The notes under the pieces were generated by a model, which did not search any database, was not told the origin of the DNA, and worked only from the letters and a program-made list of their open reading frames with translations. The position numbers and the translations under genes are program-made. A DNA stretch of 64,000 nucleotides from a virus: IMG/VR virus record IMGVR_UViG_3300036761_001387, positions 1 to 64,000 of that record; one strand, given 5' to 3'. Positions 1-64,000 of this stretch are shown piece after piece (within the stretch, counting starts at the first letter, position 1; each line of letters starts with the position of its first letter).

Positions 1-99
1 CAACGGTTCACGATCTTCTTCGGCCCTCACGCCAACACGGGGACCTATCCGAACCTCGTCGTCAGGATGACGTCAGGGACGACCGGCGACTACTTCGTC
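1..99 (+). repeat. Left copy of a 99-bp (or longer) inverted repeat
   Basis: Bases 1-99 are identical to the reverse complement of 22912-23010, and the match stops at base 100. It begins at the first base of the window, so it may extend further left. The sequence codes for part of a jelly-roll (carbohydrate-binding-module-like) domain, readable through WQRF and GTYPNL. After base 99 the frame runs into an unrelated Cys-rich protein. Both exits from the repeat keep the same reading frame. Confidence 0.95.
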
Positions 100-357
100 C
101 GCAAGGCCCCCGCGCCGCGCAAGAAGGAGTGCGTGGTGTGCCGGATTGCCTACCCATCCGACTGCCCGCATCTGGCCCACTACGACAACTGCACCCCCGC
201 TCTGCGGCGGCTGGTGCGGGCGGCGGGGGAGGCTCCGCATGACTACTTCTGTTCGCTAGCGGAGCACAGGCGCAATGAACGCCGAACCGTTCCCCCGCCA
301 TGCAACTGCTGGAAACGCGCCGTAGCTCGCTTCCGGCGCGAGAGGGAGAAGGGATGA
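67..357 (+). CDS. Small Cys-rich protein with a chimeric N-terminus
   Basis: From about residue 12 onward this is a paralogue of the next gene: both have a CVVC pair, CTPALRRLVRAA, APH and CWKR, and end in FRRERE. The Cys and His spacing suggests a small zinc-binding fold of unknown function. The first 11 residues come from the inverted repeat (jelly-roll coding sequence). Neighbouring genes begin MSDAPK, and KAPAPRKK just after the junction looks like the continuation of such a start, so the true 5' end has probably been replaced or lost. The stop overlaps the next ATG (ATGA). Reading is open at least from base 1, so the start is uncertain. Confidence 0.5.
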   Translation: MTSGTTGDYFVRKAPAPRKKECVVCRIAYPSDCPHLAHYDNCTPALRRLVRAAGEAPHDYFCSLAEHRRNERRTVPPPCNCWKRAVARFRREREKG

Positions 358-560
358 AGAAGCCAAAGGCGTGCGTGGTGTGCGATACCCCGAAGGACGG
401 CATCCATTGTCCGGGCTGCTGCACCCCCGCTTTGCGCCGGCTGGTGCGGGCGGCGGAACGTGCTCCGCACGCCGGACTGTGCCCCTATTGGGATAACAAG
501 CCGTGCCGATGCTGGAAACGAAGCGTCTCCGCCTTCCGGCGCGAGAGGGAGGGTAAGTGA
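354..560 (+). CDS. Small Cys-rich (zinc-knuckle-like) protein, tandem paralogue
   Basis: A 68-residue protein beginning MKKPKACVVC, with six Cys in pairs (CVVC, CPGCC, CRCW) and a basic C-terminal tail. It is a tandem duplicate of the preceding gene. The ATG at 354 overlaps the upstream TGA, the usual coupling in this operon, and so is preferred over an earlier in-frame start at 300. Function unknown; Cys-rich phage proteins of this size often bind zinc and host factors, which here is inference only. Confidence 0.65.
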   Translation: MKKPKACVVCDTPKDGIHCPGCCTPALRRLVRAAERAPHAGLCPYWDNKPCRCWKRSVSAFRREREGK

Positions 561-853
561 GCTACACCTGTGGGCACAAGCCTTACATGAACGTATGGTG
601 CATAGAGTGTCGACCCGATCTCGCTAGCGGAGCGCCCCCGATGAGCGACGCGCCGAAGGCTCCGCTTACGATGTCGATTCTGCGATGCTCAAAACATGAC
701 TTCTGGGCCATCGCCATCGGCAGCTTGCGAATCTCGCCGTCGAAGTGTTGTGGGAGTTGGGATACGACGATCAGAGAGTGGAGCACAACAAAGGCCGACC
801 TGATGCGTGATTTTAACCGTGCCGTTGCGGACATGAGCAAGGAGAAGCAATGA
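557..853 (+). CDS. Hypothetical Cys-rich small protein
   Basis: 98 residues from a GTG that overlaps the previous stop (GTGA). The N-terminal 28 residues contain CGHKPYMNVWCIEC, a plausible zinc site. Residue 29 is an in-frame ATG starting MSDAPKAPLT, the operon's common N-terminal sequence, so translation may also start at 641 (70 residues) or an older gene start may have been fused to an upstream piece. No recognised family. Confidence 0.55.
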   Translation: MSYTCGHKPYMNVWCIECRPDLASGAPPMSDAPKAPLTMSILRCSKHDFWAIAIGSLRISPSKCCGSWDTTIREWSTTKADLMRDFNRAVADMSKEKQ

Positions 854-1137
854 GCGACGCGCCGAAGGTCCTGACGGTGTGTGTGCTGTGCGGACACAAC
901 TACACGGGCGTGCGCTGTGACGATCCGTACAAAGCGCACCCCGCCCCCCCCGCGCCGGTCGCCCCGAAGGACATGCCCCGTGCCACGCCAATAGCGTTAA
1001 ACGATATTAACGTGGCCCCCCCCGCGCCGCCGGAGAACGAGCCTGACCATTACGAACGTCGCACAACCGAGGCGCTCGAACAGATCGCTCGCACGCTGGA
1101 GTTCGTGCTCTGCGAGTTACAGGGGAGGCCCCGATGA
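850..1137 (+). CDS. Hypothetical protein, MSDAPK family
   Basis: 95 residues: the shared MSDAPK start, a CVLCGHNYTGVRC zinc-like site, a PAPPAP linker and a C-terminal amphipathic helix (YERRTTEALEQIARTLEFVL) likely to self-associate. ATG overlaps the upstream TGA. Same architecture (start tag, Cys knuckle, Pro/Ala linker, helix) as the two genes that follow. Function unknown. Confidence 0.6.
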   Translation: MSDAPKVLTVCVLCGHNYTGVRCDDPYKAHPAPPAPVAPKDMPRATPIALNDINVAPPAPPENEPDHYERRTTEALEQIARTLEFVLCELQGRPR

Positions 1138-1844
1138 GCGATCCGAAGGCCCCGCCCGCGCCGGTCTGCCCGTGGGGGCGTCCGAACAAGAACCCCGGAC
1201 AGTTTATGGCGGGGTGCGTGCTACCGCGCTACCACGGCGGCGACCACAAGACCACGAGGGAGAAAGGGTGGCCGCGAGCGAAATGCACGTCGAACCACGG
1301 CGGGCACGGACCGCAACCAGATTGCGAGGTCTGTATGGAAGAGAACGAAGCCCCCGCCCCGCCCGCGCCGAGCGGGAGGATTATCCCGCCCGAGGAGTTC
1401 CCGGGCGTCGTCCACGATGTAGCCGATACGATGGAACTCACGCCAGCACAGCCTGCGGCGTGGGATCGGCTGGCCGAGCACGACAATGCCCTGCGGGCGG
1501 AGGTGGCGGCGGCGACGACCCGCGCCGAGCAGGCCGAGGCCGACCTTGCGGCGGCGCGGGAGTCTCTCGGTGCCGCCAACGACAACGCCGAGAAGTGGCG
1601 CAAGGCAGGGATCAAAGCCGGCGAGGAGATCGCCGCGCTGAAGGCGAAGATTGCCGCGTTTCCGGTCTGCCACCTTGAGTCCTGTGTTACTTGTGCCGCC
1701 ACAGAAGCCCGCGCCGAGAAGGCCGAGGCCGAGGCCTCGCGGCTTAGGGGGGCGCTGGAGAGGATCGTTAAGCACGGTGCTGCCGATCCGTGGCTGACGG
1801 CCATCGCCCGCGAAGCGCTGGACAAAACAAAGGTGCCGAAATGA
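1134..1844 (+). CDS. Zinc-knuckle plus coiled-coil protein, MSDAPK family
   Basis: 236 residues. Residues 1-70 are Cys/His-rich (CPWG, CVLPRYHGGDH, CTSNHGGH, CEVC). After the linker PAPPAP near residue 75, residues 115-170 form a strong coiled coil (RAEVAAATTRAEQAEADLAAARE). A second Cys cluster (CHLESCVTC) at about 185 is followed by another helix. ATG overlaps the upstream stop. The repeat of Cys knuckle, linker and coiled coil across three adjacent genes points to modular duplication. No enzymatic motif. Confidence 0.65.
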   Translation: MSDPKAPPAPVCPWGRPNKNPGQFMAGCVLPRYHGGDHKTTREKGWPRAKCTSNHGGHGPQPDCEVCMEENEAPAPPAPSGRIIPPEEFPGVVHDVADTMELTPAQPAAWDRLAEHDNALRAEVAAATTRAEQAEADLAAARESLGAANDNAEKWRKAGIKAGEEIAALKAKIAAFPVCHLESCVTCAATEARAEKAEAEASRLRGALERIVKHGAADPWLTAIAREALDKTKVPK

Positions 1845-3019
1845 GCGACGCGCCGAAGTGCGCTTGCGGGCACATCAACGGGCAATGTTGGCCGAACTGC
1901 AACCCCTGTATAGATCATCACCCGCAACACGGAAAGAACCCGGTGTGCCGTTCGTGCAACGCCCCCGCCCCGCCCGCGCCGCCGGTCTGCCCAAAATGCG
2001 GGAACTACTGCCTGACGGACAAGGGCGAGTGCGGGCTGCACCCGCCCGCGCCGGACTACGGAGAGATCAAGCAGGAGGACATCGACGGGATGCCGTGGGT
2101 CCACGTCACACCCCCACCCGCGCTGAGCTGGCGGACAAAGCGAATCCGTGCCGACCAGCACAGAGGAACCGGCGAGGCCACAGCGGTCATGGTGAGCCGA
2201 GACGATATGTCGGCAAGGTACGGCGAGGAACGGTTCTGGCCGAAGCCACCGGATGGCATAGCGATTATGACGCCAGAGGAGTACCTACGGCGCGACAAGC
2301 CCGCGCCGAGCGAGAGGATGGGCGAGGAGGAGTTTGAGCAGCAATTTGATTCTGACAAGTTCTACAACGCCTACCACTCCGCGACGCTCTTGATTGACGA
2401 GGCCCGCCGCGCCCGTGACGGCGAGGAGATCGAGGCCCGGCGCGCTAACGGGGCGGAGCTACTCGTGGACGCGAGGGAGGCCGCCCTTGCCGCGAAGGAC
2501 GAGGAGATAGCCGCGCTGAAGAAGCTCCGCCCAATGACAGACACCGATCTCTTGATCCGCGCCGAGAAGGCCGAGGCCGAGCGGGACGCCATGAGTGCGA
2601 TGCTGGGCCGCATCGCTTCGACCGTTGACGACTACTTCCACGCGCCCGCCGAGGAGAACGTGGCGGATGGCGTCGATGCACTCATGGACGACAAGGCCGC
2701 CATAGAGTCCCACAACAAGACGCTGCGGGTGGGGCTGAAGAACGAGCGGAAGAAGAACGATCTCTTGCAGGGCGTGATCGAGTCGCTCAATGCCGACCTC
2801 GCGGCGGCGCTCCAGAAGGGCGAGAACGCCCACGCGCTCTACCGCGAGGCGGACGCCAAGGTGATCGCGCTCAAGGTGCTGCTGCGGAGGGCGCTGAACT
2901 ACGTCGGGATCGGCGTAGAGGCCGTCGAGGACGATCCGAAGACGGGCGAGGGTTTCCAGACGGAGGAGTACGCGCTCGTGGACAAGCTCTGCGACGAGAT
3001 CGAGGAGGCGACGAAGTGA
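1841..3019 (+). CDS. Large Cys-rich coiled-coil protein, MSDAPK family
   Basis: 392 residues from an ATG at 1841 overlapping the upstream TGA; an in-frame start at 1790 lies inside the previous gene and is rejected. The first 80 residues carry about ten Cys (CACGHINGQC, CNPC, CRSC, CPKCGNYC), probably two or three zinc knuckles. Residues 180-340 are largely helical with coiled-coil runs (AALAAKDEEIAALKK, RAEKAEAERDAM). LAAKDEEI resembles segments in the 3411-3824 gene and in the - strand gene at 26609-27454, so these belong to one dispersed family. Function unknown. Confidence 0.65.
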   Translation: MSDAPKCACGHINGQCWPNCNPCIDHHPQHGKNPVCRSCNAPAPPAPPVCPKCGNYCLTDKGECGLHPPAPDYGEIKQEDIDGMPWVHVTPPPALSWRTKRIRADQHRGTGEATAVMVSRDDMSARYGEERFWPKPPDGIAIMTPEEYLRRDKPAPSERMGEEEFEQQFDSDKFYNAYHSATLLIDEARRARDGEEIEARRANGAELLVDAREAALAAKDEEIAALKKLRPMTDTDLLIRAEKAEAERDAMSAMLGRIASTVDDYFHAPAEENVADGVDALMDDKAAIESHNKTLRVGLKNERKKNDLLQGVIESLNADLAAALQKGENAHALYREADAKVIALKVLLRRALNYVGIGVEAVEDDPKTGEGFQTEEYALVDKLCDEIEEATK

Positions 3020-3183
3020 GACAGATTGAACGCGAAGAAGAAGACATCGAACGCCGCTACGCCGAGGGGCTGTTGACCGCCAAGGAGTATCAGGAAAAGA
3101 TGCGCGATCTTTACCGTGACTACCGCGCCCAAGCGGAGGAAGCCGCCGAACAGGCGTACCGCGATGAATTGGAACGCTGGTAA
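3016..3183 (+). CDS. Small charged helical protein
   Basis: 55 residues from a GTG overlapping the previous stop, ending TAA at 3181. The sequence is almost entirely helical and charged (IEREEEDIERRYAEG, YRDYRAQAEEAAEQ). It fills the interval between its neighbours exactly. Function unknown. Confidence 0.6.
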   Translation: MRQIEREEEDIERRYAEGLLTAKEYQEKMRDLYRDYRAQAEEAAEQAYRDELERW

Positions 3184-3195
3184 GGAGGCGATACA

Positions 3196-3414
3196 GTGAG
3201 CGAGAACACCCGGACGCTGATCTCTGACAACGCCGCCGCGTGGCGCGACGGCACGCTCTCGATGCCGTGCGCGAAGTGCAAGGAGAAGGACGCCGAGGTC
3301 GCCGCGCTGAAGGCGAAGGCCAAGGTCGCCGACGAGTATTACACCGGAGAGGCGACCCGCTCCATGGCGGAGGAGATCGTCAAACTGCGGGAGGCGCTGG
3401 AGGAGAAGCCGTGA
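3196..3414 (+). CDS. Small coiled-coil protein
   Basis: 72 residues from GTG preceded by AAGGAGG at good spacing, a strong Shine-Dalgarno compared with the coupled neighbours. It has a short CAKC site near residue 27 and a helix with AEVAALKAKAKVADEYY. The stop overlaps the next GTG. Its composition matches the coiled-coil parts of the larger genes upstream, so it may be a shortened paralogue. Confidence 0.6.
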   Translation: MSENTRTLISDNAAAWRDGTLSMPCAKCKEKDAEVAALKAKAKVADEYYTGEATRSMAEEIVKLREALEEKP

Positions 3415-3824
3415 GCCTGACGCGAGCGGAGTTTGAGGCACAGTTCCGTCGGATGAACGGCCCAGCTGCCGAGGAGGCGCTTCTCGCCCACGACGCCGCA
3501 CAGCGGGCCGAGGTCGCCCGGCTGCGGGGGATCATCCGTCACCTTCTCCCTCTGGCTGCGTTCTGCGCCCCGCCGGACGGGATGGAGTGGGTCAGAATCG
3601 CCCGCGAGGCGCTGGAGGGCAAGACGGTCGTTTCCGTTCAAGAAGTCCTCGCCGCGAAGGACGCGGAGTTGACGGCTCTGAACGCTGCGCTCCACGGCTG
3701 CGCGATGAAGCTGACGAAGGCCGAGGCCGAGGTCGCCGCGCTGCGGGGGGCGCTGGAGAAGATCGGCAAGAGCGTCATCTGTGACCACGGCAAGACAGCC
3801 CGAGCTGCGCTGGAGAAGCCGTGA
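3411..3824 (+). CDS. Coiled-coil protein
   Basis: 137 residues beginning MSLTRAEFEAQF at a GTG overlapping the previous stop; earlier in-frame starts lie inside that gene. Two helical segments contain LAAKDAELTALNAAL and TKAEAEVAALRGALEKI. The tail GKTARAALEKP resembles the end of the 1134-1844 product. Likely oligomeric; function unknown. Confidence 0.6.
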   Translation: MSLTRAEFEAQFRRMNGPAAEEALLAHDAAQRAEVARLRGIIRHLLPLAAFCAPPDGMEWVRIAREALEGKTVVSVQEVLAAKDAELTALNAALHGCAMKLTKAEAEVAALRGALEKIGKSVICDHGKTARAALEKP

Positions 3825-4279
3825 GTCCGCGCCCGATCTACGAGAACGCACAGAGCCTCAAGGACGAGCTGGAAATCGCCACTGCCGTTTGCAACCACCT
3901 CGGCTGCACGGGCCTCAGGAAGCTCAACCCAATCTCCTACGGCATCGACTTCGCCATCCTCGTCGCGGGTCCGGAAGAGGATGGCGTCTGGTGCCTTCTC
4001 GAGGCGAAAGCGCGCAATCGTTTCTACCATCAGTGGATCATCTCTGCCCTGAAGACGGAACGTGCGGCGGGCTTTGGCGCCTCCGGGCTCGCGGTCTATT
4101 TCGCTTGGGGTGCCCGGTCTGGCATCGACTGGGAGATCGATCTCTGGCAGTGGAACCCCAAAGTTCGCACCTTCATTCTCGCCGGCAGGGATGACCGGGG
4201 CGACGAGGACGACAAGGAACCGTGCCTGCTCGTTCCCCGGAGCCTCTGTGATTCCTTTTCGTACAGGAGAACGTCTTGA
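3821..4279 (+). CDS. Putative PD-(D/E)XK-fold nuclease
   Basis: 152 residues from GTG (GTGA overlap). The segment YGIDFAILVAG (Asp43) followed by WCLLEAKAR (Glu61, Lys63) fits the D...ExK active site of the PD-(D/E)XK nuclease fold, with flanking hydrophobic strands. A DNA-end or recombination role would fit an early gene. The motif is short and the family is diverse, so the nuclease call is inference from this one site. Confidence 0.45.
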   Translation: MSPRPIYENAQSLKDELEIATAVCNHLGCTGLRKLNPISYGIDFAILVAGPEEDGVWCLLEAKARNRFYHQWIISALKTERAAGFGASGLAVYFAWGARSGIDWEIDLWQWNPKVRTFILAGRDDRGDEDDKEPCLLVPRSLCDSFSYRRTS

Positions 4280-4578
4280 GCGAACTTCCCGCCAACCCCG
4301 AGGCCGATCATCTCGGCTGGCTCATCGCCCGGATGTCCGCTGCTGCCCTCGGCCACATGAAGCCAGACGAGCCCTACCCCGGCAAGCCGCTCGCCCCCGT
4401 CGAGGAGATCCTGAGGCTCCGGTTCGCGGCCATGACGCTCGCCGAGGCCGTGGCGAAGCGGATCTACGGGGCGACCTTCACGCCGACCGACGTGGACACG
4501 ATCTTCACCGAGGCCCTGAACGAGGCGGCCGAGAAGCTGCCGATTGCCTACGCGAAACCGAAGGAGGACGGAGGCTGA
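4276..4578 (+). CDS. Hypothetical small protein
   Basis: 100 residues from TTG overlapping the previous stop. Predicted all-helical: HLGWLIARMSAAALGHM, then a basic helix with EEILRLRFAAMTLAEAVAKRIYG. No recognised family or catalytic motif. Confidence 0.55.
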   Translation: MSELPANPEADHLGWLIARMSAAALGHMKPDEPYPGKPLAPVEEILRLRFAAMTLAEAVAKRIYGATFTPTDVDTIFTEALNEAAEKLPIAYAKPKEDGG

Positions 4579-4760
4579 TGTGGACTTGGAGCGTGCTCTT
4601 CGGGATCCTGAATTTTCTCGCAGTCGTCTTTGCTGTGGTGGGCGTAATCGCCATTGGGGCGCTACTGCACATGGGCTGGCAGATCGGCGGCGCCCTGATG
4701 ACGAAGTTCCGGGACTGGCGGGATTGTCATCGCACTTCCTCGTCGCGCTGGCGCTGGTGA
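4578..4760 (+). CDS. Small single-span membrane protein
   Basis: 60 residues. After a short N-terminus, residues 6-40 are hydrophobic (ILNFLAVVFAVVGVIAIGAL, then LLHMGW), one long or two short membrane helices, followed by a basic Arg-rich tail. ATG overlaps the previous TGA. It overlaps the next membrane ORF out of frame. Could be an early-membrane or lysis-regulation protein; no family is recognised. Confidence 0.5.
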   Translation: MWTWSVLFGILNFLAVVFAVVGVIAIGALLHMGWQIGGALMTKFRDWRDCHRTSSSRWRW

Positions 4761-4861
4761 TTCTTCTGGGCGTTTGCGCTGACTTCTGCGTTCGTCACTG
4801 GACCGACATCGTCAACGAGGCCGGGCGGGACGGGGCTTCCGCCGAGAGGACTGGGTTATGA
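4724..4861 (+). CDS. Very small membrane protein overlapping its neighbour
   Basis: 45 residues from TTG: MSSHFLVALALVILLGVC is a membrane helix, with a short charged tail ending at a TGA that overlaps the next ATG. It lies 37 bases inside the upstream membrane gene in another frame. Two overlapping small membrane genes resemble nested spanin or holin arrangements, but there is no lipobox, so that is speculative. Confidence 0.4.
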   Translation: MSSHFLVALALVILLGVCADFCVRHWTDIVNEAGRDGASAERTGL

Positions 4862-5103
4862 AGTTTGAAATCGTCAAGAGCCGCGCGAAGAAGCTGTACA
4901 CACCGGGGGCCACGAAGGGGAAGCTCCAGTACCGCGTTCGGGTGAGAGGCCGGAACGGTCGAATCCTGCTGTCCTCGGAGACTTACAACGCGCGCATCGC
5001 CGCGAGGCGGATGATCGCGCACGTCTCAGCACAGGCACTGTGGACGCGGGTCGTTGATATCGACGAGACCGGCGACAAGCCGAAGAAGAAAGGGAAGCGC
5101 TGA
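4858..5103 (+). CDS. DUF1508-like small protein
   Basis: 81 residues. The segment YRVRVRGRNGRILLSSE followed by Y-N-A-R-I-A-A-R and an ending isoleucine helix resembles the DUF1508 (YegP-type) repeat, whose pattern is a beta strand, NG-hhh-SE-Y, then a helix. One repeat is present, where YegP itself has two. Basic tail. The molecular role of the family is unknown. Confidence 0.5.
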   Translation: MKFEIVKSRAKKLYTPGATKGKLQYRVRVRGRNGRILLSSETYNARIAARRMIAHVSAQALWTRVVDIDETGDKPKKKGKR

Positions 5104-5171
5104 TGTACGAGAAGGGCATGGTCACCATCGCGCCGGCCGACGGGCCGACGCCCGAGAAGGAGAAGAGATGA
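5103..5171 (+). CDS. Tiny coupled ORF, 22 residues
   Basis: Starts at an ATG overlapping the upstream stop and stops in the ATGA of the next gene, so it is a perfect coupled link. Sequence MYEKGMVTIAPADGPTPEKE. ADGPTPEKE resembles ADGPTAEKK near the start of the 5529-5882 product. Could be a real microprotein or a translational coupling leader. Confidence 0.35.
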   Translation: MYEKGMVTIAPADGPTPEKEKR

Positions 5172-5527
5172 CAGACGAACAGACGGAAGCCGTCCCCGAG
5201 AAAATCGCCATCTCCCGCGACCAGCAGCCCGTCCTGCGCTTTCGCATCGAGGAGACGATCCCGACGATCGAGCTTGTCGGCCAGCCTTCGGGCCATATCC
5301 TGAAGCTCTGGATGAACAAGGCAGCCGTGCTGGCGATGGCGCACGGCCTGATCGACGTCGCGGCCACGATGCCACCCACTCCGGACGGGATCGCCATCCT
5401 CCAGTTCGGCGGCATGAAGATGCCCCGGAACGCCGAGATCAAGGTCGAGAACGCGGCAGACTCTCCGACCCAGATCAGCCCCCTCGTCGGGCCGGGCGGC
5501 GACCAGATCGTCAAGGTCGTGAAGTAG
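5168..5527 (+). CDS. Hypothetical protein
   Basis: 119 residues from an ATG (5168) overlapping the tiny ORF upstream; the long in-frame extension to 5054 is rejected because it overlaps two genes. Predicted beta-rich core (PVLRFRIEETIPTIELVG, GIAILQFGGMKM). No family recognised. Confidence 0.55.
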   Translation: MTDEQTEAVPEKIAISRDQQPVLRFRIEETIPTIELVGQPSGHILKLWMNKAAVLAMAHGLIDVAATMPPTPDGIAILQFGGMKMPRNAEIKVENAADSPTQISPLVGPGGDQIVKVVK

Positions 5528-5528
5528 C

Positions 5529-5882
5529 GTGGGCCGGCCGCGGCAACGGTCCATCGGCGTGGAGTACTTCCTCCCGGCCGATGGGCCGACGGCGGAGAAG
5601 AAGATCGCCCGCTCCGTCATTGCTCAGGCCGGCATCGACGCCACGTCCCGCGACGAGGACATCCGGCTCGACGCGCTTCGCTTCTTTCTCGGGGAAAGCC
5701 AGCCCTGCCGGATCGTCCGGGAGCACTGGTTTATGACCGCGCAGCTCCAGATCCCGGACATCGAGACGCTCAGGGATGGCCTCGCGAATGCCGTGAAGGA
5801 TCCAACCGTATCGCGCTGCAAGGCGATCACCGAGGCGTGGGTCGCATGGAGACGCGAGAAGGAACGGAGCGAGGAGAAGTGA
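5529..5882 (+). CDS. Hypothetical helical protein
   Basis: 117 residues from GTG two bases after the previous stop. The N-terminus is basic (MGRPRQRS) and the rest helical; it ends in a Lys/Glu-rich helix. The stop overlaps the next GTG. No recognised family. Confidence 0.55.
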   Translation: MGRPRQRSIGVEYFLPADGPTAEKKIARSVIAQAGIDATSRDEDIRLDALRFFLGESQPCRIVREHWFMTAQLQIPDIETLRDGLANAVKDPTVSRCKAITEAWVAWRREKERSEEK

Positions 5883-6109
5883 CGTTGCTCTGTCTGCGTT
5901 GCAAGAAGGCCGTGGAGCGTCTCGACTCTGGCACTCTGGCGGAGATCTTCTCGCCCGGCGCGTACTACGTCGCCGGGGAGCGCGTCGTCTGGTGCCCGAA
6001 CTGCCGGATCGTCCTCTGCCAGATGGTCGAGACCCGCATCCGCGACGCCGGGGAGGTCAGCCGGCGCTACGTCAAGATGAAGGTGCGGCCCAAGGGCGAG
6101 GGGATCTAA
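5879..6109 (+). CDS. Zinc-ribbon protein
   Basis: 76 residues from GTG (GTGA overlap). Two Cys pairs, CLRC near residue 5 and CPNC near residue 49, make a classical zinc ribbon, ending in a basic tail. Last gene of the left + strand operon. Its TAA shares the CTAA tetranucleotide with the TAG of the convergent transglycosylase gene. Confidence 0.6.
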   Translation: MTLLCLRCKKAVERLDSGTLAEIFSPGAYYVAGERVVWCPNCRIVLCQMVETRIRDAGEVSRRYVKMKVRPKGEGI

Positions 6110-6585
6110 GCCCTCTGCTCGCGGAGCGCGTCGGCCCGCTCCATGATCGGGTCAACGTACTTCCCGAAGTTGTTCGGCGTCGGGCTTCCGGCGTTGTAGG
6201 CCGAGAGGGCGTCCCGTATGTTCGCGTATCGGCTGATCTTGAGGGCGAGGTGCTGCGCCCCGAGGTCGAGAGCGAGCGCCGGGTTCGCAGCGAGGTCCGC
6301 GAGGAACGCGCCCTTGAAGCCCCGCTCCCGGGCCACCGCTCCCATGATCTGGAGCAGCCCCCACGAGCACATCTGGAGGATCCGCTCCGTCTCGAGCGAG
6401 CATGGCGCGACGGGCACGACGGCCGAGACGGACGGCCAGAGCCAGCGGTAGCCGGGCTCGTAGCGCACGGCCGACGGGTTCCCGCCGCTCTCCTGAATGA
6501 CCTGCGAGACGAGGAGGAACTCGTCGATCCCGTAGCGGTTGGCCGCGTCGGTCACGAGGGCGGTGATGCCGAAGGGCAGCGTCAT
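6106..6585 (-). CDS. Lytic transglycosylase (SLT family)
   Basis: 159 residues. The soluble-lytic-transglycosylase motifs occur in order: QVIQESGGNPSAV with the catalytic Glu (about residue 32), SWGLLQIMG (about 74) and ALSAYNAG (about 126). Enzymes of this family cleave the glycan strand of peptidoglycan by forming a 1,6-anhydro bond. There is no signal peptide. Its start overlaps the end of the giant virion protein by four bases, so it is probably a virion-associated wall-piercing enzyme, although it could also serve as endolysin since no other is seen. Confidence 0.85.
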   Translation of the reverse strand: MTLPFGITALVTDAANRYGIDEFLLVSQVIQESGGNPSAVRYEPGYRWLWPSVSAVVPVAPCSLETERILQMCSWGLLQIMGAVARERGFKGAFLADLAANPALALDLGAQHLALKISRYANIRDALSAYNAGSPTPNNFGKYVDPIMERADALREQRA

Positions 6586-9500
6586 GGGGCGTACGCCGAT
6601 TTCGTCGGCCCCTGCTTGATCAGGGCCATCGCCCGCTTCGTCAGGTCGTCGACCACGTCAGGCTTGTACTCCTCGCGCCACTTCGTCCCGCGGAACTTCT
6701 TCACGAATGCCGGGTACAGTTCCTTCCGCTCGGCGGGCGTAGCGTACTCAAAGGCTTCGACCGCAGCGGCCATCCGGGCCCGCTGGAAGTTCCCGAGATT
6801 CTTGACCTGAGTTGCGGCCTTCTGGATGTCCTTCAGTTCGTGCGGCGGGAGCTTCCCTTCCTTGACGGCGGCGCCGATCTCCTCGCGAATGGTGACGGCG
6901 CGCTCCGTATCGCTTGACTTGATCGCGGCCCGCAGGCGCGACGTCAGGCCGTGGGTGATATCGGCCTGCTTGAGCTGTTCCGTCGTCTTCGCCTCGGTGG
7001 GCGGCACGTTCTCGCGCAGGATCGTCTCCAGCGGCGTGTCCTGCGAGCTGTACGGCCCGCCGAAGAGATTCGGGATCATGGTGTCGGCGAGGACGCGCGT
7101 CGCCGGATGCTCCTCGACCTTCCCCGTCTCCAGCCTTCTGAAGATCGGGTTCGACTGCACGAGCATCGCCTCGGCGATCTTGGATCGGCCGGGCCAGCCC
7201 TTCTCGACGCGCCCGCGAACGATGGATTTCAGGGTCGGCGTCGACCGTCCGGCGCTCGTAAGCGACTGGACGTACGGCTCGGTCCCGAAGAATGCTGCCG
7301 CCATACGCGCCGGTGGCCCGAGGAACGGGTGGGTCCAGCCGTTCAGCGTGTCGAGCATCGACTGCTCGTCGGCCTTCCAGCCGGGCATCCCCTTCATCAT
7401 CCGGTTCTCGATCTGGGAGCGCAGGCCCGTGACGCGCAGCCCGCGGGCGATCAGGGGCGACGTGAACCCGAGGTTGACCCACGCCGTCCGGTCGAGGTTG
7501 TCGCCGTAGATGGCGCGGGCGAGGGCCGTCTGCCGGTGCTCCGGCTTGATGGCGATCTGGAAGAGCCGACTCTCGTCGTCCTCCCAAGGCCACTTGTCGC
7601 GGTAGAGCTTGTTGACGACGGCCCACGTCGCCACGAGTCCCGTCAGGCCGGACATGACCTGCATCGCCCGGTAGCGGTTGAAGGTCTGCTTCGCGAGGCC
7701 CTCGCCTACGGGGAGATGCCCAGCACTCAGCATCCCCGCGATGCCGTTCCAGTTCATCTGGCGGCCCGCCGTGTAGAAGGGCGCCATCCCCGTGCTCTTC
7801 GCCCCTCGCTCGATCCGGCCCTCCGTCTCGAAGACGTAGTTCCCGAGCATCCGGGTGAACTGGAAGCGCTCGTTCGGCGTCATCTCGATCCCGGACTTCT
7901 CGGCGATGTGCTCCCCGATCTTGTCGAGGAGGAGCCGACAGCGAATATCGAGCCCATTCGGACCGAACACGATCGGGGAGAAGTCGATCGGGGAGCGGGC
8001 GTGACCTTTCCCGGCCCTGTCCCTGTGCCACGGAGTCTGAAGGAACGAAACCTTCTCAGCCCCGGTCGTTTCAGCGAGCCTCTTCGAGTACGTCACCGTG
8101 CCAGCGCGGTTCGGGATCTGGCCGTTCTCGACCATCTCCATGTACCGCTCGCTCCACTCCGCCGCCTCCGGCTTGACGGCCATGATGTTCGCGAGTCCCG
8201 CGACGAACTTCGTCATCGCGTTGGCCGACGCGGCCTTCGAGAAGATGTCGGTCCCGACGATCGGGGCGCGCAGAACCATCGTTCCGACGAGGTTCGCCGT
8301 GTGAAAGACCGCGTCGGTCGGGCCGCCCATCTGGAAGGCCGTGATGAAGTGGAGGATCTTCTGGAACTGGGCCTCCTCGACCTTCGGGTCGCCCGTGAGG
8401 ATCGTGCTCAGTTCCTTCGCGAGCCACTTCGGGACCTCGGCTCGGGCCTGCGGGACCCGGATCAGCTTGCCGTCCTTGCTGATCATCATCGCGATGCCGA
8501 TCGGGACGGTCTCGGCCTCGAACGTCTGGCCGCCCCACTTCACGGTCCCCGTGCTGCTCTGGCCCGGGGCGAGCGGCTTCAACAGTCCCTGCGTCTGCAG
8601 CTCGCCGATGAGCCCGCCGCGTCCGTTCAGCCGGATCGAGCGGGCGAGGGAGTTCCGGAGCGCCTCGACACCCGTGTCGTACTGGTCGGACAGGCCGGTC
8701 GCGAAGTTGTTCCCGGGGTTCTTCGGCTTGATCCACGGCGAGCGCTCACCGCGGTAGTCGCGGGGGGCCATCTCCGGAGCCTGCGACAGCGGGAAGTAGG
8801 CGTCCATCGGGCCGAGATGCTTCGAGACGAAGCCCTCGTTCAGCTCGTGCGCGTCGCGCATTGGCGCCTCGAGCAGTCGCTTGTAGATCTCCAGCGCTTT
8901 CTTCACCTCGGGCCGGGCGATGTAGGCCTCGAACTTCTCGTCGTTCGCGAGGACAGCCTCGCCGACGTTGTCGCGCGCCGTCGAGAAGACCTCCTTCAGG
9001 AAGCGCCGGAGCCCCTGCACGCTTTCAGCGATCTGCGCCTTCCGCTCGGCCTCTGTCCCCCTCGTCGCGGACTTCCCCTCGGCGTCGTAGAGCGCCGTAG
9101 ACAGCTCGTCCGGGAGGTCCCTCTCCTCGAATCCGCGTTTCCCGTCGATCGCCGTGATGGCCGTGTCGAACAGGCCGGTCTTGGCCTGCTCGATCAGCTC
9201 TTCCGGGGAGAGCTTGTCGACGTACCCGATCATGTCGGTGTACTTGTCCCGGATCCCGCGAAGCCGGCTCTCGGCCAGAGCCGTGAAGAAGTTCTCGGCG
9301 TCCTTCACGGTGCCCTTCAGCGCCTCGGCGATCTTCGGGACAGCGACCGAGACCATCTTGATGGCCTTCGGCAGGGAGGAGGCGGCCCGGCGTGCCAGTT
9401 CGGCAGCCCTCGCGGAGGCCATTTCGAGCTGGTTCAGGCCGTACCCGCCGAGGATGTCCTTCAGCTCGGCCAGCCGATTCAGCTTGGCCTTCGGCTTGAG

Positions 9501-12500
9501 GGGGTCCCCCTCGACCATGGCCGTGATCCGCTTCCCGAGGGGCGGCTGGGCCATTTCCTCGCCCTTCGTGGCGGGGCCGACGCCCCCCTCCATCCGGACG
9601 GGGGGTGCCGCCACGATCCGGCGGCGGGCGGCAGGCCCGAATTCCGGTTCCCGGGGGGCCGCGGCGGCCTCCGGCGGGGCGATCGGCTCGCGGGCCGGGG
9701 CTGGGGTCTCGGCCGGCGGTCGGGTCTCTACGGGCCTTGCAGCCCGCTCGGCGGCGCGCTCCCGCTCCCACTCCCCGACGTCCCGGACGTCTTCCGGGGG
9801 GGTCTCTTCTGGCCCTACTTCTCCGTACCCGGCACGGGGCTCGGCGGCAAGGGCTGCTGGCCCAGCTTCCGCTTCGGGGCCGGCTCCGCTGGCTCGCTCG
9901 GCTTCGGCGAGTCGGTCTTCCCAGCGGGCTTGGACTTCCCGAACGGCATCACTGGACCGATCCAGATCCGCCCGTAGCTCGGGTGGGATTCCGGTAAGTC
10001 GACTCTCGTACCCATCGGCCCCTCCTTCGACGAGCCCGCCATCATGGGCCCGCTCGTCGAATGGTACATCCATTTTGCCCGTCGCGCGCTCCGCCGCTGC
10101 CACTGCCCGCTGACGGAAGCTCTTGAGGACTTCCCTGTCTTGCCCGGCCCATGTGATCGCGCCGATCCCGTGCTCGTCCGGCACGACAAAGCCGTCCAGC
10201 CCGGCCGCCTCGAACTCGTGCAGGAAGGCCACCGCCTCCTCGGGCGTGGGCTTCTTCTCGAACGGGAAGTAGACCGCGTTCGCCTTGTCCGGCTCCAGAA
10301 TGCGCCCGGACTGCTTGTCCCGCGCCAGCCTGAAGTAGCAGCCGTAGCCGACGCTGGCCTGACCCAGAGCCTTCCCGACCATGGCGGCGAAGCGCTCGAC
10401 GAGCGCCCGAGCCGACGGCTCGATCTCGACAGGCGCACCGCCCGGCCCGGCCGGCATCGAGAGGTAGACGTGCGGGGCTGGGTTCGATTCCCCCTCGTAC
10501 GCGCCGGCGTTGATCTCGACCTTCTCGGGCAGCAGGCCGAGCTTCCGCGCCCAGTCGAGAAGAGGGACGTGCTGCAGCGCCTCGTCCGTGTACTGCGCCT
10601 TGTTCTCAGGCGTCGTCCGCTCCAGATAGGAGCGCGGGGGGACCGCTTCCAGCGTGACGCGCCCGCTCTCCCGGGGCGCGAGGTCGGCGAAGTCCGCGCC
10701 GGCCTCCTCGATCGTGGGCTTCGGGCCCACTTTCCCGCCGGCCTCCCACTTCTTCGTGTTCTTCGTCCACTTCTCGTGCGTCCAGAGCGCGGCCTGAACC
10801 TGATGCGGGCGCCAGTCGTTGCCGAGCTTCTTCGCGATGCGCTCCAGCGTCTTCTCGGCGAAGTCGTACTGGCGCTCGGTCGGCGCGCCCGTCTTGTACC
10901 CGAACTTGTCCATCACGTGGACGTCGACCGTGCTGCCCTGAATGCGGTGCGGGTCGATCTCCACCATGAGGTTCTTGTAGAAGTTGTTCGTCTTCCGGCC
11001 TTCCCAGTTCGCGCCAGCGTCGGCCGCGGCCTGCATCGCCTCGTCCTGCCTGTCCTGCTTGCTGGAATGGATCGGCTCGCCGTTCTTCCACTGGTGGAAG
11101 GCCTGAAGCGCGCGCCGCCAGTTGATCGGGACGGACTCCTGCGGGGACGTGATCGCCATGAAACGGCAGAGGATGCCCGCGTCCTCGACGTCGCCCTGCA
11201 TGATCTTGAGGACGTGCTTGCTGGTCTTCTCGTACCAGAAGCGCCGGGTCTCGGCCGCCTTGGCTTCCTTCGCGAGCTTGTTCTCCCAGACCCTGCGGTC
11301 GAGCAGCGTCTTGAGGTGCTCCGGTGCGCCGTTCAGTTCGCGCGGCCTGCCGCGCCACATATCCTCGTCCCTCTTCTCTCCGACGCCGTAGCCTCCCTCC
11401 GGCTCCGCCACGTGCATGACGGCGGGCTTCTCGCCGTACCGAAGCCCGGCGTCGGGACTCTTGACCGTGAGCCCTTCTGGGATGCCGCGGCCGTTGATCT
11501 TCGCGTCCCGGATCGCGCCTTCCGTCCGGAGGAAGTTCGCGAGGTCGCGGATGTACGCGTCGTACTTCCCCTCCGTTCCGTTGTGGACGAGGAAGACGTT
11601 GTGCGTGCCGTGGTCCGACATCGACTGGACGATGTAGTCACAGATCTTCTCGTACTGCGCGCCTCGGTCGCTGGCGGAGAGCACGAGATCGACCGGAATC
11701 GTCTCGACAGCACGGACGCGGCCGACGATGCTGAGTTGGGGATCGACGTCTCGGCTCGCGTGAACGAGTGTGATGGTTTCGGGGTCGCTGCCGAGCCGTT
11801 CTGCCACTTTCGCCAAGTCGTGATGATCCGCGACCCTCATCCCGAGCCCGATGCGGTTGTCCGTCTCAAGCGCGCGCAGCACGACGGGCTGCTTCACGCG
11901 GAGCGGGAGCATCTCGACGCGGGCCGCGAGCGTGTCGCTGTCCCGACCCGCCTCCGATAGTCGCAGGATCCCGTACGTCTTGTGGTTGATGATGACGTGA
12001 CCCTCGAAAGTCAGGTCCGGGGCCGCCTTCCGAAAGGCCTCGTACGCCACCAGCGTCATCCGATGGTCGGCCGGGCTGGGGGTCGGGTCACCCGTCGGGT
12101 GGTTGTGGGTGATCGCGTAGCCCTCGGCGCGGTGCGCGCGGAGCCAGTCGACGACCTCGGCATGATGCTCGGCGAGCGGCACGTCCGCCGCCATGACCTG
12201 AGTCGGGAGGTTCGACGTGATCGCCCACTCGCCGACGATCTCGCCGTCGCGGATTGCGAGGTAGCGGAGGGTCTCGAAGCGACTGTCGCGGGCTACTTGG
12301 CCGACGGTCGCGAGGTCTTCAATGAAGCCTTCGCCTTGCCGGACCTTGAGCCCGACGAGCGAGACGACACCCTTCTCCTGAAGATCGTCGGCAATTCTGG
12401 TGCCGACGGTTCGGGCTCGTAAGTCGCTCTTAAGTGACTGTCGTCTATCAAGCCGTCCACGCAGTTCTTCGATACCTCGTCTGGCAGCGACAGCGGCCCG

Positions 12501-15500
12501 AAGCAGGACACTCTCTCGGACTGCCGGCGCCAGCTCTGGGTGAGCAGCACCCGGCCTTCCCGAACTCGGGAGGGCTTCCGCTCCGAAGAGGTCGAGCGTT
12601 TTCCTGTCACGGGGCGCCTCTACCCGAGCGGACCCTTCGATTTCGCGTGGATGGCCGCGTTCTGCTGCGGCGAGCGGGGTGCCTTGAACCCTTGGTAGGC
12701 CACCGGGCCCGACGGGGGCTCGAACGAGGGCTCCTTCAACATCGCTGCGTGGTCCGCGGCCATAAGCGCCGGCAGCTTCGGGTTGACCCTCGCGAAGAAC
12801 GCCGCCAGTTTCTTGCCATTCGCCATGATGGGTCTCCTTCGCTTTCCGGGCTGCGGCCAGTACCGCGTCGCCTTCGGAGGTATGGTATGTCGCCGTGCGG
12901 AGATCTTCAAGTCCTTTCGCGACGTCGGCCGCAGAAAGCCCTTCACCCGCCCTTGAGTCGCCGGGGAGGTACCTGATGTCCCCCGTCCCGGCCAGCTCGT
13001 TCTCGGCGCCCCGCATCGCTTCGAGGACCGGGACCTCGGCCTTGCGGGGTAGGTGGTCTTGAACCATCTGGCCGCCGGCGGGCGTGTAGGCCTCGTCCGG
13101 ACCGCGTTTCACGCCCCGCTCCGACATCCGGGCCTGAACGCGATTCGTCGGCGTGAAGGGATCCAGTCGGCCGTTGTAGCGGGAGCGGTCGTAGTCGGCC
13201 ACGACGAGGTGGACACGACCGGATCCGTTCAGGACGGCGATGGCCCGACCGCCGCCCGGGTCTTCGGCGACGATGAGCCGGTACGGTAGCCCGTGATCCG
13301 TCTTCAGCTCCGCCTCGCGAACGCCACTCTTGTCCGGCGCCGAGAGGAGGTGTTGGTTCTTCGCGAACTTGTCGTTCGCTTCCTTGACGAGCGTTGTCCC
13401 GGCTTCGGCCGGAAGCGTCGCGACGACCTTGAACGGCACGGCGTGGTAGTTCGGGTCGGCCTTTGCCTTCGCCTGCTCTTCGCGATGGACGTCGATCTGT
13501 CGGAAGAGCTGTTCTTCCGCTTCGAGACGCGGCTCGATCTCTCCTTCGGCCCAGCCCGCCTCTCTCATTGCCCGCGTGACCCGTTCGTCGTACCGGCCGC
13601 GGGGCTCGGCTACGGTAGGAGGAGCCACGGCCTCGGTGGATTGGACGGGTGGGGTCGTGGCCTGCGGCTCCTCTGGGCGGCGGGCTTCTGGGCGGGCAGC
13701 CGCATTCGGCGGGGCGGCCTCTGCGGGGGTGGGCTCCTGACGGACCGAGGGGATCTCCATCGCCTTCTTCTTGGCGTCCCAGAGAAGCTCCTCGGCGTTC
13801 TTCCTGCTCATCGCGTACTGCTGCCGGAGAGCCTCGGGCGTCACTTCCTCGCCGCCGGCGATGCGCTGGGCGGTCTCGAGGACGCGGCCCTTGTAGCGCC
13901 ACTGCTCGCGGGGTCCGGCGGGGCCGCCTTGCGGCTCCGGGCCCAGCTCGAGCGCCAGCTCGGGCTTGAGCATCGGGAACTCCGCGAGCGGGACGGGCGG
14001 GAACTGCAGCGGGCCTTCGGCGCCGCGCTCGGCGTTCAGCCCGATCGGAATTGTCGGGCCCTGCGCTTCGACGGGACGCGGTGGCGGCGCTGGGCCGAGC
14101 CCCGTGGCGTCGACTCCGGGCGGCAGCTCGTCGGCGAGATCCGGCCGCTGGTTGGCAGCGATGCCGACGGGCTCGGGCGCGAACTCGAAGCCGTCGGGCG
14201 GGGCGAAAGGCTTCGCCGCGGTCTCCACGTCGAGGGGTTCTTCGCCCGGTGGTCTGCCTTCGAACTGCTGGCGCATTCGCCACTGGTCGTAGAGGTGTTT
14301 GTTTGCTTCGTGTACTTTGGCGCCCTTCTCGTGGAGCCCGGGTACGAATGCCATGTAGGCGCTCGCGAGAATCCCTGAAATCGCAACGCCGCGCTCTTCC
14401 GGCGAGAGGGCGTCCCAGTTCTTCGTCAGATCGGTTAGGCCCTGCGCCGCTCCGACAGCCCCCTCGGCTCCGAAGTAACTCGTGATCGCGGCCGAGACAT
14501 AGGGCACGGCTACCGGCGCTGCCGCGGCAACGATCGGAAGCCCGAGCAGGAGCGAGGCGTTCGTCGGCGAGCCAAGCGCGGTGATGAATTCAACCGGCGA
14601 GGCCGCAGCACGACCGATAGTGGTGGCGGCGTCCTTGGGAACGCCGAGCGTTGTCAGGACTCCGGCGACGGCATGGCCCGCCGCGCTCGCGACCGGCTCC
14701 GTGATGGTCTGTTGGTAGGCCTCGTTCCTGCGCCCGATGATCTCCCCGACGCCGCGCACGTTCTTTTCGAGATTTGTCGGGATCGACGTGACGCCCTCGG
14801 TCTGGATCCCTTCCCTTTCTGGCGCAGCCAAGGCCCCGGCCTCATGGAAGCGCCGGACCAGATCCTCGTCTCTCGCAACGAGAGGCTTACCCGGGACGGC
14901 CGGCACCTCCAGCGGCGCACTTTGTGTCGAGGCGATCCCGAACGCGCCGGGGAGAGACTTGATCGCCGTGCCGAGGAGTCCCGGCCGCGAGGCGTTCTCC
15001 GCCTCCTGCTCCTGCTGCAGCTTCGCCAACTCGGCCCTCTTGTCTCTTTGCTCGACGAGCCCACGCGACACGGCCATCAGCGGCTCTGTCGTCACGGGGG
15101 CAATCTGATCTTGGAGCGCCTTCTTCGCCCGCAGTTGCTTCAGAAGGGCCTGCGTCTTCGGATCGAGCGTGCTTTCGGCGGCCGGATCCGGATTCTCGAA
15201 AAGCTGGTCGAGGGCCTTGGCCGAGAGACTGGTCGCCGCGGCATGGGCCTTCCGCCCCTCGATGATCCCGGGCGACGTAGCGAGTGGCGCCGGAGGGGGC
15301 GGCATGGCCTCTCCCACCGGCTCGTCGGTCGGCATCGCACCCTCGACCGTGGCCTCGAATGCATACTTCGGCGCCCTCGGTTTCTCCGGCTCGGCAAAGT
15401 CGAAGCCCGGCGGAGGGGCGAAGGTCTTCTTCTCCGGCTCGGGCGACGTCGGGTCGTTCGTGTCGGCGAAGTCGAAGCCCGGCGGCGGAGCAAACGATTC

Positions 15501-15506
15501 GGGCAC
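6582..15506 (-). CDS. Giant polyvalent internal virion protein with RadC/JAB-like domain
   Basis: 2974 residues from GTG, two bases after the upstream stop. N-terminus: the motif FAPPPGFDFA at residues 5-14 and 29-38, and a variant FAPPDGFEFA at 434-443. A hydrophobic stretch lies around 315-345, Pro/Ala-rich linkers around 450-640 and again 1880-1990. Residues about 1030-1190 match the RadC/JAB (MPN) metal-dependent fold with HNHPTGDPTPSPAD at 1134-1147, giving the H-x-H...D metal site. Residues about 1390-1590 form another conserved helical domain and 2000-2974 a long helical region typical of ejected podovirus proteins. Such multi-domain phage proteins are called polyvalent proteins and are injected with the DNA to counter host defences. 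The role of each domain here is inference. Confidence 0.75.
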   Translation of the reverse strand: MPESFAPPPGFDFADTNDPTSPEPEKKTFAPPPGFDFAEPEKPRAPKYAFEATVEGAMPTDEPVGEAMPPPPAPLATSPGIIEGRKAHAAATSLSAKALDQLFENPDPAAESTLDPKTQALLKQLRAKKALQDQIAPVTTEPLMAVSRGLVEQRDKRAELAKLQQEQEAENASRPGLLGTAIKSLPGAFGIASTQSAPLEVPAVPGKPLVARDEDLVRRFHEAGALAAPEREGIQTEGVTSIPTNLEKNVRGVGEIIGRRNEAYQQTITEPVASAAGHAVAGVLTTLGVPKDAATTIGRAAASPVEFITALGSPTNASLLLGLPIVAAAAPVAVPYVSAAITSYFGAEGAVGAAQGLTDLTKNWDALSPEERGVAISGILASAYMAFVPGLHEKGAKVHEANKHLYDQWRMRQQFEGRPPGEEPLDVETAAKPFAPPDGFEFAPEPVGIAANQRPDLADELPPGVDATGLGPAPPPRPVEAQGPTIPIGLNAERGAEGPLQFPPVPLAEFPMLKPELALELGPEPQGGPAGPREQWRYKGRVLETAQRIAGGEEVTPEALRQQYAMSRKNAEELLWDAKKKAMEIPSVRQEPTPAEAAPPNAAARPEARRPEEPQATTPPVQSTEAVAPPTVAEPRGRYDERVTRAMREAGWAEGEIEPRLEAEEQLFRQIDVHREEQAKAKADPNYHAVPFKVVATLPAEAGTTLVKEANDKFAKNQHLLSAPDKSGVREAELKTDHGLPYRLIVAEDPGGGRAIAVLNGSGRVHLVVADYDRSRYNGRLDPFTPTNRVQARMSERGVKRGPDEAYTPAGGQMVQDHLPRKAEVPVLEAMRGAENELAGTGDIRYLPGDSRAGEGLSAADVAKGLEDLRTATYHTSEGDAVLAAARKAKETHHGEWQETGGVLREGQPEAAGAYGRGPRSDVEGALVRAPVGPGGLPRVQGTPLAAAERGHPREIEGSARVEAPRDRKTLDLFGAEALPSSGRPGAAHPELAPAVRESVLLRAAVAARRGIEELRGRLDRRQSLKSDLRARTVGTRIADDLQEKGVVSLVGLKVRQGEGFIEDLATVGQVARDSRFETLRYLAIRDGEIVGEWAITSNLPTQVMAADVPLAEHHAEVVDWLRAHRAEGYAITHNHPTGDPTPSPADHRMTLVAYEAFRKAAPDLTFEGHVIINHKTYGILRLSEAGRDSDTLAARVEMLPLRVKQPVVLRALETDNRIGLGMRVADHHDLAKVAERLGSDPETITLVHASRDVDPQLSIVGRVRAVETIPVDLVLSASDRGAQYEKICDYIVQSMSDHGTHNVFLVHNGTEGKYDAYIRDLANFLRTEGAIRDAKINGRGIPEGLTVKSPDAGLRYGEKPAVMHVAEPEGGYGVGEKRDEDMWRGRPRELNGAPEHLKTLLDRRVWENKLAKEAKAAETRRFWYEKTSKHVLKIMQGDVEDAGILCRFMAITSPQESVPINWRRALQAFHQWKNGEPIHSSKQDRQDEAMQAAADAGANWEGRKTNNFYKNLMVEIDPHRIQGSTVDVHVMDKFGYKTGAPTERQYDFAEKTLERIAKKLGNDWRPHQVQAALWTHEKWTKNTKKWEAGGKVGPKPTIEEAGADFADLAPRESGRVTLEAVPPRSYLERTTPENKAQYTDEALQHVPLLDWARKLGLLPEKVEINAGAYEGESNPAPHVYLSMPAGPGGAPVEIEPSARALVERFAAMVGKALGQASVGYGCYFRLARDKQSGRILEPDKANAVYFPFEKKPTPEEAVAFLHEFEAAGLDGFVVPDEHGIGAITWAGQDREVLKSFRQRAVAAAERATGKMDVPFDERAHDGGLVEGGADGYESRLTGIPPELRADLDRSSDAVREVQARWEDRLAEAERASGAGPEAEAGPAALAAEPRAGYGEVGPEETPPEDVRDVGEWERERAAERAARPVETRPPAETPAPAREPIAPPEAAAAPREPEFGPAARRRIVAAPPVRMEGGVGPATKGEEMAQPPLGKRITAMVEGDPLKPKAKLNRLAELKDILGGYGLNQLEMASARAAELARRAASSLPKAIKMVSVAVPKIAEALKGTVKDAENFFTALAESRLRGIRDKYTDMIGYVDKLSPEELIEQAKTGLFDTAITAIDGKRGFEERDLPDELSTALYDAEGKSATRGTEAERKAQIAESVQGLRRFLKEVFSTARDNVGEAVLANDEKFEAYIARPEVKKALEIYKRLLEAPMRDAHELNEGFVSKHLGPMDAYFPLSQAPEMAPRDYRGERSPWIKPKNPGNNFATGLSDQYDTGVEALRNSLARSIRLNGRGGLIGELQTQGLLKPLAPGQSSTGTVKWGGQTFEAETVPIGIAMMISKDGKLIRVPQARAEVPKWLAKELSTILTGDPKVEEAQFQKILHFITAFQMGGPTDAVFHTANLVGTMVLRAPIVGTDIFSKAASANAMTKFVAGLANIMAVKPEAAEWSERYMEMVENGQIPNRAGTVTYSKRLAETTGAEKVSFLQTPWHRDRAGKGHARSPIDFSPIVFGPNGLDIRCRLLLDKIGEHIAEKSGIEMTPNERFQFTRMLGNYVFETEGRIERGAKSTGMAPFYTAGRQMNWNGIAGMLSAGHLPVGEGLAKQTFNRYRAMQVMSGLTGLVATWAVVNKLYRDKWPWEDDESRLFQIAIKPEHRQTALARAIYGDNLDRTAWVNLGFTSPLIARGLRVTGLRSQIENRMMKGMPGWKADEQSMLDTLNGWTHPFLGPPARMAAAFFGTEPYVQSLTSAGRSTPTLKSIVRGRVEKGWPGRSKIAEAMLVQSNPIFRRLETGKVEEHPATRVLADTMIPNLFGGPYSSQDTPLETILRENVPPTEAKTTEQLKQADITHGLTSRLRAAIKSSDTERAVTIREEIGAAVKEGKLPPHELKDIQKAATQVKNLGNFQRARMAAAVEAFEYATPAERKELYPAFVKKFRGTKWREEYKPDVVDDLTKRAMALIKQGPTKSAYAP

Positions 15507-15507
15507 G

Positions 15508-16968
15508 CTACTTCACCGACACCCACGTTCCCTTCGTCGCGTCGAATCGCATCGGGGCCATCGCTCCCGTCTTCTTGTCGCGCATCATCGCTACGTCGCC
15601 GTTCTTCGGCGGCTTGCCGGCCGCAAAGTCTTCTTTCGTATAGTTCGCCGTGGGCGGCGGCGCCGCGGGGCCTTCCGGCTGCGGCTTCGGCGCGAACGGT
15701 GCCGGTTTGCCCGCCTGAGTGACGTGAAAGTTGAAATCGCCAACGATCCGGTCCCTGATCTTGGTACGCATCTCGTCCTGCTCTTCGGGCGTCGCCGTCG
15801 AGCCGAGGCCGGATTCCCACTTCTGGTAGGCCCGCTCGGTTTCCGCGACGATCGCGGGGGTGACCTTCTCGTCGAAGCCGGCCTTGGGCTGCGTCTTTTT
15901 CCCGCCGCCCCCCAAGCGCGTGAGCGCCATCTTCCCGGTCGTCGGGTCTTTCATAATGACCGACACGTTGCCGTCGTTGTCTACGATCGGCTGGCCGACC
16001 GCCTGTGGGGTCGTCTCCTTCGCCGGCTGCTTCGGTCTGAACGGCACGTCGGCCGTTTCCGGCACTCCGGCGAACCCGGTATCGGGCATCGGGCCCTGCG
16101 CCGTGTACTCCTGCGTGGCCTTGATGACTTCCTGCCGCTGGGTGACCGGGTTGAAGAAGGTGGCCTCGCCGTTCTCGTTGAGCTGCTCCTTCCCGGGCAC
16201 CATCGCGGCAGCCTTGGCCTTGGCGATCCTCTCCGCCGAGTCCGCGTGGATTCTGGCCGCCTTTTCGCGGTCGCTCTCCGGCCTAAGACCGAGATCGATC
16301 TGCTGGCCGCCACGAGTCATCTGCACCCGGTGCGTCCCGTCCGACCTGACGACGTCGAACGTCTTCCCCATCGGTTCGGTCGACCTCCGGTTGTCTTCGT
16401 ACTCGGCCTGACGGGTCAATTCGTTCCGTTCGGCCAGAAGGTCGCGCATCTTCATCGATTGCTGATACCGCGAGCTGGAATTACTGAAAAGACCGGCGAT
16501 CCCTGACACCAAGCTGCCAGCGGAGCGCTTTTCCTCCGCGATCTCCGCATCGATGCGACTCACGGCGTCCCACGCCGGGCTTCTCGGCCTGTCCGGGGCG
16601 GCAGCCGCGTCTCCGTAGTCGTTCGGACGCTCTGGACTCGAGGCGGGGGGCTTTTCTCCCCTCACACCGGCCGGATCCGGCTCAGGGGCGTTCCCGGCCG
16701 AGGCGATCTTGTCGGGAACCGCTTGGGCAGCGCGCTCCGGCTCGTACCCGGGCTCATACGGGCTCACGTTACCCGAAAAGCCGCGCCGATCCGACGATCC
16801 AGTGCCCTCTCTTGCGAGTTGCTTCTCCAAAGCGACCTTGTAGGGCGATGGCTGCGGGTCCGCGACATCATCCGGCTCGAAAAGCTGGTACGGAGAGCCC
16901 GGATAGTCCTCGTCCATGATCCCGCTGAAGGGACCCTGCATCCTGAAGGAGTTCCCGATCATGGTCAT
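15508..16968 (-). CDS. Virion structural protein, probably internal
   Basis: 486 residues. Low-complexity, Pro/Ala/Lys-rich, with a central coiled coil (EKAARIHADSAERIAKAKAA around 245) and a C-terminal region with HVTQAGKPAPFAPKP. Placed immediately upstream of the giant protein gene and co-directional, it may be its partner in the internal core or ejection apparatus. No sequence family recognised. Confidence 0.55.
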   Translation of the reverse strand: MTMIGNSFRMQGPFSGIMDEDYPGSPYQLFEPDDVADPQPSPYKVALEKQLAREGTGSSDRRGFSGNVSPYEPGYEPERAAQAVPDKIASAGNAPEPDPAGVRGEKPPASSPERPNDYGDAAAAPDRPRSPAWDAVSRIDAEIAEEKRSAGSLVSGIAGLFSNSSSRYQQSMKMRDLLAERNELTRQAEYEDNRRSTEPMGKTFDVVRSDGTHRVQMTRGGQQIDLGLRPESDREKAARIHADSAERIAKAKAAAMVPGKEQLNENGEATFFNPVTQRQEVIKATQEYTAQGPMPDTGFAGVPETADVPFRPKQPAKETTPQAVGQPIVDNDGNVSVIMKDPTTGKMALTRLGGGGKKTQPKAGFDEKVTPAIVAETERAYQKWESGLGSTATPEEQDEMRTKIRDRIVGDFNFHVTQAGKPAPFAPKPQPEGPAAPPPTANYTKEDFAAGKPPKNGDVAMMRDKKTGAMAPMRFDATKGTWVSVK

Positions 16969-16977
16969 AGTCGCCCC

Positions 16978-18138
16978 CTATCTCGGTTTCACGGTCGTCG
17001 ACGCGCCTTCCGTGTGATCCTCGCGACCCTGCTTGAGAATCGCGTCCTGAGCGGCCTGCTGCGCCGCCTGCTGCTGCGCGGCGAGCTGGGCGAGCGTCAT
17101 CAGGCCCTGCGCGCCCGTCGTCTTGCGCCCGAAGATGTTCTGGCCGAGATTCGTGAGCCCGCTGGCCGCCGTCGCGGCCTTCCCGATCTGCTGCGCGTTC
17201 TGTCCTGCCTGAGAAGTGATGCCGAACTGCTGCCGGTTCGCCGCGATGCCAGCGACGTCTCCGGTTCCCCTGAGCCCCGCCTCTTTCTGGCGCTCCCGCT
17301 CGTTGAAAATGTCGATCGTGTTTTTCCGCGCGGCGTCCGTCATGGCCCGCGAGGCGTCACGGGCGAGCCCGACGCCTGAAACGGCGCTCGCGAGCGGGTT
17401 ATTCGTCGACGCGGCGAGCCTCGAGGCCCTTTCGCGCTCGACGCTGAAGGGCGTAGCGGCCGTTTCGAGCGCGATCCCGGTCAGCGCCTGCTTCGTGGCA
17501 GCGTCGAAGCCGCCGTTTTCGATCATGTCCTGATATTTCTTCCTCAGGAGCGACTCGTCAGCGCCAGAAGTCGTGCCGTAGGTGCCCGTTTGCTTGTAGA
17601 GCGCCTGCTCCTGCGCGTTCGGACCGGAAGCGAGTTCCGCGAGGGTCTTCCCGGCCTTCGTGTCGTAGCCGCTTTCCGGGTTCGTGATGAATCCGCGCAG
17701 GACATCGAGGAGCCCGGGCGCGCCACCGGCCGCCGGAGCGGGCCCGGGCGCGGGGGCTGGCACCGGACCGCCAGCCGGAGCTGGCGGGGGAGTCTGTGAG
17801 ATGGCCGGAGCGGGCCCGGGCGCGCTCCCGCCGGGCACAGTCGCCGTGGTCCCGCCGACAGGGGGCCCCAGCCTCATGCTGACGCCCTTCGCGGGCGGGT
17901 TCGGAGGTGCGGTGCCGGGGCCGGGGGGCGGGGCGGGAGGGGGCGCCGCAGCCTGTCTCTGGGCTACTACCTCTGGCGGCCACTGATCCTGCGACGGCTC
18001 GGGACCGGGCCCCATCCACGCCCACTGACCGGACGTCTGCTTCTGCCAGCCCTGAGCGGAATTGGTCGCAGGGGTCGGGGAGGGACGCGGCTCCGTCTCT
18101 TCTGGATCGAGCTGATATCGGCTGACGTTGTACATCAC
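16978..18138 (-). CDS. Pro-rich virion protein
   Basis: 386 residues starting MMYNVSRYQLDPEE. Residues 60-150 are almost pure Pro/Ala/Gly (for example PAPAPGPAPAAGG), then a helical C-terminal half rich in Ala and Gln (AQLAAQQQAAQQAAQDAI). Likely a flexible linker or internal core protein of the virion, judged from position within the structural run. No conserved family seen. Confidence 0.55.
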   Translation of the reverse strand: MMYNVSRYQLDPEETEPRPSPTPATNSAQGWQKQTSGQWAWMGPGPEPSQDQWPPEVVAQRQAAAPPPAPPPGPGTAPPNPPAKGVSMRLGPPVGGTTATVPGGSAPGPAPAISQTPPPAPAGGPVPAPAPGPAPAAGGAPGLLDVLRGFITNPESGYDTKAGKTLAELASGPNAQEQALYKQTGTYGTTSGADESLLRKKYQDMIENGGFDAATKQALTGIALETAATPFSVERERASRLAASTNNPLASAVSGVGLARDASRAMTDAARKNTIDIFNERERQKEAGLRGTGDVAGIAANRQQFGITSQAGQNAQQIGKAATAASGLTNLGQNIFGRKTTGAQGLMTLAQLAAQQQAAQQAAQDAILKQGREDHTEGASTTVKPR

Positions 18139-18147
18139 ATCCTTCCT

Positions 18148-19323
18148 TTAGAAGAGGTACATCCAGTTCGCGTTGGTTGTACCGCCTCCACCACCAACGC
18201 CAACGCCGAGACGTCCGCCAACGCCGCCGCCGCCCGGACGCTTTATCCTCGGCTGCCTCGTGATCGGATCGACCTCGGTCTGGGTTTCGTCGGGCGGAGG
18301 CGTCGCCGCGCCGTCTGTCGGGCTGGGGGGACGGAAGAGCGACACCGCTGGCCGCCCCGCGCCGGGACCCGGATGCGCCGGGTCACCCGGGCCACCGCCG
18401 GCCGGAGGATTCGGAGGAACGTCCGGCGGCGCCGGAGGCGGCGTCGTGACGGGAGGGGTCGTCAAGGGCTTGTTCCCTGCCCCGTACAGAACGTCGTCGA
18501 AGATGTTCCCGAACTTGCTGGCGCCCGCCTGATGACCCTGCAGCGCGAGATCGAACGGACTCCCCGGCTGGATCTGGCCGGTGTCGCCGAGGTACGTCTT
18601 CGTGTTCTTCGACTGGCCCTTCGTGTAGCTCGTGCCGCCGAACAGGCCCTTGGCCGCGTCGAGCAGCGCCTTCATGGTGTCGCTGGAGGAGCCCTTGGAC
18701 GAGCCGCCGCCGCTGCTCCCGCCGCCGCCGCTCCCGGATGGCGTGACTGCTTTCGGGGCCGCCTTCAAAGGTTGTCCGGTGACCGGGTTGGTCACAACCT
18801 TCCCGTCCCTCGTGACCTGCCCCTTCTCGTTCACGCCCATCGTCCCCTCGTCGACCGGGCCCTGCGGCTCGTTCGCGTTTACCGTCCACTCGCCGGTCTT
18901 CGAATCGAGAGAATGGACCGTGCCCCACGCATCGACGTACTTGTATCCACCATCGGCGCCGTAGCCGTAGTATTCCTTCCCGGTGGGCGCGTCGTCTCTC
19001 CAGTTCCCCGTGTTCTCGTCGAGGTAGTGCTTCCCGTTCGCGTCCTCGTAGAAATAGAGGCCGTTTGGGTCATAACCATATCCGCCCCCGCCCGTGTCGT
19101 CCCCAAACACAAGCGGGTCCCCATTCTCGTCTACGTCGGGCAATCCTCCGGGAGTGTAGTCTCCCGGATCCCAGCCGATCGGCTCGTCGCCCGGCTGCCA
19201 TGGCCCGAAAATATCCCCCGGATCGCCGCCGCCGCCGGGATCTGGGTCCGTGAAATCAATCGGCCAGTCGCCGCCGCCGCCGGGATCCTCGTCGAGCCAG
19301 TCGCCTTCTTCGTTAAAGCCCAT
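18148..19323 (-). CDS. Gly/Asp-rich virion protein
   Basis: 391 residues; the ATG at 19323 (MGFNEEGDW) is chosen over one 16 codons upstream that falls deeper inside the previous gene. The N-terminal 110 residues are Gly, Asp and Pro (repeated DPGGGGDW/DPGGGGDP). Residues 105-175 form a WW-like repetitive stretch with YYGYGADGGYKYVDAWGT and HSLDSKTGEW. A Ser/Gly linker and a polyproline region follow, and the C-terminus ends in polyglycine. Probably an extended structural or fibre-like component. Confidence 0.55.
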   Translation of the reverse strand: MGFNEEGDWLDEDPGGGGDWPIDFTDPDPGGGGDPGDIFGPWQPGDEPIGWDPGDYTPGGLPDVDENGDPLVFGDDTGGGGYGYDPNGLYFYEDANGKHYLDENTGNWRDDAPTGKEYYGYGADGGYKYVDAWGTVHSLDSKTGEWTVNANEPQGPVDEGTMGVNEKGQVTRDGKVVTNPVTGQPLKAAPKAVTPSGSGGGGSSGGGSSKGSSSDTMKALLDAAKGLFGGTSYTKGQSKNTKTYLGDTGQIQPGSPFDLALQGHQAGASKFGNIFDDVLYGAGNKPLTTPPVTTPPPAPPDVPPNPPAGGGPGDPAHPGPGAGRPAVSLFRPPSPTDGAATPPPDETQTEVDPITRQPRIKRPGGGGVGGRLGVGVGGGGGTTNANWMYLF

Positions 19324-19807
19324 TTGCCACCTCCGCCCGCCAGTCCTCAAAGGTCTGGATGGCACCCGCACCGTGAAACAGTTCGTGGACTTCTCTGATC
19401 ACGGCACGCTGGTGCTCCCAGCCGCCGACGAGGAAGGCGATCATCCCCAGTACGCGCTCAAGCGCTTCCCTGTGGACGAACGCGAACATCTTCGTTTCTA
19501 CCTTATCTTCCGCGAGCCAGTCGTTGCTCGCGTCCCAGTACGCCAGAGCCGAAACGATCAGCGGCGTCAGGCTGTTGCTGTGCCGCCTGAAGAATGGGTT
19601 CCCCACGATCTCGACGAAGACCATCCCGAGCAGCTTCGCGACCGCCGCCGACCGCCGCCCGAGCGTGCCCGTGATCTCGGGCCTGTCCATGTCGACGATG
19701 TCGTCGGCGAGGTGCGAGGCATTGAAGAGCGAACTGATCAGAGCGGAGGCATCCCCGTCACCGCACCCCCACTTGGCGATCAGCTCGTGCTCGGGCGGTC
19801 TGGTCAT
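19313..19807 (-). CDS. Conserved-looking phage protein, head or tail associated
   Basis: 164 residues, globular and mainly helical (SALISSLFNASHLADDIVDM, LLGMVFVEIVGNPFFRRH). The domain looks compact and enzyme-sized but has no motif I can name. It overlaps its downstream neighbour by 11 bases and its upstream neighbour by one, and sits among structural genes. Confidence 0.5.
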   Translation of the reverse strand: MTRPPEHELIAKWGCGDGDASALISSLFNASHLADDIVDMDRPEITGTLGRRSAAVAKLLGMVFVEIVGNPFFRRHSNSLTPLIVSALAYWDASNDWLAEDKVETKMFAFVHREALERVLGMIAFLVGGWEHQRAVIREVHELFHGAGAIQTFEDWRAEVANGL

Positions 19808-20343
19808 CAGGGCTTGAAGGATCCGCCCTTCTTGAAGGGGCGGAATGACCGGCCGCCGCGAGAGAGGGGCTTGTGCTCCTCGTCGCTGTTCCGGAGGGAA
19901 TGGCCCTCCTCCCAGCTCAGACCGAGGGCCGGCTTCCGGCTCTCCTCGATCGCTTCGACTTCCTTGGACTCGCCAGCCTCGTGCGCGGGCGTCTCCTCTT
20001 CCTCGCTCTCGACGGGGCCGTACTTCGCGGTCTCGACCGTATCGGGGGGCTTCTCGCTCGAGTCACCGAACATGATCGCGTTCGGCCCCTCCTCGTTGTC
20101 CGATGTGTACGGCGAGGATTCCTGCTCGGCATTCTGCGGGGTGTCCTCGACGGCCGGCACGGTCGCGAATTTCCCGTGTTCCTCGGCGAGCGCATGGTGA
20201 TGCTCGGCCAGCTTCTTGTGGTGCTCCGCCAGCGCGGCATGATCTCCGTCGCCCTCGTCGTTTGGAGCATCGCCGACCGGGCCGCCCTTGTCCTTCAGGG
20301 ACTGCTTCAGGTACTCGCGGCGCTTCTTCAGGATCGGGAACAT
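19807..20343 (-). CDS. Acidic protein with His-rich heptad repeat
   Basis: 178 residues from an ATG at 20343 preceded by AAGGAGA; longer in-frame reading overlaps the upstream gene and is rejected. The segment LAEHHKKLAEHHHALAEEH (about 38-56) is three copies of a LAEHH-type helix repeat. The middle is strongly acidic and the C-terminus basic (RGGRSFRPFKKGG). Possibly a scaffold- or assembly-associated protein; this is inference. Confidence 0.5.
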   Translation of the reverse strand: MFPILKKRREYLKQSLKDKGGPVGDAPNDEGDGDHAALAEHHKKLAEHHHALAEEHGKFATVPAVEDTPQNAEQESSPYTSDNEEGPNAIMFGDSSEKPPDTVETAKYGPVESEEEETPAHEAGESKEVEAIEESRKPALGLSWEEGHSLRNSDEEHKPLSRGGRSFRPFKKGGSFKP

Positions 20344-20353
20344 CTCGTTCTCC

Positions 20354-21412
20354 TTATGAGGTGCCAGCGGCACCGGGCGTTTGGTTGATTGCGGCCGTGA
20401 TGGGCTTCTTCCGCGGATCGTACAGGTCAGCGCCCTGTTGCTGGGCCGTCGAACGCATCGTGCTGGGCCCACGCGCCCCGGTCGCCCATGCTGGCGGCGT
20501 GGGCGCCGAAGCGCCGGGCGCGCTGCCCTGCAGCGTTCCGGGATTCGTCGGCTTCGACACCGTGACGGCTGGATTCGTGGCCTGCACGGGGTTCGTCGGA
20601 GCCGTGTAACCCGGACCCGGCGTATAGGACATCGCCCCGCTGCCAGCCGGGGCCGTGGGCTGATTCGTCGCGCCGGCCACGGCCGTGTTCTTCAGCGTCT
20701 GGACGACGTTCGCGTTGTTCTGGATCGCCTCGGCCGGAGCGGCCGTGGCGGGCGGCACCTCCTGATCGACGATGGGCGTGGTCGAAGCCGAGGCATCCTC
20801 TTGTGTCCCGTACCCCAACGAGCCACCGGCCGTGGATTGCGCGCCAGCATCGCCGGCAGCGTTCGGCCCAGAGACGGCCGCGGGCTTGCCGCCGGTCGCC
20901 GTCGTCTGGTACTGCTGCATCTTCTGGGTCGCATAGTTCGGGTCGCTGGCGACGGACTGCTTAAGCTGATCCATCGTGCCGGAACCGATATTTGCGAAGC
21001 TGGTCTTCGCGGCATCGGCCCCGTTTCCCTTCCATGTCTGCCCCGGAGCCGAGGCCGGCATCGCGCCCCGCAAACCTTCATCGTGCTTGGCTTGAATCAT
21101 GTCCCATGCGGTTAGCCCCATGCTGTACCCGCTCTCGATGTAGTCGGCGTAGTATTTCGCCTTCTCCGCGGGCGTGCTCCCGGGGAGGTGGTCAATGGCG
21201 CTCATGGACGGCGAGGATGACGTCATCGCCAGAAACTTCAGGGGGTCGTTCCCGGCGCGCGCCATGATCTCCTGCGCGATAAGGGCGTCATAGCCGGCGC
21301 CCTGAACGGCGGCCCGCTGTTTACCCCAGCCGGTAGACGAAGCGCTGTTTGCGGCCGTCTGTGGACGGCCCTCCTGAGTCAGCTTTCGCCTCCGGTTGAT
21401 GACGTTGTACAT
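20354..21412 (-). CDS. Virion protein, paralogue of the 62698-63156 product
   Basis: 352 residues. Residues about 40-120 share DPLKFLAMTSS, HLPGSTPAEKAKYY and GLTAWDMIQAKHDEGLRG with the 152-residue + strand protein at 62698-63156, so the N-terminal domain is a clear paralogue. The remainder is low-complexity Ala/Thr/Pro-rich sequence. Preceded by a short spacer. Probably an internal or connector-associated virion protein. Confidence 0.6.
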   Translation of the reverse strand: MYNVINRRRKLTQEGRPQTAANSASSTGWGKQRAAVQGAGYDALIAQEIMARAGNDPLKFLAMTSSSPSMSAIDHLPGSTPAEKAKYYADYIESGYSMGLTAWDMIQAKHDEGLRGAMPASAPGQTWKGNGADAAKTSFANIGSGTMDQLKQSVASDPNYATQKMQQYQTTATGGKPAAVSGPNAAGDAGAQSTAGGSLGYGTQEDASASTTPIVDQEVPPATAAPAEAIQNNANVVQTLKNTAVAGATNQPTAPAGSGAMSYTPGPGYTAPTNPVQATNPAVTVSKPTNPGTLQGSAPGASAPTPPAWATGARGPSTMRSTAQQQGADLYDPRKKPITAAINQTPGAAGTS

Positions 21413-21420
21413 GGGGCCTC

Positions 21421-22074
21421 CTACCAGCCGCGGCCCGGACCTTTCCTCCTGCCGGGCGGCTGATTCGCCATCTGACGAAAACGCGAAGGGCCCTGCGGAG
21501 GAGGCGTGCCGGGAGCGGGAGCGCCCGGAGCGCCACCGGCCGTGGCCTGCGGCAGAACGCCGCCGGTACGAGGAGCAGCCTGCCCACCCGGAGCCGGTCG
21601 CCCGGCGGTCACGGCGCCGCCGCTCATCGCGCTCGGCCTGACGCCCTTGCCGGCCATCCCCGGCGTGTTCGCGCCGTAGAAGGTGTTGTCAACGGGCGGC
21701 TTGGGCGCATACGCGCTGGGGTCCGTGTGCCCATACGTTCCGCGGTTCGGATCGAACCCAAGATTCGTCGTGTCGATGCCGCCGGACGGCGAGTCGGACT
21801 GGTAGTCGGACTGGTAGATGGTTCCCGTCTGCGGCGGCGGCAGCACCATCTTCGCTCCGGGCTTGTTGTCGGGGGGGTCGATGATTTCCGTCTGCGGCGG
21901 CGGCACCATCTTCGCTCCGGGCTGGTTGTCGGGGGGCGTTGCCGGGAACGTAGACCATGTGTCTCGGTTCATCGGGTCGTACTTGGTCGTTCCCGGAACG
22001 TATCCGTCCGGGGCGTCGTTGGCGACGTAGGGCTTCCCCGTTTTCGGATCAATGGGCTGTGGAAGTGCTGGCAT
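21421..22074 (-). CDS. Pro-rich repetitive virion protein
   Basis: 217 residues. Tandem repeat near residues 45-75: PPDNQPGAKMVPPPQTE then PPDNKPGAKMVLPPPQTG, an exact-style duplication visible in the DNA as well. Opens MPALPQPIDPKTGKPYVAND. C-terminus basic. Disordered linker or fibre-like component; function unknown. Confidence 0.5.
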   Translation of the reverse strand: MPALPQPIDPKTGKPYVANDAPDGYVPGTTKYDPMNRDTWSTFPATPPDNQPGAKMVPPPQTEIIDPPDNKPGAKMVLPPPQTGTIYQSDYQSDSPSGGIDTTNLGFDPNRGTYGHTDPSAYAPKPPVDNTFYGANTPGMAGKGVRPSAMSGGAVTAGRPAPGGQAAPRTGGVLPQATAGGAPGAPAPGTPPPQGPSRFRQMANQPPGRRKGPGRGW

Positions 22075-22087
22075 GGTGTTCCTCCTA

Positions 22088-22423
22088 TTAGTCGTTGACT
22101 ACTTCCCAAGTGAAGGTGCTGTTGTCGAAGACGCTCGTGCTGCGAACGATGAAGCTGAACCCGGGGACGCGCTCGCTCGCGAGAGCCTCCAGCCGCGTGC
22201 CCGGGATCCCGATGGGCTTGAGGCACTCGAGGTGGATCACCGAGTCGGACAGCACTTCCGCGCTCTTCACGGTACAGACGCCGTTGATCAGCGTGCCGAC
22301 GCCCGTGGTTCTCTCGTCGATCAGCTCGTTGATCTTGTCGCGGATCTCCTGAAGGATCTGGTACAGGGCCGGATCCGTGTACCGCTCCGCGAGCTTCACG
22401 AGGGCGACGCGCTTCGTGCTCAT
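22088..22423 (-). CDS. Small structural protein
   Basis: 111 residues from ATG overlapping the upstream TGA (TGATG). Begins MSTKRVALVKLAERYTDPAL, a helical N-terminus, then a beta-rich C-terminal half (VCTVKSAEVL, GFSFIVRSTSVFDN). A compact protein of the size of tail or head-tail adaptor subunits, but no family is recognised. Confidence 0.5.
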   Translation of the reverse strand: MSTKRVALVKLAERYTDPALYQILQEIRDKINELIDERTTGVGTLINGVCTVKSAEVLSDSVIHLECLKPIGIPGTRLEALASERVPGFSFIVRSTSVFDNSTFTWEVVND

Positions 22424-23121
22424 CAGTTCGTCTTCCCGCGCCGCGGCCCCTTGGCCGAGGGCTGCAGCATCGCGAAGATCCGGCGGATGACGAACCACGC
22501 GTCCTTCGCCGAAGTCGAAATCCGGAGCCCGAGCGACAGTTCGTGCTCGTTCGAGCGCGTCTCGATGTCGTACCGCGGGACGGACTGGAGGCTCGGCATC
22601 TGGTGGCCCGAGTTCACGGCCACGGTCGTCCCGTCGGGTCGCACCCAGTAAATGCTCATCACGCCGGCGCCGCGCGCTCGCACGATGGCCGCCCCGAAGT
22701 CCGCAAATGCCACGTCGAGGCCGAACGGGGCCGTCTCGTACGTCGGAGTGATCGGGCCGTCGAAGTCGTACGTCTGGCCGGAGATCGGCGTGGCGAGGAT
22801 CCCGGCGGCGTTGAGCTGCATGGGCCGCGCCGATGAGGTCGTGAGGCACCAGCCTCCGTCGTAGGAAGGATTCGTGGCCGAGCCGAGGCCCGTCTGCGCC
22901 TGCGTCCCGAAGACGAAGTAGTCGCCGGTCGTCCCTGACGTCATCCTGACGACGAGGTTCGGATAGGTCCCCGTGTTGGCGTGAGGGCCGAAGAAGATCG
23001 TGAACCGTTGCCAGTTCGCCGTGACGGTCACGACCTGAGTCTGGATGCCCGTCCCCAGATTCGAGGACGTGAAGGTGACTGTCCCCGTGCCCGTCGACTT
23101 CCGGATCCAGATGGCGGTCAT
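22423..23121 (-). CDS. Jelly-roll (CBM-like) virion protein, N-terminally short
   Basis: 232 residues from an ATG at 23121 overlapping the upstream stop. It opens within a jelly-roll domain (AIWIRKSTGTGTV, then VTANWQRFTIFFG). The same fold in the 63160 gene has about 80 residues in front (its equivalent reads SIWMKATAPANVIV, TTSWQQFNVSFG), so the first half of the domain seems absent here. The C-terminal 130 residues are a separate beta-rich domain. It contains the right copy of the inverted repeat (22912-23010). Confidence 0.55.
   Translation of the reverse strand: MTAIWIRKSTGTGTVTFTSSNLGTGIQTQVVTVTANWQRFTIFFGPHANTGTYPNLVVRMTSGTTGDYFVFGTQAQTGLGSATNPSYDGGWCLTTSSARPMQLNAAGILATPISGQTYDFDGPITPTYETAPFGLDVAFADFGAAIVRARGAGVMSIYWVRPDGTTVAVNSGHQMPSLQSVPRYDIETRSNEHELSLGLRISTSAKDAWFVIRRIFAMLQPSAKGPRRGKTN
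22912..23010 (-). repeat. Right copy of the 99-bp inverted repeat
   Basis: Exact reverse complement of bases 1-99, lying inside the jelly-roll gene. Beyond this copy (below 22912) the gene continues into FGTQAQTG, whereas at the left copy the same coding frame continues into RKAPAPRKK. Two different exits from one shared stretch mark a recombination or assembly branch point. Confidence 0.95.
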
Positions 23122-23303
23122 TCTTTCTCCCTCTGTTCTTCTTCGCGGCACTCTATGAGGGTACGGACCTCTTCACGCAGTTCGAGTAGGAACTCATCAT
23201 ATTCGGCGAGCGTCATCCGTACCGGGTCCGTTGCCTTCGCAATGGCGACGCGGACCTCTTGAATGGCGGTGGTTTCGGGAGGAGCCTTGCGGGCGCGGGT
23301 CAT
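23118..23303 (-). CDS. Small charged helical protein
   Basis: 61 residues, MTRARKAPPETTAIQEVRVA then a long acidic helix (EYDEFLLELREEVRTLIE). Both ends are coupled by ATGA overlaps with neighbours. Longer in-frame reading upstream to 23732 runs opposite the lipoprotein frame and is rejected. Function unknown. Confidence 0.5.
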   Translation of the reverse strand: MTRARKAPPETTAIQEVRVAIAKATDPVRMTLAEYDEFLLELREEVRTLIECREEEQREKE

Positions 23304-23770
23304 TTCATTTCCCCGAGTCGATACCTCGCCACCATCTGATTCGAGCAGCCACCGAAGAGCCAGTACCAGTTCCGGCTTTCCCACCGCACCAGCGGCAGGA
23401 CGTTGTCGTGGTTGCTCATCGAGATCCGGATGTGGCCGTTCCTCTGGCTGGTGCTGCCCCACGCGCAGCAGGAGCCCACCTTGAAATCGCAGAGCAGCCA
23501 TTCGATGTCGGTAGGGTAGTCCGTCACGTCGGCCACGCCGGGGCAGGTTGCGAGCGCGTCGGCCCTCCCCTGCTGGGTCGCCTCGTAGACGAGGCTCGCC
23601 GGCGGGGGCTGCGTTCCCACCGGCGCGCAGTTGCCGCAGTCTTCGACGGGCGAGTTGCCCTCGGTGCAGCCGGTCAGGAGAAGCGCGAAAAGGAGAACCA
23701 CCACAACGAGCAGCACCGCAAGCGCGGGGCACAGCGAAGCGGCCGGGTCAAGGGAGCGTCTGTATTTCAT
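23300..23770 (-). CDS. Phage-encoded lipoprotein
   Basis: 156 residues. A basic start (MKYRRS), a hydrophobic core (LAVLLVVVVLLFALLLTGC) with lipobox LLTGC give a type II signal peptide with lipidated Cys at about residue 35. The mature part has ten or so Cys, suggesting disulphides outside the cytoplasm (CGNC, CDFKVGSCC). GGAGGTGG precedes the ATG. Surface lipoproteins on phages often block superinfection; here that is only a possibility. An o-spanin is less likely because of its size and Cys content. Confidence 0.65.
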   Translation of the reverse strand: MKYRRSLDPAASLCPALAVLLVVVVLLFALLLTGCTEGNSPVEDCGNCAPVGTQPPPASLVYEATQQGRADALATCPGVADVTDYPTDIEWLLCDFKVGSCCAWGSTSQRNGHIRISMSNHDNVLPLVRWESRNWYWLFGGCSNQMVARYRLGEMK

Positions 23771-23792
23771 CGGGCCACCTCCGTAGAAGAAC

Positions 23793-23822
23793 GCCCGGCC
23801 CCCCGCGAACGAGAGGCCGGGC
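23793..23822 (-). terminator. Probable terminator after the collagen-like gene
   Basis: Stem GCCCGGCC / GGCCGGGC (8 bp, loop 14 nt), eight bases after the stop of the collagen-like gene and followed on the - strand by GTTCTTCT. The U-run is weak, so this may be a partial terminator or a stabilising 3' hairpin. It separates two secreted-protein genes. Confidence 0.55.
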
Positions 23823-23830
23823 AGAATGCG

Positions 23831-25183
23831 TTACTGATTCGGGGCGAAAAGCGAGACGGCCGGGTTCGCGCAACTGAGCGTACACCACTTGCCGCCGTCC
23901 TTAACCTTGAAAGTCTTCGACCCGATGGCGATGGCCGTATTGCCGCCGCCGTCGTAGCTATCGAAGACCGCGATGACGTTGTTGTCGATCGTGACCGAGC
24001 ACCAGTTGTTCTGCGTGTTGAGTTCGCCCACGACGATATGCGGCGGCACGATGCAGGTGTGGCACTGCGGGCAGGCGCCGTCCGCGCCGTCCTTGCCGTC
24101 CTTGCCGTTCGCCCCCGGCTGACCCGGAGGTCCGACTGGCCCGGGTAAGCCTATGCCGGCCGGGCCCTGCGCTCCGGTATCACCCTTTACGCCTGCGACT
24201 CCTTGCGGTCCCTGAATTCCAGCAGCTCCGGGGTCTCCTTTGTCACCTTTCGGACCCGCTTCTCCTTGAGGTCCAGCGGGACCAAGTAAACCACGATCAC
24301 CCGCGTCGCCTTTATCTCCCTTTGGACCTGCCACCCCAGTTGCGCCAGTAGCGCCCGGATCTCCTTTCGGACCTTGGGCGCCCGGGTCTCCAGATACACC
24401 TTGAATTCCTTGGACTCCTTTTTCACCTTGGTCTCCTTTCTGGCCTTGGCGGCCCTGCTCACCTTGCGGCCCGATCTCCCCGCGCGCTCCGGCCGGTCCG
24501 GCCACGCCCGGCGTGTCGTCGGGGATGTAGTAGCCGAGGAGATCGACGAAGAGGTCGGTGTTCGCCGCGGCGTTGACGAGCGTGATCGAGTGCGCCTCGT
24601 CGAGCGCCACGTCGCCGGCCTGAACGTCGCCGAAGACCGTCTCGACCGGCGGAAGGTCGACGTGCCCGCCGTACTCGAGGAACAGCGGCAGGAAGCTGAA
24701 GTCTGCCGGGTAGAACACGGGGACGTACGCCGTCAGGAACGACAGCGCGCCCTTCGCGATGCCGTCGTTGATCGACCAGACCTGAACCTTGACGGCGATG
24801 GCGGCGTCGGGCACGGCCCAGCCGCAGGGGTTGGACTTCCCCTCGGGCAGGTGCGCCCGCACGTCGTAGGTCCGCGTCTCGCCCGCCTTCACGTCGTACG
24901 GCAGGCCGGTGATGGACCCGTACGGTGCGTCGAGGACGAACAGCGGGTACGTCGAGACGAGCCGGCAGGGTGTGATCTCGCGGAAGAGGACGCGATCGGC
25001 CGGGGCCGGTAGGCCGGTCTGGGACCGGACGAGGTGAGCCGCCGTCGTCAGGACGTCGGCGGTGTCTCCGACCACGGCCGGGGAGACGGGGATCGCGGGG
25101 TAGGTCGGGCTCGGCCCGATGTAGGTCTGCGCCGCCAGCGGAAGCGCCAGCGCGAGCAGGGCGAGGACGAAGAGTTTTTTCAT
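23831..25183 (-). CDS. Secreted collagen-like protein
   Basis: 450 residues from an ATG at 25183 ([19 protein letters not shown]), a clear Sec signal peptide; a longer in-frame start has no signal peptide. Residues about 20-240 form a beta-rich domain with [15 protein letters not shown], resembling the ITPCRLVDTR domain of secreted bacterial proteins. Then about 47 Gly-X-Y triplets with one break (GIGLPG), then a Cys-bearing C-terminal domain (CPQCHTC, CTLSCA). Collagen repeats form trimeric rods. A signal peptide on a phage fibre-like protein is unusual and suggests export to the host surface. The triplet region is less GC-rich than its flanks. Confidence 0.75.
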
Positions 25184-25208
25184 AGGAACCTGCTTTCTTG
25201 TTGGTTGG

Positions 25209-25805
25209 TTATGTTTGATCGATTCCACGCATCCAGTTCTGGAGGCGTTCCAACTCGCCGGGGTCCACTTCCTCGCCGGCGTGAACGACTTCACCAAGTT
25301 CCTTCACCCAGTCCGGAGCGCTGGGCTCACTCCACGAGCGGACGTAGACGCGCTCGGGCGTGGGTGCCCGCATCCGGTAGAGCGCGGGATCCTCCTGCGG
25401 CTCGTCCGCCGGCAGATCGACGCCCTCCATCCACGCCCGGAGGTTCCGCGCCAGTTCGGGCCGCACCCGCTCGCCGCTCTCCGCCATGTCTGCCGCTGCC
25501 TGCACCCAGCCCGGGGCTCCGGGGTCGAAGGGGTCGCGGAGCACCAGCGGTTCCTCTCGGATGCCCAGCCTCCCCGCCTCGATCGCCGGCACCTCATCGA
25601 GAGGCAGCTCGATCTGCCTCGGGTTCTTCGCCCTGCGCTTGACCGCCTCCCAGTTCGTGGGCACCGCCCCGTTGATCTCGACGAACCAGCGCCCGCCCAT
25701 CTTCACGCCCGGGAAGATGCCCAGCGCCACCCAGCGCCGGAGCGTGGACATCGGCACGTCGTAGCCGATCTGGTCTTTCGTCACCTTGGAAAGCGGAATC
25801 ATCAT
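25209..25805 (-). CDS. HTH (excisionase/MerR-like) DNA-binding protein
   Basis: 198 residues. The N-terminus, [16 protein letters not shown] then GGRWFVEI, matches the winged-helix HTH of excisionase and MerR-like proteins (helix, turn, recognition helix with RRW, wing). The C-terminal 120 residues are acidic with no motif; a repeated pattern ([17 protein letters not shown] and [17 protein letters not shown]) looks like a tandem internal duplication. ATG overlaps the upstream stop. No integrase is present, so it is more likely a regulator than an excisionase. Confidence 0.6.
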
Positions 25806-26215
25806 CAGGCACCCGGCACTCTCTGGCGAAGGTAGGCCTCGACCCACTCGACGGCCTTCTGACTCTTCACCTGTTTCGAAGTGAACCTCATCACGGCCCA
25901 CCCTCTGATCACTGCGTTCGCGTCCTTCTCTCGATCGTTCTCGATGCCACCGCCCCGGGCGTGCGCGCCTCGGGAGTACGTCCCGCCGTCGATGTCCACG
26001 AGGAGCCCGTAGTCCGGCCAGCCGTAGTCATAACGCCACTTCCGGCTCGGCATGAACGGGTACTGCGGGATCGGCTTGGCCTGTTCCTGCATCGCCCGCC
26101 ACGGGTAAAGTCGGGCGAGTAGCCGCTGCGCGATCTGGCCTGCGAACTCGTTCTCGAGCGCGGCGTTCCGGGCGGCGAGCAGGGCGAGGGCGGCGGGAGA
26201 GCGCTTCGGCTTCAC
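25805..26215 (-). CDS. Vsr/DUF559-type PD-(D/E)XK endonuclease
   Basis: 136 residues from GTG (overlap GTGA). The core WRYDYGWPDYGLLVDIDGG, with G-T-Y-S-R-G-A-H and later D-x-E-K and WAVMRFT, is the typical layout of small phage Vsr-like nucleases: Asp in the first strand, Asp/Asp in the second, and conserved H and K in the following helix. These act as phage DNA endonucleases or resolvase-like enzymes. Here it lies in the early recombination operon. Confidence 0.7.
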   Translation of the reverse strand: MKPKRSPAALALLAARNAALENEFAGQIAQRLLARLYPWRAMQEQAKPIPQYPFMPSRKWRYDYGWPDYGLLVDIDGGTYSRGAHARGGGIENDREKDANAVIRGWAVMRFTSKQVKSQKAVEWVEAYLRQRVPGA

Positions 26216-26391
26216 GGCAGATACCACCGCAGCTTGAAATCCGGGTCGAGCCACGGCCCGTCTGGCACGCGGGACGTCGGCTGCTTCACGGCGACGCGGG
26301 CGCAGAGCGTGCAGAGCCAGCGCAGGCAGCAGTCCTTCGCCGGGCACTTGTCGCAGCGGCAGCGCCACTGGTGACGACGACCGTGCTTCAT
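26212..26391 (-). CDS. Small Cys-rich protein
   Basis: 59 residues from ATG at 26391 (ATGA overlap). Eight Cys (CRCDKC, CCLRWLCTLC) and basic residues, probably binding one or two zinc ions. Upstream in-frame extension lies inside the neighbour. Similar in type to the Cys-rich genes in 1-3000. Confidence 0.55.
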   Translation of the reverse strand: MKHGRRHQWRCRCDKCPAKDCCLRWLCTLCARVAVKQPTSRVPDGPWLDPDFKLRWYLP

Positions 26392-26612
26392 GCGGGATCC
26401 CTCTTCCCGCACGTCGGGCAGGCCGGCAGTTCTACCGTCGTCCACTCATGGTCGTTCGAGCAGCGGAAGAACCGCGTTTCCCTGTTTGGATTGTGGTCGT
26501 GGTACTTGCCGTCCTCGTCGTAATAGGGCATCCAGCTCAGGAGCGTCCGGGTCAGCCCATTGACGAAGACCTTGCTGACCCTCCCTTCCTTGACGCACCC
26601 GGGGCACTTCAT
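26388..26612 (-). CDS. Two-knuckle zinc-ribbon protein
   Basis: 74 residues. MKCPGC at the start and FFRCSNDHEW then CPTC near the end give a four-Cys zinc-ribbon pattern. ATG overlaps the next upstream gene's stop. Function unknown; nucleic-acid or protein binding is possible. Confidence 0.6.
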   Translation of the reverse strand: MKCPGCVKEGRVSKVFVNGLTRTLLSWMPYYDEDGKYHDHNPNRETRFFRCSNDHEWTTVELPACPTCGKRDPA

Positions 26613-27454
26613 GGCTTCTCCGTCTTGAGGGCTCTCTGCGGCGCTTCATTCTTCAGCGCTCGGATGCGGGCGGCGATGTCTTCTCGAATCTCTTGAAACG
26701 CGCCGAAGATCCGGAATGCTCCGGCGGCCACCGCGGCTCTCGCCGCCTCCTCCAGAGCGGCGTTGCGGATGCGCTCTGTACAGGTACGGCAGACAATACA
26801 GCGGTGGGCCTCGCTTAAATCCGGCATCAGATCAGATATGCGTTTGTAAGCCTCCGCCAGCTTCGCCGCAAGATCCTTGATCTTGCACCACGGGCACGGG
26901 GTCTCTGTCCAGTTCGTTGCCGTCAGCCTCCCGTGGCCCACGGAGCATTCGACAAAGCGGATCTTGCAGTGCTCCATGCCATCGGGAAGCTGCTTCTCCA
27001 GCTCCGCGATTCGGGCCTGTGCTTCCCGCATCTGCCCGTCGTGCTGATCCCGTTCTTGAAGCCAACCCGAGGCCGTGGCCGGGGGCGTGGCCTTCTCAAG
27101 CTTCGCCTCCAGCTCCCGCATCATGTCCCTCTGGAGCCGGATCACGTTCTTGTGGTCGGCACAGACTCCGGCGTTGAACTGAGCCTCACGTTCGAGATCC
27201 GCTATGCGGGCGTCCTTGGCGGCGAGTCGATGTCGTAGGTTGTCATTGCACGCCTCACAGCCAAATCCGGGGCATGGCCCAAGGTGCCAGTCCTTCGGCG
27301 AGCCATCAAATAGTGGGCTGTGACGCTCCTCCTCCACCACCGGCTTGCCGGCATCCTGCCACGCGACCAGCGTCTTGAAGCGCGGCTCATGCGCGTCCCG
27401 ATCCAGAAACGAGCAGATGAAGTCGTTGAAAAGGGGGTGTACCGTATTGCTCAT
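26609..27454 (-). CDS. Cys-rich coiled-coil early protein
   Basis: 281 residues starting MSNTVHPLFNDF (ATG at 27454 with ATGA overlap; the 26-residue extension is rejected). Domains: an N-terminal Cys site (CPGFGCEAC), coiled coil 90-165 (RLAAKDARIADLEREAQFN and RELEAKLEKA), and a second Cys-rich part (CKIRFVEC, CPWC, CIVCRTC). LAAKDARIADLE closely resembles LAAKDEEIAALK in the left operon, so this belongs to the same dispersed family of zinc-plus-coiled-coil genes. Function unknown. Confidence 0.6.
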   Translation of the reverse strand: MSNTVHPLFNDFICSFLDRDAHEPRFKTLVAWQDAGKPVVEEERHSPLFDGSPKDWHLGPCPGFGCEACNDNLRHRLAAKDARIADLEREAQFNAGVCADHKNVIRLQRDMMRELEAKLEKATPPATASGWLQERDQHDGQMREAQARIAELEKQLPDGMEHCKIRFVECSVGHGRLTATNWTETPCPWCKIKDLAAKLAEAYKRISDLMPDLSEAHRCIVCRTCTERIRNAALEEAARAAVAAGAFRIFGAFQEIREDIAARIRALKNEAPQRALKTEKP

Positions 27455-27606
27455 GCCTCCTCCGCGTGCTTGGCGCAGTAGAACGGGCCGACGAGCCCCG
27501 GCCACGCCGGGCCGTACATCGGGCGCTTGCACTTCCGGCAGCGGTACTTCTTCGTGGCGCCCTTCGTGGCGTCGCGAACCTTCCGCTTGTAGTCGGCCTT
27601 CTTCAC
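27451..27606 (-). CDS. Small zinc-binding protein
   Basis: 51 residues from GTG (overlap GTGA): CRKC near residue 24 and a lone CAKH near the end form a four-ligand C2CH site; basic throughout. Fits between coupled neighbours. No family. Confidence 0.5.
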   Translation of the reverse strand: MKKADYKRKVRDATKGATKKYRCRKCKRPMYGPAWPGLVGPFYCAKHAEEA

Positions 27607-28322
27607 GCCCGCCCCCTGACCCCGGTCTCCGCGAAGATACGGACGCCCGGCAGGTTCACGTTGCCCTTCGTCGACCGGGCGAAGGAGTTCAGCGTCGAGT
27701 CGTTCGCGATCAGGAGGTGACCGTACGCATCGTAGTTGGCGGCGACAGCGAGCACGAGCGCCCGGAGGTCGGTGACCTCGGCCTTCCACGTCGTCGAGAA
27801 CGAAACGCCCTCGACCACGGGCGCCGCGGCAACCGGAGCGGGCATCGGCACGATCGTCGGCGCAGCCAGCACGGCTTCCGCCGCCTTCTTCTGGCCGGCG
27901 GCCTCAAGCCGGGCGGCCTCCTCGAGCTGCCGATCCTCGGCCTGCTTCCGAAGCACCGCCTCGGCCTCGGCGCGTGCCTTCGCCGCAGCCGCGTCGGCCT
28001 CCGCCTTGTAGAGGCCCATCGCGCGCTTCAGGTAGATCTCGTCCATATTGATCGGGCCGAGCTTCTCTTTCTCGGCCAACGTCAGCCGCTTGTGCGCCTC
28101 GTGCGCGGCAGCTTTCAGGGGCGCGAAGAAGTCCACGATCAGCTTCTTCATGCGGAGCCGGTTCTTCAGCGCTTCCCCGGCCGACGCGTAGTCGGTGTCG
28201 TTGTAGACCCGGAAGGTCTGCGGGAGCGGCGAGTAAAGCTCGAGCGCTTCCTGCAGTTCCTCGGGCGGGCTCGGGTAAGAGAGGGGCGGTTCGTCGGGGA
28301 GGACGATGTCGAGTTCGCTCAT
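27603..28322 (-). CDS. Coiled-coil protein of the recombination operon
   Basis: 239 residues from ATG two bases after the exonuclease stop (a TTG six bases upstream would overlap that stop). Residues 40-160 are a long helix (KAEADAAAAKARAEAEAVLR). The C-terminus, SFSTTWKAEVTDLRALVLA followed by a short GVRIFAE end, recalls a conserved C-terminal domain found in phage proteins beside RecT or Erf genes. Probably an accessory of the RecT/exonuclease pair; the exact role is not known. Confidence 0.6.
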   Translation of the reverse strand: MSELDIVLPDEPPLSYPSPPEELQEALELYSPLPQTFRVYNDTDYASAGEALKNRLRMKKLIVDFFAPLKAAAHEAHKRLTLAEKEKLGPINMDEIYLKRAMGLYKAEADAAAAKARAEAEAVLRKQAEDRQLEEAARLEAAGQKKAAEAVLAAPTIVPMPAPVAAAPVVEGVSFSTTWKAEVTDLRALVLAVAANYDAYGHLLIANDSTLNSFARSTKGNVNLPGVRIFAETGVRGRA

Positions 28323-28324
28323 GA

Positions 28325-28909
28325 TCAATCTCCGTAGGCAATGCGGGCCTGCTGGATGGCGCAGCCTGCGATGAAGAGGGAGAGCGCGGAGCTTCGCATC
28401 TGGCAGATGTCGTAGACGTAGCCGCCGTTCTCGTTGAGATAGACCGTGGCAACTTGCTCCGCTTCGTTCTCGGTGAGCCAGTGCTGCCGGAGGTAGTCGT
28501 AGGCCGCGACCTGAACGTCGTACCGCCAGTGCCGGGCCCCGGTCTTGATGTCGAGCAGGATGCTCTTCCCGCCAACGTGGCCGAAGCGATCGTAGGTCCC
28601 GGCCACGCCAAGGACCGGGTCGCAGACCTTCACCTCGATCTCCCCGAGCTTGGGGCTGAATCCCGTCTCCTGCCGGAAGCGTTCCCAGCCGACGAGGTAG
28701 CCCATGATGGCGGGGTCCACCGTCTCGCGATCGAGGGTGCGCTTGTCGAAGAACTCGGTCGCCATGTGGACTGCCGTGCCCCTGAGCATGGCGATCGGAT
28801 CGGAGAAGTTGAAGGGAGAGATCACGTTCAGCACGGACGACACGCCCATCAGCTCGCGCCCGTCGAGCCAGTACCGGTGATCCGGATCGCGGATCAGGTT
28901 CCTGTTCAC
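28325..28909 (-). CDS. RecB/Cas4-like PD-(D/E)XK exonuclease
   Basis: 194 residues from GTG (GTGA overlap with the RecT gene). RecB-family motifs in order: GTAVHMA with His48, GTYDRFG with Asp107, LLDIKTG with Asp120 and Lys122, and DVQVAAYDYL with Gln133 and Tyr137. Such exonucleases resect DNA ends and hand single strands to an annealing protein. Coupling to RecT supports this two-component recombination role. Confidence 0.8.
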   Translation of the reverse strand: MNRNLIRDPDHRYWLDGRELMGVSSVLNVISPFNFSDPIAMLRGTAVHMATEFFDKRTLDRETVDPAIMGYLVGWERFRQETGFSPKLGEIEVKVCDPVLGVAGTYDRFGHVGGKSILLDIKTGARHWRYDVQVAAYDYLRQHWLTENEAEQVATVYLNENGGYVYDICQMRSSALSLFIAGCAIQQARIAYGD

Positions 28910-29808
28910 GGGGCCTCGATGCTCGTGATGTGGCGCTGACCCGTCGACCGCGTCTCGATCGTCAGCTTGACCAGCTTCTTCTCGGCGATGGCTTCCTGTG
29001 CCTTGGCGAAGACGGTCTTGGAGAACGTCTCTTCCTTGCAGGGCTTCCCGTCCTTGTCGGCCCATTCGAGGTCGTAGGCCTGATACTTCGAGCCGTCCTT
29101 CCGTTCGCCGTTCCGGCCGGGCTTCGCCGCCACGAGGTGGACGATATCCGGCGGGAGCTGGGGCCCCTGCGTCTCGGGCTCGGCCGGGGGCACCGTGGGC
29201 TCGGGCGCAGCGGACAGCTCACGAGGCATGGCCGGCGCCACGCGCTCGGCCGTCGCGTTGAACTCTGCGTAGTCGGCGACCTCCTCGGCCATCGCGATCC
29301 CGCGAAGCGCATCCGCGAAGGTGTCGCGGGCGCAGAAGCTGCGGGCCCGGAGCTGGAGCATCCGCTTCGGGTAGTTCGTCCACGGGCCTTCCTTGCCCCA
29401 GAGCTTCGCCTTCTCGGCGTCGGCCTTCGAGAACGAGGAGAGGTGGGGCTCGGGGTCGCCCTTCCGCTTCATCACGCACGTTGCGGTCATCGTCTTCTCG
29501 TCGAAGAGTTCCTGATGGGACTCGTAGCTCGGCGAGCGCTGGACAAGGGCGAGGAGGAGATCGCCGTAGACGGCGGGCCTGCCGTTCACGACGGCGATGT
29601 TCTGGATCGCCTGCATCGGGGCGACGCCCAGCTCGGCTCCCATCTGCATCGCGACGAGGCAGTTGCCGGGCTTCCCCTTGTAGTCCTTGGGGACGAGGTC
29701 GGATTCGGCCAGCAGCTTCGCGAAGGTCATCGCCTCCGAGAGGTTCTGCGGCGTGAAGGTCTGGATCGCGGCAACATCGCCACGCTTGGCGAGAGTCTTG
29801 TCGTTCAT
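28906..29808 (-). CDS. recT: RecT-family single-strand annealing protein
   Basis: 300 residues. Conserved RecT segments: MGAELGVAPMQAIQNIAVVN, GRPAVYGD, WTNYPKRMLQLRARSF and DTFADALRGIAMAEEVADY. The C-terminal third is variable and ends with an extra DNA- or partner-binding domain (GKPCKEETFSKTVF). RecT binds single-stranded DNA and promotes annealing and strand invasion during phage recombination. The next gene supplies the nuclease. Confidence 0.85.
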   Translation of the reverse strand: MNDKTLAKRGDVAAIQTFTPQNLSEAMTFAKLLAESDLVPKDYKGKPGNCLVAMQMGAELGVAPMQAIQNIAVVNGRPAVYGDLLLALVQRSPSYESHQELFDEKTMTATCVMKRKGDPEPHLSSFSKADAEKAKLWGKEGPWTNYPKRMLQLRARSFCARDTFADALRGIAMAEEVADYAEFNATAERVAPAMPRELSAAPEPTVPPAEPETQGPQLPPDIVHLVAAKPGRNGERKDGSKYQAYDLEWADKDGKPCKEETFSKTVFAKAQEAIAEKKLVKLTIETRSTGQRHITSIEAP

Positions 29809-30032
29809 GGGACATCCTTTCTCAGGCAGTTGATGGTGTGAGTGGTGATGACGGCCCAGCCGTCGGCTGGATCCTGCCGACGCACGATCTTCCGTGGGCA
29901 GTCGCAGGCTTCCTCTCCCTCCGCGCCGCGCAGCAGGAACCAGACGAAGACGGAGGCCGCCGCAGCAAGCATGAGGACGACGATGATCGCGCCCGGCAAC
30001 GTGCTTACGATTTCCCGGAGCGACGGCGGCAT
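29805..30032 (-). CDS. Small membrane-anchored protein
   Basis: 75 residues from ATG at 30032: MPPSLREIVS then a hydrophobic helix (GAIIVVLMLAAAASVFVWFL), then a short CDC cytoplasmic or periplasmic tail. It overlaps the upstream gene by 28 bases and ends in the ATGA of RecT. Function unknown. Confidence 0.5.
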   Translation of the reverse strand: MPPSLREIVSTLPGAIIVVLMLAAAASVFVWFLLRGAEGEEACDCPRKIVRRQDPADGWAVITTHTINCLRKDVP

Positions 30033-30364
30033 GGCTGCGCCTCCTTCGGAAGCTTCAGGCGGGGCAAGACTTCCCAGTCGGGCTCCATCCTGACGACGCG
30101 CATTTCGCCGGTCACGCGGTTGCGAATGACGGCCATCATCGCGTCGAGTTGCGGGGGCTTGGCGAAGGCCGCTGCCGCCCGCTCTTCCGGGATCGCATTC
30201 TTTTCGGGCAGGGAAGCGGGGCTCCCGGCCGCCCCGCCCGTGTCCGATTCGCACGAAGTGTGTTCCGCTGCCGGGCGCGGGCAGGTCCGCTCTTTCTCTA
30301 CTTCTTCATCATCACCTCCATAGAAACCGGCGCTGCCCAGCAGCGAGTCCCAGATGTCCGACAT
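30005..30364 (-). CDS. Hypothetical protein
   Basis: 119 residues from ATG at 30364 (TGATG overlap). The start, MSDIWDSLLGSAGFYGGDD, is acidic, the middle Ala/Pro-rich, and the C-terminus (VIRNRVTGEMRVVRMEPDWE) may be a small beta domain. No family recognised. Confidence 0.45.
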   Translation of the reverse strand: MSDIWDSLLGSAGFYGGDDEEVEKERTCPRPAAEHTSCESDTGGAAGSPASLPEKNAIPEERAAAAFAKPPQLDAMMAVIRNRVTGEMRVVRMEPDWEVLPRLKLPKEAQPCRRRSGKS

Positions 30365-30552
30365 CAGAAAGCCTTCGCGCGGACCTTCTTGAGTTTCTCG
30401 ACGATCGCGCCCCGGACCCATGCCGAGGCGCTGGTCGAATTCTTCTTCGCTTCGGTCTTGATAGTCGTCCAAAGCTCGCCGGGGATCCTGATCGGACGGA
30501 CCGGGGTTCTGTTCGAGGAATCCCGTGGGCCTTTTCCCAGTAGGTTCTGCAT
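30364..30552 (-). CDS. Ribbon-helix-helix DNA-binding regulator
   Basis: 62 residues. PVRPIRIPGELWTTIKTEAK gives the antiparallel strand and first helix, and SASAWVRGAIVEKLKK the second helix of the RHH (CopG/Arc) fold. The ATG at 30552 follows the proposed -10 by seven bases, so the mRNA may be leaderless; an ATG at 30588 would precede the -10. First gene of the - strand early operon and near the divergent + strand promoter, suiting an autoregulator. Confidence 0.7.
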   Translation of the reverse strand: MQNLLGKGPRDSSNRTPVRPIRIPGELWTTIKTEAKKNSTSASAWVRGAIVEKLKKVRAKAF

Positions 30553-30559
30553 GGGCGGA

Positions 30560-30588
30560 AAGGTACGCCTCCCGAAAGTCAAAGTCAA
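30560..30588 (-). promoter_or_regulatory. Promoter of the RHH/RecT operon
   Basis: On the - strand: TTGACT at 30588-30583, 17-bp spacer, TACCTT at 30565-30560. The TACCTT hexamer and 17-bp spacing recur at 36892 and 40327. TTGAC occurs twice (TTGACTTTGACT), so two -35 boxes overlap. Predicted transcription start is at or next to the ATG. Confidence 0.55.
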
Positions 30589-30618
30589 ATGGTATGCTGG
30601 GTCCCAAGGAGGCCGCCT

Positions 30619-30966
30619 ATGGTTCTACTCGTGAAGCTGCCCGGAGGGGTCGCGATCTGCTTCGCCGCGTGGAAGAAGGCAGAGCGCTACCTGCCCGAGA
30701 TCCTGAACAACGCGATCATGGTCAGGATCGAGGAAGACGGCTGCGTGATGCCGATCAACCCCGACCCGAACCAGAGCCGACTCACGGCCCTCGCGGACAT
30801 CCGGTTCATCGGCAACTACGCCCCCCAGATGCGCCGGATGGACGAGCTGGGCGACCGGCTGAACGCGCAGCGGCGGGAGCGGGAGGCGTCAGCCGCGGCC
30901 TCGGCGCTCCGACGGATGGGCGTCCCGATAGCGGCGCCGCCGGAGGACGAGGAGCCCAGCGCATGA
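30619..30966 (+). CDS. Hypothetical early protein
   Basis: 115 residues from ATG at 30619 with AAGGAGG eight bases upstream, the best Shine-Dalgarno in this cluster and a sign of a first gene. A compact beta-rich N-terminus (VLLVKLPGGVAICF) and a C-terminal coiled coil (RLNAQRREREASAAASALRR). First gene of the + strand six-gene operon, divergent from the RHH gene. Confidence 0.6.
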   Translation: MVLLVKLPGGVAICFAAWKKAERYLPEILNNAIMVRIEEDGCVMPINPDPNQSRLTALADIRFIGNYAPQMRRMDELGDRLNAQRREREASAAASALRRMGVPIAAPPEDEEPSA

Positions 30967-31169
30967 AGGCATTGAAGGGTCGCTGCCCGATCATCGAAGA
31001 CGGGAAGCCCTGCGGGAAAGAGGTCGTCGTCTTCATCATCAGTCACAAGCACCACCACGACCCGAAGAAGGAATCGTGCGCCTCGCACCGGCAGCTCCGG
31101 CGCACATCGGAGGAACGGAAGCGCGCCGCCGAAAAGGGGCAGGAAACACGGAGGTCGAAGAAGAGATGA
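30963..31169 (+). CDS. Small zinc-ribbon protein
   Basis: 68 residues, MKALKGRCPIIEDGKPCGKE, then HKHHHDPKK and a Cys; four or so Cys/His ligands make a plausible zinc site, and the tail is Arg/Lys-rich. ATG overlaps the previous TGA. Confidence 0.5.
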   Translation: MKALKGRCPIIEDGKPCGKEVVVFIISHKHHHDPKKESCASHRQLRRTSEERKRAAEKGQETRRSKKR

Positions 31170-31654
31170 GCGCAGAACCAGAACGCCACTACCACGTCGC
31201 GACCAAGCCGCCCGACTGCCCGCACCATTCGTACGCGGCCAGAGAGTTCTGTGACGGCACAAGTCTCGGACGTGGCGTCGGTGCGACGTACACCACCGTT
31301 TGGCACACGGGCCCGCGCGAGGCCTGTACGATGCCGGATGCGCTGGACGAAGCGCCCGCTCGCCCGTGCTTCCGGCTCTGCTGCGAGAAGGTCGGGCACG
31401 ACTTCGTCCGGGGCCGCTGCACGGTCTGTCTGATGACGCCCGAAGGGCTCGAGGAAGAGCGGCTGGAGCGCGAGAGGGAGCAACACGAGGAGGATAGGCG
31501 CCACTCGGTGTGGGAACAGTATGGCCGGGCTGACCTGCTCGAAGAGGTCGCCAACCTCTTCGACGCCCACCTCGTCGCGCGCCCGCCGAAAGCCCTTCTC
31601 GAAGCGCTACGCGACATGGTCTGGGACGCGGGCGATGAGTGGGGAGAACGCTGA
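31166..31654 (+). CDS. Hypothetical Cys-rich protein
   Basis: 162 residues from ATG at 31166 (ATGA overlap). A Cys/His-rich first half (CPHH, CFRLCCEKVGHDF, CTVCL) and a helical, acidic second half (LEEERLEREREQHEEDRR, ALLEALRDMVWDA). Same zinc-plus-helix layout as other early genes. Function unknown. Confidence 0.55.
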   Translation: MSAEPERHYHVATKPPDCPHHSYAAREFCDGTSLGRGVGATYTTVWHTGPREACTMPDALDEAPARPCFRLCCEKVGHDFVRGRCTVCLMTPEGLEEERLEREREQHEEDRRHSVWEQYGRADLLEEVANLFDAHLVARPPKALLEALRDMVWDAGDEWGER

Positions 31655-31899
31655 TGGCACCACTTCGCGAGGATCTGAATCCGAAGTACGGCGACACGGA
31701 GAATTTCAGGCAGTTCTGCGAACGCACGTTCGAGCTGACCTTCGCCCGATACAACGCCGACTGGGACGCGTTGCAAAAGCGCGTCGAGCAGGCCGAGAAG
31801 CGCGTCGAGGAAGCTGCGTTGAGGGCGGAGCTTGCGGCACGGACGGCTGACGCCGTGCTTGCCACGCTGCGAGCGCTCGGGGAACGGGGGCCGAAGTGA
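31654..31899 (+). CDS. Coiled-coil small protein
   Basis: 81 residues from ATG (TGATG overlap): short globular start then a long helix (QKRVEQAEKRVEEAALRAEL). Coupled to its neighbours. Probably oligomeric; function unknown. Confidence 0.5.
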   Translation: MAPLREDLNPKYGDTENFRQFCERTFELTFARYNADWDALQKRVEQAEKRVEEAALRAELAARTADAVLATLRALGERGPK

Positions 31900-32135
31900 A
31901 CGGTCCCCTCCAGTCACTGTCACACTCGGGGTACGCGATGCTCTCGTTCCGCGTGAATCCACCCGCTTCCGCCGAGTTCATCGCGCTCGTCCTCAACAGG
32001 GCTGGCTTCACGGCCGCGTTCCACGAGAGGCCCGACGCGAGCGAGACCGACCCGAATGTTGTGATGATCCTGCGGAAGGATCAGGTCGTCGGGGTCGAGC
32101 CCGATCTCTGGAAAAGGATGATGGGGGAAGCATGA
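31896..32135 (+). CDS. Hypothetical protein
   Basis: 79 residues from GTG (GTGA overlap). A mixed alpha/beta fold with a hydrophobic strand (AMLSFRVNPPASAEF) and a helix (IALVLNRAGF). No recognised family. Confidence 0.5.
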   Translation: MNGPLQSLSHSGYAMLSFRVNPPASAEFIALVLNRAGFTAAFHERPDASETDPNVVMILRKDQVVGVEPDLWKRMMGEA

Positions 32136-32482
32136 ACACGCCGATCAGGGACAAGCACGACGAGGTCGTCGGCCGCGAGAAGTACGCCCGGTGGAAGCAG
32201 GTCAGCGGAGCCAAGCCGCAGTGGCTCCAGAACGCGATCACGAACAACGGCGCGCGGCTCGAAGGCTGGGAGATCAGCTTCTTCGAGGCCTACCTGAAGG
32301 ACGCCGGGGACAGGCAGCCGGCGACGCCGCCGCTCCCCCTGCCGGTCGACGAGCCAGTGGACGGCGGCGAGGTGGGCGTGCCGGTTCAGGGCGAGCTGCC
32401 GGTCGCACCGACCGACGGCCAGCCTCCCATCCCGCCCCTGCCGGTGGTGGACGCCAGCGACTGCGTCCTGCCGGACGAGTAG
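32132..32482 (+). CDS. Hypothetical protein with Pro-rich tail
   Basis: 116 residues from ATG (ATGA overlap). The first 55 residues are a basic helical domain (YARWKQVSGAKPQWLQNAI); the rest is Pro/Val/Asp-rich and disordered. Last gene of the + operon, nine bases before the terminator hairpin. Confidence 0.5.
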   Translation: MNTPIRDKHDEVVGREKYARWKQVSGAKPQWLQNAITNNGARLEGWEISFFEAYLKDAGDRQPATPPLPLPVDEPVDGGEVGVPVQGELPVAPTDGQPPIPPLPVVDASDCVLPDE

Positions 32483-32491
32483 AAACAGAAA

Positions 32492-32521
32492 AGCCCCCGG
32501 AAGCGTGAGCCTCCGGGGGCT
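32492..32521. terminator. Bidirectional terminator between convergent operons
   Basis: Perfect 10-bp stem AGCCCCCGGA / TCCGGGGGCT with a 10-nt loop. On the - strand it is followed by TTTTCTGTTTC, a clear U-run, so it terminates the - operon strongly. On the + strand it lies ten bases after the last stop without a U-run, still a likely block to transcription. Confidence 0.75.
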
Positions 32522-32529
32522 GGGTGCGC

Positions 32530-32715
32530 TCAGATCTGCTCGAACGTGCGAGGGTCGCGTGTCACGAGGGCGTCGCGGACCTTGATCTCTGGGTGCCGTC
32601 GCCTGAGGGCCCGGGCGGCCTTTCCCGGTGTCGGACCCCACGCCCTGACTACCTCCCTGCCGATGTCACGGATCGCCCTGTAGAGCCTCCGGGGCTCTGG
32701 CTCATGGCTCTTCAT
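32530..32715 (-). CDS. Small basic protein
   Basis: 61 residues, Arg-rich (RRLYRAIRDIGREVVRAW), with GGGAGG before its ATG. Last gene of the - operon before the terminator. Possibly nucleic-acid binding by charge alone. Confidence 0.5.
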   Translation of the reverse strand: MKSHEPEPRRLYRAIRDIGREVVRAWGPTPGKAARALRRRHPEIKVRDALVTRDPRTFEQI

Positions 32716-32798
32716 GGGAGCCTCCCTTCATTCATGGCGTGATCGCAGCCGCTCGCGGCCGGATGGATGGCGTGGGCGAGCGTATGAGGTGTTCTCAT
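32712..32798 (-). CDS. Tiny coupled ORF, 28 residues
   Basis: MRTPHTLAHAIHPAASGCD then eight more residues; ATG overlaps the upstream stop and the stop overlaps the next ATG, both as ATGA. It exactly fills the gap between two genes. Weak GC-bias and no domain, but the double coupling supports translation. Confidence 0.4.
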   Translation of the reverse strand: MRTPHTLAHAIHPAASGCDHAMNEGRLP

Positions 32799-33100
32799 GG
32801 TGTACCTCTCTTTCTTGCTTCACGGTGAGCCCACGCAACCAGCTTGCGCGAGCACATCGTGCATTCGACATTGGCCTTGAACGTGAGAACGCGCGCCCAG
32901 CGTGACGGCTCACCCGGGCGTATCTCGATCTTCCGAAGGCAAAGCGTGCCGTCTCGGGCGTGCCCGGCGTAGAGGTGGCGCCGCTTCGTTCCCCGCGTGG
33001 ACGTGTACTCCGCGACGCCGACGTACGAATTCCCGACCGGCAGCCCGGCCTTTATCACGTTGATGTAGCCGCGTCCGACCTTGGCACGGTTCCACTTCAC
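32795..33100 (-). CDS. Hypothetical small protein
   Basis: 101 residues from GTG (GTGA overlap). Beta-rich first 60 residues (RGYINVIKAGLPVGNSYVGV) and a Cys pair (CTMCSRK) near residue 82. Basic. Function unknown. Confidence 0.5.
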   Translation of the reverse strand: MKWNRAKVGRGYINVIKAGLPVGNSYVGVAEYTSTRGTKRRHLYAGHARDGTLCLRKIEIRPGEPSRWARVLTFKANVECTMCSRKLVAWAHREARKRGTP

Positions 33101-33357
33101 GGGACCATCCTCCCGGCGACGTACAGGATCTGCGCGAGCTGCTCGGGGCTCGGGACGCGCGGATAGACCCGCCGCCTCGGACCCGCCTTGCAGACCCGCC
33201 AGTGCGTGCCGTGCTTGCCGTGGGCCCGCGCCCGCGAGACGAACGCGACGAGAGCCCGCCCGTGCAGGACCGCGTCGCGCTCCTCGAGAGTGAGCCCGCA
33301 GACGTACTGGTGCATCCCGCCACTGTGGTACGCAGTGGGGCTGATGACGATGTTCAC
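33097..33357 (-). CDS. Hypothetical small protein
   Basis: 86 residues from GTG preceded by GGGAGG. The segment NIVISPTAYHSGGMHQYVCG and the later AHGKHGTHWRVC hold several His and Cys. The extended in-frame reading upstream lacks a supporting start. No known family. Confidence 0.5.
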   Translation of the reverse strand: MNIVISPTAYHSGGMHQYVCGLTLEERDAVLHGRALVAFVSRARAHGKHGTHWRVCKAGPRRRVYPRVPSPEQLAQILYVAGRMVP

Positions 33358-33494
33358 TTTGGCCCTCCCTTCTCTGCGAGCGCCTTCTCCTGACGCGCGA
33401 TCTTCTGGCGCCAGATCTCTTCGCGATCCCGCGCTCTCTTCCAGAGCCGCCACGTCCGCTTCAGGTCGGCCTCGGCCCGTGCGTGCAGCTTCCC
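33354..33494 (-). other. In-frame downstream extension of the 33495 gene, no canonical start
   Basis: After the TGA of the 33495-33839 gene the same frame stays open for 46 codons with a helical basic sequence (RAEADLKRTWRLWKRARDRE) and ends in the GTGA of the next gene. There is no ATG, GTG or TTG; a CTG at 33488 is the only near-start. Either UGA read-through, a CTG-started microprotein, or chance. Confidence 0.3.
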
Positions 33495-33839
33495 TCAGAT
33501 CAGATTGAGCGCGAGCAGCCAGCTCGGCGCCCCGTGTTGACAGATACCGTCCGGCTCGATCCTGCAGCCGTCAACGGCCTTCGCGACAGAGTCGAACGAC
33601 CAGCGGTTCAGGGCCCGCTTCCCGGGCAGCCCGTACACCGTGAACGGCGCGGGGATCCTCGTCCAGCCCTTCGCCTCGCGCCCGGCGAGCCACTGCTCGG
33701 GCTCCAGCGGCTTCGTCGCGAACGCGTTGTAGTGGGCGCGCTCGCCCTCGCCCAGACCCGGCGACATCGCGAGAACGACGCGGTGAGCGGACGAGAAGAG
33801 CGCGATGCGCCCCCCCTTGGTGCAGGCGACGGTTGCCAT
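33495..33839 (-). CDS. Hypothetical early protein
   Basis: 114 residues beginning MATVACTKGGRIALFSS; a compact alpha/beta protein with YGLPGKRALNRWSFDSV in its C-terminal half. The start at 33839 directly follows the structured leader copy A; a long in-frame extension to 34034 reads through the leader and is rejected. Function unknown. Confidence 0.55.
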   Translation of the reverse strand: MATVACTKGGRIALFSSAHRVVLAMSPGLGEGERAHYNAFATKPLEPEQWLAGREAKGWTRIPAPFTVYGLPGKRALNRWSFDSVAKAVDGCRIEPDGICQHGAPSWLLALNLI

Positions 33840-33855
33840 GGTGTACTCGCTTTCC

Positions 33856-33902
33856 GCCCGGAGTTGAGACCGGGCACTCGCTTTAACGGGCCCACGAGGC
33901 CC
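33856..33902 (-). promoter_or_regulatory. Structured leader element, copy A
   Basis: Upstream of the 33839 start. On + strand coordinates: stem GCCCGG (33856-33861) / CCGGGC (33870-33875) with loop AGTTGAGA, a TTAAC box at 33883-33887, then a second stem GGGCC / GGCCC (33888-33892, 33898-33902). The same order recurs at 35719-35770 and 36740-36780. Possible transcript-level control or a protein-binding site. Confidence 0.6.
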
Positions 33903-33915
33903 CGCGCTCTCTGCA

Positions 33916-34188
33916 TTACAGGGGGCCCTTGATTCCGACGGCCGTGCAGGCCGCGCGGAAGGCGAGACGGGATTCGGAGATGATGTAACGGCGGTTAGGC
34001 TCGTCAACAGGGTTAGCGCGGCGGATCGCGTCATCCTCCATGTAGCGGATCGCCCGCACGGCGGAGAGGCCGTGGGAGCGGGCGTCCTGTACGCAACGGC
34101 GGTTCACCCCGTATGGCAGCAAGAATGGGCGAAAGGATTCCCGCCTCGCCACCCGATGGAGTCTCTTGAGACTTTCGGCTTTGGTCAT
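33916..34188 (-). CDS. MTKAESL-family small protein
   Basis: 90 residues from an ATG at 34188 with GAGGGAG ahead; the in-frame reading upstream crosses a decayed paralogue. Starts MTKAESLKRLHRVARRESF and ends AFRAACTAVGIKGPL. A helix with RRANPVDEPNRRYIISE lies in the middle. A truncated copy lies directly upstream. Function unknown. Confidence 0.55.
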   Translation of the reverse strand: MTKAESLKRLHRVARRESFRPFLLPYGVNRRCVQDARSHGLSAVRAIRYMEDDAIRRANPVDEPNRRYIISESRLAFRAACTAVGIKGPL

Positions 34189-34314
34189 AACGCTCCCTCG
34201 ATTCCCACAGCGCGGAGAGCGCAGCGGAATGCGGCGGTCCCTTGCGTCCACTCTGTCGGAATGGGTTTCCTTCGCCCATTCTGAGAGCTTGCGGAGACTG
34301 TCGGCTTTGGTCAT
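34185..34314 (-). pseudogene. Truncated, frameshifted copy of the MTKAESL gene
   Basis: Starts MTKADSLRKLSEW with its own GGGAG site and, in the +1 frame, ends TAAFRCALRAVGIEGAL with a TGA overlapping the next ATG. Both ends match the intact gene downstream, but the centre is missing and the length (130 bases) is one over a multiple of three, so it is frameshifted. Looks like a tandem duplication in decay, or a sequencing indel. Confidence 0.55.
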
Positions 34315-34325
34315 GGCAGCTCCCT

Positions 34326-34671
34326 TCATGCGACGAGGAGGCCGTCGAGGATCGCGCCCTCGACGATCGCGCCGATGTACCGATGTTCGACCGGTTTCTT
34401 CGGTGCAGCCCTTCGGGCACGGATCCCAGACGCTGGGCGTGCCCGGCCCAGCCTCCTGCTTCTGCTTGGCCCGCTCCACGTTCAGGACGTGGCCGCTGTC
34501 CATGCAGACCGGGCAGGTGTACCGCGATGACTTGCAGGCGATGCACTGGAAGCCCTCGGCCTTGATCCGGTGGCCGGTCTGCAGTACGCGGAAGTCTTCG
34601 CCGCACTTTTCGCACTTGACGATCTTCGCGAAGGTGCGCTGCTGGGGGCGCTCGGGATTCTCGTCGCTCAC
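34326..34671 (-). pseudogene. Zinc-ribbon protein gene with probable frameshift
   Basis: Starts at GTG 34671 (overlap with the lipoprotein stop): KCEKCGEDF, then CIACKSSRYTCPVC and PCPKGC, two zinc ribbons. Around 34405 a change of frame gives a protein-like continuation KKPVEHRYIGAIVEGAIL and a stop at 34326, just ahead of the next Shine-Dalgarno. In the original frame the sequence runs as unnatural Arg-rich text. The length is again one base over a multiple of three. Could be a one-base error or a programmed shift. Confidence 0.5.
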
Positions 34672-35117
34672 AGCCGCACCATCTTCAGCGTGATCGACTG
34701 CCACGCGTAGCAGACGATGATGCCGCCCGTGGCGAGCTTGTAGCCGGGGGCTCCGAGGGCGTAGGAGTATTCCCCATCCTTCATGGTCAGGGTGGCCGAG
34801 CCTTGGGGCAGCGCCACGCGCACGCTGGCGCTCGTATGGACTTCCCGCAGATCAAGCCCCGCGTTCGGGACTCGCGTCCCGGTGGCCGAGTCCTCCACGT
34901 AGAACGTCATCAGCCTCTCGGACTTCGCGTCCGGGGCGCCGACGGTTGGCGTGGGCGTGGGCGTGGGCGTCAGCCACGGCAGCGTGGGCTGGGGGGCTGG
35001 CGTCGCCGTGCGGACGGGGAAGGGCGTGGGTGTCGGGTAGACGGGCGCGACGGGGTCGTTCGCCTTGCCGCATCCGCAGAGGATCAGGGCGAGGACGAGG
35101 GGTGCGGAGTGGTTCAT
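34668..35117 (-). CDS. Lipoprotein with Pro/Thr linker
   Basis: 149 residues from ATG at 35117 after GGAGGGAAGC. A type II signal peptide (MNHSAPLVLALILCGCG, lipidated Cys near 15), a linker of PTPTPT repeats (about 25-65), then a beta domain (DSATGTRVPNAGLDL, SVRVALPQGSATLTM). The linker holds the domain away from the membrane. A surface role such as superinfection exclusion is a guess. Confidence 0.65.
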   Translation of the reverse strand: MNHSAPLVLALILCGCGKANDPVAPVYPTPTPFPVRTATPAPQPTLPWLTPTPTPTPTVGAPDAKSERLMTFYVEDSATGTRVPNAGLDLREVHTSASVRVALPQGSATLTMKDGEYSYALGAPGYKLATGGIIVCYAWQSITLKMVRL

Positions 35118-35461
35118 GCTTCCCTCCATTCTTCCAGTGGGACGACGCGTCCCGGTTTGAAGATGATGGCTTCCTGCGTGAAGTAGTCGAACTCGTGCCA
35201 GCTCTGGGGGCCGGCCTTGTCGAGGGCGTCGCGCAGCTTGCGGCCCGATGCGTCGGTCAGCATGATGCGGCGCGCCGGTTCGGACTGCGCCTGCCACGAG
35301 GGCTTTCCCGTGCGCGTCCCGTCGGCGTTGTGCGCCGGCGTCGTCCACGACTTGCCCGGGTCGCAGAGGTCGGCGCTATCCCAGACGAGGATGCCACCGC
35401 GCTCCTCCAGCCATTGCGAAATGAGTGGCGCGTTCTCTTCGGAGATTCGGTGTTTCTTCAC
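35114..35461 (-). CDS. Hypothetical phage protein
   Basis: 115 residues from GTG (GTGA overlap). Starts MKKHRISEENAPLISQWL; the middle has KSWTTPAHNADGTRTGKPSW and the C-terminus a Lys/Glu-rich domain. The fold is probably alpha/beta. I recall similar sequences in other phages but cannot name a family. Confidence 0.5.
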   Translation of the reverse strand: MKKHRISEENAPLISQWLEERGGILVWDSADLCDPGKSWTTPAHNADGTRTGKPSWQAQSEPARRIMLTDASGRKLRDALDKAGPQSWHEFDYFTQEAIIFKPGRVVPLEEWREA

Positions 35462-35703
35462 GGCTGCACCTCCTCGTCGTCCGGATACCGCAGGATGTCG
35501 CCCGTACGCGACAGGAAGCCGTCGAGGATCAACGCTCGCGCCGCGCGCCCGTAGCTGCCCTGCAGCGTCCACGCCATGCCGTTCTTCACGAGCAGCGAGA
35601 ACAGGCGGACCGTCTGCGGCCCGTCCAGTTCGCCCTGTTCGTACGCGATGATCTCGTCGGTCAGATCGATCGACCCGTGGCCGTACTTCGCGCGTTCTTC
35701 CAT
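35458..35703 (-). CDS. Conserved phage protein with QGSYGRAA motif
   Basis: 81 residues. DEIIAYEQGELDG, then LFSLLVKNGMAWTLQGSYGR matches a widespread small phage protein (Y-E-x-G-E-L ... LF-x-LI-x-x-G-x-x-W-x-LQG-x-YGR) usually called DUF7417 or unknown. Start follows leader copy B. Role unknown. Confidence 0.55.
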   Translation of the reverse strand: MEERAKYGHGSIDLTDEIIAYEQGELDGPQTVRLFSLLVKNGMAWTLQGSYGRAARALILDGFLSRTGDILRYPDDEEVQP

Positions 35704-35718
35704 GGTGACCTTCTTTCC

Positions 35719-35770
35719 GCCCCGTGCTTGAGATTCGGGGCTGCGGGTTTAACGCGGGCCGAAGCCCGCG
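35719..35770 (-). promoter_or_regulatory. Structured leader element, copy B
   Basis: Stem GCCCCG (35719-35724) / CGGGGC (35736-35741) around TTGAGA (35728), TTAAC at 35749-35753, second stem CGCGGGC / GCCCGCG (35753-35759, 35764-35770) with loop CGAA, 7 bp and perfect. Best-preserved of the three copies, just upstream of the ATG at 35703. Confidence 0.65.
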
Positions 35771-35774
35771 CCTC

Positions 35775-36200
35775 TCACCTCTTGCTCTTGCTCGCGCGCT
35801 TCTTCCACGCGGCGACCACGATCTGAAATTGCCCGGCCTCCACGACGCTCCAGCCCACGCCCGGGTTCACCGACGCGAGGTCGACGAACTCCGCGAAGGT
35901 GAGAGCGCCCTCGCCCTCCTCGCCGAATCCGGACGCATCGACGAAGACGTACGACGGGTCGCAGAGCAGGCCGTCCAGCCTGTACTGCGAGACCTTGCGG
36001 CTCGGGTAGAGGTGCTTCCTCGGGATCAGCGACCAGCCCACGGGCTTGTAGTCGCCGAGAAACGGGATCTGGCGCAGCGTCTCGTCCGCCGTGCCGTTGA
36101 GAAAGTCCTCGCGCTCCACGGCGACGGGCTGCTTCTTGGCGCGCGCCGCCTTCACGGTCGCCTGCCGGCTGAGTTCGTTGATCTGGCTGAGTGACATCAT
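35775..36200 (-). CDS. Hypothetical phage protein
   Basis: 141 residues starting MMSLSQINELSRQATVKAAR (ATG at 36200 with GAGGAG). A possible alpha/beta domain follows (GWSLIPRKHLYPSRKV, LCDPSYVFVDASGFGE). Ends with a Lys/Ser-rich tail just before leader copy B. No family recognised. Confidence 0.5.
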   Translation of the reverse strand: MMSLSQINELSRQATVKAARAKKQPVAVEREDFLNGTADETLRQIPFLGDYKPVGWSLIPRKHLYPSRKVSQYRLDGLLCDPSYVFVDASGFGEEGEGALTFAEFVDLASVNPGVGWSVVEAGQFQIVVAAWKKRASKSKR

Positions 36201-36442
36201 GGCGTGCTCCTCTTCATTTCCTCGGTTACTTCGTCGCAAATGGCAAGGTCCGCGTCCGCCCATCCGGGGATCTCAACCGAGAGCCGCGCAAAGAGCGCCG
36301 ACTGGACGCGCACAACGTCGCCGAGGGTCGTTGCTCCTATGTGGGCCACGGCCTCGCGGTAGGGTGCGCTCCCGTCCATCCGCGAGAGGGTGGTGTAGAG
36401 GGTACTGGCGGTGGGGAGGGTGAGAGTCGTGATGTCGTACAT
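36197..36442 (-). CDS. Hypothetical small protein
   Basis: 81 residues from ATG at 36442 with AAGGAG. Begins MYDITTLTLPTASTLYTTLS, then a helical C-terminal half (VVRVQSALFARLSVEIPG). Stop overlaps the next start. Function unknown. Confidence 0.5.
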   Translation of the reverse strand: MYDITTLTLPTASTLYTTLSRMDGSAPYREAVAHIGATTLGDVVRVQSALFARLSVEIPGWADADLAICDEVTEEMKRSTP

Positions 36443-36459
36443 GCTGTACTCCTTTAGTC

Positions 36460-36687
36460 CTACGAGGACGCGACCCATTGCCGGGCCTGCTCGGTGAGAG
36501 GGTGGAGCAGGTAAATCGTGCCGCCACCCGTGACCTCGAAATCGGCTCCCGGCGCCACGATGACGGGCTTGACCTTCCGCGCCTTCGGGCGCGACTTGGC
36601 GTATCCGAGACTCACGTCGGGACTGCAGCCGCGATGCGCCAGCTCCGGGTGTTCGTTGAGAGCGATGAGCGTTCTGAGATCATGCAT
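36460..36687 (-). CDS. Conserved small phage protein
   Basis: 75 residues. The C-terminus DFEVTGGGTIYLLHPLTEQA then RQWV fits a pattern seen in many phage and mobile-element small proteins (G-I-hh-L-x-P-L-T-x-x-A-x-x-W), of unknown role. First gene of its operon: it lies directly behind leader copy C and downstream of the promoter at 36892. Confidence 0.55.
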   Translation of the reverse strand: MHDLRTLIALNEHPELAHRGCSPDVSLGYAKSRPKARKVKPVIVAPGADFEVTGGGTIYLLHPLTEQARQWVASS

Positions 36688-36739
36688 GGTGTCCTCCTAT
36701 TTCGTTTTGGAGCGTTCGAAGGCCGCGCGTTACCGGAGT

Positions 36740-36780
36740 GCCGGGGGCTTGAGACCCGGCCGCCGCATTAACAGGGCGCC
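36740..36780 (-). promoter_or_regulatory. Structured leader element, copy C
   Basis: Stem GCCGGG (36740-36745) / CCCGGC (36755-36760) around TTGAGA (36749-36754), then TTAAC at 36768-36772 and a GGCGCC palindrome. The spacing TTGAGA to TTAAC is 19 bases, as in copy A (21 in B). This copy lies 53 bases above the ATG and inside the transcribed leader of the promoter at 36892. Confidence 0.6.
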
Positions 36781-36891
36781 GGATCTCTCCGCCGCCCCGC
36801 CCCTCTGCTGAACCGCCCTTCCTTGGGTCGGCTGGGGTGCTGGTTGTCAAAGAGCCCCGGTGCGGGGGCCACCTTCATCGTGGCAAGTGCA

Positions 36892-36920
36892 AAGGTAGTC
36901 CTTCGTCGGACCCCTGTCAA
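36892..36920 (-). promoter_or_regulatory. Promoter of the 36687 operon
   Basis: On the - strand: consensus TTGACA (36920-36915), 17-bp spacer, TACCTT (36897-36892), followed by TG. Predicted start near 36885 gives a leader of about 200 nt that contains structured element C. Confidence 0.6.
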
Positions 36921-37077
36921 GGGGCGAAAGCGAGATACCGTACGAATGATGCATCTGCATGGGGCCGTCGAGCTAAGCGTCTGCAGCCCTCAAGAGCGCG
37001 CCCAGACCTATAGCGTTGAGGCACCTTCTGTCAGATTTACGAAGAATCAGTAACTTGGGTCTGAATTGTGTAGATAA

Positions 37078-37149
37078 ATCGACAGTCTGAGGTGCGGAAA
37101 GATCGACACATCGACGTCCGCAAAAACGCCCTTTGACCCCAGAATCGAC
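37078..37149. repeat. Cluster of four ATCGAC hexamers
   Basis: ATCGAC at 37078-37083, 37102-37107, 37110-37115 and 37144-37149, in otherwise non-coding DNA. Could be a regulator or initiator binding array. Because ATCGAC is common in GC-rich coding DNA, the cluster needs statistical support. Confidence 0.4.
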
Positions 37150-37715
37150 CCTGAAACCGGCTCGGCGGGCGCGCGGTTTTCAACAGCCGTCAAGGTGTCG
37201 TCAGCCGGCTCCGCTCGGCCCGGGGCGGGCTCGTCGAGGGGCTCGGCTTGCACCTCACGGGTACATACCGGACGCGTAATTTCGCCTGTGGAATCGCCAG
37301 ATGGTGATGGTCTGTCAAGTCGCCCGAGGCGTAAGTGCCGGAGCCTTTAGAATCAACGGCTTCCGCGCTGCGTTAGCACGGTTCGGGCATGGCGCTGCGG
37401 CCGATACCGTGTATTATGTCAAAGCTTTTTCGTCGATTGGCGGGGCTTTCGGGCCGCTTTCGTCCGACGCGTGCGTACTCGGACGCTGGGCGCAAGTCGC
37501 CCTGCGGGTGTCGGGTCGCCTCGATCGGGGGTGCTGCCGGCGCGCCACGCGGCGAGCGCTTCGAGGCCGGGCAGCCCGGGCGCCGCCTCGTGGACGGACC
37601 GCGCGCCCTCGTCCCGGGCAGGACCCCCCGGGGGGAGGGGGTATGCCCTCGGGATCCGGGTCCCATCTTTCCGGGTCCCATCCGGCCCTCTCGCCACGCT
37701 AAACCCCAAAGGACG

Positions 37716-37725
37716 GGTATATACC
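37716..37725. promoter_or_regulatory. 10-bp palindrome GGTATATACC
   Basis: Perfect palindrome in the gene-free region, AT-rich in its core. It may be a dimeric-repressor operator or part of a -10 region. No matching -35 is obvious. Confidence 0.35.
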
Positions 37726-37788
37726 ATTGTCCTCGCAAAGTCTATGCAGAAGAGCACGTTACGGTGGGTGAAGCAGAACCAACCGGTT

Positions 37789-38136
37789 TCATCGTGGTCG
37801 TGGGGGACGGGCTGGGGGTCGTCCGCGGGGCGAATCACGGCGGTCCGGCCCTACCCACGGCTTTCGGGAGATCCGGTGCTCTGAGGGGGGGGTTTCTGGG
37901 GGGTCTACGGGCAAGGCGGCCCCTTCTGGCTTCGAGCGGTAGGGCATCAGCGGGTACAGCGGGCAGACCGGGACGCGGCAGTCGACCTTGCCGTCTGCGT
38001 AGCCGCCGCAGCACTCGGCGCATTTTGCGACGATGGCTTGGCGCTGTGTGAGGCGTTTCCCGGCGAGGTAGCGCGAGTAGAAGTTCTTGCCCTGAGAGAG
38101 TTTCCAGTCTTTCGTGCGGTCGAGGATTTTGATCAT
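37789..38136 (-). CDS. Small Cys-rich phage protein
   Basis: 115 residues from ATG overlapping the stop of the initiator gene (ATGA). The N-terminal 70 residues have KCAECCGGYADGKVDC and CPLYPLMPYR, a CxxCC...C...C pattern common to small phage proteins of unknown role. The C-terminal 40 residues are Pro/Arg-rich and unnatural, so the true end may be earlier or the tail disordered. Confidence 0.6.
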   Translation of the reverse strand: MIKILDRTKDWKLSQGKNFYSRYLAGKRLTQRQAIVAKCAECCGGYADGKVDCRVPVCPLYPLMPYRSKPEGAALPVDPPETPPSEHRISRKPWVGPDRRDSPRGRPPARPPRPR

Positions 38137-39476
38137 TCCGGGGGTCCTTCGGTGGCCTGCTGGGCGGCAGCGAGTTCATCGCGGAGGAGGCCGAGTCTGA
38201 GGGAGACGCGGGCTTTTATGGCGGTATTCCCTTCATTTTCAGCATCTTGGAGCACGCCTTCGAGCTTTTCGATGAGGAGTTCGATCTGGCGCGGGGCAGA
38301 GGCGGCGGAGGAGGCGGGTTCTGCGCTGGGAGGCTCTGTGGGGCCCGAACTCGGTTCGTGGGGCCCGGGGGCGTCTTCGGGGTCGATCGTGGCTCCTGAG
38401 GGCGCCGGGGCCTCGGGGAGGGTGATTCCGGAGGCTTTCCGCATCTCGGCGTAGACCTCCTCGTTGAGGGCTTGGTTTTTGGGGTCGGCGCCCTTGTCGG
38501 TTCGGTCTGGGCGGGCTCCGTCTTCGGCGTACCACTGCTTTCCGCCCCTGACTGGGGAGAAGAACTTGCCATCGAACTTGCAGTTACCACTCTCCTGAAA
38601 GAACTTAACCAGATGTTTCCTTGGGGGTTTTCTCTCAGTCGGGAGCTGGATCTTCGGAGCCGGCGTGGTCGAGGTTCGTTCAAAGGCGCCGTCGTTCTTG
38701 CGCCAAGTCACCATGGCGGCTCGCCACGAGGTCATCAGGACGCCGCCCTTGAGCTTCCAGCCGCGGGTCTCGTGGTGGGCGTGGAAGTGCTCGGCGTCGA
38801 ATCCGAACCAGCCGAGGCCTTGGGCGTGAGCCGCGACCTCGTCGATCGTGGGGGGTGTGAACCTCGAAGACCCCCTCGGCTTTTTTTCTGGCGCCCCAAC
38901 CTCAGTCGAGAGTTCCACAGGTAACACTACGGGAGAACCTAACTCAACTGAAACCATACCACACTTATGTTTTTTGCTTACATTTTGATTAACATTGCTT
39001 TCGACGCTTACATCTGGCTTACTGGGTAAGGGCTCTGGATTACTCGTGCTTACCTCTGGCTTACTTCCTATAACTCCTTGTTCCTGAGCGGCTTTAACCT
39101 TGGCCCTGTACCTTGCGACTGCCTCGGCGGTCTGCTTTCGACGGTCTTCGGCCCTGAACTGTTTCGAGTAGACGTCCCAGTTCACGATCTCCCAGCCCCT
39201 CTCGGGCTGGTCTGGACGGAGGAGGATGAGCCGGCGACCCATGGCACGGTCTGACCGCGAGAAGGGGTCCGGTTCGAGTAGGACTTTCAGCGCCTCCCGG
39301 GTCTCGTCCTCGGTCATCCCGGCCTGTCGGGCGAGGATGAACAGGGGGACGTCGACCTGTCCGGATCTGGCCTTGTCTGCCATCGAGAGCATGGTGATGA
39401 AGAGCCACCGGACCGGCACGCTCGACGCCATGAGGGACGAGTCCCAGAGATCGTGGAACAGACGCAAGTACATCAT
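38133..39476 (-). CDS. Replication-initiator-like protein (phage O/DnaD-like)
   Basis: 447 residues with AGGAGGAGA before MMYLRLF. The first 110 residues form a winged-helix domain (RWLFITMLSMADKARSG, ARQAGMTEDETREALKVLL, GWEIVNWDVYSKQFR), the layout of phage replisome organisers such as lambda O and DnaD-like proteins. A disordered middle (150-210) encodes the iteron array. A C-terminal region with WKLKGGVLMTSWRAAMVTW resembles the DnaD-type helicase-loader contact. No polymerase genes are seen, so host replication proteins are probably recruited. Confidence 0.65.
   Translation of the reverse strand: MMYLRLFHDLWDSSLMASSVPVRWLFITMLSMADKARSGQVDVPLFILARQAGMTEDETREALKVLLEPDPFSRSDRAMGRRLILLRPDQPERGWEIVNWDVYSKQFRAEDRRKQTAEAVARYRAKVKAAQEQGVIGSKPEVSTSNPEPLPSKPDVSVESNVNQNVSKKHKCGMVSVELGSPVVLPVELSTEVGAPEKKPRGSSRFTPPTIDEVAAHAQGLGWFGFDAEHFHAHHETRGWKLKGGVLMTSWRAAMVTWRKNDGAFERTSTTPAPKIQLPTERKPPRKHLVKFFQESGNCKFDGKFFSPVRGGKQWYAEDGARPDRTDKGADPKNQALNEEVYAEMRKASGITLPEAPAPSGATIDPEDAPGPHEPSSGPTEPPSAEPASSAASAPRQIELLIEKLEGVLQDAENEGNTAIKARVSLRLGLLRDELAAAQQATEGPPE
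39013..39065. repeat. Origin-like iteron array inside the initiator gene
   Basis: TCTGGCTTACT at 39013, TCTGGATTACT at 39034 and TCTGGCTTACT at 39055: three copies spaced exactly 21 bp (two helical turns). The half-site GCTTAC recurs alongside (38976-38981, 39006-39011, 39049-39054). They sit next to 38941-39000, which is 30% GC in a genome otherwise near 65%. In lambda the origin is likewise made of iterons plus an AT-rich patch in the O gene. Confidence 0.65.
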
Positions 39477-40273
39477 TCTCCTCCTCTTATCGGCCGTATG
39501 TAGTCCGAAAATTGGCTGCAGCCGTCCCAGAACTCCTCCCAGTCGCGAACGTGGCCCGAGAGCCAGACCAGCGTCTCAACCGGGAGGCCCCCCTCGACGT
39601 ACTTCGTCAGCTCATCCACGAAGTTCACGCCGAACCCGAGCACCCTCTTCGGATCGCCGAAGCGGCGGCGCATGGTCGCCGCGGCGTAGAAGACCTGCTT
39701 CAGCCACGGCTTCTCCCGGACCTGAGGGACCCGGACGGCGTACCGCGGGACCATCCTCCAAAACAGGTCGAAGTCCTTGTCGATGTGGGCGGTTGCGGCC
39801 TCGTCGATGGCTTCGAGTAGGTCCGGGAGCGGGTACTTTCGGACCCACCTTCGGATGTCGCCGCGGCCGATATCGTTGATGCTCTGGCCGGGGATCCACC
39901 GGTTGATGGCCTCGACGACCGCCTCCTCCTCGTCCCGCTTCGCATCGGCCAGCCCCCGGGCCCACTCAGCCATCATCCGGACCTGCTCGCGCTTCGTCGC
40001 CCGGATCTCGATCTCGTTCCGCCGACGCGCGATGGCCGACTCGTCCGAGAGGAGGATGTCGGCCTTCCCGAGGTTGCAACCTGCACACGCGGTGAGCAGA
40101 TTCAGGGGGTCGTTCCTGCCAGCTTTCGACCGGGGGGTGATGTGGTCGACGTGGAGGACGACGTCCGGAACCCCCTTCCCGCAGTACTGGCACCTGAACT
40201 TGTCCCTCTTGAAGACCTCGAACTTGGTGCGCTTCGAGACCCGTTTCGGTCCAGCCTCGGCGAGTTCGGCCAT
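39473..40273 (-). CDS. HNH endonuclease
   Basis: 266 residues. The HNH/beta-beta-alpha-metal motif: CQYCGKG (Cys pair), LHVDHITPRSKAG (His-Asp-His core), NLLTACAGCN (Asn and second Cys pair), at residues about 28-75. The C-terminal 190 residues form a helical domain with no recognised fold. First gene of the initiator operon. HNH proteins here may nick DNA at the origin or act in packaging or as homing enzymes. Confidence 0.75.
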   Translation of the reverse strand: MAELAEAGPKRVSKRTKFEVFKRDKFRCQYCGKGVPDVVLHVDHITPRSKAGRNDPLNLLTACAGCNLGKADILLSDESAIARRRNEIEIRATKREQVRMMAEWARGLADAKRDEEEAVVEAINRWIPGQSINDIGRGDIRRWVRKYPLPDLLEAIDEAATAHIDKDFDLFWRMVPRYAVRVPQVREKPWLKQVFYAAATMRRRFGDPKRVLGFGVNFVDELTKYVEGGLPVETLVWLSGHVRDWEEFWDGCSQFSDYIRPIRGGE

Positions 40274-40303
40274 GTCTGGGCCCGCCTTTCTTGCTTATCG
40301 CGT

Positions 40304-40315
40304 CTTACGGTAAGC
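40304..40315. promoter_or_regulatory. Inverted repeat CTTAC-G-GTAAG downstream of the HNH/initiator promoter
   Basis: CTTAC (40304-40308) and GTAAGC (40310-40315) form a symmetric element inside the predicted leader, about five bases beyond the transcription start of the promoter at 40327-40355. GCTTAC also occurs at 40386-40391. The half-site equals that of the iterons, suggesting the initiator could bind here and repress its own promoter. Confidence 0.45.
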
Positions 40316-40326
40316 TACGCCCCCCC

Positions 40327-40355
40327 AAGGTAGTCCCCTCCCTCCCCCCGCGCAA
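40327..40355 (-). promoter_or_regulatory. Promoter of the HNH/initiator operon
   Basis: On the - strand: TTGCGC (40355-40350), 17-bp spacer, TACCTT (40332-40327). The predicted start (about 40320) gives a 47-nt leader to the ATG at 40273. Same -10 and spacing as the promoters at 30560 and 36892. Confidence 0.5.
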
Positions 40356-40422
40356 GGTGAAAATTTTACTCTTCTGGGTAGAAGGGCTTACGAGAATTCT
40401 TGACTTGCGTTCGGAGGTGTGC

Positions 40423-40911
40423 TTGGGCTACGAATTCGCGCCAGTGAGCGAAGCGAGCGTTCCGCCCGAGTCCAGAGACGCCGCGAAGCCGCGGACGAAA
40501 CGAGGCCCGCGGGGAGGGAACTCGGTCCAACGCGCGCTCGCGAAGGTAGCAACTCCGACCGTACTTGCAAATCCCGATCAGGAACTCGCGTGGGAGAAGG
40601 ACTTTCTCGGGGCGATGCGAACCGACCCGATCCCGAAGAAGGCTGCGGAGATCGCCGGGATCAACATGAGCCTCGTCTTTCGCTGGCGCAGGGAGAGCGA
40701 ACGGTTCGAGGAGTTGTACCAGAGGTCGAAGGAGGAGGGCGTCGAGAACACTCTCGAGGCCGTCGCGTTCGAGCGTGCGAAGGAGAAGAGCGATCTGCTC
40801 ATGCTCGGTGCGCTGAACGCGTATATGCCCCAGCGTTACAAGCGAGACAACGCGAAGACGACGAGGTTCGCGGGAAACGGAATCGTTCTGGAGATCAGTG
40901 ACGCGAAGTGA
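40423..40911 (+). CDS. Small terminase subunit-like protein
   Basis: About 162 residues. The start is uncertain: TTG at 40423 has GGAGG five bases upstream; GTG at 40444 (MSEASVPP) is an alternative. The helix-turn-helix IPKKAAEIAGINMSLVFRWRR and the C-terminal LLMLGALNAYMPQRYKRDN pattern suit phage small terminases, which bind the packaging site and load the large subunit. It leads the + strand late operon, but a glycine-rich gene intervenes before the large subunit. Confidence 0.6.
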   Translation: MGYEFAPVSEASVPPESRDAAKPRTKRGPRGGNSVQRALAKVATPTVLANPDQELAWEKDFLGAMRTDPIPKKAAEIAGINMSLVFRWRRESERFEELYQRSKEEGVENTLEAVAFERAKEKSDLLMLGALNAYMPQRYKRDNAKTTRFAGNGIVLEISDAK

Positions 40912-40937
40912 GTCCTGACTTCTGGGGAGATCGGTGA

Positions 40938-42047
40938 GTGGGGCGGCCGTACGAAGCCGGCCTCGACGCGCTGACCCTCGCGGACTACACGGGGCTGGGC
41001 ACGGCGGTCGCCGCGGCCGGATCGGCCAAGATCGCCTACGACAACGTGCTGAAGTCGTTCGTCTACTCGATCGACGGAGGCGCGTGGACGCCGATGAGCT
41101 TGAGTGGAAGCACCGTGGGCCCTGACAACATCTTCGGCTGGGCCGGGCTTTCCTACCCGTACAACAACGGCTCGGTCACGGACGTCACGATTTCGGGCGC
41201 CACGACCTACGACAACACGACGCACCCCGGCGGCATCCTCCGCTGCCGGAAGCTGACGATCAACGCGAGCGTGACGCTCCGGATCAAATGCACGCCGTTC
41301 TACATCTTCTGCGACGAACTGTACGGCGCGGGCGCGTCGGCCGTCATCGACATCTCCGGCTTCACCGGCGTCGGAACGGAAGAGGCGTGGAGCGCGCTCG
41401 GCGGGCGCGTCGCGACGACGGGCGGCAACGCCAAGGGCGGCAACGGCGGCGGGATTCTCTTCATCGTCTGCAACAAGACGACCGGCACGGCCATCACGAT
41501 CAGGGCCGACGGCGGAGCCGGGGCCTTCTCGGGAACGAACGTGGCCGGGGCCATGATGGGCGGCGAGGGAGCCCTCGGCGCGAACCGCTACAGCGCGGCT
41601 GCAGTCTCCGAGAAGTGGACCGGGACGAACACCGGGTCCTCCTCGGCCTACCTCGGCGAATACCTCGGGACGGGCGGCGGCGACATGGCCCTCCCCGGCG
41701 GATCCTTCGGGGGCTCGGGCGGCGTGGCTACCGACAAGGCGGCCGGCGGCTCCGGGATCGGCGGAGGCGGAGGGACCGGCGGCGCGCTCGGCGTAGCCGC
41801 CGCCGCGCGCATCATGCCGCCCCCGAACGTCGTCTACACCCTCGCCGAGTCGGGCTGCATGGGAGGCGGGGGCGGAGCGGCGACGAGCAACGGCCCCTCC
41901 ACCGGCGGCGGAGGCGGAGGGGCGGTCTGCGTCTGGAGAAAGTCGACCGGCTCGACCGTCGCCCACACGCTTTCGGCCGCCGCAGGATCCGGTTCCGGAG
42001 GCCACGCGGGCGGCGTCGGCATCACCTACGACACGGTGCTGGCATGA
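40938..42047 (+). CDS. Glycine-rich adhesin-like protein
   Basis: 369 residues from GTG after GGGGAGA. A beta-rich N-terminus (VGPDNIFGWAGLSYPYNNGS) and a C-terminal half with polyglycine runs (GIGGGGGTGGALG, GGGGGAATSNGPSTGGGGGG), the kind that forms packed glycine helices in phage tail-tip adhesins such as T4-type gp38. It sits unusually between the small and large terminase genes. Host-receptor binding is inferred from composition. Confidence 0.6.
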   Translation: MGRPYEAGLDALTLADYTGLGTAVAAAGSAKIAYDNVLKSFVYSIDGGAWTPMSLSGSTVGPDNIFGWAGLSYPYNNGSVTDVTISGATTYDNTTHPGGILRCRKLTINASVTLRIKCTPFYIFCDELYGAGASAVIDISGFTGVGTEEAWSALGGRVATTGGNAKGGNGGGILFIVCNKTTGTAITIRADGGAGAFSGTNVAGAMMGGEGALGANRYSAAAVSEKWTGTNTGSSSAYLGEYLGTGGGDMALPGGSFGGSGGVATDKAAGGSGIGGGGGTGGALGVAAAARIMPPPNVVYTLAESGCMGGGGGAATSNGPSTGGGGGGAVCVWRKSTGSTVAHTLSAAAGSGSGGHAGGVGITYDTVLA

Positions 42048-42067
42048 GAACGAAGGGAGAAGAGTAG

Positions 42068-42151
42068 ATGGCAGAGATCACGATCGAGGTCCCGGACGCC
42101 ATCGACTTGTCCCAGCCCGTGGGGCTGAAGGTCGTGAAAGTAGGACCCTGA
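42068..42151 (+). CDS. Tiny protein, 27 residues
   Basis: MAEITIEVPDAIDLSQPVGL and seven more residues, with GGGAGAAG before the ATG and a stop overlapping the next ATG. Amphipathic strand-like. A real short gene or a coupling leader for the next gene. Confidence 0.4.
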   Translation: MAEITIEVPDAIDLSQPVGLKVVKVGP

Positions 42152-42453
42152 TGAAAATCACGCTCAATACGATCCTCCTCGACGTCTACGGCAAGGAAAT
42201 CTCCGATCCCGCCGACAAGATCCCGCTCACGGTCGGCAAGGCGGCGGTCGCCGCGCTCTGCGCCGGCGGCCCGGACGAGAAGATCACGGGGGCGGAGAAG
42301 TTCAAGCGCTGGCAGCTCGCCCAGAAGATCGCCGGCGTCCTCGAGGCCGAACTCACGGTGGAAGAGGTCGCACTCATCAAGAAGGTCTCGGGCGAGGTCT
42401 GGGGGATCGTCGTGGTCGGACCGCTCTGGCTGGCCTTGGAGACCACGAACTGA
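42151..42453 (+). CDS. Hypothetical protein preceding the terminase
   Basis: 100 residues; KIPLTVGKAAVAALCAGGPD, KFKRWQLAQKIAGVLEAELT, a helical protein with a C-terminal hydrophobic strand. Resembles small phage proteins placed before large terminases or head genes, unnamed. ATG overlaps the tiny ORF and the stop overlaps the terminase start. Confidence 0.5.
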   Translation: MKITLNTILLDVYGKEISDPADKIPLTVGKAAVAALCAGGPDEKITGAEKFKRWQLAQKIAGVLEAELTVEEVALIKKVSGEVWGIVVVGPLWLALETTN

Positions 42454-45188
42454 TGGGCCAGAAAGTCGGGAAGCCCGGGGACCTGCGGATCAGCGTCCAG
42501 TTCTGGCCGAAGCAGCGCCAGTTCTGGGAGCTGATCGACCGCTCGGAGAATCTCTGGATCGCCTACGGCGGGGCGAAAGGCGGCGGCAAGGCTAACCCAT
42601 GTGACTGCAACGTTTACACGCCATCTGGTCCGGCGAAAATGGGCGATCTGAACACGGGGGATCTCGTCTCTTGCCCGGATGGTTCGACGGCGAAAGTGCT
42701 GGCGATCTGGCCCCACCCGAAGACGGACGTTTACCGCGTCACGTTCGATGACGGTGCGTCGGTCGAGGCCACGCTGAATCACCTCTGGAAGGTCCGCGGC
42801 GCGGGCACGCGGCGCTACGACGGCAAGAACGACCACTCGCGCAAGCCGGGCGATCACCAGTGGTCCGTCATCGATACGGCGACGCTGAAGAAGACCATCG
42901 ATTCCGGCAAGCGCGTCTACATCCCGTTGACCAAGCCGGTCGAATTTGAGCGCTCGGCGAATCTCCCGCTCGCGCCCTACGTTCTCGGTGCGCTATTGGG
43001 CGACGGGAGCCTACAGGCGCTCGTTGCGAAGGAGCGGGTCGATCTCGTGAAGGTGGCCGGTGGCGAGACCGAGGGGCGGTACCGCGGCACCTACGCCTAC
43101 GACCGCGTCCGCATGACGTCGGCCGATCCGGAGATCGTCGCGCGCTGCGCCGAGCTGGGGGCGACGCCGTGGTCGGATCTTCCCAAGAAGAACAACCTCG
43201 CCCGCGAATACGGATTTGATCAAGTTGTCGCCGGCTCAATCCGGGATCTCGGCCTCGCCGGGAAGAAGGCTTGGGAGAAGTTCGTCCCGAAGCAGTACCT
43301 GATCGCGCCCATCGCCGATCGGGAGGAACTGCTTCGCGGTCTGATGGACACCGACGGATCGGCCGACAAGAGGGGCCACGCGTACTTCGGCACCTCCTCT
43401 CGCCAGCTCGCCGAGGACGTCCAGTGGCTGGCCCGTTCGCTCGGCTACAAGGCGAACCTGACGTCTTTCACCCCAACGTACTTCTGGAAGAAGGAGAAGC
43501 GTTCGGGCCGACTGGCCTTTAGGGTCTGGATCAAGGGCCAGAACCACGAGAACCTCTTCTCGTTGCCGCGGAAGAAAGAGCGGGCGACCCTCCCGTACGG
43601 CGGCCGGAAAGAGAACGGCGCGAACGAGGCTGCGCGGGGCCGTCGCGTTATGGCCGTCGAGTTCTCGCGCAACACCGACTGTCGCTGCATCACGATCGGG
43701 CATCCCGATGGCCTCTACGTCGCCGACGACTTCGTCGTGACGCACAACTCGGTTGCGCTCCGCGGCATCCTCCTGTCGCTCCTCGTGAAGTACAGGGGGA
43801 TGACCGCGCTCCTCCTGCGGAAGACGTACGAGGAGGTCTACAACAACCACGTCCTGAAGTTCTGGACGGAGTACCCCGAACTCGAGCAGTACTACGCCAA
43901 GAACGAGAAGATCCTGCACCTCCCCAACGGCTCGAAGCTCTTCATCGGCTCGGGCGACAAGGAAGGCGACGTCCGGCGGTACAACGGGATGGCCGACTTC
44001 GCTCTCATCGGTGTCGATCAGGCCGAGGAGTTCAGCGAGGAAGATCTGGGGACTCTCGCGTCGTGCGTCCGGTCGACGATCCGGGGCTTCACGCCAAAAG
44101 TCGCTCTGACCTTCAACCCGGGAGGGCAAGGTCACGCGCACCTCAAACGGGTCTTCCTCGACCGCGAGTTCCTCACACACGAGAGTCCCGAGGACTATGC
44201 CCCGCTCCTGCGCGCGTTCGGCTGGGACAACTACGAGTGGGTGCGGCCAGAGGCCGAGGCCGAGAAGGTCGACTCGAAGGTCTATTTCGGTTGGCCCGAG
44301 GAGGAGCGGAAGAAGTTCTTCCTCACCACCAAGTACGGGCGGCAGCTCCTCGGCCTTGCCCCCGACCTGCAGTCAAAGTACCTCTGGGGGTCGTTTGACC
44401 TCTTCGAGGGCCAGTTCTTCCACAAGTTCGACGTCAACCGCGTCGGCTACCTGCCGCACGAGGTGCAGCCCGAGTCGTACTGGCCGCGGTGGATCTCGAT
44501 CGACGGCGGCTACGACCACCCGTCGGCCGTCTACTGGCACACGACGCCGGACGGGAAGCGCGTCTTCACGCTCAACGAGTTCGTGCAGTCGCGCCTCGAG
44601 CCGTCCGAACTGGGCCATGCCATCGCGAAGCTGACGCTCTTCGACGCGATGGGCAAGCCGCTCGACCCGAAGCCCGAGATCACCGACGTCATCCTGTCGC
44701 ACGACTGGTTCCGCGCCGACCACACCGTCAAGACGCGCGCCGACATCCTCGGCGACGTGCTCCAGAGCTACGGCCTGCCCTTCCCGAAGAACGGCGGGCG
44801 CGACCGGAAGGGGCGCTACCGGCTGATGAGCCAGATGATGAGCAGCATCGGCCCCGACGGCTTTCCGGACTGGCGGATCGACCGCGTCCGCTGCCCGAAG
44901 CTGATCCGGACGATCCCGCTCTGCATCCGCGACCCGAAGGACGACGACGACGTGCTGAAGTTCGTCGGCGACGACCCGATCGACGGGGCCGGGCAGGGCA
45001 TCCAGCAGATCTACATGGAGCCCTACATCCCGAAGGACGTCCGGCTGCAGCGCCGGATGGAGCCGTTCAAGGACGCCGACCCGCACACGCGGGCGATGAT
45101 GGCCCGAATCGCGGCGGCCGACGACAAGAAGAACGACTTGGCGTTCGTTTCTCTCAGACGAGCCTACAGAAACGGAGGAGTGAGCTGA
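42453..45188 (+). CDS. Large terminase subunit interrupted by an intein
   Basis: 911 residues, of which 386 are an intein, leaving a 525-residue terminase. N-terminal ATPase: the Walker A P-loop GGAKGGGK-S is split between residue 46 and residue 433; Walker B FALIGVDQAEEF (about 516-527); coupling motif ALTFNPGG (551). C-terminal RNase H-like nuclease with WISIDGGYDHPSAVYW, then VILSHDWFRAD. The motor translocates DNA into the head and cuts it at the start and end of packaging. The gene is inactive until protein splicing restores the P-loop. Confidence 0.9.
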   Translation: MGQKVGKPGDLRISVQFWPKQRQFWELIDRSENLWIAYGGAKGGGKANPCDCNVYTPSGPAKMGDLNTGDLVSCPDGSTAKVLAIWPHPKTDVYRVTFDDGASVEATLNHLWKVRGAGTRRYDGKNDHSRKPGDHQWSVIDTATLKKTIDSGKRVYIPLTKPVEFERSANLPLAPYVLGALLGDGSLQALVAKERVDLVKVAGGETEGRYRGTYAYDRVRMTSADPEIVARCAELGATPWSDLPKKNNLAREYGFDQVVAGSIRDLGLAGKKAWEKFVPKQYLIAPIADREELLRGLMDTDGSADKRGHAYFGTSSRQLAEDVQWLARSLGYKANLTSFTPTYFWKKEKRSGRLAFRVWIKGQNHENLFSLPRKKERATLPYGGRKENGANEAARGRRVMAVEFSRNTDCRCITIGHPDGLYVADDFVVTHNSVALRGILLSLLVKYRGMTALLLRKTYEEVYNNHVLKFWTEYPELEQYYAKNEKILHLPNGSKLFIGSGDKEGDVRRYNGMADFALIGVDQAEEFSEEDLGTLASCVRSTIRGFTPKVALTFNPGGQGHAHLKRVFLDREFLTHESPEDYAPLLRAFGWDNYEWVRPEAEAEKVDSKVYFGWPEEERKKFFLTTKYGRQLLGLAPDLQSKYLWGSFDLFEGQFFHKFDVNRVGYLPHEVQPESYWPRWISIDGGYDHPSAVYWHTTPDGKRVFTLNEFVQSRLEPSELGHAIAKLTLFDAMGKPLDPKPEITDVILSHDWFRADHTVKTRADILGDVLQSYGLPFPKNGGRDRKGRYRLMSQMMSSIGPDGFPDWRIDRVRCPKLIRTIPLCIRDPKDDDDVLKFVGDDPIDGAGQGIQQIYMEPYIPKDVRLQRRMEPFKDADPHTRAMMARIAAADDKKNDLAFVSLRRAYRNGGVS
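42591..43748 (+). other. Class 3-like LAGLIDADG intein in the terminase P-loop
   Basis: 386 residues from Ala47 to Asn432. Ala at position 1 (no Cys/Ser nucleophile); block B NHLW with Trp112 after a T-L-N-H; block F RCITIGHPDGLYV with Cys412; block G VVTHN with Thr430, His431, Asn432, then Ser433 as the first residue of the second extein. Trp, Cys and Thr at these places are the WCT triad of class 3 inteins, in which the block F Cys replaces residue 1 as first nucleophile. Two LAGLIDADG motifs (PYVLGALLGDGSL 175-187; ELLRGLMDTDGSA 292-304) mark a homing endonuclease domain. Confidence 0.85.
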
Positions 45189-45364
45189 TGCCGCGTGCGT
45201 ACGAACAGGTCAAGCAGAAATTTCTCGATCAGGGTTCTTCACTCAAGGACGCCGAGAAGCGGGCGGCCATGATTTTCAACGGCGTGATTCGCAAGCCCGG
45301 CGAGGTTGCGATGGGGCCGAACTACGAGAAGCGGGCGGCGGCGGCACGAAAGGGCAAGAAGTGA
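45188..45364 (+). CDS. Small basic protein after the terminase
   Basis: 58 residues from ATG overlapping the terminase stop. A helical, Lys/Arg/Ala-rich sequence (YEQVKQKFLDQGSSLKDAEK, then RAAAARKGKK). Typical small phage protein; function unknown. Confidence 0.5.
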   Translation: MPRAYEQVKQKFLDQGSSLKDAEKRAAMIFNGVIRKPGEVAMGPNYEKRAAAARKGKK

Positions 45365-45672
45365 TCGTCCACCGGGAGAACCAGAAGCACGAGGAACTCT
45401 TCACCTGCCCGGTGGAGATCGCGGCCGGGCTGCTCGTCTGCCAGAAAGAGCAGCTCTTCCACGAACCGGCCCGCGTCTTCCGCCTCCTCGGGCCGCAGGT
45501 CTGGTCGGTCTTCTCGGCCTTCTCGAACCTCGAGATCGAGGAAGCGATCAAGGAAGCGCGCGAGAAGGTGACGTACAACATCGTCATCCGGGTCCCGGCC
45601 GACGGCGAGGTCCCCTCGGACGAGGCGGAGCGCCAGCTCGTCGGGAAGATCGCGAAGGGACGCCCGTGGTGA
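45361..45672 (+). CDS. Hypothetical structural-region protein, duplicated
   Basis: 103 residues from GTG (GTGA overlap). The core LFHEPARVFRLLGPQVWSVF and FSNLEIEEAIKEA parallels LFNDTEEGFKAMGPEIYAIF and FSAGEISDACLEA in the 49920-50246 gene, so the two are paralogues. Probably a small helical virion or assembly factor. Confidence 0.55.
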   Translation: MIVHRENQKHEELFTCPVEIAAGLLVCQKEQLFHEPARVFRLLGPQVWSVFSAFSNLEIEEAIKEAREKVTYNIVIRVPADGEVPSDEAERQLVGKIAKGRPW

Positions 45673-45920
45673 AGAAGGGCGAGAAGCCGTCCCAGACCCC
45701 GCGCACGCCGTTCATGCTGCAGATCGTGGACGCGGACGGGGTCCTGCTCACCTTCCGCGGAGGCGGGCCGCTGGAGATCGGGATCGCGGAGGCCTGCGCG
45801 AAGGAGATCGCCCCGATGATCGCGTTCGTCTCGACCCGGAAGCAGCGCGAAGCGGCGATCCTCGAGGGCGTCAAGAGCGTCATCTGGAAGCTAAAACTCG
45901 AAACGGCGAAGGTCACATAG
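45669..45920 (+). CDS. Hypothetical small protein
   Basis: 83 residues from GTG overlapping the previous stop. Alpha/beta with PFMLQIVDADGVLLTF and an Arg/Lys-rich C-terminal helix. No known family. Confidence 0.45.
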   Translation: MKKGEKPSQTPRTPFMLQIVDADGVLLTFRGGGPLEIGIAEACAKEIAPMIAFVSTRKQREAAILEGVKSVIWKLKLETAKVT

Positions 45921-45932
45921 GACCAATGACAG

Positions 45933-46352
45933 ATGTCCGTCCTGAATCTCAACGAACAGCGCGCCGGGATTCCCGTGATGTGCGCGGTGTGGGACGTCAA
46001 CACCCTCGACTGGGTGAGGATGGTTCAGCCTACGGGCGGTGGTGGCGGCGGGACTCAGGACACGAGGGAGACGAGGCCGGCGAACGCGGCCTGCGCGAAC
46101 GTCGCGGCGTCCGTGACGAACGTGACACTCCTCGCGTCCAATTCATCGCGCCGAGCAGCGACCTTCTTCAACGACTCCGCGAGTGCCACCCTTTACCTGA
46201 AATTCGGTGCGACAGCTTCGACGTCTTCCTTCACGGTGAAACTGGTTCCCGGCGCGTACTTCGAGATTCCGCAACCGTGCTATTCGGGGATCGTGGACGG
46301 CTTGTACGATGCCGCAATTGGCGCGTGCAGAGTCACTGAGGTGACCGACTAA
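45933..46352 (+). CDS. Virion protein with beta-sandwich, decoration-like
   Basis: 139 residues, MSVLNLNEQRAGIPVMC, then a Gly linker (TGGGGGGT) and a beta-rich domain (NVTLLASNSSRRAATFFND, SATLYLKFGATAS) resembling small phage decoration proteins. No Shine-Dalgarno of note. Located in the fibre/decoration cluster. Confidence 0.5.
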   Translation: MSVLNLNEQRAGIPVMCAVWDVNTLDWVRMVQPTGGGGGGTQDTRETRPANAACANVAASVTNVTLLASNSSRRAATFFNDSASATLYLKFGATASTSSFTVKLVPGAYFEIPQPCYSGIVDGLYDAAIGACRVTEVTD

Positions 46353-46353
46353 G

Positions 46354-47292
46354 ATGCCTCTCTACCCTCCCCCCAACGTCGGCGGTGGCGGCATCTCGCT
46401 TCAGGCGGTGACGCCGGGGGTGACCGACACGGGCCACGGGCACATCTCGGGGACGTTCATCGCGGACACCTCCGTCGGCATCGGCGTCACGCCCACCCAC
46501 AAGCTCGACATCCTTCAGGTTGACGGAACGGCAGCCCTGAACATCGCGAAGTCCGGGGCCAGCGGTCAGATCCTGATCGGCGACGCGAACGCCATCGCGG
46601 GCAGCTTCGAGCCGTACTACTTCAACTACGTCACCGGGAACCAGTTCAGGCATGCCTCGATGGCCACGGCGGTGGATGCTGGCTCCGACACTGGAACCGT
46701 TCCGCTTTTCACGTTTGATGGCCGCCGGGACGGGGCGGCGCTGGTGAACCGGCCGATCTTCGCCGTGACGAACTACGGTGGGGCGGCGCTGCTTCAGGTT
46801 TCCGCGAACGGCGATGCGGCCATCGGATCGTCTTGGCTGACGGTGGCAAAAAGCGGCGAAACGGTCACGCTGACGAGCGCCAGCACCTACACAGCCCTAA
46901 CGCAGATAAACTTCCTATTCGCCGGGCCGAAAGTAAGCGGCGGGCTGACGAACATCTGGTTTGATAGCGCCGCGCAGTTGATGACCGATGCGCTCTCATT
47001 AAGGATCGGAGCGGTGGCGGGGACCGCCTTAAGCATTTCAGCCGCCTTAATCGGATGTAGAGATACCGCAGTCTTCGGGTGGAGCAACGACGGGAATCCG
47101 GCCGGCACCGCCGACATCGGCCTCTCCCGCTCCTCCGCTGGCATCTTGCAAGTCGGCGACGGCGCGGCGAATGATAACGGCGCCTTGAAACTGACAGAAC
47201 TGAAATTCCACGACGGCACCTCGCAGACGACCGCCGCGACAGGCGGCAGCTTCAACCCCGTGGCTGACCCCTTCATTCTGGCGGTGAGCTGA
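46354..47292 (+). CDS. Tail fibre-like protein
   Basis: 312 residues. SVGIGVTPTHKLDILQVDG is the short repeat typical of phage tail fibres and spikes, placed before a long beta-rich shaft (DAAIGSSWLTVAKSG, SAAGILQVGDGAANDNGALK). Part of the gene (about 46900-47060) has more A/T-ending codons than its surroundings, as often seen in receptor-binding regions that are exchanged. No chaperone domain is seen at the C-terminus. Confidence 0.6.
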   Translation: MPLYPPPNVGGGGISLQAVTPGVTDTGHGHISGTFIADTSVGIGVTPTHKLDILQVDGTAALNIAKSGASGQILIGDANAIAGSFEPYYFNYVTGNQFRHASMATAVDAGSDTGTVPLFTFDGRRDGAALVNRPIFAVTNYGGAALLQVSANGDAAIGSSWLTVAKSGETVTLTSASTYTALTQINFLFAGPKVSGGLTNIWFDSAAQLMTDALSLRIGAVAGTALSISAALIGCRDTAVFGWSNDGNPAGTADIGLSRSSAGILQVGDGAANDNGALKLTELKFHDGTSQTTAATGGSFNPVADPFILAVS

Positions 47293-47621
47293 TGGCGAAC
47301 ACCCTGATGCCGGTCGCCGCCCTGCAGCTCACGACGGGCTTCCAGACCGTCTACACGGTCCCGGCCGTCACGGTCTTCACCTGCGCCGTGATCCACATCG
47401 CGAACACGACCGCCAGCCCGATCACCGTCGAGATCTGTCTCGTCCCGAGCGCCGGGTCCCCGACCGCAGCGAACGCCCTCGCGTGGGACTTCTCGATCGC
47501 CGCGAACGACTTCATCGAGTTCGCCAAGGGCGACATCTGGCCCGCCCAGTCGACCCTTCAGGCGAAGGCTTCGGCTGGAACCTCCGCCGTGTTAAAGCTT
47601 TCTGGAGTGGAGACGACGTAG
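47292..47621 (+). CDS. Small beta-sandwich virion protein
   Basis: 109 residues (MANTLMPVAALQLTTGFQTVY, beta-strand-rich throughout, SPITVEICLVPSAGSP). Similar small proteins accompany fibres as decoration or tail-tip subunits. ATG follows directly after the previous stop. Confidence 0.5.
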   Translation: MANTLMPVAALQLTTGFQTVYTVPAVTVFTCAVIHIANTTASPITVEICLVPSAGSPTAANALAWDFSIAANDFIEFAKGDIWPAQSTLQAKASAGTSAVLKLSGVETT

Positions 47622-48019
47622 TGGCGCTTCAATTCTCGGTCGCCGCGAGGAACAACAGGCTCGATACCTTCGAGTCTTCCGTCGGCGTGAACGCGAAGCT
47701 CTACCTCTTCTCGGGCGCCGTCCCGGCCAACTGCGCCGCGGCGGATCCCGCCGGGCTGCTCGCGATGATCGTCCTCCCGGGCGACTGGATGGCCGCGGCC
47801 TCGGGAGGCACGAAGGCGAAGTCCGGCGTCTGGGCCGCCACGGCGATCGACGCGGGCACGATCCAGTCCTTCCGCATCAAGGACTCGACCGGCACGGTCT
47901 GCCACGCACAGGGCACCGTCGGCACCGGGAGCGGCGACCTTTCTCTCGACAACGCCGCGGTCATCATCGGGAAGGTTGTCACCGTGACTGGCCTCGTCAT
48001 AACAGATGGGAACGCGTAG
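47621..48019 (+). CDS. Conserved phage decoration-like protein
   Basis: 132 residues from GTG overlapping the previous TAG. The sequence ARNNRLDTFESSVG, KLYLFSGAVPANCAAADP, DWMAAASGGTKAKSG and HAQGTVGTGSGDLSLDN matches a small protein repeatedly seen in phages and prophages, of unknown role but with a virion context. Compact beta fold. Confidence 0.6.
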   Translation: MALQFSVAARNNRLDTFESSVGVNAKLYLFSGAVPANCAAADPAGLLAMIVLPGDWMAAASGGTKAKSGVWAATAIDAGTIQSFRIKDSTGTVCHAQGTVGTGSGDLSLDNAAVIIGKVVTVTGLVITDGNA

Positions 48020-48028
48020 GAGGACATC

Positions 48029-48457
48029 TTGGCGATTTACTCATTGGCGAACAGAACCACAAACGTCACGACGGCACAGGCCGCGATCGAACTCATCGCC
48101 GGCGCGACGCACCGCTACCGTCTGCTCGAGACGGGGACCTTCGGGGCGGCGGCTACGGCCTCCGTCTTCCTCTTCGGTCGCCCCGCAGCCATCGGCGTCA
48201 CGCCGACGACGCCGATCCTGCTCCTCCCCGAGGAAACGTCCGACGCGGCCCCGGAGTGCAAGACGGCGCTCGCGTGGGGCACGTCGCCCACGCCACCGAC
48301 GGCTGCGATGCGCCGGATCAACCTTCCGGCGACGATCGGGGCCGGGATCATCCTGACGTTCCCGCGCGGGATCTCGGTTGCGCTGAACGGGACGCTCATC
48401 TACAGCAACAGCGGCGCGACCGGCGTGCAAGATCTCTATTTCGTCGCGGACGAATGA
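48029..48457 (+). CDS. Beta-rich virion protein, paralogue of the 48686 gene
   Basis: 142 residues from TTG after AGGAGG. Strand-rich (YSLANRTTNVTTAQAAIEL; RPAAIGVTPTTPILLLPEET). Pattern RR-x-x-x-x-A-x-x-G-x-GIIL-x-FPRG shared with the gene at 48686: a tandem duplication with a zinc-ribbon gene between. Probably a decoration or tail-tip component. Confidence 0.5.
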   Translation: MAIYSLANRTTNVTTAQAAIELIAGATHRYRLLETGTFGAAATASVFLFGRPAAIGVTPTTPILLLPEETSDAAPECKTALAWGTSPTPPTAAMRRINLPATIGAGIILTFPRGISVALNGTLIYSNSGATGVQDLYFVADE

Positions 48458-48684
48458 TGGATACCGTTAAGGAAATGGTCTGCAGCCGCTGCTACCGGGC
48501 ATTCATGCTGCCGGCCAAGACGACGTGGCTCACGGGGGAGCGGATGCCGTGTCCTTTCTGCAAGTCGACGGACACGACGCCGATGCTGAAGCTGCAGGTG
48601 GACGGTCGAAAACTCGAGTCCTTCACCTTCAAGAGCCCGAACGACATCAAGGAAACCCGCGAACGCCTGATCGAAGGAGCATGA
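48457..48684 (+). CDS. Zinc-ribbon protein
   Basis: 75 residues. CSRCYRAFM and CPFCKSTD form a four-Cys zinc ribbon, followed by a helix with NDIKETRERLIEGA. Placed between two decoration-like paralogues; may be a late regulator or assembly factor. Confidence 0.55.
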   Translation: MDTVKEMVCSRCYRAFMLPAKTTWLTGERMPCPFCKSTDTTPMLKLQVDGRKLESFTFKSPNDIKETRERLIEGA

Positions 48685-48685
48685 C

Positions 48686-49120
48686 GTGGCACGTTACGAC
48701 CTTGGTTTCCGCACCTTGGACGGCACTGTGAGCCTTCCCGCCGCGGAGATCCGCTCGACGTCCAGCGACAAGCCCCGGCTTCTCGAGCTTGGGATGCTGC
48801 AGGCCGCAGCCGCGGCCTCGGCCCTGAACATCGGGATCGGCGTCCCGGCCGCGCTCGGGATCGGGCCGATCTCGGTCACGAAGATGCTCGCGGAGGAGAC
48901 GGCCGACCCGAATGCCCCGTGCGTCATCGCGACCCAGTGGACGACAAAGCCGACGATCCCGAACGCCTTCTACCGGAGGGTCGGAGCAGCCACGGGGATC
49001 GGCAACGGCATCATCCTCGGCTTCCCGCGCGGCCTGACCATCGCCGTCTCGTCCTCTCTCGTCCTCTGGAACATCCTCGCCAACAGTCTTCTCGACTGCC
49101 ACGTCACCATCGGAGAATGA
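48686..49120 (+). CDS. Beta-rich virion protein, paralogue of the 48029 gene
   Basis: 144 residues from GTG. Shares the A-x-ALGIGPISVTKMLAEET pattern and the GIGNGIILGFPRGL segment with the 48029 product. Likely an assembled subunit of the same structure that diverged after duplication. Confidence 0.5.
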   Translation: MARYDLGFRTLDGTVSLPAAEIRSTSSDKPRLLELGMLQAAAAASALNIGIGVPAALGIGPISVTKMLAEETADPNAPCVIATQWTTKPTIPNAFYRRVGAATGIGNGIILGFPRGLTIAVSSSLVLWNILANSLLDCHVTIGE

Positions 49121-49121
49121 G

Positions 49122-49589
49122 TTGAGCCAGCACTACCCCCTGTTACTGAGTGTGGCGCTCCGGCGCAGGGACGACCGCGAGCTGGAGTACCAGATCGGCG
49201 ACCCAGTCGTTAGCGAAGGACTGAATTACTGGCCGCCGTGGGTTGACCCGCAGGTTTTCTACGCCGGCACCTACGACGGGGTCGGCGGCGTTGGCGGCGT
49301 GCTTTCGCTTCAGCCCATGTGGGATGACCGCATCCGCTACGGCGGCTGGTCGAACTTCCCCTACCGCATCACGGGGATCGTTCAGGACTCCGGCGGCACG
49401 CCCATCTCGAACGCCGTCTGCTCGCTCTTCCGGACCTCCGACAACCAGTTCATGTACAGCGCCGTGTCGAAGGACGGCGGGCAGTACGACTTCGGCGTCG
49501 ACGACACCGTGACTCGTTATTACATCGTGGCGTACCGCGCCGGACCAGACCTCGAAGGCACGACTTCCAACCAGTTGGTGGGGAGCTGA
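49122..49589 (+). CDS. Virion protein with Ig-like/transthyretin-like domain
   Basis: 155 residues from TTG overlapping the previous stop. Residues 85-150, ITGIVQDSGGTPISNAVCSL then SAVSKDGGQYDFGVDD and YIVAYRAGPDLEGTT, fit the carboxypeptidase-regulatory (transthyretin-like) beta fold often found on phage surfaces as a binding module. The N-terminus anchors to the virion by inference. Confidence 0.55.
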   Translation: MSQHYPLLLSVALRRRDDRELEYQIGDPVVSEGLNYWPPWVDPQVFYAGTYDGVGGVGGVLSLQPMWDDRIRYGGWSNFPYRITGIVQDSGGTPISNAVCSLFRTSDNQFMYSAVSKDGGQYDFGVDDTVTRYYIVAYRAGPDLEGTTSNQLVGS

Positions 49590-49909
49590 TGGCAGACCCA
49601 GCCTTCACGGTCGTCCTGAACGCCGGCGAGGCCTCTCCGGCCACGATCACGCTGCGGGGCCGGCCGTCACCGCTCGCGGCGCTGACCTTCGTCGCCATCA
49701 ACCTCTTCGTGGGCGAGGTCAGCCCGACGACGATCACGCTCTGGGGCGACAGCCCCCTCGGCTACGCGATGGGCCAGCTCTCGAGGACGCTGGACGACTC
49801 GACCCTGACCGCCACCGGCACGGTCACCGCGGGCGGCGGGACCGGCGTGAACCCCGCCCGACGCGTCTCGGGCTCTCCACCGACAAAACGCTCCGGCAGC
49901 GGGGCATAA
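49589..49909 (+). CDS. Small beta-rich virion protein
   Basis: 106 residues. Two repeats within the sequence (GEASPATITLRGRPS and GEVSPTTITLWGDSP), an internal tandem duplication, followed by a Gly-rich basic tail. Small decoration-type protein by neighbourhood. Confidence 0.45.
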   Translation: MADPAFTVVLNAGEASPATITLRGRPSPLAALTFVAINLFVGEVSPTTITLWGDSPLGYAMGQLSRTLDDSTLTATGTVTAGGGTGVNPARRVSGSPPTKRSGSGA

Positions 49910-49919
49910 GGAGGATTTC

Positions 49920-50246
49920 ATGGTGTTCTACGAGCACGACAAGGATCTGAAGATCGTGGTGGCGAAGGATCTCATCCAAGCCGCCCTGAAGATCCAGAGT
50001 CAGCGACTCTTCAACGATACCGAGGAGGGCTTCAAGGCGATGGGTCCGGAGATCTACGCGATCTTCGCGAACTTCTCGGCGGGCGAGATCAGCGACGCCT
50101 GTCTCGAGGCCGAGAAGCAGAAGGTGGACTTCGTCTCGCTCGAGGCCGTTAAGGTCTCCAAGGCCGAGGCCGCTGCGGCCGTCATCGAAGCCGCCAAGGT
50201 CGCCGAAACGAAAGCAACAGCAACGACCGAAAAGGTCACGAATTAA
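49920..50246 (+). CDS. Small helical structural-region protein, paralogue of 45361
   Basis: 108 residues, MVFYEHDKDLKIVVAKDLIQ. The middle region mirrors the 45361 product (see that entry). The C-terminal tail is Ala/Glu/Lys-rich and predicted coiled coil (KAEAAAAVIEAAKVAETKA). Has AGGAGG upstream. Confidence 0.5.
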   Translation: MVFYEHDKDLKIVVAKDLIQAALKIQSQRLFNDTEEGFKAMGPEIYAIFANFSAGEISDACLEAEKQKVDFVSLEAVKVSKAEAAAAVIEAAKVAETKATATTEKVTN

Positions 50247-50270
50247 CGGATAACTAAAGGAGGAATTCAC

Positions 50271-51008
50271 ATGGCACTTCTCGGAGCAGGAACCCCATAT
50301 CTCCTCGCGCAGCAGTCGACTGGCTGGCAGTTCGACAACACCAACTTCGACTTCGTGCCCGCCAGCGGCACGAACACCATTCAGGACATGGCCCGCGGCA
50401 TCGGGCGGCAGGCGGGATCCGGCCTCCTGATCGGGCGCGCTCTCGTGAACCAGATGGTGCCGCCCGGCATCGCGATGATCCAGACGGTGATGGGGGCTGA
50501 GACCAACACCTTCACCGCGCGTCAGGACATCAAGGGCACCGTCATCAACACGATGACGATCGGCGACGGCACGCAGACGAACGCGACCTTCCCGGCCGGC
50601 GCTCTCAACGTCCTCGGCCGGACGATCCGCGTGCGTGGAGGCGGGAACTGGGGCGCGACCGCGACCCCGAACTTCACCCTCGACGTGTCGCTCGGAGCCG
50701 GCGTCCTCGCCACGACCTCGGTCTGCGCGCTGGCGGCCATCACCACGCCGCAGAACTTCGCCTTCGACTTCATCTCGACCTGCACGACGATCGGCGCCTC
50801 CGGCGTGATGACCTCGGCCGGGATCTTCCAAGGCCAGATCACGACGATCACGACGTTCCCGATCGCGATGACGAACACCGTGGTGGGCACCGGCCTGACG
50901 GCCGACCTGACGACCGCGCTCGCCCTGAGCGTCGGCGTGACGTGGGGCGCGTCGAACGCCCTGAACCGCGTCAGGCTCACCAACCTCGTCGTCGAAATCC
51001 TCTACTAA
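50271..51008 (+). CDS. Major fibre or decoration-like virion protein, copy 1
   Basis: 245 residues with AAAGGAGG before the ATG, a strong site typical of highly expressed structural genes. Beta-rich throughout (GRTIRVRGGGNWGATATPNF, NALNRVRLTNLVVEIL). The next gene is a clear paralogue. Probably a highly expressed decoration or tail-subunit protein. Confidence 0.6.
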   Translation: MALLGAGTPYLLAQQSTGWQFDNTNFDFVPASGTNTIQDMARGIGRQAGSGLLIGRALVNQMVPPGIAMIQTVMGAETNTFTARQDIKGTVINTMTIGDGTQTNATFPAGALNVLGRTIRVRGGGNWGATATPNFTLDVSLGAGVLATTSVCALAAITTPQNFAFDFISTCTTIGASGVMTSAGIFQGQITTITTFPIAMTNTVVGTGLTADLTTALALSVGVTWGASNALNRVRLTNLVVEILY

Positions 51009-51038
51009 CAGGACTTCAAGGAAAAAGGAGAAACGCAC

Positions 51039-51788
51039 ATGACACTCAGCACTCAGGGCTTCCCGTATGTCGGAGGCACCACGGCGTGGGAATACGACGA
51101 CGTCGCCGGTGACCACGTCCCGGTCTTCGGGCCAGCGACCCCGGCCGACCTCCTCCGCGGCGTCGGAAGGCAGCTCACTGGCGGCCTCGCCTCGCGCGCT
51201 CTCGTGAACCAGCTCCTCCCGCCGGGCATCCTCTTCGTTCAGCCCGCCAACGGGACAGAGACGAACACCTTCACGACGCGCGTCGCGATCAACAACGCCG
51301 CACTTCTCAAGGGCTTCAGCGACGCCTCCTTCGGCGTGGCCGCTGTCGCCAACACCATCCCGGCTGGCGCGCTCAACCTCGTCGGCCGCACGATGCGGAT
51401 CAAGGCGAGCGGAACGCTGGGTACGACCGGCACCCCGAACCTCACGATCGACGTGGCCCTCGGCTCGGCCGGTGCCAGCGTCGTCGCCACGACGGGCGTT
51501 CTGGCCCTCGCGGCCGTCACGACCCCGGCTCCGTGGACGATGGACGTCATCGCGACGGTTCAGGTCGCGGGCTCCTCGGGCACGATCATCTCGGAGGGGC
51601 TGTTCAGCTACTCCACCACCTCCTCGGTCGTCGTCCTGAACTGGACGATGGGCAACACGACCCGCGGCACCCCGGTGACCCTCGACCTCACGGCGGCCCA
51701 GCTCTTCACGCTGAACGCCACCTGCGGCACGAGCAACGCGCTGAACCGCATCATCTGCAACACCTGCCTCGTCGAGCTTCTCTACTGA
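51039..51788 (+). CDS. Major fibre or decoration-like virion protein, copy 2
   Basis: 249 residues; shares the plan of copy 1: VPVFGPATPADLLRGVGRQL against VPASGTNTIQDMARGIGRQA, and the end SNALNRIICNTCLVELLY against SNALNRVRLTNLVVEILY. Tandem duplication of a structural gene with about half the residues changed. Confidence 0.6.
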   Translation: MTLSTQGFPYVGGTTAWEYDDVAGDHVPVFGPATPADLLRGVGRQLTGGLASRALVNQLLPPGILFVQPANGTETNTFTTRVAINNAALLKGFSDASFGVAAVANTIPAGALNLVGRTMRIKASGTLGTTGTPNLTIDVALGSAGASVVATTGVLALAAVTTPAPWTMDVIATVQVAGSSGTIISEGLFSYSTTSSVVVLNWTMGNTTRGTPVTLDLTAAQLFTLNATCGTSNALNRIICNTCLVELLY

Positions 51789-51799
51789 TCGGAGGAACC

Positions 51800-52162
51800 A
51801 TGAAGCGGCGCATCATCGCCGCGGCAGTCGTGATCGCCGCCTCCGCGTTCTTCGCGGGGGCGGCATCCGCCGCGGATACCATCTGGTCAGCCCAGACGGC
51901 AGCCTCCGGGACCGGGGCCGAGATCCCCGTGGTGGCTTACCGCGTTCTGAACGTGATGGCCTGCGGCACTGGCTTTTCCGGGACCGTCACGATCAACCAA
52001 GGCCCCGTCACCGGCAAGCTCACCCCGACGAAAGTCATCACCCTGACCACGAACTCCGACTGCACTTCGTACTACACCCTGAACCCGTCGTCGCTCATCA
52101 GGATCGACTTCACGCTCACGGGCGGGACGCTCGCTGGCGTCTATCTTGAGTACTTCAAGTGA
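51800..52162 (+). CDS. Small secreted protein with Sec signal peptide
   Basis: 120 residues from ATG after GGAGGAACC. Residues 1-24 form a Sec signal peptide (MKRRIIAAAVVIAASAFFAG, ASA-A cleavage site), then a beta domain with one disulphide-capable Cys pair (MACGTG, NSDCTSYY). A phage structural cluster rarely encodes exported proteins; a role on or near the host surface is inferred. Confidence 0.6.
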   Translation: MKRRIIAAAVVIAASAFFAGAASAADTIWSAQTAASGTGAEIPVVAYRVLNVMACGTGFSGTVTINQGPVTGKLTPTKVITLTTNSDCTSYYTLNPSSLIRIDFTLTGGTLAGVYLEYFK

Positions 52163-53040
52163 GGGCGCTGAAACTCGCCCTCGCTGCGCTGCTGTTTGCA
52201 GCGCCGTCGGTACTCGGGCAGGTCGTCCAGTACGCGCCGAAGCCCTGCAAGATGGACGGAACGGACTGCGCGCCGGAGCGGTTGCTGCTCGGCAACGGCA
52301 CGGCGGCGGCGCCGAGCTATTCGTTCGCGGCCGACCCCAGCACGGGCTTCTACAGCCTCGGCTCGGGGTACTCGGCGTACGCCGCGAGCGGCACCGGGTA
52401 CTTCCGGCTCGGGCCGGACGTGTTCCAGCTCAAGAGCACGAGCGCGTTCGCGTGGTCGTCCGGGGCCATCGCTGCAGCCTCCGACCTCGGCCTCGCCCGC
52501 GCTGCCGCCGGCTGGGTGAAGGTCACGGACGGCGGAGTCGGCTACGGCAACGTCCTGATCGGCACAGGCGTCAAGATCAACGGGCAGCTCCTGACCTCGG
52601 GCACCATGACGCCCATCGTGACGGGCGAGGCGAGAAAGGTCTGGAACCGTTACGACTGGGACAACGCGATGGTCGTCGCCCTCGGCGCCGTCGGGGCCGG
52701 CGACATCGTGGCCGCCACCCTCCCCGCCAAAACCGTCGTCTCGAATATGTACGTCGTGATCACGGCGCCGGACACGTCGGCGAACGCGCTGACCGTGGCC
52801 TGTGGACGCACGAGCGCACTCTACATCGATTACATCGTGGCCTCGGACGCGAAGGCCGCGGCCGGCACGGTTTACGGCAACGACTTGGCGGAACGCGGGA
52901 CGAACCTGACAGGGTATGACCTCCCGAACTTCAGCGGCACGACCACCCTGAGCTGCCATTTCATCAAGAGCATCACGACCCTCGACACCGTGACGGGCTC
53001 GACGGGCAGCGTCTACATCGAAACGAGCATATTGCCATGA
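52159..53040 (+). CDS. Secreted fibre-like protein with signal peptide
   Basis: 293 residues from GTG overlapping the previous stop. Signal peptide (MRALKLALAALLFAAPSVLG), then Cys-containing CKMDGTDC, then SFAADPSTGFYSLGSGYSAY and a shaft-like repeat region, ending with a C-terminal beta domain (VVITAPDTSANALTVACG). Tail-fibre features with an export signal are an unusual combination. Confidence 0.6.
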   Translation: MRALKLALAALLFAAPSVLGQVVQYAPKPCKMDGTDCAPERLLLGNGTAAAPSYSFAADPSTGFYSLGSGYSAYAASGTGYFRLGPDVFQLKSTSAFAWSSGAIAAASDLGLARAAAGWVKVTDGGVGYGNVLIGTGVKINGQLLTSGTMTPIVTGEARKVWNRYDWDNAMVVALGAVGAGDIVAATLPAKTVVSNMYVVITAPDTSANALTVACGRTSALYIDYIVASDAKAAAGTVYGNDLAERGTNLTGYDLPNFSGTTTLSCHFIKSITTLDTVTGSTGSVYIETSILP

Positions 53041-53345
53041 ACGGCCGCCGCATTCTCCTCTCCCTCGGCCTCGTCGCCGTGATCGTCGGCTCGGTCGGGT
53101 GCCACACGCAGGCCTACCGAGCGCACACGGCGATGAACGCACATCTTTATAGAGAAGCGCGTTTCGAGGAGGCCTGCCTGCCTTACTCAACGAAGGCCTT
53201 CTGCACGCACGAAACAAAACTTCGCCTTGATGCAATGAGACGGCACGCGCAGGAATTAGCGAAAGCGCTCACGCTCGGAGGATCCGCAAAACTACAGCTT
53301 GAATTGATTGAAGAGGATGCGAAAGGGCTGGCAGATGTTAAGTAA
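53037..53345 (+). CDS. Phage lipoprotein
   Basis: 102 residues. Type II signal (GLVAVIVGSVGCH with lipidated Cys near 21), then a helical mature part (AHTAMNAHLYREARFEEA, LRLDAMRRHAQELAKAL). Close to a membrane-protein group, so it could be an o-spanin partner, but o-spanins are usually shorter and proline-rich. The base composition here is less GC-rich than in its neighbours. Confidence 0.55.
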   Translation: MNGRRILLSLGLVAVIVGSVGCHTQAYRAHTAMNAHLYREARFEEACLPYSTKAFCTHETKLRLDAMRRHAQELAKALTLGGSAKLQLELIEEDAKGLADVK

Positions 53346-53907
53346 AGCAGGGCCAAGAGTGAGGATCTGCGTGAAATGTGGTACGCCGAAAGTCCTCTCG
53401 GACTTCCCCAAGTACTCGCGTCGTGAAGACGGCCTCCATACGTCCTGTCGGCTCTGTCTCAATGCGTACGCTCGGGGGCAAACTAAGGCCCAGCTCGTGA
53501 AGGACCGCGAAGCGGTGAGGGCGAAACGCCTAGAGTACCAGCGTCGGTATCGCACACGGCACCCAGAAAAGGTTGCGGAGTTTAACGAACGGGCGCGTCC
53601 CCGGTTAGAGAAGATGCGTGCTGCTGGTTGGATGGCTAACCACAATCTGGTCCGCGACCGCGGGCTTACCCTCTCCGACAAAAAGTTATTGATGAACATA
53701 GCGCACGAGACGTGCCAGATTTGCGGGCGCGGGCTGCAGTCGGTGGCCGTCGCCTGTGTCGACCACAATCACGAGTCCGGGAACATCCGCGGGGTTCTCT
53801 GCCATAACTGTAATCTTGGCTTGGGTAATTTCCGTGATTCAGTTCGAGCACTCCACGCTGCCGCCCGATATCTCGAAACCGTGCCCGGCCAAGAGGTCTT
53901 CGTATGA
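53335..53907 (+). CDS. Endonuclease VII-like HNH nuclease, copy 1
   Basis: 190 residues from ATG at 53335; an earlier in-frame ATG at 53317 lies deeper inside the lipoprotein gene. A Cys-pair site near the N-terminus (CVKCGTPK, CRLC) and the C-terminal nuclease core CQICGRG, CVDHNHESGNIRGVLCHNCN, then GNFRDS, matching phage recombination endonuclease VII (His and Asn metal site with a zinc-binding CxxC pair). Such enzymes resolve branched DNA before packaging, or move as homing nucleases. Codon use is less GC-rich than in neighbours, hinting at recent gain. Confidence 0.7.
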   Translation: MLSKAGPRVRICVKCGTPKVLSDFPKYSRREDGLHTSCRLCLNAYARGQTKAQLVKDREAVRAKRLEYQRRYRTRHPEKVAEFNERARPRLEKMRAAGWMANHNLVRDRGLTLSDKKLLMNIAHETCQICGRGLQSVAVACVDHNHESGNIRGVLCHNCNLGLGNFRDSVRALHAAARYLETVPGQEVFV

Positions 53908-54089
53908 GCGCTCTACCCGCCCCGACCTCCTCACTGGCGGCCGTCATGGCCGCCGTGGTCGAGGTCTCGAAACTGGCGACCCTCTTGATCGAGAAGAACA
54001 ACGCGCTCCTCGCCGCCGTCATCACTCACGCCGACGCGCTGAAGATCGCGCCCGAAGCGGGGCCTCCACCGCCCCAGAAAGCAGGATGA
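53904..54089 (+). CDS. Small hydrophobic/helical protein
   Basis: 61 residues (SLAAVMAAVVEVSKLATLLI), amphipathic rather than clearly membrane-spanning, with a Pro-rich tail. ATG overlaps the upstream TGA. Function unknown. Confidence 0.45.
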   Translation: MSALPAPTSSLAAVMAAVVEVSKLATLLIEKNNALLAAVITHADALKIAPEAGPPPPQKAG

Positions 54090-54298
54090 CCATGCCCCTC
54101 ACGCTTCCGGAAGCCCTCGGATTCGTCCCGAAAGTCATCGGCAGCATCGAGAAGACGATCGACTCGATCAAGGAAATCAACCAGCTCCCGACGAAGAACT
54201 TCAAGTCCGTCGGCGGGAAGCTCGGCATCGTCGAAGGCTCAGTGCTCTACGGTCTGCTCGACATCACGGACGACATCCTTGCCGCCGCCCGCAGTTAA
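54086..54298 (+). CDS. Small helical protein
   Basis: 70 residues from ATG (ATGA overlap): MPLTLPEALGFVPKVIGSIE then a helix and a C-terminal GLLDITDDILAAARS. No known family; between two endonuclease VII genes. Confidence 0.45.
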   Translation: MTMPLTLPEALGFVPKVIGSIEKTIDSIKEINQLPTKNFKSVGGKLGIVEGSVLYGLLDITDDILAAARS

Positions 54299-54299
54299 G

Positions 54300-54851
54300 A
54301 TGACCACCGGATCCGTCGCGAGCCCAATGTCGATGCGAGCGGCCGAAACGCGCCGCCGCTGGAACGCCGCGAATGCGGACAAGATCACCGCCTACGCAAA
54401 GAAGTATTCAGAAACCAACCGGGAGAAGATCCGGGAGCGTATGAAGGCGTGGGCGGCGGCCCATCCGGAACAGATCCGCGCGTCCTACGAGAAATACCGC
54501 TCCATTCACAAAGACCGGATACTGGAGCGGGCACGGCTCCGACACGACGCGAATCCGGGGCTGCGGCAAGAAAAACATCGCCGAGTCACATACGGGATGT
54601 CGGCTGGGGAGTATGACCGCCTACTGGCGGCGCAGGACGGAGCGTGCGCCATTTGCAACAAGCCCCCAGCGGGGCGGAGGCTTGAGGTCGATCACGACCA
54701 TCGGACTCTGGAAATTCGCGGCCTCCTCTGTCGTGGCTGCAACGTCATGGTCGGATTAGCCGATGACGACATAGAAGTTCTCGACACGGCCATCGCTTAT
54801 CTCGCTCGGTCGCGGCGGCCAAGGCTCGTCCTTGCGGCGGCTAAGACATGA
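54300..54851 (+). CDS. Endonuclease VII-like HNH nuclease, copy 2
   Basis: 183 residues. A long charged helical N-terminus (ANADKITAYAKKYSETNREK) and the nuclease core CAICNKPPAGRRLEVDHDH, then RGLLCRGCNVMVGLADDD. The Cys pairs, H-x-H and Asn are the same as in copy 1, but the N-terminal domains differ, so the two are not simple duplicates. May be a homing enzyme or a second resolvase. Confidence 0.65.
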   Translation: MTTGSVASPMSMRAAETRRRWNAANADKITAYAKKYSETNREKIRERMKAWAAAHPEQIRASYEKYRSIHKDRILERARLRHDANPGLRQEKHRRVTYGMSAGEYDRLLAAQDGACAICNKPPAGRRLEVDHDHRTLEIRGLLCRGCNVMVGLADDDIEVLDTAIAYLARSRRPRLVLAAAKT

Positions 54852-55009
54852 TCGAAGCACTCGTCGCCCTGCTGCTCTCCGTTCTCTGCATCGCCGTCTT
54901 CGGCGCTCCGTCGTGGGCGCTGACGATGGCGAAGTTCGGGGCACTCGGCTTCATCTTTTGGGTGCTGATTCTCGTCATCGAATGGATCGTCGGGAAGCTG
55001 CGCCAGTGA
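54848..55009 (+). CDS. Holin-like two-span membrane protein
   Basis: 53 residues: two hydrophobic helices (IEALVALLLSVLCIAVFG and FGALGFIFWVLILVIEWIV) with a short loop and a basic end, the size of class II/III holins. ATG overlaps the nuclease stop. First of four membrane genes. Confidence 0.55.
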   Translation: MIEALVALLLSVLCIAVFGAPSWALTMAKFGALGFIFWVLILVIEWIVGKLRQ

Positions 55010-55275
55010 TTGACTTCGGCGAGAAGATCGCGAACTGGGCGGTCACGACGATCTGTAATCATCCGGCATTCGTCGGGTGGTTCCTCCTCGTTTTCACGCT
55101 GGCGACATTGGTCAACACGGGAATCAAGATCGCTTGGACATACTCCGAAATGCCGCGCTGGGCGAAGTTCGTGCTGGGTTTCACGATGCCGCTCGCGCTG
55201 AATTTCTACTGGCTCGGCAAGAAGATTGGTCTACAACAGCCGACCGATCCGCCGGCCAACGGAGGCAAACCATAA
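55006..55275 (+). CDS. Membrane protein, possible holin
   Basis: 89 residues from GTG (GTGA overlap). Hydrophobic segments HPAFVGWFLLVFTLATLVN and AKFVLGFTMPLALNFYWL. A second two-span protein in the group, consistent with a holin/antiholin pair. No motif proves it. Confidence 0.5.
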   Translation: MIDFGEKIANWAVTTICNHPAFVGWFLLVFTLATLVNTGIKIAWTYSEMPRWAKFVLGFTMPLALNFYWLGKKIGLQQPTDPPANGGKP

Positions 55276-55622
55276 TGAACGTCGCCGCTGTGGAGCGTCG
55301 GGCTCATCCAGAAGGCACGTCCTATCACTTCACAGCGGTACAGTTCTGGGTAACACTGCTGGCGCTCGTGGCCGTGATGGGTCTGACGCCGTTCGGCATT
55401 GCGAAGTGGGTCGTCACACAGGCGATCAAGGACCAAATCGCCGACCACGACAAAGACGCTGATTCCCACATGAAGACGCTGATCAAGCTGAATGAGCAGC
55501 GCGGGGAGATGCTCAGGACCATCGACCGGATCGATACGAGGCTCGATGGCATCGAGAAGATGTTGAGGAGCATCGCTGCAGACGGCGGATTCGACGCGTA
55601 CCCAAACGGGAGAAAGAAGTAA
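55275..55622 (+). CDS. Membrane-anchored coiled-coil protein
   Basis: 115 residues: a membrane helix (FWVTLLALVAVMGLTPF) after a short N-terminus, then a long coiled coil (ADHDKDADSHMKTLIKLNEQ and TIDRIDTRLDGIEKML). This is the topology of i-spanins or of phage anchored coiled-coil proteins. TAA/ATG overlap. Confidence 0.5.
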   Translation: MNVAAVERRAHPEGTSYHFTAVQFWVTLLALVAVMGLTPFGIAKWVVTQAIKDQIADHDKDADSHMKTLIKLNEQRGEMLRTIDRIDTRLDGIEKMLRSIAADGGFDAYPNGRKK

Positions 55623-55623
55623 C

Positions 55624-56016
55624 GTGTACCCGACCATCGCCTTTCTCGCCCTCGCGATAGTCGTCTTCTTCCATGACCGGAAGGTTATGAAAGAGTTCGA
55701 GACCACGAACAAGCGGATCGACGGTCTCTACGGGGGCCTCGCGCGTCTTGGCGAGCGGCTGGCCGGCATCGAGGCCTTCGCGGACTCGGCGCGGAACAAC
55801 CTCCTCCGGGTCGACGGCACGCTGCCGGAGATCTCGATCCAGCTCCGTCGGCTCTCCGAAAACATCGAGGCAGACAGGAAGGAACGCACCGAGCCGCTCC
55901 CGGATAGCTGGAAAGCGGGCGAGGTGGCGCTCGGGCGGATCGCGCGAGCGAAGAAAGAGTTCGCGGATCTCGAGGAAAACTCCTACCAAGAAATGCTCGC
56001 GAAGGCGAATAAATGA
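55624..56016 (+). CDS. Membrane-anchored coiled-coil protein, second
   Basis: 130 residues from GTG: N-terminal anchor (YPTIAFLALAIVVFFHDRKV) and coiled coil (TTNKRIDGLYGGLARLGERL). Stop overlaps the portal ATG. Like its neighbour it has spanin-like topology; the two may form a lysis or ejection complex. Confidence 0.45.
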   Translation: MYPTIAFLALAIVVFFHDRKVMKEFETTNKRIDGLYGGLARLGERLAGIEAFADSARNNLLRVDGTLPEISIQLRRLSENIEADRKERTEPLPDSWKAGEVALGRIARAKKEFADLEENSYQEMLAKANK

Positions 56017-58439
56017 AACAGCCCGAGATGGAACTCCCGCCCGTCGACGAAACGCCGCTCGACCAGAAGCCGCCCACGCAGATCGCGGACGGCGGCAAGG
56101 ACTACGGCGATGGGATGCGGAACCTTCCGGACGAGATCAAGGAAGCCCTGCGGCAGCTTCGTCAGGTCTTCCAAGGCCAGTCGGACCTGAACCGGTCGCG
56201 CCGCGAATACGTCAAGAAAGTCCTGAAGCTCCACGAGTTCTTCCGCGGCAACCATTACGGATGGTGGGACTGGCGGATCGGCTCGTGGCGCACCGGCGCG
56301 ACCGTCTCCGGCGGCCAGCAGTCGGCCACGGCTCCCGTCACGTCGCAGGCCCTCTATGTGATGAACTTCTTTCAGGGCTTCTGCCTCTCGATCATCGGCC
56401 TCCTGATCGGCCAGAAGCTCACGCAGAAGTTCTTCCCCGAGGACCCGGGCCTGCCCGAGGACATCAACGCGGCGCAGAAGGCCGACCTCGTGATGCGGAT
56501 CTTCGAGAAGAACGAGTCGCCCCACCAGCAGCTCGTCCGGACGATCTACGGGCTCTGCATCGGCGGCACGATCGGGTCCTACATCCGGACGGTCGTGGAC
56601 GGCGAGCGCTACGGCTATTTCGACCAGCCGGTCTACGAGTACAAGCCGGTCCCGACGGGCCCGGCGCGCTTCAAGTGCACGATCTGCGGCGACGACCTGA
56701 ACATGAAGCCCGGCCAGTGCGAGGGGTGCGGCGCCCCGCTCCCGAGCGCGCCGAACGTCCCGGCCCCAACGGCCATGCAGAGCGTCCAGACCGGCACGAA
56801 GCGCGTCCCCCGTGGCCGCACGGTCAGGACTGTCGTCGACGGCCTCGAGCTGAAGCTCCCCGCGGACGCGCAGGATCAGTCGGAATTCACGCACATCGTC
56901 CGCGACCGCGAGGTCGACAAGTCCATCCCGCGCGCGACCTACCCGGAGGTCGCCAACGAGATCATCGGGTCCTCGACATCGAACGACATCGAGGGCACGA
57001 CCGAGTTCGAGCGCCGCATACGCCGTCAGGCGAATCAGGGCACGACGACCGAGAACCGGCCGCTGATCACGGACCAGCGGGACCGGATCACCTTCTCCGA
57101 GTGCTGGTTCCGGAAGAAGGCCTTCTACCACGTCGACGACGACAAGACCCGCGAGCAGCTCATCCAGCTCTTCCCCGAGGGCGTCTACGTCGCCTTTGCG
57201 AACGACGTCTTCTGCGAGGCGCGGCCCGAGAACATGGACGACCACTGGCGGATCTGCCACGCCATGCCCGGCCGCGGCCAGATCCGCGAGCCGATCATGG
57301 GCGCCCTCGTCCCGATGCAGGAGATCGCCAACGACCTGATGAACATCATCCGGGACATCATCGAGTACACCCTGCCGGTCACCTTCGTGAACCAGCGGGT
57401 CCTCGACGTCCGGAAGTGGGCGCAGTCGCAGGCGATGGCCGGCGCCACCTACAACGTGAACGACACCGGCCGCCCGGTCTCGGAAGCCTTCTTCCAGACC
57501 ATGCCGGGCCGCCTCCCGGAATTCGCCACGACCTTCCTGACCCAGATCCGGACGGAGATCGCCCAGTTCCTGACGGGCGCCTTCCCGGCCGCGTACGGCG
57601 GCGGCACGCCCGGGAACAACACGGCTCAGGGCATCTCGATCGAGCGCCAGTCGGCCCTCGGCCGGATCAACCTCTTCCTTCAGGCCATCCGCGAGCACTA
57701 CGCCGAGTGCGCGCCCCTCATCGTCGAGGACTTCAAGAAGAACGCGATCGAGCCGATGAGCTACGTCGACGAGATCTCGGGCGGCGAGCTGCAGCTCACG
57801 ACGGTCACCCCGGACGACTTTGAGGTCGGGAACTTCAGGACGAAGGCCGAGGTCGTCGAGGAATACCCGACGACGTGGGCGCAGCGCCAGCAGCAGCTCT
57901 TCCAGTTCATGGCGAGCCCGCTCTTCGGCGGCTGGATCGCGATGCTGAAGAACCTCACGAAGGTCAAGACGACGCTCGGGACGGACCTCACGGCCCCGGG
58001 CGAGGACGCCTACAAGCGGGCGTTCCAGATGATCACGCAGCTTCTGGGGGAGACCCCGCAGATTGGACCGCCCATGCCGGCGCCGCCCGACCCGATGACG
58101 GGCCTGCCGAACATCGACCCCACCACGGGCCAGCCGATCATGCTGCCCGGACAGCCGATGTCGTCGATCCGGCCGCTGCCTCTCGACGACAACGCCACGA
58201 TCCTTCAGGCCTGCGTCGACTTCTACCTCGACGACCGCGGAGGCAAGGCGTCGCAGAAGGGCGGCCCCGGCTGGGAGAACTTCCTGCTCTTCGTCAGGGA
58301 GAGGCAGGCGCTCGTTGCCCCGCCTCCCCCCATGCCCGGTCAACCACCGGCCCCGGGCGGGCCGCCGAAGCTCGGCGCCGCTCCGGAGCCACCGACTGCC
58401 CCAACGGAAACCCCGCAGGAAACGGGGATGGTTCAGTAG
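56013..58439 (+). CDS. Portal protein with inserted zinc ribbon
   Basis: 808 residues. Typical large portal layout: helical N-terminal part (GLCIGGTIGSYIRTVV region), a stem-and-wing core with TPGNNTAQGISIERQSALG, and a C-terminal Pro/Gly-rich tail that may reach into the head. Residues 222-239 hold CTICGDDLN and CEGCG, a four-Cys zinc ribbon inserted in a loop, not usual in portals. The protein forms a dodecameric ring through which DNA is packaged. Located between the lysis-like genes and scaffold. Confidence 0.7.
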   Translation: MKQPEMELPPVDETPLDQKPPTQIADGGKDYGDGMRNLPDEIKEALRQLRQVFQGQSDLNRSRREYVKKVLKLHEFFRGNHYGWWDWRIGSWRTGATVSGGQQSATAPVTSQALYVMNFFQGFCLSIIGLLIGQKLTQKFFPEDPGLPEDINAAQKADLVMRIFEKNESPHQQLVRTIYGLCIGGTIGSYIRTVVDGERYGYFDQPVYEYKPVPTGPARFKCTICGDDLNMKPGQCEGCGAPLPSAPNVPAPTAMQSVQTGTKRVPRGRTVRTVVDGLELKLPADAQDQSEFTHIVRDREVDKSIPRATYPEVANEIIGSSTSNDIEGTTEFERRIRRQANQGTTTENRPLITDQRDRITFSECWFRKKAFYHVDDDKTREQLIQLFPEGVYVAFANDVFCEARPENMDDHWRICHAMPGRGQIREPIMGALVPMQEIANDLMNIIRDIIEYTLPVTFVNQRVLDVRKWAQSQAMAGATYNVNDTGRPVSEAFFQTMPGRLPEFATTFLTQIRTEIAQFLTGAFPAAYGGGTPGNNTAQGISIERQSALGRINLFLQAIREHYAECAPLIVEDFKKNAIEPMSYVDEISGGELQLTTVTPDDFEVGNFRTKAEVVEEYPTTWAQRQQQLFQFMASPLFGGWIAMLKNLTKVKTTLGTDLTAPGEDAYKRAFQMITQLLGETPQIGPPMPAPPDPMTGLPNIDPTTGQPIMLPGQPMSSIRPLPLDDNATILQACVDFYLDDRGGKASQKGGPGWENFLLFVRERQALVAPPPPMPGQPPAPGGPPKLGAAPEPPTAPTETPQETGMVQ

Positions 58440-58479
58440 CTGGGCCGGGGTCGGCACCCCGTAATAAACGGACGCCCAG
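58440..58479 (+). promoter_or_regulatory. Nested hairpin between portal and scaffold genes
   Basis: Inner stem CGGGGT / ACCCCG (58446-58451, 58456-58461, loop CGGC) inside outer arms CTGGGC / GCCCAG (58440-58445, 58474-58479), followed by TAATAAAC. No U-run, so not a simple terminator; could be an attenuator or RNA-processing site that adjusts scaffold and capsid expression over portal. Confidence 0.5.
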
Positions 58480-58494
58480 CGGAAGGAGACACGG

Positions 58495-59910
58495 ATGGAA
58501 ACCACAGGGACGACAGGAACCCCGGCACCGAGCGCCCCCGCCCCGGCGGCGCCAGCTCCGGCCGTATCAGAGAAACCATCACCGAAAACGGCGATCCGGG
58601 ACATGGTCCCCAAGGACCGCGCCCGCGCCATCTTCGCTTCCCTTGATGGAGCTTCGACGACCGAAGGTCCGAAATCCCCGGAGCCCGAGAAGACCGAGCC
58701 CTCGAGGACGGGACTGCCCGAGAGAGCCGCGGAGACTTCAGAAAGCGCCGGAGACGAGCCCGCCGCTGCCCCCGGACAGACCGAGGAGCAGCTCCCCGAG
58801 AACATTCGCAAGGCCCTGCAAGAGATCGCGGATCCGGCCCTCCGTAAGCGGCTGTCAGACGATCACTTCAGGCTGAAGCGGTGGGACAAGCTCGGGAGCC
58901 GGCTCGGGATGAAGATGCCCGATCTCGAAGGCTACATTATGAAGGCCGTGAAGATGGCCCCCAGCGCTGATGTGCTCGATCACATCAGCGTGACGGCAAG
59001 AGTCGCCAACCAGCTCGTGTCGGACTTCAACACGGGGACTCCCGAGGCGATGGAGAAGTTCGCCGCGGCGCAGTTCAAGATCAACCCCCAGTCCTTCGTG
59101 AACTACGTCGGGTTCCTGCTGGGGAAGTACGACACCATGTACAACGGCCTGCGGAACATCGATCCGCCTCTGGCCCGCACGCTCCAGTCCAGCGTCGACA
59201 GTCTCGCCGATTCCCGCGTCAAGAATCTCGTCACGAACCTGCGACGGACGGCGGAAGCCGAAACGAAGCAGGGGCGCGAATCGGTTCTCGGCGAGGTCGC
59301 GGACGAGCTGGAGAGGTTTCTGGGCTGGGACAAGAAGGTTGCGGAGCCCGAGAAGCCATCCGCGCCCGATCCGCGCGACGTGGAACTGGCAAAGCTGAAG
59401 GCCGAGCGCGAAGCGCAGACGCAGGGTCGGCAGCGGGCGATGGTCAACAGCGTCTACGACATCGCGGGCCACCGGCTCGCGAGCGACGTGAACGACTACG
59501 TCACGAAGCTGACGACCGGCTATCCGCCGAAGGCCGTCGAGAAGATCAAAGCGCAGATCGAGGAGGCGCTCTACAACGACTTGCTCACGGGAAACAAGCA
59601 CATCCGTGACAGGGCGATTTCGATTCATCAGGCCGGTCGGTACGACAAGAACCACCATGACCGGCTGGTGAACTTCTACATCGAGCAGGGCCAGAAACTT
59701 CTCCCGCTTCTGGGGGAATCGATCATCAACGAATGGAAAGAGACGATCGGCCCTGTCAGAACACGAGATGCGGCACGCATCGAGCAGCACGAAAAGCGGC
59801 GGGACGTGGGCGCGGCTGGCGCTCCGCCGAAACCGAAGATCGAACCCGCACCTTCGGGGCGCGATCCGAAGAAGCTTTTCGACTATCTCGACCGCGTAGC
59901 CGAGCAGTGA
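58495..59910 (+). CDS. Scaffold-like capsid assembly protein
   Basis: 471 residues. A disordered Pro/Ala/Glu-rich N-terminus (1-100), helical centre (DHFRLKRWDKLGSRLGM, DVELAKLKAEREAQTQ) and a basic C-terminal helix (KKLFDYLDRVAEQ), the arrangement of podovirus scaffolds, directly between portal and capsid genes. GGAAGGAGA precedes the ATG. Inferred from position and composition. Confidence 0.6.
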   Translation: METTGTTGTPAPSAPAPAAPAPAVSEKPSPKTAIRDMVPKDRARAIFASLDGASTTEGPKSPEPEKTEPSRTGLPERAAETSESAGDEPAAAPGQTEEQLPENIRKALQEIADPALRKRLSDDHFRLKRWDKLGSRLGMKMPDLEGYIMKAVKMAPSADVLDHISVTARVANQLVSDFNTGTPEAMEKFAAAQFKINPQSFVNYVGFLLGKYDTMYNGLRNIDPPLARTLQSSVDSLADSRVKNLVTNLRRTAEAETKQGRESVLGEVADELERFLGWDKKVAEPEKPSAPDPRDVELAKLKAEREAQTQGRQRAMVNSVYDIAGHRLASDVNDYVTKLTTGYPPKAVEKIKAQIEEALYNDLLTGNKHIRDRAISIHQAGRYDKNHHDRLVNFYIEQGQKLLPLLGESIINEWKETIGPVRTRDAARIEQHEKRRDVGAAGAPPKPKIEPAPSGRDPKKLFDYLDRVAEQ

Positions 59911-59935
59911 CGGGAGTCACTGAAGGAGCATTCCA

Positions 59936-61198
59936 ATGGCTGTTATGAACGCCGCTGCGGTAGACGCCCTTCTGAAGGAGCGCTATCGCAAGGCTGTCCC
60001 GCAACTCTACGAGTCGGCCAAGACCTTCTGCGGCCGTCTCAAGAAGCGGGAAGATGTCGAACTCGTCGGTCGCCGGACCATCCGCGCGGCCAAGAAGCTG
60101 AAGCCCGGTGGTCAGTTCCGGACGTTCAACCCGGACGGCGGAGACCTCGGCCGCGGCGCTGGCGCGAACTACCAGTACACCACGATGACCACCCTCCCGC
60201 TCCTCCTCGCGCTCGAGAAGACCAAGAGCGCGATGTGGGAGACCGAACAGAGCGAGCTGTCGATCAAGAACGCCGTGCAGGAGCAGCTCACCGACGGCGT
60301 CTCCGAGTTCCAGTCGCACTGCGACCGCCACCTCCAGACGGACGGCACCGGCGCCCTCTGCCAGATCGCCTCGGGGCAGGGTACTGCCACACTCACGATG
60401 ACGACCCCCTACCGCTCGCGTCTCGTCCGTGAGAACAACCGGTACAGCATCTACGATTCCGGCCTCACCACGAACCGCGGAATCGTCGAGATCGACCAGA
60501 ACAACATGGAGACGGGCGTCGTCACGCTCATCAACAGCCCGGTCAACCCGGTCGTCGCGCTCACGCAGGCGAACGACTACTTCCTCGTCGACAACATCAC
60601 CGGCGCGAACCCGACGTGGATCTACGGTCTGCGCTACCACCACAACAACGCGGCCTCGGGCTTCTGGATGGGCCTGAACCGCGCGAACGTCGCTCAGGTC
60701 CGCACCGTCGCCGTCAACGCGAACGGCCCCCTGAACGCCGTCCACTTCCGGCAGCTCAAGAACCGGATGCTGCTGCTCCGTGACGACTGCTTCTCCTCGG
60801 GCTCGTGGAGCTGGTACATGGCTCCCCAGCAGCAGCAGGCGTACGAAGAGCTGTCGCTCCAGATCACGAGCCGCCGCCGGCAGGGCACCACGCAGGAAGG
60901 CCCGGAGCTTCTCGACGACGTCGACCAGCTTCGGATCGACGGCATGGAAGCCGTGATCAACCCCAACGCCAACCCGTCGATCATCGACCTCATCCGCTGG
61001 GACAACTGGTGGAGGGGTGAGACCGTCGAGTTCGGCCTCTACACCGTCGACGAGATCGACACGTTCCCGATCTACGGCGCCTCCGGCGGTATCGCCGCGG
61101 CCGACGTCATGTACTTCTGCCAGCTGGCCCAGTGGGGCGTCGACGACCCGCGCATGGGTGGGTACATCTACGGAGCTACGGTTCCGAGCGGATACTGA
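59936..61198 (+). CDS. Major capsid protein
   Basis: 420 residues. Position after scaffold, strong Shine-Dalgarno (GAAGGAGC), length and lack of low-complexity regions identify it. The mid-region has PGGQFRTFNPDGGDLG and the C-terminus is beta-rich (EFGLYTVDEIDTFPIYGAS) as in HK97-fold capsid proteins. No N-terminal maturation domain is evident, consistent with a separate scaffold. Confidence 0.75.
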   Translation: MAVMNAAAVDALLKERYRKAVPQLYESAKTFCGRLKKREDVELVGRRTIRAAKKLKPGGQFRTFNPDGGDLGRGAGANYQYTTMTTLPLLLALEKTKSAMWETEQSELSIKNAVQEQLTDGVSEFQSHCDRHLQTDGTGALCQIASGQGTATLTMTTPYRSRLVRENNRYSIYDSGLTTNRGIVEIDQNNMETGVVTLINSPVNPVVALTQANDYFLVDNITGANPTWIYGLRYHHNNAASGFWMGLNRANVAQVRTVAVNANGPLNAVHFRQLKNRMLLLRDDCFSSGSWSWYMAPQQQQAYEELSLQITSRRRQGTTQEGPELLDDVDQLRIDGMEAVINPNANPSIIDLIRWDNWWRGETVEFGLYTVDEIDTFPIYGASGGIAAADVMYFCQLAQWGVDDPRMGGYIYGATVPSGY

Positions 61199-61244
61199 TA
61201 ACTCGTGATGCTACAATACTTTACAGGAGAGAGCGACTAACCAC

Positions 61245-61907
61245 ATGATGTCTTCTACGCCCCGCCCCGACACGGAATCGCACGGGCTCCCGCAAGGGGC
61301 GGGGCCCTTTTCGTTCGACGACACGACCCTCGTCGTCCCCGACGGCGCGCGGATCGTCTGCCGCGAGCAGATGGATTACGAGCCGTACCCCGAGTGGAAC
61401 GAACACCTCGTGAAGCTCGGTGGCCTGAACCGATTCGGCAAACCGAACTACCGGCTCATCTGGGGCTGGGATCACGTCAATTACTACCCGTATCCGCTCC
61501 GTTCCTTCTTCCACTTCGAGCGCTGGCTCTCTCCCGAGATGCTCGGGACCGAAGAGCTTTGGGAGGCCCAGAACAAGCGTGAAGAAGAAATGGGAAACCA
61601 CGTCGCCGTGACTGCATTCCCGAGGGAGGGCTCGTACTTCTGGATCTGGACTTGCCGTCTGCCCGACCGGAAGCCGAACCTCGACTACATCGAGGCCGTC
61701 TACATCCGTAGCCGGATGAAGGTGAACCGGACGAGGCAGGAAGTGATTCAAGAATCCCGGGCGCAACGGATCCACGACAAGGTCGTGGACCGCGAATGGA
61801 AGCGCCAGATTCTCGCCGAACACGGCGTCCTCGACATCTCGGAAGACTACGCGCGCCATCGCCTCAGGAATCCGTCCGAGTGGCGGAACATCAACACGCT
61901 CGTTTAG
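61245..61907 (+). CDS. Head-associated protein downstream of capsid
   Basis: 220 residues (MMSSTPRPDTESHGLPQGAG), then a globular domain (YPEWNEHLVKLGGLNRFGKP, YYPYPLRSFFHFERW). I recall such a gene beside similar capsid genes but no named function. A TACAAT-like sequence in the 46-bp gap before it could be a weak promoter. Confidence 0.5.
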   Translation: MMSSTPRPDTESHGLPQGAGPFSFDDTTLVVPDGARIVCREQMDYEPYPEWNEHLVKLGGLNRFGKPNYRLIWGWDHVNYYPYPLRSFFHFERWLSPEMLGTEELWEAQNKREEEMGNHVAVTAFPREGSYFWIWTCRLPDRKPNLDYIEAVYIRSRMKVNRTRQEVIQESRAQRIHDKVVDREWKRQILAEHGVLDISEDYARHRLRNPSEWRNINTLV

Positions 61908-61919
61908 AAAGGAGCCCCC

Positions 61920-62696
61920 ATGCCTCGCCCCGAATTCGCCCAGTCGACGATCTACAAGGACGCTCTTGCGCCGTCGGAGAAACGGCTCAAGAAGATCGTG
62001 TCCGTGTTCCCGGAGCCGATCTACATCCCGCACCACAGCGGGCATCGGAACATCCCCGCGAAGGGGAAGAACCAGAGGTACGCCTTCGTCGAGGTCGGTC
62101 CCTCGGTGGAGCGGATAGATCTCGGAGAGGGCCAGAACCTCGCCATGCTCTCGGTCTCGGCCCGCCGGACAGCGATGGACATCATCGGGCTGTCCGAGGA
62201 GGGCAAGGACGAGCTGACGGGGAAGGTGCTCGCGCCGGCCTACACGAGCAGCGATCTCTTCGATCAGGGGCTCTTCGTCCCGGAGGGCGCCGAGCCGACC
62301 GAGGAAGAGCTGCTGGCGGCCGAGCATCGCCGGGAACTCTGGATGGAGAGGATGATCATTCGCGGCGACAAGGCGTGGGACGTCAAAAATCGCCTGAGCG
62401 ACGTCCCCGGCGAGGCGCTTCTGGCGGCTCGCTACCGCGGCATCACGCGGCCGTGGTTCGGCGCGACGACCGGCTCGAGGATGGAGCGCTATCAGGACGG
62501 ATGCCCGGCCTGCGGGGCCGAACTCTTCACCGGGAAGAAGGTCTGCGGCGGGCCAGCCGCCCACCTCGTCCTGTGGGAAGAGGGCGTCGCGTACTGGAAG
62601 GACGACCCCGACAGGAAGGCTCAGATGACGCCGCCCCCACCGCCGCTGCCGCGGCCTGCCACGGTCAACCAGAAAAAGGGAATGGAGGAGTTCTGA
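61920..62696 (+). CDS. Head- or connector-associated protein with C-terminal zinc site
   Basis: 258 residues with AAAGGAG before the ATG. Beginning PRPEFAQSTIYKDALAPSEK, with a central domain and CPACGAELFTGKKVCGG near residue 199, a zinc-ribbon-like Cys arrangement. Pro-rich tail. Likely a connector or internal head protein by position. Confidence 0.5.
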   Translation: MPRPEFAQSTIYKDALAPSEKRLKKIVSVFPEPIYIPHHSGHRNIPAKGKNQRYAFVEVGPSVERIDLGEGQNLAMLSVSARRTAMDIIGLSEEGKDELTGKVLAPAYTSSDLFDQGLFVPEGAEPTEEELLAAEHRRELWMERMIIRGDKAWDVKNRLSDVPGEALLAARYRGITRPWFGATTGSRMERYQDGCPACGAELFTGKKVCGGPAAHLVLWEEGVAYWKDDPDRKAQMTPPPPPLPRPATVNQKKGMEEF

Positions 62697-62697
62697 A

Positions 62698-63156
62698 ATG
62701 AGTTGGCTCGACATCCGAAACCAGAGACAGGCCGCGCAGGCCTACGACGCGGTCTACGCCAAGGCGGTCCTCGCCCACGCGGGCGGCGATTCGCTCAAGT
62801 TCCTGTGCCTCACCAGCACGGAGCCTTCGCTCAACGCCCTCTCCCACCTCCCGGGCGCGACGCCCGAGGCGAAGGTGGGCTACTTCCTCGACTGGCTCAT
62901 GGCCGGTCTGTCGGTCTACCTGACCGCGTGGGACATGATCGGCGCAACCCACGACAGCGCCGGGCTCCGTGGGTGTACCCCCGTGAGAAACGGGGTCAAG
63001 ATCGAGGATCCGGCGGCGGCGGCGGAAGCAGCGTTCCCCGACGGCGGGGACCCGGACTGGGGCACCTACCATCTGCTCCGCAAGGCCGTGGCCGAGAACC
63101 CGAACTGCGCCGACGCCAAGTTCGCCATCTTCCAGAAGCGGGCCGCGGCAGCGTAA
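62698..63156 (+). CDS. Virion protein, paralogue of the 20354-21412 product
   Basis: 152 residues (MSWLDIRNQRQAAQAYDAVY). Shared segments with the - strand protein: DSLKFLCLTSTEPS, HLPGATPEAKVGYF, YLTAWDMIGATHDSAGLRG. Lacks the long Pro-rich tail of that paralogue. Probably an internal head or connector component. Confidence 0.6.
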   Translation: MSWLDIRNQRQAAQAYDAVYAKAVLAHAGGDSLKFLCLTSTEPSLNALSHLPGATPEAKVGYFLDWLMAGLSVYLTAWDMIGATHDSAGLRGCTPVRNGVKIEDPAAAAEAAFPDGGDPDWGTYHLLRKAVAENPNCADAKFAIFQKRAAAA

Positions 63157-63159
63157 GCC

Positions 63160-64000
63160 ATGAGCGTCCCGACCTACGCCGAGATCACGGGCTCCGTAAG
63201 AGCGCTTCTCGACGATCTCGCCGTCGCTGGCGGCGCGATCTACGACGATACGTTCCTGCAGCCCTTCGTGCAGCTCGCCCAGAACACACTCGTCGCGCAG
63301 CTCGTCAGTGGAAGCGTGCAGTCGATGCTGTTTCGGACGGAGCTTCTTGTGCCGGCCGGGACGCTCTTCCTTTCTTTCCCCTTCGACGCGGCGCCGTCCA
63401 CACCGGCGCTCCCGACTGCGCTGATCGCGCCGGACCAGCTCTGGGAAGCCAAGGCTGGCTCGAACCTGATCAGCCCGAACGACTTCGCCTTCACGCCGTG
63501 GACGAACGACAGCACCGTCAACCCGACCGTCACGGCCGGGCAGACGGACCCCTTCGGCGGAGTGCTCGCGACGAAGTGGGCTTACGCCGGGGTCGTCGCC
63601 CACAGGGCACGCCAGATCACGACGAGCCTCCTCCAGCTCGGCCAGAACAACACGATCTCGATCTGGATGAAGGCGACGGCCCCGGCAAACGTCATCGTGA
63701 AGTCTCCGTTCGTCGGCGGCACGGACCAGACGATCGCCGTCACGACGAGCTGGCAGCAGTTCAACGTCTCCTTCGGCCCGAAGACGGACCAGACCAACGT
63801 CTACCAGCAGGTCTGGCTGGATTTCGGCACGGCGGTCAACGACTTCTACCTCTACAACGTCCTGCTCGGAGCCGGGCAGGCTCTCAACGAAGACTTCTTC
63901 CCGATGACGGGGCCGGCGGAGATCCCGCGGATCCCGATGACGGACAGAATCAAGTTCTGGAACTGGACGGGCGACCGGATCTGGTTCCTTGGCGCGACGC
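63160..64000 (+). CDS. Head-tail connector or tail-tip protein with jelly-roll domain (runs off the window)
   Basis: 280 residues within the window, continuing beyond 64000. The N-terminal part (YAEITGSVRALLDDLAVAGG) resembles head-tail adaptor starts. A jelly-roll domain lies about 105-245 with a full set of strands (TNDSTVNPTVTAGQTDPFGG, SIWMKATAPANVIV, TTSWQQFNVSFG). Compare the N-terminally short version at 22423-23121. A virion protein with a sugar-binding-like module. Confidence 0.6.
   Translation, partial: MSVPTYAEITGSVRALLDDLAVAGGAIYDDTFLQPFVQLAQNTLVAQLVSGSVQSMLFRTELLVPAGTLFLSFPFDAAPSTPALPTALIAPDQLWEAKAGSNLISPNDFAFTPWTNDSTVNPTVTAGQTDPFGGVLATKWAYAGVVAHRARQITTSLLQLGQNNTISIWMKATAPANVIVKSPFVGGTDQTIAVTTSWQQFNVSFGPKTDQTNVYQQVWLDFGTAVNDFYLYNVLLGAGQALNEDFFPMTGPAEIPRIPMTDRIKFWNWTGDRIWFLGAT

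Follow-up and report, generated by a model that had tools for sequence, protein, structure and literature searches.

Invertible segments of phage genomes, such as the G segment of phage Mu and the C segment of phage P1, are flipped by the site-specific invertases Gin and Cin. The locus described here resembles them in that a segment of phage DNA lies between inverted repeats. It differs from them in that: (i) searches of the record turned up neither a serine nor a tyrosine recombinase family; (ii) the repeat consists of coding sequence of a tail gene; and (iii) the flip would split early from late genes instead of swapping tail-fibre ends. Inverted duplication of an originally single-copy sequence at both ends of a segment has been described as the signature of inversion through staggered breaks (PMC3355041), and where contigs break at repeats, assemblers reportedly produce ends that share a sequence as long as the largest k-mer (PMC10914622).

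The window analyzed in this work comprises the first 64,000 bases of a virus record (IMGVR_UViG_3300036761_001387) that is classed as linear and has a full length of 67,102 bp. A sequence-only reading of the window had supposed that position 64,000 joins position 1; this fails, since the record runs on to 67,102 bp. The same reading had noticed that positions 1-99 form an inverted repeat with 22912-23010. We confirmed reverse-complement identity over exactly 99 bases, with divergence at base 100. The 99-bp repeat is only half of the feature, however, and it ends on one side because the contig begins there: a single 202-bp stretch, designated W, holds both contig ends. The final 117 bp of the record (66986-67102) are the reverse complement of 22997-23113, 14 bp are common to both record ends (67089-67102 and 1-14), and the two end pieces, merged on these 14 bp, rebuild exactly W, whose reverse complement is 22912-23113. 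Outside the two pieces just described, inverted repeats of at least 18 bp are absent from the record, and among further repeats, whatever their type, the longest measures 25 bp; chance is therefore ruled out as the source of the W match.

Both contig ends thus lie inside 0.3% of the record. When the ends of 17 whole records (the present one plus 16 further virus records, related or similar) were compared with their own interiors in inverted orientation, only this record gave a match. Although classed as linear, it closes on itself as a circle of about 67.1 kb (67,088 bp as deposited, 66.9 kb with one W), and the contig is in effect a whole genome map. Terminal redundancy as a full explanation is ruled out by the direct overlap of the ends, which is only 14 bp. 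A more distant relative, IMGVR_UViG_3300005541_000006, has a 90-bp direct terminal repeat despite its linear classification.

W has two neighbors on each side. On its left are P1 (the contig end, within the tail gene) and P2 (the early genes from 23114 up, on the minus strand); on its right are S1 (the Cys-rich gene at position 100) and S2 (the tail-gene end from 22911 down, on the minus strand). In the record, P2-W-S2 is internal, while P1-W and W-S1 are the contig ends. The features are listed in Table 1.

Table 1. Features of the record around the shared stretch W and in the early and late gene blocks.
Feature	Position	Strand	Basis
Contig start, the last 99 bases of W, coding QRFTIFFG...GDYFV of the tail protein	1..99	+	Exact match
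Segment A, inverted in the record relative to the G013 order	100..22911	.	Gene order in G013
S1, Cys-rich early gene without its own start codon here; paralog of the next gene	100..357	+	
Paralog of S1 with its own start (MKKPKACVVC...), yardstick for the native S1 start	354..560	+	
Lytic transglycosylase (SLT), last late gene in segment A	6106..6585	-	Pfam SLT, E 3.7e-13
Giant 2974-aa virion-type protein, in a position corresponding to that of the 3098-aa protein of G013	6582..15506	-	
Distal late genes; homologs downstream of the G013 tail gene (43704-44294, 42409-42924)	16978..20062	-	
S2, coding the tail protein's C-terminal 162 residues	22423..22911	-	G013 homology continues past the W/S2 edge
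W, 202-bp shared stretch	22912..23113	-	Second copy split: 66986-67102 + 1-99, 14-bp overlap
P2, early gene (23118-23270), ribosome-binding site and ATGACCGC, the putative natural S1 start	23114..23270	-	
RecT-like single-strand annealing protein, early block	28906..29808	-	PHROG 561, E 5.8e-54
Large terminase that opens the late block; LAGLIDADG, probable intein	42453..45188	+	
Portal protein	56013..58439	+	
Protein at the major capsid position, 71-75% identical in two relatives	59936..61198	+	Role inferred from position, no family match

To characterize the tail gene and the gene order we used a relative, G013 (IMGVR_UViG_3300044712_001805, 59,915 bp), which was found through its capsid-position protein (71% identical). 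The sequence P1-W-S2 translates as one open frame of 978 aa, in which the edges of W fall at residues about 749 and 816, mid-way in an apparent single domain. Residues 2-976 are collinear with a single plus-strand frame of G013 (36753-39845, E 4e-108), and the similarity crosses both edges of W, including W/S2. The deposited order interrupts this gene at residue 816, where it becomes fused to the Cys-rich gene, and puts the last 162 residues of its product behind an early start codon. A paralogous segment of residues 683-833 was revealed in a 390-aa protein of the same record (63160-64332). The alignment of the two crosses the P1/W edge and W itself with a score of 192 against a shuffle maximum of 102 (n = 200); its last few residues past W are too weak to count alone. 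The segment common to these two structural proteins is perhaps a duplicated sugar-binding-type jelly-roll domain. A search with the W/S2 protein, which may not have covered near-identical records, found no near relatives.

In G013 one strand carries, in this order, the genes for terminase, portal, capsid and tail, next the homologs of 19316-20062 and 16981-18147, and lastly the giant protein of 3,098 aa; minus-strand genes are located at the far end only. The gene order of a related phage, which the sequence-only reading had named as a check, is thus unlike the deposited one, where the distal part lies on the other strand, with the giant protein and the transglycosylase left behind early genes. 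Once 100-22911 is re-inverted, all late genes of the record form one run in which portal, capsid, tail and distal structural genes have the same order as in G013. Judged from this synteny, segment 100-22911 is inverted relative to the normal order. The proposal that the flip would sort early and late genes was borne out insofar as the late genes come into one run, as in G013, while gene direction alone is no proof. The deposited order, closed into a circle, also consists of only two gene blocks, which converge near 6.1 kb. As both orders give two blocks when closed, strand was rejected as proof of the flip, which is shown instead by gene function and by the order in the relative.

No similarity could be detected between the giant protein of the record and that of G013, and because of this their comparison is one of size and position. 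As a query, the giant protein of the record found no relative; it contains a RadC/JAB-type domain at residues 1069-1178. In G013 the transglycosylase homolog (27087-27692) lies upstream of the portal gene and does not follow the giant protein, which means that its location has changed between the relatives.

On the early side, S1 and the adjoining gene are tandem paralogs (56% identical). Joined directly, P2 and S1 read ...AGGGAGAAAGA ATG ACC GCC CGC AAG GCC..., i.e. MTARKAPAPRKKECVVC..., which provides a ribosome-binding site, an ATG and a frame matching the adjoining paralog (in frame if one ambiguous C is kept), and the paralog begins a few residues ahead of the same CVVC motif. Because the direct join gives a start and a frame like those of the tandem paralog, P2-S1 without W would be the ancestral state. 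It should be noted that W set between P2 and S1 also keeps the frame; the chance of such agreement in length and frame is about 1 in 9. The two tandem Cys-rich genes (100-560, plus strand) are without relatives in the virus collection. Searches by the S1 family, by the P2-S1 DNA pattern and by the end of P2, outside which near-identical records possibly lie, revealed no other genome with the early junction.

Taken together, these data make it likely that the deposited order results from a wrong join at W and is not that of the normal genome. W has its place within the tail gene, where it follows the contig end and leads into the minus strand from 22911 down, but the assembled data also contained W beside the early genes, joined to P2 on one side and to S1 on the other. 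From this branch point the assembler may have followed the path from the early genes (P2) through W to the end of the tail gene (S2), which would be the wrong exit. P1 and S1 would then be left over as contig ends, each reaching part-way into W, and segment 100-22911 would be written backwards. According to this scheme, P2 and S1 would be natural neighbors, any genuine W copy in the early gene would be a secondary insertion, and the swap would have been made by the assembler rather than by the phage.

A wrong join is favored because both contig ends, which match exactly within 22912-23113, merge inside W, as expected for a contig that breaks at a repeat, and because the other exit restores the P1-W-S2 frame and a late gene order that agree with G013. 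Misassembly at repeats as described with COBRA (PMC10914622) has the same marks, namely ends in a shared stretch, an ambiguous order beyond it and a relative that shows the other exit. Thus, of the two origins that the sequence-only reading had offered, a join made at a shared stretch is the better one, given that both contig ends lie inside W and the tail gene is cut. Its suggestion that the stretch reflects a k-mer length of 99 agrees with the left end (99 bp, a common k) but not with the right end (117 bp) or the whole stretch (202 bp).

These lengths are also an argument against a wrong join. The shared 99 and 117 of 202 bp are not one k-mer length, a simple k = 99 rule fits one end, and in this the locus seems to depart from the described misassemblies, for which a single maximum k is expected at both ends. 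In addition, 202 bp is a distance that read pairs usually bridge, and they may thus have supported the path P2-W-S2. Finally, the joins P2|W and W|S1 have only 1 bp in common with the sequence whose place they take, which makes it probable that there were molecules in which W was linked to P2 and to S1. Unlike a misassembly by the assembler alone, the shared stretch must here have required real or chimeric molecules carrying the two extra joins; possible sources are a W copy in the early gene, a staggered-break inversion and chimeric DNA.

A real inverted molecule in some form is to be considered, and we regard it as possible, if somewhat unlikely. Its main variant is an inversion in the phage lineage, or in part of the population, through staggered breaks: the tail gene would be nicked at two sites 202 bp from each other, the P2/S1 boundary would be broken, and the ends would be rejoined without homology. 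Such an event would leave W inverted at both ends of the segment, which is the deposited structure when it is drawn as a circle of 67,088 bp, and the relative with its one uninterrupted tail gene fits the single-copy origin of the repeat that this signature implies. The joins with 1 bp of microhomology agree with it, as does the exact adjacency that P2 and S1 seem to have in the uninverted form; the flipped genes would still lie in two convergent blocks, so transcription would not be opposed. Inversions 2h and 2q of Drosophila (PMC3355041) are similar in having a single-copy sequence inverted at both ends and no homology at the joins, whereas the phage copies are known from the contig alone, whose ends lie within one of them. 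It is harder to reconcile with this route that the tail protein would be cut at residue 816, its last 162 residues standing behind an early start codon, and that the giant virion protein would be placed behind early genes, since a 67-kb contig needs an abundant and thus viable phage; moreover, G013 keeps the normal order. For these reasons we consider a staggered-break inversion unlikely.

It is quite improbable that P2-W and W-S1 are chimeras that arose during DNA amplification or library preparation and replaced the native joins. In favor of this origin, chimeric products of phi29 amplification (MDA) are mostly of the inverted type, 406 of 475 in one study; against it, 337 of these 406 join segments less than 10 kb apart, most of them with an intervening deletion (PMC1855051). 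Here both joins would have to fall precisely on the P2/S1 boundary at a distance of 23 kb, a coincidence not expected of independent chimeras.

The other origin offered by the sequence-only reading, two isomers of the genome, would demand two real inverted copies of W between which homologous recombination, e.g. by the RecT-like annealing protein that the phage encodes, swaps the order. Two W copies were indeed assembled in inverted orientation, and since W between P2 and S1 would stay in frame, the tail gene could remain intact in the partner isomer. Two working forms are nevertheless unsupported: one of them breaks the tail gene, W starts and stops mid-domain and so is no natural unit, G013 has an uninterrupted tail gene and lacks a repeat at its ends, and the search for an invertase or integrase gave none. 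We hold this exchange to be very improbable. We likewise doubt strongly that a population exists in which the early Cys-rich gene contains an in-frame, inverted 202-bp W and the 23 kb flip between two forms; if this were true, the early and late operons would have their distal ends exchanged in one of the two forms. Alternative usable 3' ends of the tail gene, which characterize invertible segments, are not seen, the other end being a Cys-rich early gene. Site-specific inversion of the Gin/Cin/Hin type is ruled out, as no such recombinase was found in the record: a six-frame search with PF00239 and PF00589 gave no match (controls were positive in 10 and 14 of 14 genomes), and invertase/integrase families are absent among its 81 ORFs.

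With a wrong join at W as the preferred explanation, the result is mainly a correction and a quality flag for a database record and not a new biological switch. Public virus contigs serve studies of gene order and taxonomy, and in this one a third of the genes run backwards and the tail gene is split. Such records would be caught by a screen that compares contig ends with the inverted interior of the same contig. If the inverted form is real, it would represent an unusual exchange of early and late operon ends in a phage.

Phage GenBank records gave no match to the junction DNA or to the portal, and no relative of the capsid-position protein was found in bacterial genomes. In the 911-aa terminase, LAGLIDADG/homing-endonuclease matches at residues 280-341 lie ahead of the terminase match at 450-571, and the gene probably contains an intein.
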